Notes under the pieces: generated by a model | Told to the model about the DNA's origin: nothing | Seen by the model: only the letters and a program-made list of their open reading frames with translations | Databases searched by the model: none | Position numbers and translations under genes: made by a program | In this document: piece after piece, positions 1 through 64,000 of the stretch | How positions within the stretch are numbered: the stretch's first letter is position 1 | Layout of the letters: every line of letters starts with the position of its first letter | Source: Liolophura sinensis | Taxonomy: Eukaryota; Mollusca; Polyplacophora; Chitonida; Chitonidae | DNA length: 64,000 nucleotides | Assembly: GCF_032854445.1 (NCBI RefSeq) | Contig: NC_088302.1 | Location: 1,364,001 to 1,428,000 of the forward strand | Reading direction: 5' to 3'

Positions 1-888
1 AGGAAGGGTGTGTTGTAGGGAGGCTCTTACCTGTGCTAGTCCTGTCAGGTATCACAGGGTGTGTGATCAGGAGGGGTGGGTGGTAGGGAGCCTCTTACCT
101 GTGCTAGTCCTGTCAGGGTGTGTGGCAGGGAGGCTCTTACCTGTGCTAGTCCTGTCAGGTATCACGGGGTGTGTGATCAGGAAGGGTGTGTGGTAGGGAG
201 CCTCTTACCTGTGCTAGTCCTGTCAGGTATCATGGGATCTGTCATCAGGAAGGGTGTGTTGTAGGGAGGCTCTTACCTGTGCTAGTCCTGTCAGGTATCA
301 TGGGATCTGTCATCAGGAAGGGTGTGTGGTAGGGAGGCTCTTACCTGTGCTAGTCCGGTCAGGTATCATGCGATCTGTCATCAGGAAGGGTGCGTGGTAG
401 GGAGGCTCTTACCTGTGCTAGTCCGGTCAGGTATCACGGGGCGTGTGATCAGGAAGGGTGTGTGGTAGGGAGCCTCTTACCTGTGCTAGTCCGGTCAGGT
501 ATCATGGGATCTGTCATCAGGAAGGGTGTGTTGTAGGGAGGCTCTTACCTGTGCTAGTCCTGTCAGGTATCACGAGGCGTGTGATCAGGAAGGGTGTGTG
601 GTAGGGAGGCTCTTACCTGTGCTAGTCCTGTCAGGTATCACGGGGCGTGTGATCAGGAAGGGTATGTGGTAGGGAGGCTCTTACCTGTGCTAGTCCTGTC
701 AGGTATCACGGGGCGTGTGATCAGGAAGGGTATGTGGTAGGGAGGCTCTTACCTGTGCTAGTCCTATCAGGTATCATGGGATCTGTCATCAGGAAGGGTA
801 TGTGGTAGGGAGGCTCTTACCTGTGCTAGTCCTGTCAGGTATCATGGGGTCTGTGATCAGGAAAGGTATGTGGTAGGGAGCCTCTTAC
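1..888. repeat. 68-bp minisatellite made of PFAS exon 20-donor junction
   Basis: About 13 units. On the minus strand each unit holds the exon end (TACCACACACCCTTCCTGAT) and CACAG|GTAAGA, as at the true donor at 889. Point variants (GG/CC, GTCC/GGTC) are shared between units. Confidence 0.95.
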
Positions 889-1102
889 CTGTGCTAGTCC
901 CGAGAGGTATCATGGGGTCTGTGATCAGGAAGGGTGTGTGGTAGGGAGGCTCTCCCCTCTCCCTCAGGCCAGCTTGTTCTTGCTCCACACACTCGGGGTT
1001 ACACTGTAACCGCTCCAGCTGGAAGCTTGTCTGTTCCCACAGGTCCCTCAGTTGAGTCATCCTGTGGGTCAGTACCTCCTTAGTCCCCACGCTCACACTC
1101 AC
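889..1102 (-). CDS. PFAS: PFAS coding exon 20 (last one in window)
   Basis: Encodes [20 protein letters not shown], then [20 protein letters not shown] and ends LGTSTG. Donor is CACAG|GTAAGA; reading through it meets a stop within 14 codons. The remaining exons (amidotransferase domain) lie left of base 1. Confidence 0.92.
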
Positions 1103-4100
1103 CTACCAGTACACAAGGGATGTGGTTCAGGCACTCCGACACAAAATACTTATTTCTATGATTGATGGTTTATGTTATACTCAAGACTATTTCAGCTCTA
1201 CGGAGGAGGCCAGCATTATGGTGGGAGGAAACAGGGCAGAGCCTGTGGGAAACTGCTGGTTGCTGGCACATGACCTTCCTACATGCTGAAGGCACAAAGT
1301 AAGACTGTTTACACTGTTGAGGAGAAACCTGGTAAAGCCCGGAGAACTAACTATATATCATTTTGTCTGACCTTATTTGTTCATTTATTTGATCTGTGCT
1401 TAATGTTTTACTCATGGATATTTCATTTCTATGATGGAGGTCAGATTAACGAGAGAAGTCTGTAATATTTATTGACTTATTTATTTATATGCTTGGAGTG
1501 TTGCAAAGTCCACAATCTGAAATAAGAGTCTTTGACTTTCCAAGGAAGTACGAAAGGGTTAAGGAGTTTGCATCTATGCATGTCCAGAAACCCAGGGTGA
1601 GGGGTGCTGGGAGGAGTCAAATACAGGACAGTGAGACTGATTGATGAATAATGCCTTACCAATGGCTCATCAGACTTTCTGGATGATCCAATCAGGAAGC
1701 AGGGTACATCTTTGGACTGGTAAAACTTTGGTACGACATCTCTGTTGTAGTTTGGGATCTCAAGAACCACACCAAGCTCTTCTGCAAACAGTACTTCTAT
1801 CTCACTCCCTGCAAATTATGGTGTGCATCTGATAACATAATACATGTATGGTCATCTGATAACATAATATGTGCATATTCTCTTTCCTGAAACAATAAAA
1901 ATATTTCAAACAAACATTATGAAAAAGTGGGAAAGTTAAGTTGTCTTTGTACTGATCAATTGCTTCAATATTAACCCACCCTTCTCCACAAAAATATTAT
2001 GTCTGGCTCATCTTGACAAAAATATTATGTCGGACTCATCATGACAAAAATATTATGTCTGACTCACCATGACAAAAATATTATGTCTGTCTCATCATGA
2101 CAAAAATATTATGTCCGGTTCATCATGACAAAAATATTATGTCTGTCTCATCATGACAAAAATATTATGTCTGGCTCATCTTGACAAAAATATTATGTCG
2201 GACTCATCATGACAAAAATATTATGTCTGTCTCATCTTGACACAAATATTATGTCTGTCTCATCATGACAAAAATATTATGTCCGGCTCATCTTGACACA
2301 AATATTATGTCTGTCTCATCATGACAAAAATATTATGTCTGACTCATCTTGACAAAAATATTATGTCGGACTCATCATGACAAAAATATTATGTCTGTCT
2401 CATCTTGACACAAATATTATGTCTGGCTCATCTTGACACAAATATTATGTCTGTCTCATCATGACAAAAATATTATGTCTGACTCATCTTGACAAAAATA
2501 TTATGTCGGACTCATCATGACAAAAATATTATATCTGACTCACCATGACAAAAATATTATGTCTGTCTCATCATGACAAAAATATTATGTCTGGCTCATC
2601 TTGACAAAAATATTATATCTGGCTCATCTTGACACAAATATTATGTCCGGCTCATCATGACAAAAATATTAAGTCTGGCTCATCATGACAAAAGTACTGA
2701 AACCCTTGAAATGCATTCAGTGATTAACCATATTGTCTGAAACGCTCAAAAATTGTTACATCATTGAAAAAACAGAGGTTATTTGTATTAAAAGATATAG
2801 ATGCAAAACATGTAGAAGACAGTAGACATTTCCAGAAGAAGCATGTTTTTACCATCTTCAAATGCAGGAATGTCGACATGAATCCCACAATTCCCTGCAA
2901 ATGCCATCTCAAGGAGACAGGTAATCAGTCCTCCGTCACTGACGTCATGCCCTCCAGTCAACAGGCCCTCTGAACACAACACAATAATACTCAGGCTGAA
3001 AACGGACACTCATGTCTGGCCAGACCCAAACTTTGCAGTACTTGGCCATGTTATCAATGGTTAATGCCAAATCCACACACTACCCACATAAAAACACTCT
3101 CAATGAAGCCACAACTAAGCTACATACATGTGCAATGAAACTGAGCCAATCAAGTGGAACAGCCCACCACAACATGAAGGAACGCTTTACTGCCGACGAT
3201 GTAACTGCTGTTTGTCATATTATCAATACAATGACAGTTTCTGATTGGCCCCTTTGTAAGTTTCAGCAGCAAAGGTAATACTTACTAATTTAATTTGCTT
3301 CTAAAAATGAAAGCTTTTTGGGGAAAATTTTTAGGTCAAATCGAGTGTTGCCACATCTTTCAGGAAGAAAGTCGGCTTTCAAACTGAATACAAAACCATG
3401 CACAATGGTGTGATTGCGGGACACTAAATAGCCTTTACAAACAGCTCGCTACCTTGAACACGACTCTGTCTGACAATGAATGCCTGTACAAACAGCTTTG
3501 GGTCATACAGAATGCCTTTACAAATAGCTTTGGGTCATAACAAATTCCTGTGCAAACAGCTTTGGGTCACACTAAATGCCTAAATGCTTGGGGCCTCCAT
3601 GGCTCAGTTGGTTAGCGCCCTAGCCCAGCGTAATGACCAACGCGGTTGCTGTGAGTTCAAGTCCAGCTCATGCTGGCTTCCTCTCTGGCCGTATGTGGGA
3701 AGGTCTCTCAGCAACCTGCAGATGGTCGTGGGTTTCCCCCTGAGCTGTGCCCGGTTTCCACCCTCCATAAGGCTGGCCGCCATCATTTAAGTGAAATATT
3801 CTTGAGTACGGCATAAAACACCAATCAAATAAAATAAATAAATGAATAAACAAACAGCTCCCTACTTCGTACATGATTCTGTGTGACACTTTAGGTCATA
3901 CTGAATGCCTGTACAAGCTGCTTTGGGTCACACTGAATGCCTGTACAAACAGCTTTGGGTCATACAGAATGCCTGTACAAACAGCTTTGGGTCACACAGA
4001 ATGCCTTTTACAAATAGCTTTGAGTCACACTAAATGCCTGTACAAATAGCTTTGGGTCATACAGAATGCCTGTACAAACAGCTTTGGGTCACACAGAATG

Positions 4101-7100
4101 CCTTTTACAAATAGCTTTGAGTCACACTAAATGCCTGTACAAATAGCTTTGGGTCACACAGAATGTCTGTACAGGCAGCCTTGGGTCATACAGAATGCCT
4201 GTACAAACAGCTCTGGTCATACCGAATGTCTGCACAAACAACTCTGGGTCACACTGAATGCCTGTACAAACAGCTTTGGGTCACACTGAATGCCTGTACA
4301 AACAGCTTTGGGTCACACTGAATGCCTGTACAAACAGCTTTGGGTCATATTGAATACCTGTACAAACAGCTTTGGGTCACACAGAATGCCTGTACAAACA
4401 GCTTTGGGTCACACAGAATGCCTGTACAAACAGCTTTGGGTCACACAGAATGCCTGTACAAACAGCACAATACCTTGTATAAGGTTCTGCGTGACGTTGA
4501 AAGCCTGTACAAACAGTTGAGGGTCATCTAAGTCTGGGCTGTCATCTCCGAGCTGCTGATAGCACTGGGCTAAAGCTGACCCACCAAGTCGGTTGCGACC
4601 CCTAGAGAAAGGCACATACAGAAGTGCCCCTGTGAGGAAAGTACAAATACAGAGCATTACAAATACAGAGCACCATTACAAATACAGAGCACCATTACAA
4701 ATCCACACCCTGTACTCACATTATTTAATAATTTCTTTTTTGTTTTTATGTTAAACTCTACATGAGATCATATTAAAACATCTTGTGCAAAGAGCTGTAC
4801 ACAAAGAATACAGGAGTGTTTCACTGATACCATGACTGTCAGTTTTATGTTTGGAGGAAAGTGACGTTCCTCAGGTAAACCATCGACACAAGCTACTGAG
4901 AAACTTTCCCACAAGTGATGTACAGATTTGCTTTCACCTTCACACTGACGAAAACGGCCTCCCCATGTGTCCTAGAGGCTTTCACACTGGCAAAAATGGC
5001 CTGCCCATGTGTCCTAGAGGCTTTCACACTGGCGAAAACGGCCTTCCCATGTGTTCTAGAGGCTTTCACACTGGCGAAAATGACCTCCCCATGTGTCCTA
5101 GGGGCTTTCATACTGGCGAAAACGGCCTCCCATGTGTCCTAGAGGCTCCACACTGGCGAAAACAGCCTCCCCATGTATCCTAGAGGCTCCACACTGGCGA
5201 AAACGACCTCCCCATGTGTCCTAGAGGCTTCAAGGATAAGCCCAGCGCCGATCATGAGCAGCGAATGTCAAGCTTAAGACAACTGAGCGATCAATGGTGC
5301 CTACACCATGCCATACAGATATGTAAGTGTTTACTTACCCTTGTCATAGGTACACTTGAGGTCTGGTGTGATAGTGCCTTCATCATGCCATACAGATATG
5401 TAAGTGTTTACCTACCCTTGTCATAGCTACACTTGAGGTCTGGTGTGATAGTGCCTTCATCATGCCATACAGATATGTAAGTGTTTACCTACCCTTGTCA
5501 TAGGTACACTTGAGGTCTGGTGTGATAGTGCCTTCACCACGCCATACAGATACGTATATGTTTACCTACCCTTGTCATAGGTACACTTGAGGTCTGGTGT
5601 GATGGTGCCTCCACCAGGCCATACACATATGTAAGTGTTTACCTACCCTTGTCATAGGTACACTTGAGGTCTGGTGTGATGGTGCCTTCATCATGCCATA
5701 CAGATATGTAAGTGTTTACCTACCCTTGTCATAGGTACACTTGAGGTCTGGTGTGATGGTGCCTCCACCACACCACACCAATACCTAAGTGTTTACCTAC
5801 CCTTGTCATAGGTACACTTGAGGTCTGGTGTGATGGTAGCTGTGATATCTTCGCATCCAGCATACACAGATATGACCAGTGTGCCTACGACAATATAAAC
5901 ACACATTACTGTTTCATGGATAACAAATTCCTGAATTTGACTTGACATGTTCTATGTGTTAAATTCAGTTTCATAGAGGGTAATAAGGCATTTCAGTGGA
6001 TCACTTCCTCTAAAGTTTCCAATGTCACACACAGACACCTTACATTACACTCCAGGGTCCAAATGAAATACAAAATTTACACAAACAAGGTGTAAACGAG
6101 TGTACAAGGTAGGTGCACAGATAATAATTTACATGCACCAACTTTAAACCACTCAGATATATTTAATGACATAGTATTGAACTCCCATCAGAAATCAGAT
6201 TTGCCATGAGAACAAGGCAATTACCAAACCTATGAAATGTTAGAACAGTTTTACATGCTCAGTCCATACGCACAATGTGCATGTGCTCAAGGTTTACTAC
6301 ACGGACTGGCAATTACTGACCCGGAGCTTTGATGGTGTCCTGTCCAACCCTGGCTGCCATACTCAGCGAGTCCTTCCCACCGTCCACCGCAATCCCCAAG
6401 TCCTTCATGACAGCACACATGGCCTTACAGGCATCCACCAGAGCTGCCCCCTCCCCAGGTAACTTAGCAGGCCACATCCAGTTACCGCTACACTTCACAT
6501 CCTGCAACAAAGATATAAAACGCTTCACATCCCACAACAAAGATACAAACACTTCACATCCCACAACAAAGATACAAACACTTCACATCCTGCAACAAAG
6601 ATACAAACACTTCACATCCTGCAACAAAGATACAAAAAATTGACATCCCACTACAAAGATACAAACACTTCACATCCTGCAACAAAGATACAAATGCTTC
6701 ACATCCTGCAACAAAGATACACACTTCACATCCCACAACAAAGATACACACACTTCACATCCTGCAACAAAGATACACACACTTCACATCCTGCAACAAA
6801 GATACAAACACTTCACATCCTGCAACAAAGATACCAATACTTCACATCCTGCAACAAAGACACAAACATTTCACAACCCACAACAAAGATACACACTTCA
6901 CATCCCACAATAAAATTACACACACTTCACATCCTGCAACAAAGATACAAACATTTCACACCCACAACAAAGATACAAATGCTTCACATCCTGCAACAAA
7001 GATACACACTTCACATCCCACAACAATGACACACACACTTCACATCCTACAACAAACATACAAACACTTCACATCCTGCAACAAAGACACAAACATTTCA

Positions 7101-10100
7101 TATCCCACAACAAAGATACAAACACTTCACACCCCACAACAAAGATACAAACACTTCACATCCTGCAACAAAGATACAAATGCTTCACATCCTGCAACAA
7201 AGATACACACTTCACACCCCACAACAAAGATACACACACTCCACATCCTACAACAAAGATACAAACACTTCACACCCCACAACAAAGATACAAACACTTC
7301 ACATCCTGCAACAAAGATACAAACACTTCACACCCCACAACAAAGATACAAATGCTTCACATCCTGCAACAAAGATACACACTTCACACCCCACAACAAA
7401 GATACACACTTCACATCCTACAACAAAGATACAAGCACTTCACACCCCACAGCAAAGATACAAACACTTCACACCCACAACAAAGATACAAATGCTTCAC
7501 ATCCTAAAACAAACATACAAACACTTCATATGCCACAACAAAGACACAAACACTTCACATCATGCAATAAAGATACAAACACTTCACATTCTGCAACAAA
7601 GATACAAACAAAAGGTGTTGACACCTGAATCCTACAATATGTTTAACCTGAATCCTAAAATGTTTACAAATGCATTTATGTCAGAAGCTCGAACAACCCA
7701 TACAAAATGCTGAAGACGTTTTAAGCAAATATTTATTATGTGCATACAAAATATGAAAATTATATTTTTATTTTCTATCAGGTTTGTTTCATTGTCGGAT
7801 GCACTGAAACCAGCTGTACAAATTTTCACAATGGGATATACATTACCTTGAAGTCAACTAGCATGTGCACAGGTGACATGTTCACAGAACAACATCTACA
7901 TGCAAAGCACTTGTCTCTTTCTGGAACCATGTCTATCACATGTGTATCATGTCCATGTCCATGGAACCATGTCTTTCACACAGATGTAGAACAACAAATG
8001 TGAAGTACAACCACACATTCCCTGGCTATGTTGTGATGGTCTTGTGTCTAGGAGGTATGTAACAGCCCCTGATAAATGACCTAAAGTTTCGCCCATCAGT
8101 TTCTGTCGTAAAGTTTCCCACGGGCTGAGTTAGTGGAAAAATGACAGTAGTGGGTGATTAGCTCCCGGCCTGTTCCACCACCCTTCATGGCAACTATGGT
8201 CTCTAATCAGCGCCACGGGGGTTGAAGTCACTGCCAGTGAGTACAGGTCTCCCGACCAGCCCATGTCCCTTTATTAGTTTACTCATGAACTGAACCCAAC
8301 AAATTATGCAGTCAGGCGATGACTATTACAAACCTACAAATTGCAACCATGGTCTTGATCCATGGTCATGGCAAAAAAGCTATCTACAAATTGTACCATG
8401 TATGATCCATGGTCATGGCAAACAAGCTACGTACAAATGCTACCATGTTTGATCCATGGTCATGGCAAACAAGCTACGTACAAATGCTACCATGTATGAT
8501 CCATGATCATGGCAAACAAGCTACCTGCAAACGCTACCATGTATGATCCATGGTCATGTTAAATAAGCTACCTACAAATGCTACTAGGTATGATCCATGG
8601 TCATGGCAAACAAGCTACCTACAAATGCTACCAGGTATGATCCATGGTCATGGCAAACAAGCTACCTACAAATGCTACCATGTCTGATCCATGGCCATGG
8701 CAACCAAGCTACCTACAAATGCTACCATGTATGATCCATGGTCATGTCAGACAAGCTATGTACAAATGCTACCACATATGATCCATGGTCATGTCAGACA
8801 AGCTATGTACAAATGCTACCATGTATGATCCATGATCATGGCAAACAAGCTACCTACAAATTCAACCATGTATGATCCATGGTCATGTCAAACAAGCTAT
8901 GTACAAATGCTACCATGTCTGATCCATGGCCATGGCAAACAAGCTACCTGCAAATGCTACCATGTATGATCCATGGTCATGACAAACAAGCTACGTACAA
9001 ATGCTACCATGTATGATCCATGGCCATGGCAAACAAGCTACCTACAAATGCTACCATGTATGATCCATGGTCATGGCAAACAAGCTACCTACAAATGCTA
9101 CCATGTATGATCCATGGTCATGGCAAACAAGCTCCGTACAAATGCTACCATGTATGATCTATGATCACACCAAACAAGCTACCTGCAAACGCTACCAGGT
9201 ATGATCCATGGTCATGTCAGACAAGCTACCTACAAACGCTCCCATGTATGATGCATGGTCATGTCAGACAAGCTACCTACAAACGCTACCAGGTATGATC
9301 CATGGTCATGTCAAACAAGCTACGTACAAATGCTACCATGTACGATCCATGATCACGCCAAACAAGCTACCTGCAAACGCTACCAGGTATGATCCATGGT
9401 CATGTCAGACAAGCTACCTACAAACGCTACCATGTATGATCCATGGTCATGTCAGACAAGCTACCTACAAACGCTACCAGGTATGATCCATGGTCATGTC
9501 AAACAAGCTACCTACAAATGCTACCATGTATGATCCATGGTCATGTCACACAAGCTACCTACAAACGCTACCAGGTATGATCCATGGTCATGTCAAACAA
9601 GCTACGTACAAATGCTACCATGTATGATCCATGATCATGTCAAACAAGCTACCTACAAATGCTACCATGTACGATCCATGATCATGCCAAACAAGCTACC
9701 TGCAAATGCTACCAGGTATGATCCATGGTCATGTCAAACAAGCTACGTACAAATGCTACCAGGTATGATCCATGATCATGTCAAACAAGCTACCTACAAA
9801 TGCTACCATGTACGATCCATGATCATGCCAAACAAGCTACCTACAAATGCTACCATGTATGATCCATGATCATGTCAAACAAGCTACCTACAAATGCTAC
9901 CATGTATGATCCATGATCATGTCAAACAAGCTACCTACAAATGCTACCATGTATGATCCATGATCATGTCAAACAAGCTACCTACAAATGCTACCATGTA
10001 CGATCCATGATCATGCCAAACAAGCTACCTGCAAATGCTACCAGGTATGATCCATGGTCATGGTAAACAAGCTACCTGCAAATGCTACCAGGTATGATCC

Positions 10101-13100
10101 ATGGTCATGGTAAACAAGCTATCTACAAATGCTACCATGTACGATCCATGATCATGCCAAACAAGCTACGTACAAACGCTACCACATATGATCCATGGTC
10201 ATGTCAGACAAGCTACCTACAAACGCTACCAGGTATGATCCATGGTCATGGCAAACAAGCTACCTACAAATGCTACCAGGTATGATCCATGGTCATGTCA
10301 GACAAGCTACGTACAAATGCTACCAGGTATGATCCATGGTCATGTCAGACAAGCTACGTACAAACGCTAACATGTATGATCCATGGTCATGTCAGACAAG
10401 CTACGTACAAACGCTACCACGTACGATCCATGGTCAAGACAAACAAGCTACCTACAAATGCTACCATGTACGATCCATGGCCATGGCAAACAAGCTACCT
10501 ACTAACGCTACCACGTATGATCCATGATCATGCCGAACGAACTACGTACAAACGCTACCAGGTATGATCCATGGTCATGTCAGACAAACTACGTACAAAC
10601 GCTACCAGGTATGATCCATGGTCACGTCAAATGCACCATTGTTTGGCTAATGTGGAAGGCATGTAGCACCATTACCTTGTGAACAGTTGTCTATTCAGAG
10701 CCCTTGTTATGTAACAAATATTTGTACACATGTATTTCAGGCACCAATGGATTTCACTGAGAAATATCTGTCACCAACCTCCCACATGTTTTATAATTAC
10801 AGATATGCAAATTTGCCAAGGCGTGATTTATGCTATGCCAGTGACAGGAAAGATTATTTTTTTTGCCTTTTGTTGGCAAAAATCCCGCCAGTGACAGGTA
10901 TAATAGACACATGGAGATTTCAAGCCCTGCTGATTGTAAGTTATTGCTTAAACACAGTTTCACATCATCTGATGGCAGTTCAAAAGTAAGCGATTTATGG
11001 GGTGCTTAGTTCTGTGATAGCTTGGTACATGAAGAGCTCTGCATTTGAACAGATATTTGACACTCCACATGTGTAAAGGTACTGGGTGGTCACGCTCAAT
11101 CTCCAGGGAGTGTTCCCTCAGTAGCCATGACACGGTAACAAGGTAGCCATGACACGGTAACAAGGTAGCCATGACACAGTAACAAGATAGCCATGACACG
11201 GTAACAAGGCAGCCATGAAGTAGATGTGACCATGTCAACATTGTGTTCACTCTGCACCTGAACAAATAACCCCAAGCAGTAGACAAGAGAGATTTTTTTG
11301 TAAGTCTGACTGCATCATTATGTTATTAAAACAGGAAGTGATTTATTTTCTGTTTATATTTCCATCACAAACACCTGTTTTTCTCGGGAACAGAACAACA
11401 GTTGGTCAAGTGTGGTGTTGAACAGTGGGAGACAATTTAGTGCCAGCAGCCACCTACCGTGACCATGCTGTCACAAGGCTGTGTATGGACTACACACATC
11501 CAGAAATAAGACCACTGGCAAATTTATGAAACTATGGTGATAAAGCTAACATAAAACATCATTAATGGTCCAGAAGTTTTCCATGAAACACTGAACATAA
11601 ATGCACGATTTTCCTGTACAGGTCAACAACCTGGCAACACCGCTTTCATTATCATGGCCTGAAATGCATGTATTGTTCCAAGCCCCTCATGAAGACCATT
11701 CCTCCAAACTCCAGACACTTTTGTATCACCTAGGAAAGACACTGGAAATGGCTTAGCAGAAACCCAAGAGAAACACACATGTCTCCAGACTGGCTTGTTC
11801 ACAGCACGTGTGTGCGGTGGCTTGTGCTCACAAACTGTCTGGCCTCTTCATTCTACTTCTATTTCAATCTTATCACACTTCATGTGTTTTCCTTTAACAT
11901 TTAAACAGTGGTTCCTTTTCACGGTTCCTCTGACATGCTTCCCTATCTCCCCACACCTACTGTTCTACACTCTGATTTGTTATGAGTTTTTGAGATTTAG
12001 TTTGCCAATACCCCTCTGCCACACCCATCTCCTACTCCCTGCAGACACCCCACTGAGCTACAACTCTTTACACCAGGTAACCCCTAAAGCTGACTGAGCT
12101 TGACAACACTGCTGCCCAAGCTATGAGGATTTAAACTTAATCCCATACATTATCATTGTTGTTTATTCACAAATGTGATCCTACCTCACTGTTTTTTGTA
12201 AATTTACCAAATATATGATTGCAGTGAAACAATGGAGATGTGACTAACAAAAAGACAAATCTCAACTTTTCCTTCCTGATATTTTTTTGTGCAATCATGC
12301 TCAATTTTCTTCTGTTACATTAAAAAACAAGAAGAAGAATTTGAAGCCTTATACTTTTAGTCCCACTGCTCAAGATTTCCAAACAAATCTCATAAAGCCT
12401 GACAGAACAGACCCCAAAAAGCTGACCAGCAAAGTCTTATAGAACAGACCCCAATAAGCTGACCAGCAAAGTTTTATAAAACAGACCCCAAAAAGCTGAC
12501 CAGCAAAGTCTTACATAACAGACCCCATTGAGCTGGCCAGCAAAGTCTTAGCATCAGTTACCAGAGTGAAATATTTTATATGAGCTCTCTATTGTAACAT
12601 TAACTTTGCTAATGTCCAAGTGCTATGAGATGAAAAAATGTCAACTCATCAGTGTTTATGATGACTGTCCAGAGATATCAATTCCCTTCTTGGTCACACC
12701 AGTTGGATACAAAAGCCACCTATACTTCTAATGAGTTCTCCCTCTGCATTACAGACACACTACCTGATAACCCATTAACACTTGCCATTGCCCTGATTCC
12801 CCTACCACCACCCCTCAGATTCTTCTCTAAGATTCAGTGTAGTCCTCTCACATCAAGATAAGGGATTATCTCATAAGCTGAAAATGGCTTCTAACACACA
12901 AACCCATCAGACACTGAATCTATTCAAGACAAGAGTCAGCATTTACCAGACAATGCCTACCCAGGTTGAATACTGGAACAGTGTATCATTGGCTGATTCA
13001 TGGAACATCGTCATGGTATAGCCATCATGGTATAGCCATCATGGTATAGCCATCATGGTATGGGGGTCATGATACGGCTGCCATGATATGGCCGCACTGA

Positions 13101-16100
13101 TGTAGAACTGGCGTTGAACTGTAGACACTCATTCATTCCAACAGAAAGATTTGCATAATGACTTATCTTAATCATACATATAAACCTGTTCAACCTGTTG
13201 TATCACTCTGACCAAACCAACAGTTCATAACACTGATTTAATGACCTACATGTAATTGGTACAAGTAAATACTCAGCAAGACATCCAAAAAATGGCATCA
13301 TATTTCATTCCTTGCAAATATTCATCAAATCACACCTTACATGATTGAACTGTTTAAAGACACACCTAGCTTCAGTCTCATTCCTCTGACACAGATACCC
13401 TGGAATGCTTTGTCTTAACACAGGACATGCTGTATCATTTTGGCTTCTGGTAAGGTCTCTAACAGTCAGGTAGTTTCCGGTCACCTGCTGAGATTAACAA
13501 GACGCTTGAAATGGCTTACAACACTGGCCCTCAGAGACAAGCACCTCCATGCTGAGTGAACCTAAAGCCGACTGAACACGCCAGTGTTTGTATCAACAGT
13601 CCATTCAGTCATCAGCCAAGCCCTGTCAGTCAGACTGACTGAAGACTAGACAAACACAGATAAGCCAATCAAGGGGCAGACTGGGATAAAGGTACCACCT
13701 GCTGGTGGAGCATTCACTGACTTGTCCCTCCCCCAAGCCATCAATCAGCAGTGTCTGTCAGCTTATGATTGGCTGGGTAAGAAGTATCCCTATTTTCCCA
13801 GTATATAATGATTGCTCTGTGTTACACCAAACACACTCAAACTTTTTTTTGAACCAGCATCATAACCATCCTACCAGGAGTTTTTGCACTGTCTCCAAAA
13901 TGTGCACCAGCAGTTTCAACAGCAACAAGAAAGTGGCTGCAAAGCTTCAGAGTGCAGAAAGCTGTTTTGAGAAAGCCTGTGACCAAATCAAGATACTGAA
14001 CACCAAACTGAGCGATCTGCGGCAGAAGTATGAGCGAGCCAGCAGTCTGGGGCAGAGAGCGTTTCGTTACAGTCTTCAGCTCAGGATAGCCACAGCCGAA
14101 GGCCTCAGAGACACATACTGCATGTTTGCCAGCAACATGGCCGCCAGAGTCAGCAAACTGAGGAAGAAACTGTATCCTCAGGTGGAACGGCTGAGGCGGT
14201 GAAATGACATGCCGTGATGGATGACATGGCCCAGGGACAGAAGATTACCAAAGGTCCTTTTCAGGACCAACCCACTCCTTTTGAGAGAGTTCTTTCTATA
14301 ATAAGCACATCATAAATTTTAAATCGTCACAGCAACATCGCCTCAAAATATTCACAATTTTCACATGGCACCAAAGGTTGATTTCCATTTCAAGAGGAAC
14401 ACACAACATCTAAATTTTAGTTAGTGTTGAAACAAAGTAAGGAGTTACAAACCTTGAGATTAGTGATCTGAGCAAAGACTAGATTTGTGAGAGCCTCTCC
14501 GACTGCCATCCTGGCCCCTTGAGCTGGCTCTATCAACCCTTTGATTGGCTGTTCTCCTATCGCCGTAGCTGACCCTGTCTGTAACACAGTGTGATGGTCA
14601 ATATCTCTTACGGTACCTTCCCTGTAACCTCTGGAACTATCAGGTGGATCTGTTCATATGTATTATGACTATTGTAAAGCGTGCCTCAATACTGTGGAAC
14701 AATAATCTAACAGTTTTATTTACTCTGGTAGACAATTCATTAGTCATGAGACCCATAGTAATTTTCATTTGTTAATTTAGAACATCGGACTGACTATAAA
14801 ATCACCTACCCTAAATCCTCAGCCTTTTCGCATATGAATGAGCAACATACTATGCACATAGGTAATTTATGCACATTTTTAATTTGATTTTGGAGACAAA
14901 ACAACATTGGTTGGATCATCCAGTTTCACAAGAAGTATAATTTTATCAGTCAACACATAACAATGCATTCAGGACATGCTTGAATAAACCGCTGGCAAAC
15001 ATGTGAAAAAGTTGAAGAATTACAGCAAATCCTGGGGCTTTATCTTTTCTGCCAAATGACGCCATGAGACATAGATATTACAGAGGTCAATGTTACCTTC
15101 CCAAAGTAAGAGAGCGCTGTGATGGCCACATCAGCCAGGGGCGTGTGGAGAGGCCCCACACACTGCTGCTGGGCAACTAGGCCTGTCACTGACCGGTCTA
15201 CCTGCAACAAGGGCAGTCAGCTGTGTAAGATGCTGGAGGGTGAAATAAGGTATCATGCAAACAGACCAATGTAACATTAACTATAGAACTGTCCAAACTA
15301 GAAGGTATTGGAACAACATTATATCTCTGTCCTTCCAAATAAGGTTAGGCAAGAACGTAACTCCTACTTCAAAATTTATGACAAATTTCAACTTCTAGAG
15401 AATCACTGCGCTAAATGCAATAATTCTTTGGCTTCTACTGTATTTCCTTGATGACCTAACAGCAACGCTACAAAAACTTCTCTGACATCAAGATAGAAAA
15501 CCATCAAAGGAGATCTATATGACCACATGACAGTTATTTATAACTGGTCCAATAGGTGATGGTGTCACACTGCAGTAGGTGGCCTGGGTGATGGTGTCAC
15601 ACTGCAGTAGGTGGCCCAGTAGGTGATGGTGTCACACTGCAGTGGGTGGCCCAGTAGGTGATGGTATCACATTACAGTAGGTGGCCCAGTAGGTGATGGT
15701 GCCACATTACATAAGGTGGCCCAGTAGGTGATGGTGCCACATTACAGTAGGTGGCCCAGTAGGTGATGGTGCCATACCTTGTTAGTGAGGTAGCGCTTAC
15801 TGGCCACGGAGGGGAGGCGCAGCACTCTCTGTAAGGCGTCCAGGACACTCAGGTTCTCAGGTAAGGTGAGTCCCTCTACGGGAGGCAAGGAACGCTCCAG
15901 CTTAAACACCTGAGGGGTGGGGAAGAGTGAAATTCAGGGTCAAGGACTTTTCCAGTCACAACACTCAAAACACCCATATGTGCTGACTGGTTGTCTGGAT
16001 GTAATGGTGAGAACTAAGCACAGGTTGTAAATAATACACAAAGAATTTCCTTAAGTGATAGTAATATTACTGTTGAGAGATTACTATACTACAAGAGAGG

Positions 16101-19100
16101 GATTACTGTACAATAGGTGAGGGATTACTGTACAATAGGTGAGGGATTACTGCACAACAGGTGAGGGATTACTGCACTATATTTAAAGGATTACTGTACA
16201 ATGGGTGAGGGATTACTGTACTATACAAGAGAGATTACTGCACCATGTCTGAAGGATTACTGTACAATTGGTGAGGGGTTACTGTACTATATCTGAAGGA
16301 TTACTGTACAATAGGTGAGGGATTACTGTACTATATCTGAGGGATTACTGTACTATAGGTGAGGGCTTACTGTACTATAGATGAGGAATTACTCTACTAT
16401 AGATGAGGGCTTACTGTACAATAGGCGAGGGATTACTATACTATATCTGAAGGATTACTGTACAATAGGCGAGGGATTACTGCACTATATCTAAAGGATT
16501 ACTGTACAACAGGTGAGGGCTTACTGTACAATAGGCGAGGGATTACTGCACTATATCTAAAGGATTACTGTACAATGGGTGAGGGATTACTGTACTATAG
16601 AAGAAAGATTACTGCACTATATCTGAAGGATTGCAGTACTATAAAAGAGGGATTACAGTACTATAGTTGAGGGATTACTGTACTATACAAGAGAGATTAC
16701 TGTACTATAGATGAGGGATTACAGTACTATAGAAGAGGGATTACAGTGCTATAGTTGAGGGAATACAGAAATAAGACAACAGTAATAATATTGAAGTATT
16801 ACAATACTACTATTCATGGGCTGCAGTAAGCTACCATAGGGGATTAGAGAGCTAACACTGAAGGATTACCTTCCTGAAGTTGAGGGATTACAGCAGTGTT
16901 GCTGAGGGATTAGAGAACTAATACTGAAGGGTTATAGTACACAAGATGAGGGATCACAGTACTGCAGTTAAGGGACTACAATACAGATTTTGAGGGATTA
17001 TAGTGCAGGAGGGATCACGATAAAGGCATTGAGGGATTGCAGTACTGAAGTTGAGGGATTACAGTACAGAAGCTGAGGGGTTGCAGTATTAAAAACACTC
17101 AGGGAATGCAGTAAAGACATTGTGGGATTACAGTACAGAAATTGAGGGATTAGCACACTGAAGTTCAGGGATTACAGCCGTGAAGTTTTGTCTCACTTTC
17201 CTCGGCATCTTCCCCAACACAAGCTCCAAGTCTAGGTCAACGGGACAGTCTGTGCGGGCCCTCTTCGCTTCACGTCCATTCTCCTCGGTGATCTTCTCGC
17301 GATCAATCAGTCGTATCTAAAAACAAACTACAGCTAGTGATAAGCTCCTGGTTACAGTGGAGGTACACGTATTCAACTGTATCTCGTCCTGCTTCCTCGG
17401 CATTTTGGTGTGACATATTTCAGTAATTCCATGGTGTGACACATTTCAGTAATTCTATGGTGTGACAGATTTCAATACTTCCATGGTGTGACTGATTTCA
17501 GTACTTCCATGGTGTGACAGATTTCAGTAATTCTATGGTGTGACAGATTTCAGTACTTCCATGGTGTGACAGAATTTAGTACTTCCATGGTGTGACTGAT
17601 TTCAGTATTTCCATGGTGTGACAGATTTCAGTACTTCCATGGTGTGACTGATTTCAGTACTTTCATGGTGTGACAGATTTCAATACTTCCATGGTGTGAC
17701 AGATTTCAGTACTTCCATGGTGTGACAGATTTCAGTAATTCTATGGTGTGACAGATTTCAGTAATTCTATGGTGTGACAGATTTCAGTACTTCCATGGTG
17801 TGACAGAATTTAGTACTTCCATGGTGTGACAGATTTCAGTACTTCCATGGTGTGACAGATTTCAGTAATTCCATGGTGTGACAGATTTCAGTACTTCCAT
17901 GGTGTGACATATTTCAGTAATTCCATGGTGTGACAGATTTCAGTACTTCCATGGTGTGACAGAATTTAGTACTTCCACGGTGTGACATATTTCAGTAATT
18001 CCATGGTGTGACAGATTTCAGTACTTCCATGGTGTGACAGATTTCAGTAATTCCATGGTGTGACAGATTTCAGTACTTCCACGGTGTGACAGAATTTAGT
18101 ACTTCCACACAGGCCATTGCTAGGCACAGTTACAGGACTCACTACTACACAAGTCACTGCTACCAGAGTAAAAGAATTATTTCACGCTAAATTTCACATC
18201 TGAAATAAGCTACAGTAACCTGGCCTGATCAATGGCCTTTCATACACAGGATGCAGCAACCGATTCCATAAATCCATTCCTGGACTTACATTTGAACATC
18301 AAAATTAAAAATCTTGTCACAATGCTGAGATCTTGAAGGATGAAAATCTTGAAAATGAAAGATGAACATCTGGAAAACTTTGTGCAAAGATAACATTTAT
18401 ATGATGGTCAAAACTGTAATTTTTAGGGCTCAAAGATAACGTCTAAAAATGTGTTTCACATTTTGATTTGAATTCGAAATGCTTTGTGAAATCTATCACA
18501 GGTACATCAGACCCATGCCCGTACCTTGCCGTCCCCTGTTACTGTGCCCACATAGCAGACAGGGCACCTCTCTCTCTGACTGAGAGCGTCCAGCACACCC
18601 CGGTCAGCCTGACGAACCAGTGCAGCATTACTCTCCTGGTACTCTGCCCCCCACAGCTCCAGGATGTTGATGGTCGGGTCTCCCATCTCAAAATCCTCGG
18701 CTCTGATCACTGCTCCTGCAGGTGCAACAATCTCCTTAAGGACATTACCTGTAATCAGAGGGTGAAGCCAAAAATTGATACATCACAACACTTACCGGTA
18801 GATAAAGAGACACGGCCTTAGTCTGGCATTTTGGGTGTGAAGAGAAATTCAACATAGGTTGCCACTTTGGTGAACGAAAACTTTCTGTCCTTTATCCATC
18901 TTTCAAAATTCGGACTTGAATCCACATATAGCCTGACTCACAGTGAGAAATTAAAGATCTACACTAGTCTTTGCACAGATTCTGTTCAATGTTTTAATTC
19001 CATGTTCAATCAGCAAGCAGAGAAATGTACCAGAGAATCAACTGAGCATAACACCTTGATGAATCTTCCAGCAATCAGTTTGCTCTAGCTCCCTGAAACA

Positions 19101-22100
19101 ACAGCTACAGAATTATTACTTTAAAGACAAGGGAAGACAAGTTTTTGACAAGGGAAAGACAAGTTTTTGACAAGGGAAAGACAAGTTTTTGACAAGGGAA
19201 AGACAAGTTTTTGACAAGGGAAGACAAGTTTTTCCATTTTCCATTCTTCTTTAAGAATATCTAGAATAGTAGAAAAAAAACAAAAAAACACTTTCATCCC
19301 ACAAGTGGATTAGGGCAGAAATGAATTACAGGTGAACGACCTAAAGTTTCACCCTAGGACTTGGAAAGTGTATCCCATGATTCACTGTGCTGACTGTGGT
19401 TCTTACTGACTGGGTGCCGTATGAGAGCATCAGGGGTGGTCAGGGGATCATAAGGACAGTTCAAGAATACAACAGACAAGCTCACGCTTCACTGAGCAGT
19501 TAGTCTATGCTCCTATCACCAACAGTTCATGTTTTCCTCAGTTTTAATCAGTGATTTTAGCACATGCATTTCGCAACAGGTTGATTGTCTTATTACTATT
19601 ATTTTGTGATAAATGGGAATTTAGGAGAAATCTCTCTGGAGATTAAGTGTGACTACCCAGTGCCTTTACGCATGTCGAGTGCCGAGTCACATATCCGTTT
19701 TTAAACATCAGGGCTCTCTGTATACAGAATTTAGCTAACCTGAATGATCGGTTTGTCTGCAGAGTATATTGTGTAAGTACATTCCTTGTTTGGCCTAGTC
19801 ATGCTTTGAGACAGTGTTTGAAATTTGAAGATTTGTAATAGAAATCATCTGTCTCAATAGTTTCTTTTCATTCATGAGTATATTTAGAGATGTACATGTA
19901 TACCTACTGGAAACCGGCCCACCTCACTGTCAGTGACTTGACCACATGTGGCCAGGATTAGCTACCAGTGCTGCTAAGTGCCATGCAGGGTAATGAAAGG
20001 GGTTGGGGGTGGTGGTGACTAGTCGCTCTCTTCTGTCATCTTGCTGCCAACTCAGATTGTGCCAAAGTAAACCACAGTGATACTTTAGGTTATTTTCCGT
20101 ACTATCGCTGTGAGGAGTTTCCAATGTACTCTCAACCATTCACAAAATCTTCACTTTCAAACAAGTCAGACTCTTCCACCCATACCCCTGAAAGCTGTCG
20201 TATAAGCCTCCTCTCCCAGTGCTTCCGCCAGACGTGACTGAGAGTAGAGGAGAGTTATGCCTCACTGTGACTGAGAGTAGAGCAGAGTTAAGCCTCCCCA
20301 TGACTGAGGTTAGAGAGTTAATCCCTACTGTGACTAAGAGTAGAGGAGAGTTAAGCCTCACTGTGACTGAGTGTAGAGCAGAGTTAAGCTTCCCTGTCAC
20401 TGAGGTTGGAGAATTAAGCCTCACTTTGACTGAGAGAGTAGAGAGTTAAGCCTCACTGTGACTGAGAGTAGAGCAGAGTTAAGCCTCACTGTGACTGAGT
20501 TTAGAGCAGAGTTAAGCCTCCCCATGACTGAGGTTAGAGAGTTAATCCCTACTGTGACTAAGAGTAGAGGAGAGTTAAGCCTCACTGTGACTGAGTGTAG
20601 AGCAGAGTTAAGCTTCCCTGTGACTGAGGTTAGAGAATTAATCCCTACTGTGACTAAGAGTAAAGGAGAGTTAAGCCTCACTGTGACTGAGTGTAGAGCA
20701 GAGTTAAGCCTCCCCGTGACTGAGGTTAGAGAATTAATCCCTACTGTGACTAAGAGTAGAGGAGAGTTAAGCCTCACAGTGACTGAGTGTAGAGCAGAGT
20801 TAAGCCTCCCCATGACTGAGGTTAGGGAGTTAATCCCTTCTGTGACTAAGAGTAGAGGAGAGTTAAGCCTCACAGTGACTGAGTGTAGAGCAGAGTTAAG
20901 CCTCCCCGTGACTGATGGTAGAAAGTTAATCCCCACCGTGACTGAGGGTAGAGAGTTAAGCCTCACTGTGACTGAGGGTAGAGGAGAATTAAACCTCACA
21001 GTTACTGAGGGTAGAAAAGAGTTAAGTCTCACCGTGATTGAGGATAGAGAAGAGTTAAGCCTCACTGTGACTGAGGGTAGAGGAGAGTTAAGCCTCACAG
21101 TGACTGAGGTTAGAAGAGAGTTAAGCCTTACTGTGACGGAGGGTAGAGAGCTAAACCTCACTGTAACTGAGGGTAGAGGAGAGTTAATCCCCACCATGAC
21201 TGAGGGTAAAGGCGAGTTAACCCTCACGGTGACTGAGGGTAGTGGAGAGTTAAGCATCAGGGTGACTGAGGGTAGAGGAGAGTTATGCCTCACCATGACT
21301 GAGGGTAGAGAACTAAGCCTCACCGCCACTGAGGGTAGAGAGTTAAGCCTCACTGTGACTCAGGGTAGAGAACTAAGCCTCACCGTAACTGAGGGTAGAG
21401 GAGAGTTAATCCAAACCGTGACTGAGGGTAAAGAAGAGTTAAGCCTCACTGTGACTGAGGGTAGAGAGCTAACCTCACCATGACTGAGGGCAGAGGAAAG
21501 TTAAGCCTCATCATGACTGAGGGTAAAGAAGAGTTAAGCCTCACCAAAACTGAGGGTAGGGAAGAGTTAAGCCTCACAGTGACTGAGGGTAGAGAGTTTA
21601 GCCTCACTATAACTGAGGGTAGAGAGTTCAGCCTCACGCGACTGAGGGTAGAGTTTAGCCTCACCGTAACAGAGGGTAAAGAGTTAAGCTTCACCATAAC
21701 TGAGGGTAGAGAGTTTAGCCTCACCATTGCCGCCTGCTCCCTGATCATGTATACTACAGATGGGGTTCTGCCTCATCTCCACACACCCCCGTATCACCCT
21801 GTTCAGCTTCTGCTCCATTTCTGCATCTCCCCGCTGCACCGCCCCATAATCCAGCTCTGCCTGGTTGTCCCCCTGTACCTGAATAGAGGAGGCCGCCCCA
21901 CCCCCGACACCTATCCTGTACACCGGGCCTCCCAGCTTCACCACTTCCATTCCTGACCGAGGCAGAAGATGAGGAGACATATTCAATGGAAGAACATTAA
22001 CCAAATTGCTAGTCATCTAATTCAGCATATCTAATTCAGCATGATGTATCCTTCAAACTCCAAAATTAGATTAAATTTCTAACTGAGAAGATTAAATGTA

Positions 22101-25100
22101 GAATATTTTAACCAGAAGTTTAGAAACAACGAGCTCAACACAAGAGCTAATTCTTTTCAGGGGTTTTCCTAGCCTCTTTCTCAGAAAATACCGGAAAACT
22201 GAGTTTTAGACAAATTTTATATTGAGTTTTCATGAAATAAATTGAGTTTCTGTATTTTTCTAACTTGGTGGTTGTTCTTCTTTCAGACGTGTTTCGTCGC
22301 TTGTGGACTAGTGCTGACTTTACTTCATCTCTCCCTAGAGTCGCTGATTTTACTTCATCTCTCGCTAGAGTCCCCGACTTTACTTCACCTCTCCCTAAAA
22401 TCGCTGATTTTACTTCACCTCTTGCTAGAGTCGCTGATTTTACTTCATCTCTCGCCAGAGTCGCTGACTTCACTTCAACTCTCATTAGAGTCGCTGATTT
22501 TACTTCATGAGTCGCTGACTTTACTTCATCTCTCCCTAGAGTCGCTGATTTTACTTCATCTCTCGCTAGAGTCCCCGACTTTACTTCACCTCTCCCTAAA
22601 ATCGCTGATTTTACTTCACCTCTCGCTAGAGTCGCTGATTTTACTTCATCTCTCGCTAGAGTCGCTGACTTCACTTCAACTCTCATTAGAGTCGCTGATT
22701 TTACTTCATGAGTCGCTGAGTTTACTTCATCTCTCGCTAGAGTCCCTGACTTCACTTCATCTCTCGCTAGAGTCGCTGACTTTACTTCAACTCTCGCTAG
22801 TCGCTGACTTTACTTCAACTCTCTTGCTAGAGTCCCTGACTTTACTTCATCTCTCGCTAGAGTGGCTGAGTTTACCTCATCTCTCGCTAGAGTTGCCGCA
22901 TATCACCACTACTGGTCAAAGGTTACCCGCACACAAGGCTGTGATCTGGGTTTTCCCCTGGCACTCACCTCGGATGGAACACTTTCAGCAGTCGGTAATC
23001 CCCTTAACGGACAAACGAAATCGCCTACAGACAAATGATTGCTCACTAGAAGGGTCCATTCAATGCACAACACATCCATGTGAGCAAGGTGTGGAACATG
23101 AATAACCCACCAATCAACCAAATCATAGTTAATAAAAGTATGGCGTGAAACATTCACTTCAAACCGACAAGTGACAGTTCTCCACGCGAATCATCTTTAT
23201 TTACATCGGTAAATACCATTTTCCTGCACCTCGGTTTTCTGTTTGAATATCTTATATTGTTTGCTTGACATTATCCCGAAAATCGAGTATAAGGATGGCT
23301 GATGTTTACTGATATGCGGAGACCTTTGCCATCCTTAGCCCGGAAGAGGTGTGCACTCACTTATGACATTGTATCTATACTCAGCTACCCCAATGACAAA
23401 GCTTGCTGTGTTCACAACACTCAATATTCAAATCCACTTAATACATTGATCTATCCACAAGTTAAGACATTAATGCACTTTTTGCAACCATTGGCACTGG
23501 CCTTTATCTGATATTTCCTCAGAATTTCCTTTCAAAATTCGAAAATAAGGTCTGCTTTGAGCTACTCACCGCGTAATGCCATCTACCCGACTGACCTAAA
23601 CTGTTACGTCAATCACACAGTCATCGTCTAATGAGAATCTGACACGATGTCAAAATATATCGCAACATTATTTAAGTATCCCAATCCACAGAACAGCTCA
23701 GCACACAAAGATGCATGGATGACGATGTCATTTTGAAAGCTAATTGTGGAGTGAAGTAAAAATATGAAGTGCCAGATACTTTTAAAAAATATAAAAAAAT
23801 AAAACAATAACCGTACATGTCTAATGGAAACAGTCTGACATTTGTGAGTAGGGCACAAAAGCGAGATACCATAAAAAGCCACTCGACACGCCACGGAATT
23901 GGATAAAAATCGTCCTGAAGACCGCGATGTCGGCGAATCTAATTCTCTTGACTTTTGTTTTCTTGTATTTTCGTTCCGCTGAATAAGTCGACGGAAGGCA
24001 CTGCGTCATTCAGCATTTACAACAACAAAATAGTTATTTCGATCAGTGGGCAAAACCGTTCATAAACGCAACATTCCAAAAAGGTAATAGCCCATGGGGC
24101 AACACCAAATGTTACTTGGTAAATAAACTTGTACAAAACAAGGCCTTTGTTTATGACTGAAGTAGCAACGTAAATGTTTACAGAAGTATTTTCCCAACTG
24201 TTTACTGTTCTTTATAAATCACCAAGTCACTCAAAATCACTAACACTATATTAGAGTCAGTATAACCTCTTCACTTAAGGACTTTTTAGATTTACGTGCA
24301 CGTCAACAATCATGTATACAAAGGTAATGCTACTGTACATTGGACTATACAATTAGCCTTCCTCTTGGAAAGTAGTATTAAATATAGATTAGAAATATCC
24401 AATCGCCTTGCACCATTATCACCAGAATCAGCTGTAAATATCACCAGCTGAGATGAAATAATTTGTTACCTAACAATCAAACGCCCTTCCACTTAAAAAT
24501 ATCTATAATATAATTTAACACTGAGTTTAAGATACATTAAACGCCTTATGAGTTGTACCTCATAAATGTTGAAGTGTGCTGTTCATTTAACCAAACTTGG
24601 AGGCGTTTAATAAGAAAGGATTAAAATGGATTTAACATTGCATTTAAGGTATTTGAAACACTATACAGAGAGAAAAATTAAGTCATGATACATAAATGAC
24701 GAAAAAATATTGAGTTTTCTCATTGTTCAAATTGAGTTTATAAAAAGAAAAGCCCCTGCTTTTAGACCTATCTTGCAAATCTCTTCAATAATCTTGTTAC
24801 GAACCGTGGACACACTATTAATGAAACTCCCACAAATAATGCCTCCCACTCACCCTTCTGGGCCTCTTCTTTACAGACATGCTCTGAGCTGAGCATTCCG
24901 ATGCCTCCGCTGAACATGATAGGTTTGATATATTCTCTCCTCTCTCCATTGGACAGCTTCATGCCGAATGAGCGAGCAAACCCCGTCAGTACTGGCTCTC
25001 CAAACTTGTTCCCATAATCGGACGCTCCATTACTGGCCTCGATGGCCACCTCCACTGGTGAGGCAAAGTTACTGGGGTACTCAAAGGATGGATCCTCCCA

Positions 25101-28100
25101 GGGCAATGGGTAACCTGTGGCAGTGTAAAACAGGGGTAAGCAGTTAGTCAACATGGTGGGAGGGGGTTGAGTATTTATTTTATCTATTTGATTGGTGTTC
25201 TACACCATACTCAAGTATACTGCTTGTCCAGCATTATGTTTGGAGAAACCCACAACCATCTGCAGGTTGCTGGCAGACCTTCCCAAGTATGACTGGAGAG
25301 GAAGCCAGCAGGAGCAGGACTTGAACTCACAGCGACTGCATTGGTAAGTCCCGAGAGGTTGAAATAAATTTATGTTAAAATTAAACTAATAAATAAGTTC
25401 ATTTGTAAAATGATATTCTCCAAAATACAATATATGATGTAAGTAGTTCACTTGTTCCCTTCTTTTTTTGAAACATATTTGTATCATTTCTAAAATATTC
25501 CACCTAAACTAAGATGCAAACATCTTACAAAACCAAAATCCACCCACCCCCACCAACCCAGCCTCCAAAACAAAGAAAACAAAATATCCTGAATTGGTTG
25601 GAAATCACTAACCAAACATAAGGCACTGTTTTAATTCCTGTTAACAGTTTCAGACTTTGAATATTAAAAGAACCAAGACCTAAAAACATCAGACTTCAAC
25701 CTCTAACACTGACCTGGAATGTGGAGATTGCCAAAGCTGTAGCCCGCTGTGCCAGCCACCACATGTGCCCCACGGCCTGTGGCCTGGACGTCCCGGATAC
25801 GACCCCCTGTCCCCGTCGTGGCCCCTGGGAATGGAGCCACACCTAAACAACAACAGCACAAGGTGATACTTCAATTGTGTTCTGTAAGAGGAAAATTCTT
25901 GAGCACAATGGTAGACACAAATCAATCAATAAATCTATTGCTGTTGTGAGGTGAGTACAGTAAACAATGCCTAAGGCTGTCATGTTGATACTTAAAACAA
26001 CTGACAGTGTACAGTTGGTATATCTTGCACTGGGTGAATGCCTACCATAAATCACAATAAGGCATCACTCGAGAAACTTATTAGTTCACAATACATATAA
26101 TCAATTTATAACCCCAATTTTCTATGATTGGGGAGGGAGATCTTTCTGCTCCTTATTAAGGAAACCTCAATTTTCTATGATTGGGGCGGGAGACCTTTCT
26201 GTCCCTTATTAAGGAAACCCCAATTTTCTATGATTGGGGCGGGAGACCTTTCTGTTCCTTATTAAGGAAACCTCAATTTTCTATGACTGGGGAGGGAGAC
26301 CTTTCTGCCCCTTACTGAGGAAACCCTGATTTTCTAAGATTGGGGTGGGAAACCTTTCTGCTCCTTATTAAGGAAAACCCAATTTTCTATGATTGGGGCG
26401 GCAGATCTTTCTGTCCCTTATTAAGGAAACCTCAATTTTCTATGACTGGGGAGGGAGACCTTTCTGCCCCTTACTGAAGAAACCCCGATTTTCTAAGATT
26501 GGGGTGGGAAACCTTTCTGCTCCTTATTACGGAAAACCCAATTTTCTATGATTGGGGCAGGAGACCTTTCTGTCCCTTATTAAGGAAACCCCAATTTTCT
26601 ATGATTGGGGAGGGAGATCTTTCTGTCCCTTATTAAGGAAACCTCAATTTTCTATGATTGGGGAGGGAGACCTTTTTGCCCCTTATTGAGGAAACCCCGA
26701 TTTTCTATGATTGGGCCGGGAGCCATTTCTGCTCTCTGTTAGGCAACACCGATTTTCTATGATTGGGGCGGGAGACATTTCTGCCCCATGTTAAGCAAAC
26801 CCAAATTTTCTATGACTGTTGCGGAAGACATTTCTGCTGCCTGTTCGGCAACACCAATTTTCTTTGATAGGGGCAGGAGACATTTCTACCCCTTGTTTGG
26901 CAAACCCAATTTTCTTTGATTGGGGCAGGAGACATTTCTGCCGCATGTTAAGGAAACCCCAATTTTCAATGATTGGGCTGGGAGACATTTCTGCCCCTTA
27001 TTAAGGTAACCCCAATTTTCTACGATTGGGGCAGGAGTCATTCCTGCACTCTGTTAGGCAACACCAACTTTCTATGATTGGGGTGGGAGACATTTCTGCC
27101 CCATGTTAAGGAAACCCCAATTTTCTATGATTGGGGTGGGAGACATTTCTGCTCCTTGGGGGAGATGACGCTAACAAATCCTGGAATAAAAATAAAATTA
27201 AAAAAAAACACCTTTTTAATTTATCTGACCTTGACACTTGAATCATTTTTCTGTTTTTCAAGGTTGTCTAATCAACTCCACATGTTTAACAGGAAAACTT
27301 GTTCGGACAGTCCACATTTCCCAAAAGTTGGATGGTTTGTTAGTGTTATTTTTACACCCTTTTCCCCTTCATTCTGCCCATAAAACAGAAATATAAATTG
27401 GTGTTGCCTTATGCTGAGCTTACCTGTTGGGAAATTGTGGGTCTCTGCGGTGAAGACGATATGCCTGGCCTCATCCTTCACACAAAATGGTGCGGCTTTA
27501 CAGGGATTCTCAGAGGATAGGCACTTCACCTCATACCCCTTAATACAGCTGAAAGGTAAGGCACAAGTCAATCTTGTTATTGATTGTTATTTACGGAGAT
27601 CAATCATTTTTAACTAAATAAATAAATACAATACAGTCTTATATTTATATAGTCCTAGGCTTCATTGATCAGCAGTTGCACTGTTTAGTCAATTGCAATG
27701 GAAACAAATTAACACAAACCTTTAACACATAGTTTATGACATCCGCCAACTGAAGGTATACATTCATTTATTTAAAATAAATAATGCTTCTCCAGACAAT
27801 GTTTCAATGGTAGCAAATTATTAACAGGAAAGTAAACTGTGCTGAATAGGTCATCTTCTTGTAGGAGCAATCTAACCTGCTGTTGTCCGAGAACTTGATG
27901 ATGTTGTTGTTGTTGGAGGTGATCTGGGTGGCCATGATCTGGGAGAAGAGATCCTCTTCCTCCTCCAGCTCCTCAATCTGCATACGACCTTTGAAGAACC
28001 AATGTCGGCTGTGCTCGCTAAAACATTACCATTTACAATGTCAGTTAGAAAGCTATTGGAAAAGTTCACTTTACAAACGTGTTGTTTTCTCTCACATATC

Positions 28101-31100
28101 AGTCGTTACCAAACCAATTATCCTTACACAGATTCAATCTACCATACAATGGGAAGAGCACTAAGAAGTTCACATGTACAGAAGTGACAAACTAGTTATA
28201 CATATTTTACACTGTCCACCTTTCTTTGTAATTTTACTTGTTATATGAAAAAAGTTACTAATTGAGGTACAGTGTACACGTACACTTAAATAATGACAAA
28301 ATGGATAATTCAGCACATTCCACGGTGTAAGTCTGAAAACTACTTGTAGTGTTAAATTTTTGGGATCATGTCTCTGCCATCTTCTGATTGATGGACAGTG
28401 GAAATGATGTCAGAAAAGTAAGAACAAGAAGTAAACTTAAAACTGCCCTGTGTGCATGATGCTAGCCACGTGTGCATGATTCTGGGCACATGTGCATAAT
28501 GCTATTCACGTCTGTACGATGCTAGTCACGTGCACATGATGTTAGTCACATGTGCATGATGCCAGTCACCTGTGCATGACGCTAGCCACGTGTGCATGTT
28601 AGTCATGTGTGCATTATGCTAGCCACGTGTGCATGATGCTAGCCACGTGTGCATGTTAGTCACATGTGCATGATGCTAGCCACATGTGCATGATTCTAGG
28701 CACAGGTGCATGATGCTGGTCACATGCATGATGCTAGTCACATGTGCATGATGTTAGTCATGTATGCATGATGTTTGTCACAGGTGCATGATGTTTGTCA
28801 CATGTGCATGATGTTAGTCACATGTGCATGATGCTAGTCATGTGTGCATGATGTTAGTAAGATGTGCATGATGTTAGTCACACGTACATCATGTTAGCCA
28901 CATGTGCACGATGTTAGCCATATGTGCACGATGTTAGCCATATGTGCACGATGCTAGTCAGATATGCATGAGGCTAGACACATGTGCATGATGCTAGACA
29001 CATGTGCATGATGTTAGTCACGTGTGAATGGTGTTAGTCACGCTCGCATGATCCTAGTCACATGTGCATGCTCTTCCATGTGTACATGATGCTAGTCACG
29101 TGCATGATGCTACTGACGTGCTTGATGCTAGCCACATGTGCATGATGCTAGCCACATGAGCATGATACTGGTCACATGTGCATGGTGTTAGTCACATAAT
29201 GGAGTTCACAGTCACGCTGACCTGTTTGACTGAGCCAGATCAAAACACTCCACATTCGTGGGGTTCCTCTTCATCTTCTCACAAAACAGCTCCGTGTAGT
29301 ATTCCAGGTCCCAGCTGTCAAACGCTAGCCCTGAAACAGACCAAGCCTCACTGATAAAGTGATCACAGAGAAGATCATCCACAGACAAACTCCAAGCTGA
29401 CGTCTGACAAGTTGTCATAGTTACAGCACTTTCATTATCTATTTGAGCACAAGGCCACCAAGGAACATTAGCCAGCTACCTCACAGAGAATTAAATCAAG
29501 TAAAATCGGAGCTCTGGACAAAGTTGACAGCTCTCTGATCAAAAGTCTAAAGTAGCGGCCTGTATAATTGTCTGCATGTAGCTGGTGATAGTCTGCATGT
29601 AGCCGGTGATGGTCTGCATGTAGCCGGTGATGGTCTGCAAGTAACCGATGATGGCATGCATGTAGCCAGTGATGGTCTGCATGTAGCTGGTGATGGTCTG
29701 CATGTAGCTGGTGATGGTCTGCATGTAGCCGGTGATGGTCTGCATGTAGCCGTTGATGGTCTGCATGTAGCCGTTGATGGTCTGCATGTAGCTAGTGATG
29801 GTCTGCATGTAGCTGTTGATGGTCGGCATGTAGCCGGTGATGGTCTGCATGTAGCTGGTAGCAGTTTGCATGTAGCTGGTGATGGTCGGCATGTAGCTGG
29901 TAGCGGTCGGCATGTAGTTAGTGATGGTCTGCATGTAGCTGGTAGCAGTTTGCATGTAACTGGTGATGGTCTGCATGTAGCTGGTAGCGGTCTGCATGTA
30001 GCTGGTGATGGTCTGCATGTAGCTGGTGATGGTCTGCATGTAGTTAGTGATGGTCTGCATGTAGCTGGTGATGGCATGCATGTAGCCGGTGATGGTCTGC
30101 ATGTAGCCGGTGATGGTCTGCATGTAGCTGGTGATGGTCGGCATGTAGCCGTTGATGGTCTGCATGTAGCTGGTGATGGTCTGCATGTAGCTGGTGAGGG
30201 TCTGCATGTAGCTGGTGATGGTCGGCATGTAGCCGGTGATGGTCTGCATGTAGCTGGTAGCAGTTTGCATGTAGCTGGTGATGGTCTGCATGTAGCTGGT
30301 GATGGTCTGCATGTAGTTAGTGATGGTCTAGACATGCTAGATATCAGAACCCTGAGATTTAACCCCCTGTACTTGTTCTCTAGGCATGTTTAAGTGAAAT
30401 ACACCTGACAACATCATAAAACAACTACAATGTAAATTCACAACATCTATGTCTGATATGTGGCAGAGGTGGCACTATTAACTCCTGTATTTGCCCTACA
30501 AGTTTGCTCAAAGAAGTGCATTTTTTAGAACCAAACAATGACAACAAAATATTACTTTTGATGCCAAAACTTTCAGTTTACTAAAATTCCACCATTTCCA
30601 CCAAACGTCCTTTCTAAGATCACTCTCAGGAACAGGAAAAATGAGGATGGTCACCATTCAAACACTTCAGTTCAAATACCGATGGTCTTACTCATGTGCA
30701 TGTAGCCAAATGAAAGTTTTCTACCACACGGTTTGTGCCTACCTCAGATGATCAAATGATACACAGATAAATGTCACAAACTGCCACTATATTAATCTAT
30801 ATACCTGACTGGAGTTTCATGCCGCACTCAAGAACATTTCACTTATACGACAGCATCCAGCATTACAGTGGGAGAAAACAGGGAAGAGCCTGAAGGGAGT
30901 GGAACTATAACCCCATGCTGGTTAATGCCTGTTTACCTAACTCTCTGTTGGCCTTTTCAAGTGCCGCCTTCCCACTTCCCAGGACATCAATTTCATACAC
31001 CTCCTCAGGGCTCACATTGAGCTCAAAGCTGTCCAATGGTTGCTGATAGCGACACTGAGTCATCTTGTCATGCATAATTGACAAGATAAGCTCCTCCTCT

Positions 31101-33643
31101 TTCAGGGATGGTTTGTAGCCATCAGTAAATCTGATGAGATAGCGTGTAGAGCTCTCTATACGCTGTACATTCTTCAAACCCACCGACCGGCAGATGGAGC
31201 ATGCATTTGTTGAGAAGGCTGTCGAAAAATTTAACCTGGAAAACGCAAAAATCACCTAACTGTAACTAAATATTATGAATCAGATATTGTGATGTTTTGG
31301 AAAAAATCAATCAAGTGATTTAAGTTGAATTGGAAAATCTGAAAAATCAGAAACCACCTATAAATATGTACACAGTGATAACAAGGCTGATATCAGACCA
31401 TATATAAACTAACCAATGCCTTATGTACTTGGAATATCTGATGCATTCTGTCAGACTATAATGTTGACTGGATCAGGCTGTGGGTGTGACCCTGTCAGGC
31501 TGTGGGTGTGACCCTATCAGGCTGTGGGTGTGACCCTATCAGGCTGTGGGTGTGACCCTATCAGGCTGTGGGTGTGACCCTGTCAGACTGTGGGTGTGAC
31601 CCTGTCAGGCTGTGGGTGTGACCCTGTCAGAATGTAAGGTTGACTACATCAGGCTGACAGTCAGCCTTTGGGCATTACCCTGTCAGACTGTAAGGTTGAC
31701 AGGTTCACACCCATACACTGCCAGGCTGTGGGTGTGACCCTGTCAGACTGAGTGTGAGTGTCAGGCTGTGGGTGTGACCCTGTCAGGCTGTGGGTGAGAC
31801 CCTGTCAGACTGAGTGTTACCCTGTCAGGCTGTGGGTGAGAACCTGTCAGGCTGTGGGTGTGACCCTGTCAGGCTGTGGGCGTGACCCTGTCAGACTGTA
31901 GGTGTGACCCTTTCAGATTGTAGGTGTGACCCTCTCAGAATGAGGCTGGTGTCTGGTCCATTCCAACGAGACACTGTGGTGATGTGGCCAAAATATTGAT
32001 GATAAGTGATGATAGATCCCAATCTAGAATCAGCATTCATCACTGTAACTATTGTAGGTGTTTGGTGGAAGCATGCTGTGCATAGATATTGATGATAAGT
32101 GATGATAGATCCCAATCTAGAATCAGCATTCATCACTGTAACTTTTGTAGGTGTTTGGTGGAAGCATGCTGTGCATGGATATCTGGACTTCATATCTATC
32201 AAGTATTATTAGAAACAAATGTTGAGAAATTTTGTGTTTTCTGAAATCAATTCCTATCGGGTAATTGTGACTCCTATGACCCTGGCATAGTTCCAAATTT
32301 CTTTACAAAATTTGCTAGTCATGTAAGAGAGTACAGAGAATGCTAGCCTGCCTGTGAGTAGCAGTAGTAGTAGCTCACAAACATTCCCATTGTAAAGGTG
32401 TACCCAACGTGAGCCAGTTACCTGGGCCCTATCTCCAGCAGCAGGTCTGTGTCCTGGACACTGGGTTTCAGCTGACTTGTCCTCTGTACATTCCCCTCCA
32501 GGAACGGGGTACCCAGAATCCATAGCAGCTTCTTCTCCTCTTCATCAGTAATGGCTATCGAGTAAAAGCAGGTGTCAATATCATCAGTCTTCTACTTACT
32601 GCACTTATTTGCAACATCATATTTTTGGCTGATTTATTTGCAGATTTGTGTTTTAGAAAACATGCGCTGTGTTATCACCGGTTTTAAGATATGGTTAATA
32701 ATCAGAAAAGTTTCAGAGAAATAACTGATTTCAACTCCTCTCTTTTGATTATCCTCAAAAATTACAAATGAACATTGGACATTAAGTGAACAATTATATC
32801 TATGTCTACAGGTTCAATACACTGAACTGTTTATGTTTAAGTCTGTGGAAAAACCGGATAGCGTGTTTATAATGCAAGAGTTTGGCAAAAAAACAATTTT
32901 TCAGTCATATGATGACGAAGGAATCCTTAGAGTGCATGAACGTGTAATGTACCTCCTTGTTGCAGGACGGATTTCCACTCATATTTTATCTAGTGCCGCT
33001 TCACTGAGACGACTTACCAAAGGCAAGTACGCCGCCAGCCTGAGCAATTATACTGATAATATCCCCTTAATGCTGAACGCCATGTGAGTAAGCTACTGCT
33101 TCCTCTTTTAAAGTCTTAGGTGTGACCCGACCCGGATTGATCCTTGATCAACTGCTCCTGAAGCATTCGCTGTACCAACTTTATAATGCGAGAAAATTCA
33201 CGAACAACACAGCATCCTTCTATGTACTGCTTACCAAATTACATAAGTTTATGTTTTTTTTTTCACTGGTCTTTTACACTCCACTTCAGAATTATTCACA
33301 TGTCTGATAGTGAACGGTGTACGAATGGAAAGGACTGGCTTTCACTAGGTATGTGGCTCACCCACTGACATGATAAAGCCACAGCCCAATCAGTGAGAGC
33401 TGGACTCAAACAGACAACCTCATTGGCCAAGGACTAGGGAACTTTCTTGTCCTTTCTGTCAGCAAGGGTCCTAACTGCAGTTTACATTAACCACTCACCT
33501 TGTGTTGATGTCAGGATGTAGTAACAGTGCTCTGTCTGCAAAACAGAGACATCTTTCTTCAGTAAGCCTTTTATTCTGCTCTTCAGCAGTTTTGTTGTCC
33601 CTTCACTCAGAGCAGGCTGTTTGTAGATTTTCTGGATTGTCAT
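889..33643 (-). CDS. PFAS: Phosphoribosylformylglycinamidine synthase, 20 coding exons, C-terminus outside window
   Basis: The enzyme makes FGAM from FGAR, glutamine and ATP, the fourth step of cytosolic de novo purine synthesis. Joined exons give about 1055 codons without frame conflict; animal enzymes are about 1340 residues, so the missing part is the C-terminal glutamine amidotransferase domain past base 1. Order seen: PurS-like N-terminus (exons 1-3), linker (exon 4), then two PurM/AIRS-like halves. Diagnostic motifs are [18 protein letters not shown] (contains the catalytic-region His), [58 protein letters not shown] and HDVSDGGL. The first Met codon (33641-33643) lies 3 bases inside an exon that has an acceptor AG before it, so an upstream 5' UTR exon is likely. 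Intron phases agree at every junction. Introns are dominated by minisatellites; intron 14 hosts a nested gene. Family assignment is near certain; exact start is less sure. Confidence 0.96.
1144..1450 (-). mobile_element. Two SINE 3' fragments
   Basis: 1144-1290 carries AGGCCAGCATTATGGTGGGA and GGTTGCTGGCA; 1370-1450 carries a second, more diverged tail (TTTATTTGATCTGTGCTTAA). Confidence 0.65.
1660..1796 (-). CDS. PFAS: PFAS coding exon 19
   Basis: Encodes [20 protein letters not shown] through SSRKSDEPL. The acceptor is taken at GATAG|AAGTACTG because only this keeps the frame of VLFAEELG after the phase-1 exon 18. Donor GTAAGG. Confidence 0.9.
1990..2695. repeat. 28-bp minisatellite in PFAS intron 18
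   Basis: About 25 units of TCATCATGACAAAAATATTA plus TGTCTGAC, AT-rich, with variants CTTGACA and GACACAA. No link to a neighbouring exon is seen. Confidence 0.95.
2853..2969 (-). CDS. PFAS: PFAS coding exon 18
   Basis: Encodes [20 protein letters not shown] then [19 protein letters not shown]. Donor GTAAAA, phase 1. Confidence 0.96.
3428..4473. repeat. 32-bp minisatellite in PFAS intron 17, split by a SINE
   Basis: Units of TGCCTGTACAAACAGCTTTG plus GGTCACACAGAA at 3428-3589 and about 3851-4473. On the minus strand the unit reads CTGTTTGTACAGGC, matching the coding end of exon 17 (TTTTTGTACAGGCTTTC). Confidence 0.95.
3590..3850 (+). mobile_element. tRNA-derived SINE, full length
   Basis: The head GGCCTCCATGGCTCAGTTGG has a pol III A box (TGGCTCAGTTGGTTAGCGC) and a B box in GTTGCTGTGAGTTCAAGTCC. 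The body ends TTGAGTACGGCATAAAACAC then CAATCAAAT and an AAAT-rich tail. It interrupts the 32-bp array and is the reference copy for the other fragments here. Confidence 0.85.
4474..4629 (-). CDS. PFAS: PFAS coding exon 17
   Basis: Encodes [20 protein letters not shown] then [19 protein letters not shown]. Donor is ACAAG|GTATTG. The last 40 coding bases match the unit of the adjoining 32-bp minisatellite. Confidence 0.94.
4640..4700. repeat. Three copies of ACAAATACAGAGCACCATT
   Basis: A short tandem just upstream (minus strand sense) of the PFAS exon 17 acceptor. Confidence 0.8.
4938..5230. repeat. 42-bp minisatellite in PFAS intron 16
   Basis: About seven units around CTGGCGAAAACGGCCTCCCC and ATGTGTCCTAGAGGCTT. 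The unit is a multiple of three, so all frames stay open without coding meaning. Confidence 0.9.
5300..5800. repeat. 77-bp minisatellite made of PFAS exon 16-donor junction
   Basis: Six to seven units. On the minus strand each carries CCAGACCTCAAGTGTACCTA then TGACAAGG|GTAGGTAAAC, equal to the exon 16 end and donor. Confidence 0.95.
5801..5884 (-). CDS. PFAS: PFAS coding exon 16
   Basis: Encodes [20 protein letters not shown] then LKCTYDKG. The donor reads AAGG|GTAGGT. A second GT four bases on would break the frame with exon 17, so the first is preferred. Tandem copies of the exon end plus donor follow. Confidence 0.93.
6321..6501 (-). CDS. PFAS: PFAS coding exon 15
   Basis: Encodes [20 protein letters not shown] through [15 protein letters not shown]. 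The acceptor, TTTGTTGCAG followed by GATGTGAAGTGT, is the exact sequence that is tandemly repeated upstream for 1.1 kb. Confidence 0.96.
6502..7615. repeat. 26/29-bp minisatellite made of PFAS exon 15 acceptor junction
   Basis: About 38 units. On the minus strand each reads TTTGTTGCAG then GATGTGAAGTGT, that is, polypyrimidine-AG plus the first exon bases. Variants CTGC/CCCA alter the AG in some units. Confidence 0.95.
7630..8330. other. Intron sequence, possible old repeat at 8040-8290
   Basis: No gene seen. 8040-8290 contains GACCTAAAGTTTC, also present at about 19340, so both may belong to an unidentified dispersed repeat. Confidence 0.4.
8335..10630. repeat. 47-bp minisatellite rich in palindromes
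   Basis: About 48 units of TACCATGTATGATCCATGGT plus CATGTCAAACAAGCTACCTACAAATGC (given in parts). Units hold CCATGG, TGATCA and CATGATCATG. Variants are patterned in runs, suggesting repeated local copying. Confidence 0.95.
10640..13690. other. PFAS intron 14 without a gene, three small tandem repeats
   Basis: Contains 22-bp units of AGCCATGACACGGTAACAAG (11118-11222), about four 35-bp units with GCTGACCAGCAAAGTCTTA (12410-12552) and four 14-bp units CATGGTATAGCCAT (13012-13062). Otherwise nothing seen. Confidence 0.7.
13764..13835 (+). promoter_or_regulatory. Putative promoter of the nested gene (CCAAT plus TATA)
   Basis: ATTGG (an inverted CCAAT box) at 13768-13772 is followed 30 bases later by TATATAA at 13802-13808. 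A second CCAAT lies near 13664. The spacing to the ATG at 13900 suits a short 5' UTR. Motif evidence only. Confidence 0.5.
13900..14202 (+). CDS. Small intronless gene nested in PFAS intron 14, function unknown
   Basis: A 100-residue frame begins [20 protein letters not shown] and ends [16 protein letters not shown] do not recognise the family. Residues 12-55 look like an amphipathic coiled coil and the C-terminus is strongly basic; no signal peptide or membrane segment is seen. The frame is open 195 bases further up, but a TATATAA box at 13802-13808 and a CCAAT-type ATTGG at 13768-13772 place the transcription start near 13830, so the ATG at 13900 (AAAATGT context, A at -3) is favoured. It lies antisense to PFAS, about 250 bases from exon 14. 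It contains no tandem repeat, unlike most long frames here, and its composition looks coding. It could be a fast-response intronless gene or a retrocopy. Confidence 0.62.
   Translation: MCTSSFNSNKKVAAKLQSAESCFEKACDQIKILNTKLSDLRQKYERASSLGQRAFRYSLQLRIATAEGLRDTYCMFASNMAARVSKLRKKLYPQVERLRR
14453..14578 (-). CDS. PFAS: PFAS coding exon 14
   Basis: 42 codons, [20 protein letters not shown] through [14 protein letters not shown], phase 0 at both ends. The next intron (14452-6502) is about 8 kb and contains the nested gene at 13900-14202. Confidence 0.95.
15097..15201 (-). CDS. PFAS: PFAS coding exon 13
   Basis: 35 codons, [20 protein letters not shown] through ITALSYFGK, phase 0 at both ends. Acceptor TTGCAG, donor GTAACA. 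Confidence 0.96.
15548..15775. repeat. 35-bp minisatellite starting at the PFAS exon 12 donor
   Basis: About seven units with GGTGATGGTGCCACATTACA. It begins two bases past the donor dinucleotide; on the minus strand the unit TGGCACCATCACC equals donor positions +5 onwards. Confidence 0.93.
15778..15909 (-). CDS. PFAS: PFAS coding exon 12
   Basis: Encodes [19 protein letters not shown] through [17 protein letters not shown]. Donor is AAG|GTATGG. The bases directly after it, GGCACCATCACCTACTGG, are the repeat unit of the neighbouring array. Confidence 0.95.
16075..17185. repeat. About 20-bp degenerate minisatellite in PFAS intron 11
   Basis: About 50 units around GAGGGATTACTGTACTATAG, older and more diverged toward 16800-17185, which is the side next to the exon 11 donor. 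Confidence 0.93.
17197..17316 (-). CDS. PFAS: PFAS coding exon 11
   Basis: Encodes [20 protein letters not shown] through [12 protein letters not shown]. The middle is variable in the family; LVLGKMPRK is diagnostic. Donor GTGAGA; a roughly 20-bp minisatellite begins about a dozen bases past it. Confidence 0.95.
17398..18108. repeat. 26-bp minisatellite in PFAS intron 10
   Basis: About 27 units of TTCCATGGTGTGACAGATTT plus CAGTAC. Starts about 80 bases upstream of exon 11 in the sense of the gene. Confidence 0.94.
18525..18748 (-). CDS. PFAS: PFAS coding exon 10
   Basis: Encodes [20 protein letters not shown], then [17 protein letters not shown] and [16 protein letters not shown]. The 5' end completes the GAGGNG motif of exon 9. 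Donor GTACGG, phase 0. Confidence 0.96.
19125..19232. repeat. Five units of 22-bp GACAAGTTTTTGACAAGGGA
   Basis: A short tandem in PFAS intron 9. The rest of 18750-20200 shows no gene; 19320-19500 may be a dispersed repeat. Confidence 0.85.
20228..21724. repeat. 30/33-bp minisatellite made of the PFAS exon 9 donor
   Basis: Roughly 48 units. Minus-strand unit: GTGAGGCTTAACTCTCTACC then CTCAGTCACA. The true donor at 21724-21719 is the first of the series. Because units are multiples of three, frames of over 300 codons are open on both strands; these are not genes. Confidence 0.95.
21725..21952 (-). CDS. PFAS: PFAS coding exon 9
   Basis: Encodes [20 protein letters not shown] through [14 protein letters not shown]. 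The donor is ATG|GTGAGGC, and the intron that follows consists of tandem copies of that donor sequence. Confidence 0.96.
22304..22895. repeat. 30-bp minisatellite with a 205-bp higher-order repeat
   Basis: Units of CGCTGATTTTACTTCATCTC plus TCGCTAGAGT. The block 22304-22508 recurs almost exactly at 22509-22713, including a truncated unit ending TTCATGAGT. Confidence 0.93.
22900..24850. other. PFAS intron 8, no feature seen
   Basis: Ordinary AT-rich intron sequence without a tandem repeat or convincing open frame. Confidence 0.6.
24854..25114 (-). CDS. PFAS: PFAS coding exon 8
   Basis: Encodes [17 protein letters not shown], then [17 protein letters not shown] and [12 protein letters not shown], ending in phase 1 at a GTGAGT donor. 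Confidence 0.96.
25171..25358 (-). mobile_element. SINE copy, head truncated
   Basis: Starts with the tail (TTTATCTATTTGATTGGTGT) and runs through CCACAACCATCTGCAGGTTG to the B-box region AACTCACAGCGACTGCATTGG. The A-box head is missing. Same family as 3590-3850. Confidence 0.8.
25714..25842 (-). CDS. PFAS: PFAS coding exon 7
   Basis: Encodes [20 protein letters not shown] through [11 protein letters not shown], among the most conserved stretches of the family. Donor GTCAGT. Confidence 0.96.
26115..27165. repeat. 53-bp minisatellite of short hairpins
   Basis: About 20 units. Each contains CCCCAAT, TTTCTATG, ATTGGGG, a 7-bp stem with an 8-base loop, and GGAGACCTTTCTGCCCCTTA. Stem changes are discussed in the findings. 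Confidence 0.95.
27424..27548 (-). CDS. PFAS: PFAS coding exon 6 (catalytic-region His)
   Basis: Encodes [15 protein letters not shown] through [16 protein letters not shown]. The ETHN motif carries the conserved histidine of the FGAM synthetase active site. Donor GTAAGC. Confidence 0.96.
27877..28017 (-). CDS. PFAS: PFAS coding exon 5
   Basis: Encodes [11 protein letters not shown], then an acidic [14 protein letters not shown] stretch, and ends KFSDNSS. Acceptor TTTTAG, donor GTTAGA. Confidence 0.94.
28445..29205. repeat. 20-bp minisatellite after PFAS exon 4
   Basis: About 37 units of CATGTGCATGATGCTAGTCA with many E-box-like CACGTG/CATGTG sites and alternating purine-pyrimidine runs. 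Confidence 0.94.
29222..29330 (-). CDS. PFAS: PFAS coding exon 4
   Basis: Encodes [16 protein letters not shown] through [10 protein letters not shown], the linker segment. Donor is GTCAGC. A 20-bp minisatellite begins within about 45 bases downstream of it. Confidence 0.95.
29570..30330. repeat. 21-bp minisatellite in PFAS intron 3
   Basis: About 36 units of GATGGTCTGCATGTAGCTGG plus T. As 21 is a multiple of three, several frames stay open (for example HVAGDGL repeats). Confidence 0.95.
30800..30915 (-). mobile_element. SINE 3' fragment
   Basis: GCCGCACTCAAGAACATTTC, ACTTATACGACAGC and CAGCATTACAGTGGGAGAAA match the SINE tail. Confidence 0.7.
30937..31235 (-). CDS. PFAS: PFAS coding exon 3
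   Basis: Encodes [20 protein letters not shown] through LEKANRELG, the end of the PurS-like region. Flanked by CCAG acceptor and GTAAAC donor. Confidence 0.95.
31465..31945. repeat. About 22-bp minisatellite in PFAS intron 2
   Basis: Around 18 units of TGTGGGTGTGACCCTGTCAG, with degenerate units in the middle. Confidence 0.93.
31993..32180. repeat. 93-bp direct duplication
   Basis: 31993-32085 and 32086-32178 are nearly identical, both starting ATATTGATGATAAGTGATGA and ending near GCATGCTGTGCAT. Confidence 0.9.
32422..32554 (-). CDS. PFAS: PFAS coding exon 2
   Basis: Encodes [18 protein letters not shown] through [10 protein letters not shown]. Acceptor TAG before CCATTACT, donor GTAACT, enters in phase 1 and leaves in phase 2. 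Confidence 0.93.
33499..33643 (-). CDS. PFAS: PFAS coding exon 1
   Basis: Starts [15 protein letters not shown] and ends ILTSTQ in phase 1 before a GTGAGT donor. The acceptor AG is at 33647-33648, so the exon itself begins at 33646. It aligns with the start of animal PFAS and ends close to the human CYNVNW region. Confidence 0.8.
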
Positions 33644-33649
33644 CACCTA

Positions 33650-35340
33650 CAACACATCTCATTTATCAGGTGTAATACTTTTGTAAAATTCAGTAGATCC
33701 ACTGATAAGTTTCACAAAACCTACAGGCAGATAAAACTATGAGAAATTTTGACTCAATATTTTTTATTTTATAGTCTGAAATGATAAACGGCTGAATAAT
33801 AAGTCAAAATGAGGTTTTCACTTTTGAGGTTACACTGTATGCATACTTATGGCATTAACAATTAAACCACCTATCTGCAGTATTCACAAATATTTGTTGT
33901 TGGCTGGAATATAGCTACTCCATTCTAACTGGCACAATATGACTTTGCTAAAAAATCAGTTACAACAAAATGGTTTGCTAACGTACACTGGGAAACTTGA
34001 TAATCTGTTATTCATAGCCTAAGCTTATTGCTTTAATTAGGTAAGATCTACATGTTGTAATTTCAGGCAAATGTTTAGGTCATGTTAGGTACTTGGGGGT
34101 CACTGATTTTGACCTTATGGTACAAAAACGGCTGGGGTGTAAAAACGTTCTGAGGGTATCGCCATGACACTCTAATGTCGCGTGCGAGGCAATCCAGCAA
34201 TCCAGCGATCTAGCTAAGCAGTCTACTATTGTTGTTGTTGCAGCGCAAGCTAACCAATTTCCGTTATTAGTCAATTTGCAATGCGATGATCAAAACAGCG
34301 CAGTTGCACCAGTAAAGCCAGCTAGAAACAATACACCACATGAGGATAACATAAAAAAAGGCTACATCCAATGACAGCGACAATGCTTTCGTGTTTTGTT
34401 GATCTGCGCCGTGCTGCAAGAAAATCGGTCACGCTGTTACAGATTTAGTGTAACTCCACCATGTAGGTGTCGTTCGTCTGTGAATAGTAGTTTAAGCTAA
34501 CAAAACAGACCGATGACAGTTGGGAGCGTGCTCCTGACAGTATACGCCAGTACCACAGTACCACGCATTAACTTGTCAATATCAGCTTACGTTCTGTGCA
34601 GACCCCTTTTTACGTTTCACACTTGTTGATCCACACGTTATTTCGCGCTAGAAATTACTTCGGGTCTCTTCGGCAAAAGTCGGAAATCAATCGAGAGTTA
34701 CCCCCCCCTCGATTACTTTCGGCATATGTCTTACCATGTACAAAACAATAAAAAAGTAAAAACTAAATAAATAAACGCATAAATGAAAAATAAAACCCAC
34801 CTTCTTCAAAAGAAATTCTAAATTTGTGGATTCGCCTTCCCTTTTTTCCTGACATGCCACATCAGTTTTCGAAGACTACAAAAGCGAGTGTTTAATAGAA
34901 TGCAATTCAAAATTGATTTTTTTCTGCCCTATAAAACTATTCCTTTGAGTGTCGTTTTATGCTGCACACAAGTATATTTCACTTATATAACAGTGGCCAG
35001 TATTAAGGAAGGAAGAAACTGTGCAGAGCTCATGAGAAGAAAGTTATCAAATTATGTATGTAAGTATGATTGAGATTTAAAGTTGTACAGGTACTTCACA
35101 ATTTTTCAGTCATATGACGAGAAGTCATTAGTTAACCAACCAGTCCCGTTACCTTCCTCTAAGCTCTAAGTGCTGAGAACCAAGCGAGGCAGCAACAAGT
35201 ACCATCGTTGATATGATGATATGATAAAAATCTTGGATATGACCCCACTCAGGTGTGATCCTGGGTTTCCCGACACTCTAACCATTAGGCCCACTGATGT
35301 GGTAGTTATTATAAGTCATTATCCTAACCTTTAGGTTTAA
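33650..35340 (-). promoter_or_regulatory. Probable PFAS 5' UTR and promoter stretch
   Basis: No coding exon was found between PFAS exon 1 and the 33-bp array. Bases 34130-34680 are richer in CpG than the surroundings and are the best place for the promoter, but no TATA or clear 5' UTR exon could be fixed. A SINE tail fragment lies at about 34920-35050, and a tRNA-like fragment (CTAACCATTAGGCCCACTGA) near 35280. Confidence 0.35.
34920..35050 (-). mobile_element. Diverged SINE 3' fragment
   Basis: TTTTATGCTGCACACAAGTA, TATTTCACTTATATAACAG and GGCCAGTATTAAGG keep the order of the SINE tail. Confidence 0.55.
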
Positions 35341-35361
35341 TTGTCACCCACAGACCAAAAG

Positions 35362-38044
35362 TTGTCAATGGTGGAATAGCCAGTACAGCTGGAAATGTCA
35401 TTGGTGGATTAGTCAGTACAGTTGGAAATGTTGTTGGTGGAATAGCCAGTACAGCTGGAAATGTCATTGGTGGATTAGTCAGTACAGCTGGAAATGTCAT
35501 TGGTGGATTAGTCAGTACAGTTGGAAATGTTGTTGGTGGAATAGCCAATACAGCTGGAAATGTTGTTGGTGGAATAGCCAGTACAGCTGGAAATGTCACT
35601 GATGGATTAGTCAGTACTGAAAATGTTGTTGGTGGAATGGCCAGTACAGTTGGAAATGTCATTGGTGGATTAGTCAGTACAGCTGGAAATGTTGTTGGTG
35701 GAATAGCCAGTACAGCTGGAAATGCCATTGGTGGATTAGTCAGTACAGCTGGAAATGTTGTTGGTGGAATAGCCAATACAGCTGAAAATGTTGTTGGTGG
35801 AATAGCCAGTACAGCTGGAAATGTCACTGGTGGATTAGTCAGTACTGAAAATGTTGTTGGTGGAATTGACAATACAGTTGGAAATGTCATTGGTGGATTA
35901 GCCAGTACAGTTGGAAATGTTGTTGGTGGAGTAGCCAGTACAGCTGGAAATGTTGTTGGTGGAATAGCCAATACAGTTGGAAATGTTGTTGGTGGAATAG
36001 CCAGTACAGCTGAAAATGTCATTGGTGGATTAGCCAGTACAGTTGGAAATGTTGTTAGGGGAATAGCCAATACAGTTGGAAATGTTGTTGGTGGAATGGC
36101 CAGTACAGCTGGAAATGTCACTGGTGGATTAGTCAGTACAGTTGGAAATGTTGTTGGTGGAATAGCCAATACAGCTGAAAATGTTGTTGGTGGAATAGCC
36201 AGTACAGCTGGAAATGTCATTGGTGGATTAGTCAGTACAGTTGGAAATGTTGTTGGTGTAGTAGCCAGTACAGCTGGAAATGTCATTGGTGGGTTAGTCA
36301 GTACAGCTGGAAATGTCATTGGTGGATTAGTCAGTACAGCTGGAAATGTTGTTGGTGGAATAGCCAATACAGTTGGAAATGTCACTGGTGGATTAGTCAG
36401 TACAGTTGGAAATGTTGTTGGTGGAATTGACAGTACAGTTGGAAATGTTGTTGGTGGAATTGACAGTACAGCTGGAAATGTTGTTGATGGAATTGACAGT
36501 ACAGCTGGAAATGTTGTTGGTGGATAAGCCAGTACAGCTGGAAATGTCACTGGTGGATTAGTCAGTACAGTTGGAAATGTTGTTGGTGTAGTAGCCAGTA
36601 CAGCTGGAAATGTCATTGGTAGGTTAGTCAGTACAGCTGGAAATGTCATTGGTGGATTAGCCAGTACAGCTGGAAATGTTGTTGGTGGAATAGCCAATAC
36701 AGTTGGAAATGTTGTTGATGGAATGGCCAGTACAGCTGGAAATGTCACTGGTGGATTAGTCAGTACAGTTGGAAATGTTGTTGGTGGAATTGATTTTTTT
36801 TTTTTTTTTTTTTGATTGGTGTTTTACGCTGTACTCAAGAATATTTCATTTATACGACGGCGGCCAGCATTATGGTGGGTGGAAACCGGGCACAGCCCGG
36901 AGGAAACCCACGACCATCCACAGGTTGCTGGCAGACCTTCTCACGTACGGCCGGAGAGGAAGCCAGCATGAGCTGGACTTGAACTCACAGCGACCGCATT
37001 GGTGAGAGACTCCTGGGTCATTACGCTGCGCTAGCGCTTTAACCGACTGAGCCACGGAGGCCCCTGGTGGAATTGACAGTACAGTTGGAAATGTTGTTGG
37101 TGGAATTGACAGTACAGCTGGAAATGTTGTTGATGGATTAGCCAGTACAGCTGGAAATGTCACTGGTGGATTAGTCTGTACAGTTGGAAATGTTGTTGGT
37201 GGAATAGCCAATACAGCTGGAAATGTTGGTGGAATAGCCAGTACAGCTGGAAATGTCTTTGGTGGATAAGTCAGTACAGTTGGAAATGTTGTCGGTGGAA
37301 TAGCCAGTACAGCTGGAAATGTCATTGGTGGAGTAGCCAGTACAGCTGGAAATGTCACAGGTGGATTAGTCAGTACAGTTGGAAATGTTGTTGGTGGAAT
37401 AGCCAGTACAGCTGGAAATGTCATTGGTGGATTAGTCAGTACAGTTGGAAATGTTGTTGGTGGATTAGTCAGTACAGCTGGAAATGTTGTTGGTGGAATG
37501 GCCAGTACAGTTAGAAATGTCATTGGTGGATTAGTCAGTACAGCTGGAAATGTTGTTGGTGGAATGGCCAGTACAGTTAGAAATATCATTGGTGGATTAA
37601 TCAGTACAGTTGGAAATGTTGTTGGTGGATTAGCCAGTACAGCTGGAAGTGTTGTTGGTGGAATAGCCAGTACAGTTGGAAATGTTGTCGGTGGATTAGT
37701 CAGTACAGCTGGAAATGTTGTTGGTGTAGTAGCCAGTACAACTGGAAATGTCATTGGTGGATTAGTCAGTGCATCTGGAAATGTTGGTGGAATAGCCAGT
37801 ACAGCTGGAAATGTTGTTGGTGGAATGGCCAGTACAGCTGGAAATGTCATTGGTGGATTAGTCAGTACAGTTGGAAATGTTGTTGGTGAAATAGCCAGTA
37901 CAGCTGGAAATGTTGTTGGTGGAATAGCCAATACAGCTGGAAATGTCATTGGTGGATTAGTCAGTACAGTTGGAAATGTTGTTGGTGGAATAGCCAGTAC
38001 AGCTGGAAATGTTGTTGGTGGAATAGCCAGTACAGCTGGAAATG
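35362..38044. repeat. 33-bp minisatellite between PFAS and FANCB, split by a SINE
   Basis: About 75 units of GTTGGAAATGTTGTTGGTGG plus AATAGCCAGTACA, in two alternating variants (GTCATTGGTGGATTAGTC and GTTGTTGGTGGAATAGCC). Open frames of hundreds of codons on both strands are a by-product of the 33-base period. Confidence 0.95.
36794..37064 (-). mobile_element. Full-length young SINE with target-site duplication
   Basis: Reads from a 20-base T run, through GATTGGTGTTTTACGCTGTA, to the tRNA-like head (minus strand GGGGCCTCCGTGGCTCAGTC). The 12-base TGGTGGAATTGA flanks it at 36782-36793 and 37065-37076. Confidence 0.92.
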
Positions 38045-38524
38045 TGAAAGACCAATCACATCAAAAAATTAAAAAAAATATTTTCACTGTATCCTGATCC
38101 AGTCTGCTTGTAGGAGGATAGTCCAGCCAAATTTGTACTGCTACCTCACTGGATTGCCATGCCAAAGACACCAAATGATACTGAGGCCAGTTAGGGTACA
38201 CTAAGAACCACCAAGCTTTGTACCATGTGAAGTGTAACATCCTGATATAAGCACTATGACTGAGGAAAATCAACTATAAAGCCATTCGCTGAATTCATAA
38301 AATGGTTTTACTATATACTAGTACAAGCATAACAAACATACATACAGGATATATGTATGCAAACATCTTCATTAAAATGTCACAATGAAATTATCAATGT
38401 ATATGTATCTATACATGGCTGATGAAATGAGAGAATTACTTGAGCAATGCTGACAACATGATTCATAATATCACAAGGTTGTCTCAGATCATGACAGTGC
38501 CCCTTAACTACTTCAATGGCTGGG

Positions 38525-38880
38525 GATTTAATCAATTAGCCAATCGAGAAGGTGTTTTAATCATTTACGCTGCCCAATCGAGAAGGTGTTTTAATCATTC
38601 AGGCTGCCCAATCGAGAAGGTGTTTTAATCATTTAGGTGATCCAATCAAGGTGTTTTAATCATTTAGGCTGCCCAATTGAGAAGGCGTTTTAATCACTTA
38701 GGTGATCCAATCAAGAAGGTGTTTTAATCATTTAGGCTGCCCAATCGAGAAGGTGTTTTAATCATTTAGGCTGCCCAATCGAGAAGGTGTCTTAATCATT
38801 GAGGTGATCCAATCGAGAAGGTGTTTTAATCATTTAGGCTGCCCAATCAAGAAGGTGTTTTAGTCATTTAGGTGACCCAG
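38525..38880. repeat. 34-bp minisatellite downstream of FANCB
   Basis: About ten units of GCCCAATCGAGAAGGTGTTT plus TAATCATTTAGGCT, directly past the FANCB stop codon (38964), perhaps in the 3' UTR. 38060-38490 shows nothing further. Confidence 0.92.
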
Positions 38881-38963
38881 CCGTGTTTTGAATAATGCTG
38901 GTCATAACACAACTGATAAGACTCAGCTACCATTTAGAAGCACTGAGTTGCACAACAAAACAG

Positions 38964-39381
38964 TCAAGACATTGTCTCATACAACTGAAGAACCGCAGAG
39001 TCTGTGGACTGAATGTGTTTCCGGAGATCAGAAAGAAATTCTTGAAAATGCTTTTGCGAAATGACATCGTCTTTCCGTAGACGTTGAACATTTTTTTGCA
39101 TGCATGAGAAGCCATGGCGGATATCCTGCACAGCATCAGTGGAGTGGCCCTGAACAATGTCATCTGATTGCACCTCCATTATGTCATCATCTCTGATGCA
39201 GTTATCAAGTAGTTCGGAGAGTTTAGACGTGGAAAATTCTGCTTCCTGTCTCAGCATCTGCCGCAGTCTGTGAAGACTCCTAACACTGACAGCCTCGCTC
39301 TGAGCCTCTGGTATCATGGCAACATCATCAGGAAGGACATGATAGAGGTAATGCAAGACGGACCACAGTTGAGACTTGTTT
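38964..39381 (-). CDS. FANCB: FANCB exon 8 (terminal)
   Basis: Encodes NKSQLWSVLHYLYHVLPDDV, a helix-rich acidic segment, and ends LQLYETMS before the stop at 38964-38966. Matches the helical C-terminal region of FANCB in position. Confidence 0.88.
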
Positions 39382-42300
39382 CTGTCAGAAAAAAATTTGA
39401 AATCATCAGTGATAAAGTAACTCTTAGCTTTCCCACTCAACGATCCTCCCTCCCAAAAGAATTCAACAGAAAGAAACAAAAATGGTGACCAAGTTTCTCA
39501 TGTCAGATCTTACTTTTTTGCATATCTACCTTTTTGTTGCTTTACACCATACTATTAGCACATTTTTACTCACATGATCCTGTCCATGTTTATGGGTAGG
39601 AGAAACAGAGTGCCCAGAGTACACCACTGAAATGTAATGAGTAACTGGAAAATTCTCCCAAATCTGACATGATCAGAATCACTGCTCCTCACCGAGTTCT
39701 CATCAACAATGGAAGCTGGTGATCAGCATCACTGTTCCTCTCCGAGTTCTCATCAACAATGGAAGCTGGTGATCAGCATCACTGCTCCTCATAGAGATCT
39801 CATCAATAATGGAAGCTGGTGATCAGAATCACTGCTCCTCACAGGGATCTCATCAACAATGGAAGCTGGTGATCAGCATCACTTCTCCTCACAGAGATCT
39901 CGTGAACAATGGAAGCTGGTGATCAGCATCACTTCTCCTCATAGAGATCTCATCAACAATGGAAGCTGGTGATCAGCATCACTTCTCCTCACAGAGATCT
40001 CATCAACATTGGACGCTGGTGATCAGCATCACTTCTCCTCACAGAGATCTCATCAACAATGGAAGCTGGTGATCAGCATCACTTCTCCTCATAGAGATCT
40101 CATCAACAGTGGAAGCTGGGGATCAGCATCACTTCTCCTCATAGAGATCTCATCAACAATGGAAGCTGGTGATCAGCATCACTTCTCCTCACAGAGATCT
40201 CATCAACATTGGAAGCTGGTGATCAGCATCACTTCTCCTCACAGAGATCTCATCAACAATGGAAGCTGGTGATCAGCATCACTTCTCCTCATAGAGATCT
40301 CATCAACAGTGGAAGCTGGGGATCAGCATCACTTCTCCTCATAGAGATCTCATCAACAATGGAAGCTGGTGATCAGCATCACTTCTCCTCATAGAGATCT
40401 CATCAACAATGAAAGCTGGTGATCAGAATTACTGCTCCTCACCGAGTTCTCATCAACAATGGAAGCTGGTGATCAGAATCACTTCTCCTCACACAGATCT
40501 CATCAACAATGGAAGCTGGTGATCACAATCACTGCTCCTCACTGAGTTCTCATCAACAATGGAAGCTGGTGATCAGCATCACTGCTCCTCATAGAGATCT
40601 CATCAATAATGGAAGCTGGTGATCAGCATCACTGCTCCTCTCCGAGATCTCATGAACACTGGAAGCTGGTGATCAGCACCACTTCTCCTCACCGAGATCT
40701 TGTGAACAATGGAACCTGGCGATCAGCATCACTTCTCCTCACAGAGATCTTGTGAACAATGGAAGCTGGTTATCAGCATCACTTCTCCCCAAAGAGATCT
40801 CATCAATAATGGAAGCTGGTGATCAGCATCACTTCTCATCATAGAGATCTCATCAACAATGGAAGCTGGGGATCAGCATCACTTCTCATCACCGAGTTCT
40901 CATCAACAATGGAAGCTGGTGATCAGCATCACTTCTCATCACCAAGATCTCATCAACAATGGAAGCTGGTGATCAGCATCACTTCTCATCATAGAGATCT
41001 CATCAACAATGGAAGCTGGTGATCAGCATCACTTCTCATCACCAAGATCTCATCAACAATGGAAGCTGGTGATCAGCATCACTTCTGCTCACCAAGATCT
41101 CATCAACAATGGAAGCTGGTGATCAGCATCACTTCTGCTCACCGAGATCTCACCAACAATGGAAGCTGGTGATCAGCATCACTTCTCATCGCCAAGATCT
41201 CATCAACAATGGAAGCTGGTGATCTGCATCAATTCTGCTCACCGAGATCTCATCAACAATGGAAGCTGGTGATCAGCATCACTTCTCATCACCAAGATCT
41301 CATGAACAAAGGAAGCTGGTGATCAGCATCATTTCTCCTCACAGAGATCTCATGAACAATGGAAGCTGGTGATCAGCATCACTTCTCATCACCAAGATCT
41401 CATGAACAATGGAAGCCCGGGAAATTTCCTGCCTGAGTCTAACCACCGACCCTGAAGTGCACGTGCCTTGGAAGTGAGGAACTGTTTCCTCAGAAAATAT
41501 ACAAACAGCTGAAATATTAGATTAGCTATTTTGATGGAATAGATACAGGTCAAGAAAATAAGCTAGAGCCTACACCCTTTCTCCTAGCTTGAGACTTACC
41601 TGAACATGACCTTCAGCAATGGCTGCCTTGTTGTTGTTGTTGTCAGCTGAAGTCTGACCCACCTCAAGTGGTCAAGTCCCTGGGGACACAGATAACAGTC
41701 ATACAGAGGCTGGTGAGTCAAGCCAGCCCTGGTCAGTGCTGTGGCCACACTGGTCAGTGCTGGTGGAGTGGATATGACAGACAGTCTAACACCAGACTGC
41801 ACCGCATCCAGGGACAGGCGGGATCTGTACACCTCCACATCTACAACACAAGACACAATCAATACTCCTGATTTAGTTTGAAGTATATTTTCTACAATTG
41901 TGAAGTGAATTTCATATGACAAGGGTAAAGTCTGTGACATGATATAAAAAAAACAAGACAGCCCTAGGAGATGCCGGCAGTATCCCTTGTCAAATGGCAA
42001 ACTGCCTCCAGAAAAGATCCACTCAATATCTCTAGAGAGAGGCTGTCAAAACGTTAGCATGTACACTGAGGTGACATGACACTACTGTTGTGGTCACATT
42101 CAGCCATTTACTATGCCCACTCAGTGTTGTCCTGTAACTAACATTCTGACAGATGTATCACACTGAACAGTTCACATAAATGATGGCAACGTTGAAGCTT
42201 GAAGACAATAGGCCTTCAGCAAGTAACTGGCACACTTTCTGACACCTGCGCTCAACTTCCAAACAGAAAGCTCAATGTGTATGCCAAATAGAAAGCTATA

Positions 42301-45300
42301 TGTGTATGCCAAATAGAAAGCTATATGTGTATGCCAAACAGAAAGCTCAATGTGTATGCCAAACAACAAGCTCAATGTGTATGCCAAACAGAAGGATAAA
42401 TGTGTATGCCAAATAGAAAGCTCAATGTGTATGCCAAACAACAAGCTCAATGTGTATGCCAAACAGAAGGATAAATGTGTATGCCAAACAGGAAGCTCAA
42501 TGTGTATGCCAAACAAAAAGCTCAATGTGTATGCCAAACAGAAGGATAAATGTGTATGCCAAATAGAAAGCTCAATGTGTATGCCAAATAGAAAGTTCAA
42601 CGTGTATGCCACAGTGACTTATTTCGTTTCGATTGACACCATACTCCAGAATTTGTCACTTCAACTTCTTAAGCAATTTCACAGGCCCTAAAAGGGTTGA
42701 AACCTGTTTATTACCACCATGGCCCCAGGAGAGACGAGGGAATCTCCAACCCTGTCTCTTCTTAGCACTTAGTACAAGACGACTACATGAACATGCAGAG
42801 AGTTTATTCTGTCATACTTGATATAGTTCATATTTCAGTTTACATGTACCTAGTTCTCTTTTCTTGGAAGAAGATCTCAGATCTATGGCCTTTCGATTTT
42901 CAAACAGATCTTCTTTAGAGAACTCGACCTTTCCACAAAACACTGTAAACGTTTGTTTCCCTCTGTTTTGATTCCCGAGTTTTCCACATGAAAACGTTAG
43001 AAACAGTAACAAGTGATCTGTTACAGTCACACCAAAGAGAGGCTGTGACAGGACACATAGCACTGTGGTTGTCTCCCCTGGTTTGAGTTTGTCACCATCC
43101 TGATTTTCTTCTGACAGTTCTAATCTTGGAAATTTGAAGGCCACTGGTTGGTAGATCCAATCATCATCACGAGACAAGGTCACTGATTGGCTGGCATAGA
43201 GGTTTGTTTTCACTGGCCAGACAGACTTGGACAGCTGGTTTTCCTTCTCAAGACCAACATGTGATGGTAAACAGGCAGAGAGGGCTAACTGGCCTAATTC
43301 TCTGAAACATAGGGTTATATTATTTATACATCAGTGAAATCCCAGTATTTACTTCACTGATAATCTTCACTAGATAGATGTCACTTTGGTTATTACATTT
43401 TGCTATTACACTGCTGGAGACCTTGACCCATGGACCATGCCTCGTGGACCGCATCACAAGGCCCTGCACTTCAGTGCAATATATAGTTCGCGCATATGAA
43501 TGGAATCAGAAATACGACACAGATGCCACATTGCTTATTTTTTTCACGTATGGAGCAGATAAACTTATAAGCATTTATATACATGTAAAGAAAATGTCAG
43601 GATATAAATAATAAATAGAATATTGCACAGTGAAGGTTGAATGCCATAAATATTGTTCTCGTGAAAGGTAAAAAATGATAACCCACTTGATGCTTCGCGT
43701 CCCGTTGGTTATCATTTACACCTGTCACTCTAACAATATTTATGGCATTCAGCCTTCAGTGTGCAATATCCTCTATATAATACATGCAGTATTGTTTAAC
43801 ATACATGTAAAATTGTTTTGCATACAAGCTGTATTATTCAAATACATGTCGTTTAGTTTACAATACACCTTAGTATTGTTTAAAATACATGTAGCTTTTT
43901 TGAAAATACATGGAACAATGTTTAAAATACATGTAGTGTACTTCTGCCAACTAATATCTTTATATAATGTATCTGCCCACATACTTGTCTGACATGTTAC
44001 ATACTTGTCTGACATGTTACACACTTCCACCCCGATGACCCAACATCCATCACATAGCCTCTGCCACGTGTCCTTCACCTCCAGCGACGTTCCTCCAATG
44101 GGAGGTTCTGATACAGTCATGTAACCAGAGGAACCAAAGTTTTCAGGGTGTCCTAGCAGAGGCACCAAAGAAGGCTGACCAAAGAAAAAGAATTTTTGAG
44201 ATTAGCCAAGTGTTATTCAACATTTAAACTGATTAACATTCCAACATGTATGTGGCAGACATCAGCCAAAAACACAGAATAACATGGTTTCCTTTCTAGG
44301 TCTGCCTAAGTTCTGGTTTCCTATATCTTTGCGCGTCTTGGTTATAAAAATTGGCCACTGCTGCCAGCAGTTTGCGTCTTATCAATATCATTTCAGTGAA
44401 ATGTCAATGGCATATGTAGAGCCCAAAATTTGGCTTCATGTCACAAATACTCCTCCCAAAACTTCCTCCTAAAGAACAGGTGATTTACCTAAGGAGCAAT
44501 CATTGTCACCCAAAAGTTCACACTTCGGGCAAAAAACTCTCACTGGCTTGTCGCTGAAACCATGGTGCAGAGACCTGTATTCAAACCAAACTTTAGCATT
44601 TATTAAATAACACATTTTCCTTGATTCTGATCGATTCATCCACCTAATGTCATATTTTGTTTTGCTAATTTTTTATTAAAAAAAATGTTGGCATTAAATA
44701 TAACATTTTAAGACCCTCACATGCTTCTGAAAGTGCATTTTTACACACCAAAGTTTCAGTAAAACACAGTATCCAAGACAGGCCCCCGAGACATGGACTG
44801 CGCAATTCCGTCTATTATTAACTAAAGTCTAGGGAAATCTCACCTGGTCTGGGATGACTGAATCATGGTTGAGAGTCAAACGGTTGACCACATCACAACC
44901 AAGCTCGACCAATCGCTGTCTGTCGTGTGCCTCACTCGTTAACTCCACTAGTCTGTTGATGTCAGACTGAAACAGAAACAATTCATCTTCATTCACTTAT
45001 TCACATTTTTTTTTCTCCAAAATTTTCACTGCTTTATTTTAATTGCCATATTAGTAAGATTAGCAAAATTCTCAACAGGAGATTTTAGTTAGACATATTT
45101 TAGGGCCCACTGTTTTCTAAGAATCAATACAATATTGGATTTGGTTGACTGTGTGGCTTAAGCTTGTTTTCTCACATGTAAATCAACACAGGTGAGAAAT
45201 GAAAGCAGTGCAGCACTAAGGATACCTGAAGTCTCATCTGTAAGGCTTTTAAAGCTGCCTGTATTGAGGACATGTCTTCCTGGTTAGAACACGAACTTGA

Positions 45301-48300
45301 CGCCTGGAATAGAAAGGTAACATCACGTGGTGTTATGTCTGGTGTAATCGGCATGATACTTCAGTGGGGACAGCCCTTTGGCGGCATGGACTCGCCTATC
45401 ACAAGAAGACACAGGATACGTACACATACCTGAACACTCCTCATCGTCATATGATTGAAAAATTGTTAGGTATCATGTAAAACCTCAAGCATACATACTT
45501 ACAAACATTCTCTGTTTGATTTTGCTTTCTATTACCCATGTGCATAAATGATGACATGAAAACAGGAAATATTTACACATTGTTTGACGCAGTCTACAAA
45601 GTTAGGCCCCAAATCTGTCAGGCTCCATCCTGAAGGAGGCCAAGTAGAACTGGTTGCATGTAACAACATCAACTGATCTGTGCCATTCTCCAGAAAGTCA
45701 TCCACAATCACCTCTGATACGTCTCTCTTCATCATCTCTACCTACGATAAAACACATGGGCTCCTGGCAAAAGGGGTAACATTGATCGAACTTGTTGAAG
45801 ATCACTATTCACTTTAATGGCAGTTAATGTCAGTGGTTTGTGTGTCACTGAAACCTGTCAACAGTGTACCATATGTGAAGTCTCTGTCAACAGTGTACAA
45901 TATGTGAAGTCTCTGTCAATAACGTACCATATGTGAAGTCTCTGTCAATAGTGTACCATATGTGAAGTCTATGTCTAACTTCAAGGCGTACATTACTGAC
46001 TAGAGTACCATATGTGAAGTCTCTGTCAATAGTGTACCATATGTGAAGTCTTTGTCAACAGTGTACCATATGTGAAGTCTGTCAAATGTACCATATGTGA
46101 AGTCTCTGCCTAACTTCAAGGTGTACATTACTGACTAGAGTACCATATGTGAAGTCTCTGTCAATAGTGTACCATATGTGAAGTCTATGTCTAACTTCAA
46201 GGCGTACATTACTGACTAGAGTACCATATGTGAAGTCTGTCAATAGCATACCATATGTGAAGTCTCTGTCAATAGTGTACCATATGTGAAGTCTGTCAAT
46301 AGCGTACCATATGTGAAGTCTCTGCCTAACTTCAAGGCGTACATTACTGACTAGAGTACCATATGTGAAGTCTCTGTCAATAGTGTACCATATGTGAAGT
46401 CTATGTCTAACTTTAAGGCGTACATTACTGACTAGTGTACCATAAGTAAAGTCTCTGTCAACAGTGTACCATATGTGAAGTCTGTCAACAGTGTACCATA
46501 TGTGAAGTCTGTCAATAGTGTACCATATGTGAAGTGTCAGTCAATAGTGTACCATATGTGAAGTCTGTCAATAGTGTACCATATGTGAAGTGTCAGTCAA
46601 TAGTGTACCATATGTGAAGTGTCAGTCAATAGTGTACCATATGTGAAGTGTCAGTCAATAGTGTACCATATGTGAAGTCTGTCAACAGTGTACCATATGT
46701 GAAGTCTGTCAATAGTGTACCATATGTGAAGTGTCAGTCAATAGTGTACCATATGTGAACTCTCTGCCTAACTTCAAGGCGCACATTACCAATTAGTCGT
46801 TACATTTGTTTGACTATCTCAATCATCACTTTAAGTTAGCCACTAAAGCTGAATTAATTAATGAAGCAGTATTTCAGAAACGTTCTAAAAATATTTTAAA
46901 AATTGACACTGCATATCAACAAAGTAAACAGCAATCGTGAGCACCTAGCCACTCATTTGGGAACGTCATTTTACCATGTTAGCAGGGGGTTCATAAACAT
47001 GAAAATGTTAACTACCCTATCTGAAATAATGAGCTTTCTTCAAGGTCGTTTTGAGTTTTATTTTTTCAGATCTAACTGCCCTGTAATAGTGCCACAATGA
47101 GTTTTTTTGAATATCTAACTACCCTAGGCCAAAATTAAAACTTTGTTTGCTTGATGTGATAAGCAGTTTATAACAAAAGAGGGTAGTCAGGTATTTTTTT
47201 TTTTGGAAGAAGGGAAAAACAATTATAGAATTGTGTTCAAATGATTGATCACAATTAAACTTCCTCAGCGTTGACAACAACACAGTACTAAATATGTCAC
47301 TGAATATGAGGCAATTCTCAAAAAAATAAATATTTTTAGATCTTTACAATAAAACTAACAAGTAAACATTAGTTAAGCATTTTTATGCGCACAGTTTAAG
47401 TCAACAGTTTGTGCTAGCATTTTTAGGTCCGGTACAGAGGGTGGGGGTGGGGGGGGTGGGGGGCATGTGAAAATATAACCAAAATCCAGTCCAGCTGATA
47501 CTTTTGATGGAGTGAAGTGGAACCTCATGATCTAGTAAAATAAAATCTATACTGAGAAATCTGTTTCTATTTTCCTAAATTTCCTAATTTTAATTAAACT
47601 TCGTGTGAACATTTATGCTGTCCTCAACACATCATTCAATGTAGATGCTTGTCTAAAAGTTTGAAGAGTGTAAGCACCCAAGTGAGCCTCAGCTCAGATC
47701 ACCAGCTTTCATCTAATTTACACTCTAAAAAATTTACACATGAGGAAGAGGAGGGCCAAAATCATGTGTTGTATGAAGATCATTGCATGCATGAAAAGGG
47801 TGGAACATATCAGCTTGTATGTGAATTTCCCTGCATCTAAAATGCACCTGCCCTTTCTATTGTCACTACCATTGTTTCCACTCTACAACAATTTTCTACC
47901 CACCAAAGCCTCTATAGATAGTAGTGATATCAGTGACAGCTCAGAAAATTATGCCAATATATTCCCAGCTACATACCCCCTAAAAGTTTTGATCGGGAAA
48001 AAAGCCATCTCACATCTGACTAACCTTTTTTTCAGTTTTGGGATGTCCCAAACGGTATTTGTCATAAAAGGGGCTCTGTTAAGGATTGTTTGATAAGGTA
48101 AAGGTTTAAAACAAAAATCTTCTGTTTTGATCATGTTACGGCAGGTAACATGATGCAGAAAGGTCTCAATTTGTCGCTGTGGTTACACCAGTCCATGACT
48201 GAGTTAATTTAATTCACAAAAAATAACCTTGGGGATCTACGTAAGTGGGCTTCGGCTATAACTTGAGCAACTTGTCCTTGGAAATACATGCCACTTTTCA

Positions 48301-51300
48301 TCAGTGTTAGAACAAGAGCCACAATTATCAATAGAATTAGATCACGGAGAATTCCATGTTTTGTTGTCGTAAGACGCTGACAGCTGCAATTTTTACAGGA
48401 TTTCCACGAACATTTTACAATGATTATCTCACAAAATGGGTAATTAATTTGAAACCTCAACTCCCTATGGAAACACACTGACACTGGTCATCAGCTTAGT
48501 AAGGTAATGAAGAATATGGCAACACTATTTTACAGGTGAAAACACTTCACAGGTAGGCCTATCTTGATCTACAAGTATCAGATACGGTATACCTGTCCAA
48601 GCACTTTAAGGCCGGCTGTGCTCAACAGCGGGAGAGAAAAAGAGCGCCCGTCAGCTGTTAACAGTGTGACATTACAAACAATCGGTGAAATAAAAAACTG
48701 TCATTAAATGAAATAAAATAAATATATATGATTAATATTTTAATCAACACTATATCCTTGTTAACATCAATCAAACAATATTATTAAAAACAGTACATAT
48801 ACATGACAATTATCTGTACGAATTTTTCCTTCAAATGGGATAAAACCTGATGCTTTTAAAACTAGGAAAACATATACTAGTAGCTTGTAAAAATTTAGAG
48901 CTCTCTACCTGGACATGGATTGTGGATATTTGTACCAGAAAGTAAAACACGTGGTTGTACACTTCTCTATAATCAGATCACATGGTTCTTGGTTGGGTTA
49001 TGGGGTGTTTTTCATACACGTTTCCACAGCGTGACATCCCCCAGTTTACACAGAAGTAAGGCGAAAGCTGTAGTTGATGTTTGACTGGCTGCAGAGTCTA
49101 CAATGGGATGTTTGGTAGGAGTATGTGGTGTAAACACGTAGTCAAAACAAAACTTTCAGACGGAACTGATAAAGGCATCTGGCGCTCCACATATTTCACA
49201 AGAAGTGTCTTTTTCAGAATTGAGTTTTCCGGACATTTTACTGACATATATTCAGTTTTTCTCTATATTACAGCATACTTCTGAGTTTTTTTAAACTCCG
49301 TATTTAGTATTTTGAATCTATTGTTGGTTGACATCTACGAGCCCCTTTGTTGTAGCTATCTAGAGCAACATCACAAAACCTAGGAGCTCTCTCACACCAT
49401 CAGTACTAAACAATATGTTAATGGGAAAATACAAACAAAAAAAAATATCCAACCAAAGAGTATCAGCTCTGTTCCATGTTCAAAGGGCCGATGTTTGTTT
49501 TAGTTTGGAGCTTGGTCAGGGAGATGTTCATGGACACAAGCGTCATGTTTTAGCGGTCCTGCTCGTCCTCGTCCTGCATGGATGTAAGCATTAGGCCTAG
49601 CTGGCTGTACCGACTTCAGGGAATTTACTGATCATAGCAGAACCTTCTGATTGATAAGTGAACCTTTCAATCAGATTTTGGGAAGATATTTTCGTGCTCA
49701 ATCTGACTTTGCTAAGGAAAAATTTTTCCTCAAGCAATGACTCTCACAAGGCAGTTTTCTTGCTGGCTCACCCTGACAAGTTACTGCGGTTTTCTGCCCA
49801 ACATGTACGCATTGTGACCAGGGCAGCTGTTCTCAGTTCCCTGCTTATAACTGTGTGGTTCAAAATGCATCCGTTCAAAACTTAAGCTAACCACAAAATC
49901 CAGTTTATTGTATAGGCAATATCTGCCTATCCACTATAAGAAACTACACTGACAATCCTGACAGTGCTTCAGCGCTAGTGATTGGCTAAGTTCATATCGA
50001 CTTCTGCAACATAGCTATATCTAAATAAATTGTCTGTCAGTGCCATATCCCCAGTGCTGAACTTCATCTTCTCGGCTTTCAAAATTTTATAGAATTTTTT
50101 ACATATTCTTCTCTGATAACTGTGTCCTATATCATTTTTCTATGTGTATTTAGTGGCAGACTTCATGTTCACTTTAACATTAAAATCTTCACTTAACGGA
50201 CACATAGAAAGAAACTCTAAAAAAAGACTATGTTTCTATGCCAAATAAAGAAAATTATGCCCCAGAATTTTTGCTAAAAAAAGTTCATATTGGTGGTATT
50301 TTTATATATGTTAACTACCCCTCATATTATGCATATTTTCTGTCAACGGTCAGAGTTTTTCGGAAATTAGGTCGTCGTTGATCTTGCTTGGAACTCGGTG
50401 AACAAAGCTGAAGTGCCCCGTGCCCGGTGATCCGTGTCGCTACAGTGTGGGCAAGGTGACATGTACACAGATACTGCATGGCTTCTTCATGGCCAGCTGA
50501 GCCCCCACCTCCGCACACTGCCATACCATCTGTTCCCCACATCCCTGCCCCCATTCGCCTAGACCCATTCAGTCTATACCCCAACGAGTTCTTTTTAAAC
50601 TGGGATCATCGTTGATGTCACCACTGCAACCTACTTAATTTCTGGACTGATCAGTGGGGCTTTTACCCCCCAAAGTTGAAAACTTTGTACTGTTATATGT
50701 TATTACACATCATAATCTGCACATTAAGAAATAAAGCCAAAGCGTTTCATGTATCCTTTAATTTTAGGGTGAATGTGACTGAATATCAGTGACACTATCC
50801 CTCTCTCCAAGACATTTTGACATGTAAAATGTGGAAATTCAGGTTAAGTTCTTAATTTATTCCTGTCTTTCAGTCTAAAGCAGTCCTATGACTCCTGAGC
50901 TAACTTAATTATCACCAGCAGAACAGCAGAAAAGCCTGTAACAGAATATATAATACACACAGGACTATGTGTGTATGGTACCTGAAGGTCAGCACACCTG
51001 AGCCCCATAACACTACGGTCGCTTGATGACCACAGACACAGGTGAGGCTGTAGCTGATAACTGTGGATGATCTGTATCCTGCTGATGCTCCCAGACTCAA
51101 TGTCCACACACCTCAACAAGTGACCGTCCACGAACTCCAGGAGATGCTTCTGACTGGTGCAGGCAAAGATGTGACTTCGACAGAAGTTTAGCACCACCTC
51201 CTCACCCCTTGACCCATGCTGTTTATCTGCTGTGATTTCAACTTTATCCATAACAATGTTCCTGACAACAGAACTGTACTCATGGGGTATAATTCTCCGG

Positions 51301-52199
51301 ACATCTTCTCTTCTCAGTCTGTACTGCTTGTATATTTTTCCAGTCCACTCATACACTATGGCCAAAAAATGTGTCTCAGAAATGCCACTGGTTAAAGGAC
51401 TTTCATCTGCGGTTTTATTTGTGACTTTCAGAAAAAACTTCCCTAAGACAAGGATTTGCTTGCAGATACAGTTTTTAACTGTACTCCATCCTAATAAGTA
51501 ATAATCAGACTGTGCAAGACATTTGTCTTCATTATCATTCAAATCTGTTCTTGCAACATGTGCTAAGCTTTCAGTTTCACTTTCCAAACATACATGACCC
51601 AAGTAATTTCTGCTGTTGTCAACCCATATGAAGGATGGGCCGTCTATTATATGAATATTTCTGTGATGAATTCTCCGAAAATCTGTGTGGTCAACAAGAA
51701 ATTCCCCCTTATTGTAAAGATAAAGCGTGGATAAGCTGTGATCGAACTCGAAGACTCCAACACACTGACACCTGAAGGGCACATCGGTACGGTCAGTTTT
51801 CTTTTGGATCAAAACATACGGTCTGGACATCCCTGAATAGGAATCTGTACACTTCTGCAAGGAAATCAAACGAGCTGACCTACAATGTTCTATCGCTAAA
51901 GATATTGTTCTAATGAATTCGAAATGTGTTTCGGGTCTCGTGACGGAGGCCGATCCATCGCCAATTGGGCCAACACTTTGATCTTGCTGTCCCACATTTC
52001 TTGCGACTACAAAACGCGAGATCTGACACTCTAGGGACACGTTACTTTCCTCACTGACAATCTCAAGTTTCAACAGATAGCCAAGATGAGACGTGATCCA
52101 TGGAAATGGTGATGTCTCCATCGTAAAAGCACATGGTTTCGATCTGTCACCGTTGGGTACATATGAAATACCGCGCCATGTGCCTGTCTCGTCGACCAA
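38964..52199 (-). CDS. FANCB: Fanconi anaemia group B protein, complete in 8 exons
   Basis: FANCB is a scaffold of the nuclear Fanconi core complex. With FANCL and FAAP100 it forms the catalytic module that monoubiquitinates FANCD2-FANCI at DNA crosslinks. The joined frame is 954 residues (human about 860). Exon 1 encodes the N-terminal beta-propeller-like half. Similarity recalled from human FANCB is clearest at VIVDDFLENGTDQLMLLHA followed by SLTDLG (exon 2), EVKDTWQRLCDGCWVIGVEV (exon 5) and LSQPLFGVTVTDHLLLFLTF with TFTVFCGKVEFSKEDL (exon 6). A helical C-terminal segment lies in exon 8. All seven junctions keep phase. The start is the first Met of the open frame, MVDETGTWRGISYV, 781 bases from the divergent MOSPD2 start. 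FANCB evolves fast, so the match is patchy but collinear; the head-to-head neighbour supports it. Confidence 0.9.
39700..41415. repeat. 50-bp minisatellite in FANCB intron 7
   Basis: About 34 units of CATCAACAATGGAAGCTGGT, GATCAGCATCACTTCTCCTC, ACAGAGATCT. Contains a four-unit (200-bp) higher-order repeat at about 40000-40400. Confidence 0.95.
41600..41840 (-). CDS. FANCB: FANCB exon 7
   Basis: Encodes DVEVYRSRLSLDAVQSG through a Thr run (LTTTTTRQPLLKVMF) to a canonical GTAAGT donor. The Thr/Gln run is from a short CAA-rich tract. Confidence 0.88.
42265..42612. repeat. 25-bp minisatellite in FANCB intron 6
   Basis: About 14 units of TGTGTATGCCAAACAGAAAG plus CTCAA, with alternate unit types (AACAACAAG, GAAGGATAAA) that themselves alternate. 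Confidence 0.93.
42850..43301 (-). CDS. FANCB: FANCB exon 6
   Basis: Encodes ELGQLALSACLPSHVGLEKE through the LSQPLFGVTVTDHLLLFL motif to SSSKKREL. Acceptor TTTCAG, donor GTACAT. Confidence 0.9.
43770..43945. repeat. Loose tandem around AATACATGTAGTATTGTTTA
   Basis: About eight diverged units in FANCB intron 5. The remaining 43310-44000 shows nothing else. Confidence 0.6.
44005..44174 (-). CDS. FANCB: FANCB exon 5
   Basis: Encodes PSLVPLLGHPENFGSSG through GCWVIGVEVCNMSD, leaving in phase 2 at GACAA|GTATGT. The same 20-base junction follows a second time; the first donor is chosen because the K codon then completes at exon 6. Confidence 0.85.
44844..44966 (-). CDS. FANCB: FANCB exon 4
   Basis: 41 codons, SDINRLVELTSEAHDRQRLV through NHDSVIPDQ, between TTTCAG and GTGAGA. 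Confidence 0.86.
45226..45303 (-). CDS. FANCB: FANCB exon 3
   Basis: 26 codons, ASSSCSNQEDMSSIQAALKA then LQMRLQ, between TTCCAG and GTATCC. Helical linker. Confidence 0.85.
45425..45490 (+). mobile_element. Tail fragment of a second SINE family
   Basis: CATCGTCATATGATTGAAAA followed by ATTGTTAGGTATCATGTAAA. The same tail is at 53360-53425 (CGTCGTCATATGACTGAAAA, ATTGTTATGCACGACGTTAA). I recall such tails from mollusc SINEs. Confidence 0.6.
45577..45741 (-). CDS. FANCB: FANCB exon 2
   Basis: 55 codons, VEMMKRDVSEVIVDDF through NFVDCVKQC. Carries the best-conserved FANCB motif (IVDDFLENGTDQLMLL). Donor TGT|GTAAAT, chosen to keep phase 0 with exon 3. Confidence 0.88.
45850..46790. repeat. About 29-bp minisatellite with compound units in FANCB intron 1
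   Basis: About 33 units of GTGTACCATATGTGAAGTCT plus CTGTCAATA; a longer insert (TAACTTCAAGGCGTACATTA, CTGACTAGA) recurs with every two to four units. Confidence 0.94.
46800..50970. other. Rest of FANCB intron 1
   Basis: No exon needed: exon 1 and exon 2 join in phase and align continuously with FANCB. Holds a G-run cluster (47437-47466) and a GC-rich stretch at 50350-50590 of unknown origin, possibly a repeat fragment. Confidence 0.6.
47437..47466 (+). other. G-quadruplex-type motif
   Basis: Four G runs of three to eight bases separated by single T (GAGGGTGGGGGTGGGG then GGGGTGGGGGGC). It lies on the template strand for FANCB. Confidence 0.75.
50982..52199 (-). CDS. FANCB: FANCB exon 1
   Basis: A single 1218-base exon (406 codons) from MVDETGTWRGISYV to GLRCADLQ, ending CTTCAG|GTACCA in phase 0. 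Predicted beta-propeller region. It is followed by a 5.2-kb intron. Confidence 0.9.
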
Positions 52200-52284
52200 T
52201 TAACATGCTCCTTACAAAGAAACGTTGCACACTAAAAATGCTAGCCACGTTTAATGCCAATTTTCAGCACAAATAACGAACAAG

Positions 52285-52356
<72 letters not shown>

Positions 52357-52980
52357 GATAAGGTGGTGTTCAGTATAGAAAGACAAAGAAAGATAAATGA
52401 AAAAGCCCATAGCCGTCCACACCGGTTCATGCCTATTATAAATATACAGTGAATAAACATTGATTCTCTATTATATTAAATTCCAGAGAAATTTTGTCTA
52501 ATACACTAGGTCTGTACCAAGAATAACTAAGTTCCGGTGGTAAAATGTGCGCTGTCTGGAAAAAATAGTCCCACATGCTGAGTACTCAGTTAATACTTTT
52601 CGTAATATATTAGATTATAATCAAGCAAGCCAAATTTGTCGTTGTTTGAAGTGTTTTTTTTTTTCCTTTTAAGGATTGTAAGGTATCTAGTCAAAAGAGA
52701 AAGGACTTCTTTGGGTTAATCTCAGGTGAGATGTGACTAACGTGTAAATGCAATTTAATTCCGATATAGTCCAAACAGCAGTCAAACACTTTCCTGTAAT
52801 CGATAGCTTTTAAATGTAGCTCGGCACATGAAGATCTACAGAGCATTAAATAAAGTGAAATGTTGTTGTTCGGATACACATCAAATCTTAAACCAGAATA
52901 TCACTGCAGTTAACCAATAGCAGTCGTCGTAACAAAACAAATACGTCACGTTACCGGAAGTAAACGCAAAAAATATAAAC
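52200..52980. promoter_or_regulatory. Shared FANCB/MOSPD2 divergent promoter region
   Basis: Both start codons point outward from this 781-base gap. Near MOSPD2 there is CCAAT at 52914-52918, a CRE-like TACGTCAC at 52942-52949 and an ETS site CCGGAAGT at 52954-52961, with no TATA at a useful distance. That motif set is typical of TATA-less divergent housekeeping promoters. A 68-base (TA)n tract lies on the FANCB side. Confidence 0.6.
52288..52355. repeat. (TA)34 microsatellite
   Basis: An uninterrupted TA tract about 90 bases upstream of the FANCB ATG. Such tracts readily extrude cruciforms and vary in length. Confidence 0.95.
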
Positions 52981-53025
52981 ATGGGTGAAGTGGCAGACGA
53001 CGTTGACGAAACTGTCACCCCAGAA
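52981..53025 (+). CDS. MOSPD2: MOSPD2 exon 1
   Basis: 15 codons, MGEVADDVDETVTPE, then a perfect GTAAGT donor. The ATG (AAACATGG, A at -3 and G at +4) follows a CCAAT, CRE-like and ETS motif cluster. Confidence 0.85.
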
Positions 53026-56000
53026 GTAAGTATTTTGACAATATTTCCTCTTCACTGTCCTGCAAACTTTTGACACCGTGGTAAACCTTTCCTTACTGTC
53101 TTTTTCAGGATAAAGATCCGAGGATAGACAAGCTTCGACAAATGTTTTTAGATGAGTTTGCAGGTAAGGCATAAAGCAGATTTGACAGCATTGTGAGTGT
53201 CATTGAGCAGTGACCGGTGAATGCCTTATGGACGAGGGTTAATAGTTAGGACAAGTTTACGAACTGTTCTGCTGTTCGCTTCAATTACAAAGTGACATGG
53301 ATGTTGCAAGCATATATAGCTCCGTTCTGCACGGTATTAACACGTTGACAGACTCCCTTTGCTGGCTCGTCGTCATATGACTGAAAAATTGTTATGCACG
53401 ACGTTAAACCCTAAGCACCCACTCGCTCTATCTATTTGCTGGCAGAGACCCTAGGAGTAATCTCCCTTCTGACCACCAGTGAAATAAGTTTCAGTATTTT
53501 TATGGTCATCCTGCACATCTCTGTGGCTCGACTCTGTTCCTTTCACGTTTAGCCAAAGAGATACAGCTGGCTTAATTAAAATCAAACACACTTCCTGCAT
53601 CAAAGTCCAGAGTATTTTCGCCCGGCCCAAACATCACACCATCGTTTTAGTAACAACATGACAGGAATAATCTCCCTTGTGCATGTTAAGATTGGAGGAT
53701 GAAAATACTTTTGACTGCGAGCGACACAGTCTGTTTGATCTGAATTAAGCCAGCAGTGTCTCTGTGGCTAGTAGCAGAAGGACACGGTCCAAGCCATGGA
53801 GATGCGCAGGGCTTTTGCCCCCGAAACATCCTAATATTCTGCAATGAAAATGCCTTTGACTTGTTATATCAGCATTTCTGGAGGGAGTGTTCAGTGGAGA
53901 TCAGCTGGATGTTTTGTTGCCTACTGGTTCAGTTTGGGCCTTAAGTAAGTTGATTAGTCAGGTAACTGGAAAGGTGCTGTGGTTTTCACCAGGAATGGCC
54001 TAACTGGACAGGTGCTGTGGTTTTACCAGACATTGCTTAACTGAACAGGTAGTGTGGTTTCACCAGGCATGGCCTAACTGGATAGGTGCTGTGGTTTTCA
54101 CTGGGCATTGCCAAACTGGACAGATAGTGTGGTTTCACCAGGCATTGCCTAACTGGATAGGTGCTGTGGTTTTCACTGGGCTTTGCCTAACTGGACAGAT
54201 GCTGTGTTTTTCACCAGGCATTGCCTAACTGGACCGGTGCTGTGGTTTCACCAGGCATTGCCTAACTGGACAGGTGCTGTGGTTTTCACCAGGCATTGCC
54301 GAACTGGACAGGTACTGTGGTTTCACCAGGCATTGCCTAACTGGACAAGTGCTGTGGTTTTGACCAGGCAATGCCTACTTTACTCTACCCATAAACCTCA
54401 CCTAACTATTAAAATGCAATATTCTAGAGAATGGCTAACAACGTACTTTAAATCTTCAACCTTTTCAAGCACTTAAGCACTTTTTTGTGTGGAATTTATT
54501 CCTATAATTATTATGAAAGTGATGCTAAAAATGATTTGTTTGTGTCACCAAAGATGCAAGCTTCGTAAAACTGTGCAAATTATTTTACTACACCCCATAG
54601 CTCTCTCAGAATGTTTCAAAATATTGGTTGTAGAGGCTGTTGAAAAGGTTGGAAGAAAAGGTATGAAAAGGTATCAAATTAAATGAATCAGTATATTCTT
54701 TCAGGATATTATGGAAGGCTATGATGGCTTTCCATTGTTTACCTCTTGTTTGATTTCAGAGAATATTGAGAAGGGTCTATACGATGACCGCGACGTGAGC
54801 CGTGTCAAATGTGAGGACCAGTATGTGAGGTGTTTTGTGGAGGACAGAGATAAGCTGGAGGATTCCTTGGCTATGATGCATGAGTCCCTGAAATGGAGGA
54901 TGGAAATAGGATTAAATGGTACATGTTACTACAGGATTAAATGGTACAGGTTAATGATTAAATAATACAGGTTACTGCAGGATTATGTGGTACAGGCTAT
55001 TACAGGATTAAATGGTACAGGTCACTGTAGGACTATATGGTATGGATTACAGCAGGGTTAAATGGTTCCCGTTACTGCAGGATTGAATGGTACAGACTAC
55101 TGCAGAATTAAATGATACAGATTTCTGCAGGCTTAAATGGTACAGGCCACTGAAACATTAAAAGGTACAGGTTACTGCAGGATTAAATGGTACAGGCTAC
55201 TACAGGACTAAATGATACAGGTTACTGCAGGATTAAATGGTACAGGTTACTGAAGGATTAAAAGGTAAGGGTTACATCAGGATTAAATGGTACGGGCTAC
55301 TGCAGGTTAAGTGGTGCAGGTTATCAAAGGATTGAATGGTACACGTTACTTTAAGATTATGTCCGGGTTTCTCCAGGATTAAATGGTACACTCCTGATAA
55401 CTTGACTTTGATTGCATAATATCTTACTTGTTTAATATTTATTACTTTTTCTTTTCTTTGAGAAACTCATAGATTGTAACTCTGGTGGTTTGTAGTATGT
55501 GCAAATTCCGTTCTCTATTCTGTTTCTTTCTTATTTCAGATTTAACTGAAGATAACTTTAACCGATGGATGTGGGATTTAGGGGCTGTTTTCTTTCATAA
55601 CACAGATAAGGATGGACACAAAATTTGTGAGTGTTTGTGATCACTAGGAGTAGTTTTCTTTTTTTAAAGATCATTAAATGCAAGGGAAAGTCAGATGTAA
55701 TATAAATGTCCATTGAGTTTGGAAATATTGTAATTAACATGTCCGTTGAGTTCTAATGTGTTTTACAGCCTCTAAATATCTTCATGCCTCGATGATGCCC
55801 GATGTCATGAATTACACGAATTCTAGGGTAGTGTGATCAGCTTTATAGTTAAAGTCATCACAAACATGATACGTGTAACTTGTTTGATGATTGGAGTGAA
55901 GATGACTTTGTCTTGTTTTGGGGCTGGCATTGTTTGGGTATGGATGGTGCCTGGCTGCCAGGTGAAGGAGATAGTGACTTTAGCTCTGACTACGAACATC

Positions 56001-59000
56001 AAGTACAACCTGTACAGCATAAGAAAGGCTCAGTGCTGTGGACTGTATGATCTTTGAACATGCCTGCATTACTGTGAAGACAATTTGGAGTATCTGCTAC
56101 CAGCCTGATTGACTAACATTGAAGAAACAGTTTTCCCACCTGAAACTGCACTCAGAAAGTCAAGATAACTGCCAGTGAACCAGTTATGTGTTGCACAAAT
56201 AACTCTAATGAATCAAGCCTTTGGGCTTCACCTCAGCAGATTTGGGTCAACATACCAACTGTAAAAGTGTGTGGAATCCAATATCTCCAGTAAACTCAAC
56301 TAGAACAGATTCACCAACAGCATTGTTGTTAGACTTAATTTAGGAGAAGCCTCATGTTGGCGTAAGCATCAAATCCGATGTGAGAAATGTATTGGACTAG
56401 GTCATTAAAACAATAGCATGCTGGCCAAGTGCTTCTCAAGAGTGTCGATAACAATGTTTTCTCCTCACTGTGCTCATCAAACTGTTGCATTGACTGTGAC
56501 TCTCCTTAACTTTTATGTGTGTGTGCTGAGGAATCTAAAACAGTGCCAAATAACTCTGTTTTAAATGTTGTACGTTGTGATGACTGTGATGAAATGCAGG
56601 ACAACAATAAGACAAGTAGATGTGAAACATTCAAATCAAACTGTCTAAGACCTGTGGAGACGGACAATTCTCCTAATTATGAAAAATGTATCCGTGTCTT
56701 CCAATGTTGATATGTTATTCTCGTGTTCTGCCCAAGTCTTTAATCATGCAGTAGTACTTCCCTCATGCCTTACTCCCATCATGTCTGTTATACTTATACG
56801 TATAAAGTTACATGAATGTAAACCTTTTATTATTTATTGAGGACAGCTGTACCTCTGATCAGACATTTCTCCTCCCACAAAACCTTGGTCAGCACAATGT
56901 TCCCCTTAAGCCCAACAAAATCAGTCTTCTATTTGCTCTTCAATTCCTGGTCCATTCTTAAATCTACCAACTTAAGGAATTCGTCTCGCCCACTGAAATG
57001 TGTGCCACATTATGCCCAAACTTGATCAATTTAAGTCTGGCCATCTAAACCAAAACTAGAAATAATATGATTCACTTTTCAAGCCAGCAAAGGCGAAATC
57101 ATTCTTAACCTGCTGTGTATGCAGACCCAAAACTCTGTCAGCATGAATGTAAGAATCTGAAACAAACTTAGTAAATGTATATCATGAACAAAAAGAGCTA
57201 GTTCTCCATAGTGATTTTAATGTGGACTTTAGTAAAATCACTCCTAATGCTTAGTGGACTAGTATGACAGAATCTTTAAATCTGCTTCAACTTGTTAAGT
57301 CAGCCACCCACATCACTTCATCCACATCAACTCTCATGGATCACATATATGTGACCTCAACTGAGGTAGTTGTATCAGGTCCCTGTTCTAGCCATAAATG
57401 ATCATTCTCCAGTCTGTGTCACCCTCAAAGCAATGATTAACTACAGTATGAAGCATGTTACAAATCAGTATAGAGTATGTGAAGATTTCAACTACAATTT
57501 TTTCCACCAAGACTTAATCGATGTGCCTTGGGAAACTATAGATCACATAATAAATCCTTAAGCGGGCTGTGAATGAATGGTCAGATCTATTCCAAGATGC
57601 TCTAAATAAACATGTCCCCTTGAAAACAAGACGAGTCAAGTACCTTTTAAAACCATCGTGGGTTACAGAAGATATTCTAAATTCTATGTATCAACGAGAT
57701 ATGTACAAAGGAAAGAGACATGAGGCAAATCCCAAGCACTGGAAAAATAAAGTAAACAATACAATTGCTTGTGCAAAGAAGCGGCCATTCTCAACTGGCT
57801 TGAAAACGAATACATCTTCTCCGAACAGAATCTGGGAGATCCTGAGAAAATGTAATCCTAAACAAAAGAGTCTATAATCAGATGCCATCACTGATGAGGA
57901 TGGCAATGTAATAAATGATCCAGCTAAAACTAGCCATATTTTCAATATCTTTTTCTCAAATGTAGCCCAACATTTGATGGATAATAATAATATAAACAAG
58001 GACAGTTTTGTTCAGAGCCTTGAAAAACTCAGGGAACAAGTTGAGGAAAAAGTTCCTCATGATACCTTCTTTTTCATACCAAATGTCACGTATGTTTCTG
58101 TTTTACAATACCTTTGAGACCTTGATAAAAGTAAGGCCAGTGGTCTAGACAATATCAACGCTGAATTTCTTTCATCAGTTGCCCCTATTATTGCAACATC
58201 TTTGACCATACTAATAAGCAAATGTCTTATGAGCAGTTCTTTTCCAGACGTGGATAACTGCTAAAGTTATCCCTCTTCACAAAGGGAGCCCAAAGAATAA
58301 AGTTGAAAAATATCGTCCAGTATCTGTCCTACCCATTCTTTCAAAAATCATTGAATGACATGCTCATAACTGTCTGTGTGAGTATATCTCTCAAATTTTA
58401 AACTATTGCATGAAAATAAATCTGGTTTTCGTTCCTTATGCTCTTGTTGAACTGCATTGCTGAAAATGGATGAACATTGGCGTAGGGCGATAGATAATGG
58501 GGAAGTTATTGGAACCGTACTTGTAGACTTCAAGAAAGCATTCGAGACTGTTAATCATGATATATTACATAAAAAAACTTAAATTATACAAATTTCACTC
58601 AACTGCTTTACTTTTTTCCAGTATAACCTAATGTATCTAACAGACAGCAGGAGGATGTTGTTGGAGGAGAAATGTCTGATGCTATGGATATTAAGGCGGG
58701 TGTTCTGCAAGGCTCCATATTGGGACCTTTACTTTTTATACTTGTGTACTTTATAGAAATGATCTACCATTATTTATAAAAGACAGTTGCAATTCTACTG
58801 ACAACTTTGCTGATGACACAACTATATAGTGCTCCTACGGCAATATGTCTGACCTTGAGCGCAATCCTAACAGTGGTATGGATCACGTTAAAGACTGGTA
58901 CGACAAAAGCATCATGTTCATTAATCCCCCAAAATCTAAATACATGATACGGGGCTCCAGGCAATGGCTGCAGTCAATCAAACATGTTCCTGTCTCTGTT

Positions 59001-62000
59001 ATGCTTGATTGAAGTAAACTCAAATGAGTCAGTAATGCTAAACTGCTTGGTATTTATATTGATGAACATCTTCCCTGGAACACACAAATCAGTAATGTGT
59101 GTAAAAAGGTTTCGAAATTGTTAGGCATTCTACGAAGGAAGAGAGCTCGTCTAACATGTCACTGAGGTGATATTTTCTGTAAGCCTTATGTTCTTCTTCA
59201 CTTTGATTATTGCTGTTCAGTATGGGGAAACTGCTCAGTTAAAAATAGGGAAAGGATAGTCAAGTTTCCCTCCAAACAAACAGCTGCACAATATTGTTCT
59301 TAGATCAGCGACACATAATATCTATGCCCTTAAAGCAAGGACAAATTACATGATAGAAAGTTTTACACATATAGGCATCAAACTCTGGAACTGCCTCTCA
59401 ATACACATGAAAGAAGCCCCTTCCCTATCAAGCCTTCAATCATGCTACCTAAAATTACAGTTATCTGCAGCCCCTTCCCTATCAAGCCTTCAATCATGCT
59501 ACCTAAAATTACAGTTATCTGCAGCCTCTTCCCTATCAAGCCTTCAATCATGCTACCTAAAATTACAGTTATCTGCAGCCCCTTCCCTATCAAGCCTTCA
59601 ATCATGCTACTTAAAATTACAGTTATCTGCAGCCTCTTCCCTATCAAGCCTTTAATCATGCTACTTAAAATTACAGTTATCTGCAGCCCCTTCCCTATCA
59701 AGCTTGCAATCAGGCTACTTAAAATTACAGTTACCTGTAGCCCCTTCCCTATCAAGCTTTCAATCAGGCTACTTAAAATTACAGTTATCTGCAGCCCATT
59801 CCTTATCAAGCTTTGGATCACTTAAAATTAGTTATCTGCAGACAACAACTGCAATGTGCATGTATGCATGTATGCTTTCATTGTATCAACCATCTAGATA
59901 AAATCCTATCTCTCTTACCTTTTTTTTTGTTTAGAATCTAAATGTGATATGTTCAAACCTAAAATATCTGTACGTGTACATTTTTTTTTTAAATTTTGTT
60001 TATACTTAAATTTATTATTCTAGCAAACCTTTTAGTAAGGCTAGGCCCCTGTGACAATCTTGCACACATGTGCATTGTTCGAACCAAACAGAGGGTGGGA
60101 AAGGGGCAATCTCCCACTCACTTGGTCTGTTTTCTGTACATGTGTGTAGGAGTTTCCAGCCAGAAGGGATGGGGGGCAGGAAGGGGTCGGTAATGGGCCG
60201 TCTCCCACTACCCTACTTCTCCAGTTGGGAAAGTTTTGGTGACAGCACTATTGGTTTTGTTGCTTTTTGTAGGTATGAATGTATGTACCTTCACATTTCA
60301 AACTACAGGATGCTTTATCTTGTTTTATATATATTGATGTTTTTTGTTTTTTCTTTCCCATGTATTGTTTTCTTTGTGAAGGCCTTGGGGAAGAACAGTT
60401 ACGTTGTACATTGACCGAGCTATAAATACAGATATTATTATTATTATATATATATATATTATATTAGGGGATATCACTATATATGGTGATTGCTTTTAGT
60501 TCAGTTAGCTCTATTTCGGCATAATTTCGTAATAGTATGCATAAATTCCAGTGAAAAATTGCATTAAAGGTCAGAAAGTTTGAAGATTTACAGTACTTAG
60601 CGGATTAATGAGTGTGTGTTTTCAGGATTACTCTATCTGTTATCCAAAAGTCAGTAATGACATAGATGTGAAATGTTCTGTGAGTAATCACATAGAAATG
60701 AAATGTCTGGTGAGTAATGACATAGACGTAAAATGTCTGGTGAGTAATCCCATAGACATGAAATGTCTGGTGAGTAATGACATAGATGTGAAATGTCTGG
60801 TGAGTAATCCCATAGACGTGAAATGTTTGGTGAGTAATGACATAGACGTGAAATGTCTGGTGAGTAATGACATAGACGTGAAATGTCTGGTGAGTAATGA
60901 CATAGGTGTGAAATGTCTGGTGAGTAATGACATAGACGTGAAATGTCTGGTGAGTAATGACATAGACGTGAAATGTCTGGTGAGTAATGACATAGACGTG
61001 AAATGTCTGGTGAGTAATGACATAGACGTGAAATGTCTGGTGAGTAATCACGTAAACGTGAAATGTTTGGTGAGTAATGACATAGACGTGAAATGTCTGG
61101 TGAGTAATGACATAGACGTGAAATGTCTGGTGAGTAATGACATCGACGTGAAATGTCTGGTGAGTAATCACATAGAAGTGAAGGACACATGTACTCACTC
61201 AGCTGTTTTCTCTTGTAGTATTTGTCAAAGTCAAGGAATACAGGAAAGATTTGAATATGCTGCCAACAGTGAAGAAGTTTTTTGCTCTCGCCTTAGAACA
61301 AGCGTCGCTGGCTGCCCCGGGGGAGAGGATAGTTCTACTGTTTGATATGTTAGATACAGGATTTGCAAACCTGGTAAGCTGTAGCACGTAACTTTTTGAT
61401 GTATTAGACATGGGATTTGCAAACCTGGTAAGCTGTAGCACATAACTGTTTGATGTATTAGACATGGGATTTGCAAACCTGGTAAGCTGTAGCACGTAAC
61501 TGTTTGATGTATTAGACATAGGATTTGCGAACCAGGTAAGATGTAGCACATAACTATTTGATGTTTTAAACACAGGATTTACAAAGCTGTAGCATACATA
61601 ACTATTTGCTAATAGTTATTTGCTAAAACTACTTGGTATGTTAGACACAGATTTGCAAGCCTGGTAAGCTGTAGCACAAAACTACTTGGTATGTTAGACA
61701 CAGATTTACAAACCTGGTAAGCTGTAGCATAAAACTGCTTGATATGTTAGACACAGATTTACAAGCCTGGTAAGCTGTAGCACAAAACTACTGAATATGT
61801 TAGACACAGATTGGCAAGCCTGGTTAGCTGTAGCACAAAACTACTTGGTATGCTAGACACAGATCTACAAACCTGGTAAGTGGAGCACAAAACTACTTGA
61901 TATGTTAGACACAGATTGGCAAGCTTGGTTAGCTGTAGCACAAAACTACTTGGTACGCTAGACACAGATCTACAAACCTGGTAAGCTGTAGCACAAAACT

Positions 62001-62992
62001 ACTTGATATGTTAGACACAGATTGGCAAGCCTGGTTAGCTGTAGCACAAAACTACTTGGTATGCTAGACACAGATCTACAAACCTGGTAAGCTGTAGCAC
62101 AAAACTACTTGATATGTTAGACACAGATTGGCAAGCCTGGTTAGCTGTAGCACAAAACTACTTGGTATGCTAGACACAGATCTACAAACCTGGTAAGCTG
62201 TAGCACAAAACTACTTGATATGTTAGACACAGATTGGCAAGCCTGGTTAGCTGTAGCACAAAACTACTTGGTACGCTAGACACAGATCTACAAACCTGGT
62301 AAGTGGAGCACAAAACTACTTGATGATTTAGACACAGATTTGCAAGCCTGGAAAGATGTAGTACATAGCTATTTTGGATAACAAATTTTCTTTTCTTTTA
62401 TTTCAGGACATGGATCTTATAAAGTACTGCTTAACCTGTTTCAAATTTTATTTCCCAGGATTGTTAGGTATGTAGTAAGTGTGGCATTTTCCACAGTTAG
62501 CCTGAAGTGTTTGTGAATTTCCTGACATGCTTTATGCTTTCACGTCTGTATGGGCAGTATAATACCACACCATCCACCATCTTGTAAACAAGTCCGACCC
62601 TATTTTAAGCCCATAATGCATCATGCATGCAGATGATGACATCATTATGCAATCACTCTGTTGAATATGTCCCAGGAAGGATTGTGCATCTTCTGACGGC
62701 TGTGGTTTTGATCAACACAAAATAGAAACTGAAGCGTTCCAGTCATATGCATGAGGCCTCACCTGTAGGAACACATAGGCACATGTATCTCAACAACAGT
62801 TTCCATGTATTCATCTTTTTTTCCTGAGTTCATTTGATTTCCACCTTTATATCAACAGTTCTGAGGTCAAGGTTGGCATTAGGTTTCATCATCATCATGA
62901 AGTCTGATCTTTCTAAATGTTTTAATATGAGATGTCCTTCATTTTCTTTCCAGCATATATTCTTGTGTTTGAAATGCCGTGGATTTTTAATG
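52981..62992 (+). CDS. MOSPD2: Motile sperm domain-containing protein 2, N-terminal part (7 exons), continues past window
   Basis: MOSPD2 is an ER-anchored tether that binds FFAT-motif proteins through its MSP domain and carries a CRAL-TRIO lipid-binding domain at the N-terminus. The exons here give about 200 codons covering most of that CRAL-TRIO domain: a basic N-terminal helix (DKLRQMFLDEF), LYDDRDVSRV, SLKWRMEIGLNDL, RWMWDLGAVFFHNTDKDG, VKVKEYRKDL, VLLFDMLDTGFANLDM, KFYFPGLLAYILVFEMPW. The order and spacing follow human MOSPD2, including the strand-helix pattern VxxFDxxxTG and the FEMPW stretch. The MSP domain and tail anchor would lie right of 64000. Phases agree at all six junctions. 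Introns 3 and 5 are junction-derived minisatellites and intron 4 holds a retrotransposon relic. Another CRAL-TRIO protein is less likely because of the FANCB neighbour. Confidence 0.9.
53109..53163 (+). CDS. MOSPD2: MOSPD2 exon 2
   Basis: Encodes DKDPRIDKLRQMFLDEFA, between TTTCAG and GTAAGG, phase 1 out. Confidence 0.88.
53360..53425 (+). mobile_element. Tail fragment of a second SINE family
   Basis: Second copy, in MOSPD2 intron 2, better preserved (GACGTTAAACCCTAAGCACC). The rest of 53170-53970 shows nothing. Confidence 0.6.
53990..54375. repeat. About 38-bp minisatellite in MOSPD2 intron 2
   Basis: About ten units of TAACTGGACAGGTGCTGTGG plus TTTTCACCAGGCATTGCC. Confidence 0.93.
54760..54918 (+). 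CDS. MOSPD2: MOSPD2 exon 3
   Basis: Encodes ENIEKGLYDDRDVSRVK through HESLKWRMEIGLN. Donor AAATG|GTACAT. The sequence spanning the donor, GGATTAAATGGTACA, is repeated through the next 480 bases. Confidence 0.92.
54919..55392. repeat. About 26-bp minisatellite made of MOSPD2 exon 3-donor junction
   Basis: About 18 units of GGATTAAATGGTACAGGTTA plus CTGCA. The exon end reads GGATTAAATG|GTACATGTTA, so each unit copies nine to ten exon bases and the donor. Confidence 0.95.
55540..55626 (+). CDS. MOSPD2: MOSPD2 exon 4
   Basis: Encodes DLTEDNFNRWMWDLGAVFFH then NTDKDGHKI, between TTTCAG and GTGAGT, phase 1 out. Confidence 0.92.
56850..60447 (+). mobile_element. Decayed non-LTR retrotransposon (CR1/Jockey-like) in MOSPD2 intron 4
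   Basis: An endonuclease relic starts near 56990 (NVCHIMPKLDQ; later DFNVDFSK and LMDHIYVTS). Reverse transcriptase pieces follow: KYRPVSVLPILSK (about 58305), LVDFKKAFETVNHDI (about 58520), GVLQGSILGPLLF (about 58700) and FADDTT (about 58805). Many stops and frame shifts break the frame, so it is inactive. The conserved C-terminal tail (GIKLWNCLSIHMKEAPSLSS) ends at about 59410 and is then tandemly repeated. The 3' end has GACCGAGCTATAAATACAGA and an ATT-rich tail. Clade is an estimate. A Cys-rich frame at 56519-56710 may be further 5' element sequence; the left edge is not defined, and 55640-56850 shows no other feature. Confidence 0.85.
59405..59830 (+). repeat. 54-bp minisatellite built from the retrotransposon's coding end
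   Basis: About 7.5 units, each encoding APSLSSLQSCYLKLQLSA in the element's frame. The first unit follows the element's own KEAPSLSSLQ tail. Confidence 0.93.
60655..61180. repeat. 30-bp minisatellite carrying a perfect donor consensus
   Basis: About 17 units of ACATAGACGTGAAATGTCTG plus GTGAGTAATG. Each has CTG|GTGAGTAA. Lies just upstream of MOSPD2 exon 5. Confidence 0.94.
61219..61373 (+). CDS. MOSPD2: MOSPD2 exon 5
   Basis: Encodes FVKVKEYRKDLNMLPTVKKF through ERIVLLFDMLDTGFANL. Donor CTG|GTAAGC. In-frame read-through hits TAA 15 bases on. The final 36 exon bases plus donor are the founding unit of the following array. Confidence 0.92.
61374..62350. repeat. 53/54-bp minisatellite made of MOSPD2 exon 5-donor junction
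   Basis: About 18 units. The first ones repeat TTTGATGTATTAGACATGGG, ATTTGCAAACCTG|GTAAGC, a copy of the exon end plus 18 intron bases. Later units diverge (CTTGGTATGCTAGACACAGA) and alternate between GGTAAGC and GGTTAGC. Confidence 0.96.
62407..62467 (+). CDS. MOSPD2: MOSPD2 exon 6
   Basis: Encodes DMDLIKYCLTCFKFYFPGLL, between TTTCAG and GTATGT, phase 1 out. Confidence 0.92.
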
Positions 62993-64000
62993 GTAAGTTT
63001 TGACCTGAGCTCTTAGTTGTAGCTTTCATGAATTTTATGCACCAAATGTAATGAAACTTTTGTCTCCAGTTTAAATTTCGTTTGGAATTAATGTAAATGA
63101 AGTCAACGTGATAGAAGTTACCACAGTATACATTTAACGTGCCCTACTTTAAGTTGAGCTGGTGTCTTCTGGTTTGTAACACACAGTGATTCATACAGAT
63201 CGATTTCAGACCCTGTATTTGGTGGTAAAATTCAGTTAAAAACTGAATCTGGGGTTACAGAAATTCAATTCTGTGCTTTTCTGTTGCATATACTCAGATT
63301 TTTGGAGAAAACTGAAATCCATTCAAAAACATACATGTAGCGTTGAGTGGTTTTCAGGGCCAAGATGGCAAAGACACCTATGGCCTAATGGCCAGACTTT
63401 GCCCACACAGGTTGGGCTAAGTGATTCAAGCCATTTTGCTCCACCATCTACAGTGTTTAAAGACACATCACAGAAGTCTGTCACTGTCCTGATTTGAGAC
63501 CAATCATCCTGTTAGCAAGTAATGCTAATCACATAATCATCTGTGTTCAGCAAACATCATGGTCAGTCAGGCAGAATCAGGTCAGTCTGGGTGCCTCATT
63601 AAATCCATTTTGACCTGCATAACCCAGTCATTTGAAGCACAGAGCCTTGTCCGCAAAGCATGTGCAATGTGATGTTGTCCTATGTAAGATTTACAGATTC
63701 TTTGTATCCAAAACTACAGTGTACATTGCAAGGTATGCCTACTATGTATCACAATAAAAAGCTGGCACTTGTGTCGGTTTTGTATAGAGAGCAGGCAGCA
63801 GTTTGAATCAATTGCTGGATCTAGCCTACTCATGAATTTACTATTGTGGTTTAAATTAGTTTAGGGAAAGATGGGTGTATATCTCTGTGGGCCGAGTAAT
63901 CACCGTGAAAATTTGAAAAGGATTCATGTAGATCTTAAATTTTGTAATAACAGGCTCAAAACATAAGATTTTAGCTTCAAATCTAATTCATCAAACAATC
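62470..64000. other. MOSPD2 introns 6-7 outside exon 7, nothing seen
   Basis: Apart from exon 7 (62954-62992), no tandem repeat, exon or recognisable element was found up to the window end. Confidence 0.5.
62954..62992 (+). CDS. MOSPD2: MOSPD2 exon 7
   Basis: A 39-base exon encoding AYILVFEMPWIFN, between TTCCAG and GTAAGT. The next exon is beyond 64000; nothing exon-like was found in 63000-64000. Confidence 0.9.

Follow-up and report, generated by a model that had tools for sequence, protein, structure and literature searches.

Minisatellites copied from exon-intron boundaries recur in the genome of the chiton Liolophura sinensis

Introduction

Introns of three neighbouring genes of the chiton Liolophura sinensis (PFAS, a FANCB-like gene and MOSPD2) contain minisatellites whose repeat unit is, in several places, a copy of the adjacent exon-intron boundary, with exon bases, the splice dinucleotide and intron bases combined in a single unit. 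This raises the questions of how such arrays originate and of whether splice donors are favoured sites for their seeding. The feature is real and recurrent. A preliminary description of this DNA held that no named process corresponds to it; the structure has, however, already been named in another phylum, as the 'mirages' of amphioxus (Adh3, globins and PGBD5), and the chiton arrays are new by taxon, number and size.

The term was coined for amphioxus Adh3 by Canestro et al. 2002, as cited in Ebner et al. 2010 (PMC3087553), who describe minisatellite-like duplications of exon-intron boundaries in the amphioxus globin genes BflGb6 and BflGb9. In their account of these genes, either boundary can be affected, RT-PCR suggests regular splicing, and the mechanism is called unclear (PMC3087553). 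Further amphioxus mirages occur in PGBD5 and, as cited in the report of that case, in troponin C (PMC3902484). We found no published mollusc or chiton case in the literature searched, which is in itself weak evidence.

Gene models and minisatellites in the window

The window, by which we mean the whole 64,000-nucleotide stretch of DNA analysed, corresponds to C8:1364001-1428000 of the 609 Mb L. sinensis assembly and represents one haplotype (the genome publication originally named the species L. japonica; PMC11068029, with its correction PMC12441733). Exons were placed by splice-aware alignment of near-identical L. sinensis proteins onto the window DNA, for a model total of 33 exons and 32 introns, 30 of them complete. 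The PFAS model agreed with the L. sinensis record at 1061 of 1064 residues, the three mismatches corresponding to a false last exon of the model. The FANCB-like model was identical to the L. sinensis record P0121 (546/546 residues), and MOSPD2 matched the L. sinensis record P0122 at 402 of 404 residues over the part read into the flank. The database title of P0121 is 'uncharacterized' and the name FANCB is that of the preliminary description; it is consistent with human FANCB. Exons are numbered here after these records: exon 4 of P0121 is called FANCB exon 5 in that description, and coding exons 2 and 4 of P0122 appear there as MOSPD2 exons 3 and 5. The 5' exon of FANCB (ORF 50889-52199) was excluded from every count. 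Donor and acceptor sites were scored with weight matrices.

Tandem Repeats Finder (TRF) returned 68 rows, which we merged by hand into 40 arrays with a period of at least 14, excluding a TA microsatellite. These arrays occupy 42.6% of the intron bases and 3.4% of the exon bases of the window. Their units are unrelated between introns, the exceptions being two pieces of the PFAS 17 array and one AT-rich unit resembling the TA microsatellite. One array begins at what appears by eye to be the coding end of a LINE-like element (59415-59811).

Splice junctions copied into their own introns

We searched for copies of each junction within its own intron by an anchored test requiring a net score of at least 5 on each side of the junction, with mismatched introns as a control (25 for the minus-strand genes, 5 for MOSPD2). 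Junction-spanning copies were detected at 6 of the 32 donors (PFAS 16, 17 and 20, FANCB 4, and MOSPD2 2 and 4) and at one of the 30 acceptors (PFAS 15). These seven junctions scored 26-100, whereas mismatched introns reached at most 15. Three more junctions, scoring 11-12 in their own introns, fall within that mismatched range and were not counted. The arrays concerned, their exons and two arrays restricted to intron bases are as follows:

5..953, minus strand: array with a 68-bp unit, the first unit being the terminal 65-68 nt of PFAS exon 20
889..1102, minus strand: PFAS exon 20, with the true donor CAG/GTAAGA at 889/888
3432..4466 (TRF 3478-3581 and 3889-4466), minus strand: array with a 32-bp unit, derived from PFAS exon 17 (its 3' part)
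4474..4629, minus strand: PFAS exon 17
5294..5837, minus strand: array with a 77-bp unit, made up of 37 nt from the end of PFAS exon 16 and ~40 nt of intron
5801..5884, minus strand: PFAS exon 16
6490..7610, minus strand: acceptor-side array with a 29-bp unit, the intron end plus the first 12 nt of PFAS exon 15
6321..6501, minus strand: PFAS exon 15
15545..15771, minus strand: array of intron bases alone, next to the PFAS exon 12 donor, unit without exon bases
20234..21711, minus strand: array of intron bases alone, next to the PFAS exon 9 donor, copies beginning at about +1
43979..44026, minus strand: two-copy start at the FANCB exon 4 donor, with a 20-bp unit
44005..44174, minus strand: FANCB exon 4 (numbering of P0121)
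54908..55390, plus strand: array with a 25-bp unit that takes in the donor of MOSPD2 coding exon 2 and the 11 exon nt before it
54760..54918, plus strand: MOSPD2 coding exon 2
61337..62365, plus strand: arrays with 54- and 53-bp units that take in the donor of MOSPD2 coding exon 4 and the 37 exon nt before it
61219..61373, plus strand: MOSPD2 coding exon 4

Splice signals are retained in many of these copies. The GT is present in all six intronic copies of the PFAS 16 array (with an identical 9-nt donor in five), in 14 of the 17 copies of MOSPD2 2 and in 14 of the 15 of MOSPD2 4. At PFAS 17, the junction itself is spanned by two edge copies, with donors at 3453 and 3866. The AG of the acceptor-side array at PFAS 15 is kept in 20 of 37 copies and lost in the two closest to the exon.

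BLAST comparison of the 40 arrays with the 33 exons pointed to the same association. Six arrays had matches with E<1e-4, every one of them to the adjacent exon, on the same strand, and at or near its donor end; the next-best match (E 0.006) was to a non-adjacent exon. The two shortest overlaps, at MOSPD2 2 and PFAS 15 (11-12 nt), do not pass this cut. Eight places with junction copies, plus a two-copy start in FANCB, had been proposed beforehand. Six of the eight stand, as does the FANCB start; the arrays at PFAS exons 9 and 12 consist of intron bases alone. The earlier remark that all cases but one lie on the donor side holds, with a ratio of 6:1 (8:1 if PFAS 9 and 12 are included).

Outside the window, junction copies are likewise found at PFAS exon 23 and MOSPD2 exon 12. 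With a mirage understood as a unit that contains exon bases, a splice signal and intron bases, the seven window junctions and five donors outside the window are mirages, and PFAS 9 and 12 are not. Unit lengths are 20-77 bp in the window and 84, 111, 47, 164 and 146 bp outside, the value of 164 bp slightly exceeding the published range of 10-160 bp.

Fifty-eight identical donors in PFAS intron 20

The longest row of splice-site copies, of the kind anticipated in the preliminary description, lies next to PFAS exon 20. The sequence CACAG/GTAAGA is repeated in 13 of the 13 copies of the array within the window, and the array runs on leftward past the window for a total of ~4 kb, filling most of the 4,030-base intron 20. 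Beyond the true donor, this intron contains 57 exact copies of CACAGGTAAGA, which makes 58 identical putative donors.

Close homology of exon 20 to the repeat unit ends at -65. The simplest founding block would join 65 bases of the exon to three of the intron, GTA, in which case the donor now used, GTA/AGAG, would be composed of intron bases followed by duplicated exon bases. In the protein, the end of exon 20 includes conserved positions (P, Y, F, DP) as well as a variable linker, and three of its residues are unique to the L. sinensis sequence among 60. Reading past the donor leads to a stop at about +30. The 58 identical donors are the feature most worth pursuing. With one donor used in the protein model and 57 exact copies after it, PFAS intron 20 offers a naturally occurring test of splice-site choice by the spliceosome when the 5' sites do not differ.

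Direction of copying and history of the arrays

That the exon is the source of the copies, as previously suggested on the grounds of coding constraint, is borne out where we could compare proteins. At PFAS 15 and 16 (less strictly at PFAS 17), the residues of the seed ends are conserved, being common to most of 15 aligned animal proteins, L. sinensis included, and the copied end of MOSPD2 4 is partly conserved, by eye, with respect to the Haliotis protein P0124. The 11 copied nucleotides of MOSPD2 2 encode only about one residue in common with Haliotis.

Homogenisation was evaluated in five exon-matched arrays, a set that does not comprise PFAS 17 and FANCB 4. Identity between copies exceeded identity between copies and junction in four of the five; the exception was MOSPD2 2 (0.753 versus 0.776), which shows no homogenisation excess. 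Since the units are local and unrelated to one another, and similar within each array, each site probably experienced one founding duplication followed by growth inside the intron.

We saw no purging of decoy donors in the arrays. The decoy acceptors of PFAS 15 do look degraded, their site columns varying at least as much as ~97% of equal-sized windows, a figure that reflects one array and few independent events. In the protein models it is the exon-side donor that is spliced, and use of the next donor copy would shift the reading frame at five of the seven donors tested (PFAS 9 included).

Recurrence at independent loci

To look beyond the home region, we used a list of 11 genes fixed beforehand through E. 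coli homologues and regardless of repeats. We analysed six of them, metH, carB (two loci), gcvP, acnA, valS and scpA (in part), that is, seven loci, the choice being governed by availability and gene length; alaS, glgP, pgi, pyrG and acs were left out, as were another valS-like locus and the remainder of scpA. Repeats in acnA showed in the search output after the list had been fixed. Exons shorter than 30 nt did not enter the counts, nor did the two initial pieces of acnA. This independent set comprises 142 introns and 44 arrays, the latter making up 21% of the intron, and a weakly scored splice site occurs in 7 of the 142 introns, valS exon 5 among them.

Donor-spanning arrays were found at three of the seven enzyme loci, on three other contigs: metH exon 17, acnA exon 6 and valS exon 10. 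The splice signal is present in 2/4, 6/7 and 3/3, respectively, of the copies inspected. Acceptor-spanning arrays numbered zero across the seven loci and their 142 introns. Donor-spanning arrays thus recur in the L. sinensis genome, a conclusion that we consider solid. ValS exon 5 was counted by the script and then dropped, its modelled donor being GC with no donor scoring >2 within 60 nt; including it would give four donors against 1.44 expected (P 0.058). At gcvP exon 8, an intron array matches the exon interior (BLAST 2.5e-7); no junction copy was found there and it was not counted.

Are donors favoured seeds?

It had been proposed that replication slippage or break repair is focused at donors, for example at co-transcriptional R-loops, an idea to be refuted if arrays overlapped junctions no more often than random intron positions. 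Taken literally, this raw comparison goes against the proposal in the window, where 6 of the 32 donors lie in arrays and 11.8 would be expected at random intron positions (P 0.0035); with the 10 donors that have an array within 25 bp, P is 0.25. Array coverage of the 25 intron bases at the junction is 22.6% for donors and 5.1% for acceptors, against an intron mean of 42.6%. Because long arrays inflate intron coverage, raw overlap was not taken as the sole measure, and we applied a collapsed-intron null in which every array is reduced to one unit. Under this null, the six donors of the window compare with 1.0-1.8 expected (P 0.0007-0.004), and the one acceptor with a similar expectation. Fully automatic criteria, run at five thresholds under two nulls, yielded 4-5 donors in the window (P 0.004-0.08). 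When genes or arrays were left out, the window P rose to as much as 0.16.

The home region, that is, the window extended by 50 kb (42 introns), contains seven donors and one acceptor against 1.7-2.4 expected, and the independent loci three donors (P 0.18) and zero acceptors against 1.44 expected of each. All data together give 10 donors against 3.1-3.9 expected (P 0.001-0.006). Five of these 10 lie outside the discovery window, where about 2.0-2.4 would be expected (P 0.05-0.09), an approximate expectation obtained by scaling the home figure by 11/12 introns. The donor-to-acceptor ratio in all data is 10:1 (P 0.012). PFAS 17, whose TRF interval ends short of the exon, does not enter these automatic counts. 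An asymmetry between donors and acceptors is likely, and selection against extra acceptors could be the cause of this ratio.

A donor-focused process is at this point a candidate: the collapsed excess in the window speaks for it, whereas the raw test points in the opposite direction and the excess is weak outside the discovery region. R-loops find no consistent support, the sense-strand GC skew of the seven junction arrays ranging from -0.35 (PFAS 20) to 0.70 (the acceptor array) and standing well above the intron median (0.05) in three of them.

Origin of the arrays

We interpret these arrays as mirages, founded by tandem duplications that by chance included an exon-intron boundary in a genome whose introns are rich in minisatellites, and tolerated as the exon-side donor remains; we consider this reading probable. 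Its starting point would be a single duplication of a ~20-160 bp block spanning the exon end and the donor, perhaps by slippage or break repair. Coding selection would then hold the exon-side copy and its working donor while the intronic copies multiply and homogenise among themselves, as suggested by differences that are fixed in the copies and absent from the exon. The extra donors would lie downstream of the working one and be tolerated, and arrays covering an acceptor would be rarer because they may interfere with the branch point/tract region or introduce AGs that compete with the true one. We infer such selection against acceptor arrays from one array and the ratio. Uniform seeding would lead us to expect no donor excess, so that the 10 donors against 3.1-3.9 expected count against this best explanation.

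That excess under the collapsed null, in the window, the home region and all data, would fit better with donors as true hotspots, where events tied to transcription or splicing and involving nascent RNA, a paused polymerase or break repair would start duplications preferentially at 5' splice sites. So would the number of donors with an array edge within 25 bp (10 versus 3.6 expected, P 0.0006). We nevertheless regard hotspots as unlikely: the hypothesis was derived from the same window and the independent set returns a P of only 0.18, the window values themselves reach 0.08 with automatic criteria (from 0.004) and 0.16 with leave-outs, raw coverage near donors (22.6%) is below the intron mean (42.6%), sense-strand G skew is not consistently high, and the array at the end of the LINE-like element (59415-59811) argues that seeding is not restricted to splice sites. 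Its generalisation, in which transcription- or splicing-coupled mutation would seed tandem duplications at 5' splice sites wherever animal genomes are rich in minisatellites, with mirages arising independently in chitons and amphioxus, introns being lengthened and exon boundaries moved (as at PFAS exon 20), is a speculation that we hold to be rather improbable. Maintenance of the arrays for a function, such as local U1 binding against early polyadenylation or the support of weak donors, might account for the donor columns invariant in 13/13 window copies of PFAS 20 and for the persistence of 57 exact donor copies across 4 kb. However, array donors are no weaker than the others (6 versus 26, Mann-Whitney P 0.62), and in five donor arrays (PFAS 9 included) the donor columns are not clearly more conserved than the rest of the unit, variation being equal or lower in 16-76% of windows of the same size, which makes a function very improbable. 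Least credible of all is an assembly artefact, in the form of a false expansion or collapse of short repeats. The assembly is described as based on 14x HiFi reads with a mean length of 8.3 kb (PMC11068029), and copy numbers could be off; yet the copies differ among themselves, the longest junction array (~4 kb) is shorter than the mean read, and the analogous arrays of amphioxus PGBD5 are reported to have been confirmed by resequencing (PMC3902484).

Comparison with known systems

Like the amphioxus mirages, the chiton arrays have units of similar length that unite exon sequence, a GT or AG, and intron sequence, many copies retain splice signals, and the exon-side site is the one used in the gene models. 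They differ in their host, a chiton, and in occurring several per gene and in neighbouring genes. Unlike the amphioxus globins, where both sides are affected, they show a strong donor bias, and the 57 exact donor copies of PFAS intron 20 contrast with at most six units in the quoted globin cases (PMC3087553). Boundary-spanning minisatellites are thus not peculiar to amphioxus, since they exist in a chiton in several genes and on several contigs, and this occurrence implies that their cause is either general or has arisen more than once.

Another related phenomenon is intron gain by tandem duplication, as described for the potato RdRp gene (PMC4974935), where the duplication also includes a splice site or AGGT. 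In the chiton, by contrast, the exon end is not copied before the acceptor and it is the intron that grows: in the six donor-array introns, an exon-end copy at the acceptor scored 1-3 (1-6 within 6 nt), like other introns, whereas the intronic copies scored 26-100. The arrays also resemble splicing-active intronic VNTRs, such as that reported in TERT intron 6 (PMC3948165), in being tandem repeats within an intron. They entail a hazard for genome annotation as well, given that exon-like intron copies, as seen in the aconitase search, may be called as false exons.

Array content, seeding and internal order

Tandem arrays occupy 23.7 of the 64 kb of the window, whereas simple repeats and microsatellites form a class of 0.08% in the published repeat table (PMC11068029). 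Tandem arrays may have been counted within the unclassified 14% of that table.

Splice sites are not the sole seeding places for arrays, since one array begins at what appears to be a LINE-like coding end:

59415-59811 (+), array of 54-bp units
57153-59350 (+), LINE-like pieces, recognised by eye

By visual inspection, the array starts where the coding sequence of a LINE-like reverse transcriptase, now in pieces, seems to end; the pieces, searched as short fragments, had no Pfam match.

The acceptor array of PFAS exon 15 (6490-7610, minus strand) has a higher-order structure with a 486-bp period, and its units with and without AG alternate in part. Outside the window, when E. coli aconitase was the query of an ordinary protein search, approximately the same 27 residues were matched over and over within one intron (C2:19368954-19370182), the matches being spaced mostly by multiples of 164 bp. 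This type of search provides a quick genome-wide finder for exon-copying arrays.

Open frames and the FANCB region

Two regions contain long open frames:

35369-38045, intergenic array, 2.7 kb, 33-bp units
50889-52199 (-), open frame of 437 codons, putative 5' FANCB-like

Both strands of the array carry long frames, of 499 and 399 codons, which are a trap for annotation. The 437-codon frame, which by eye resembles the N-terminal part of FANCB, had no match in Pfam or PDB and is absent from the database protein P0121; the public FANCB-like gene model may be incomplete.

Other repeats were recorded:

43611-43778, near-palindrome of 168 bases inside FANCB intron 4, 79% self-complementary
3636-3739 and 25242-25345, inverted dispersed repeat pair, 86% match
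3741-3829 and 34944-35032, inverted dispersed repeat pair, 76% match
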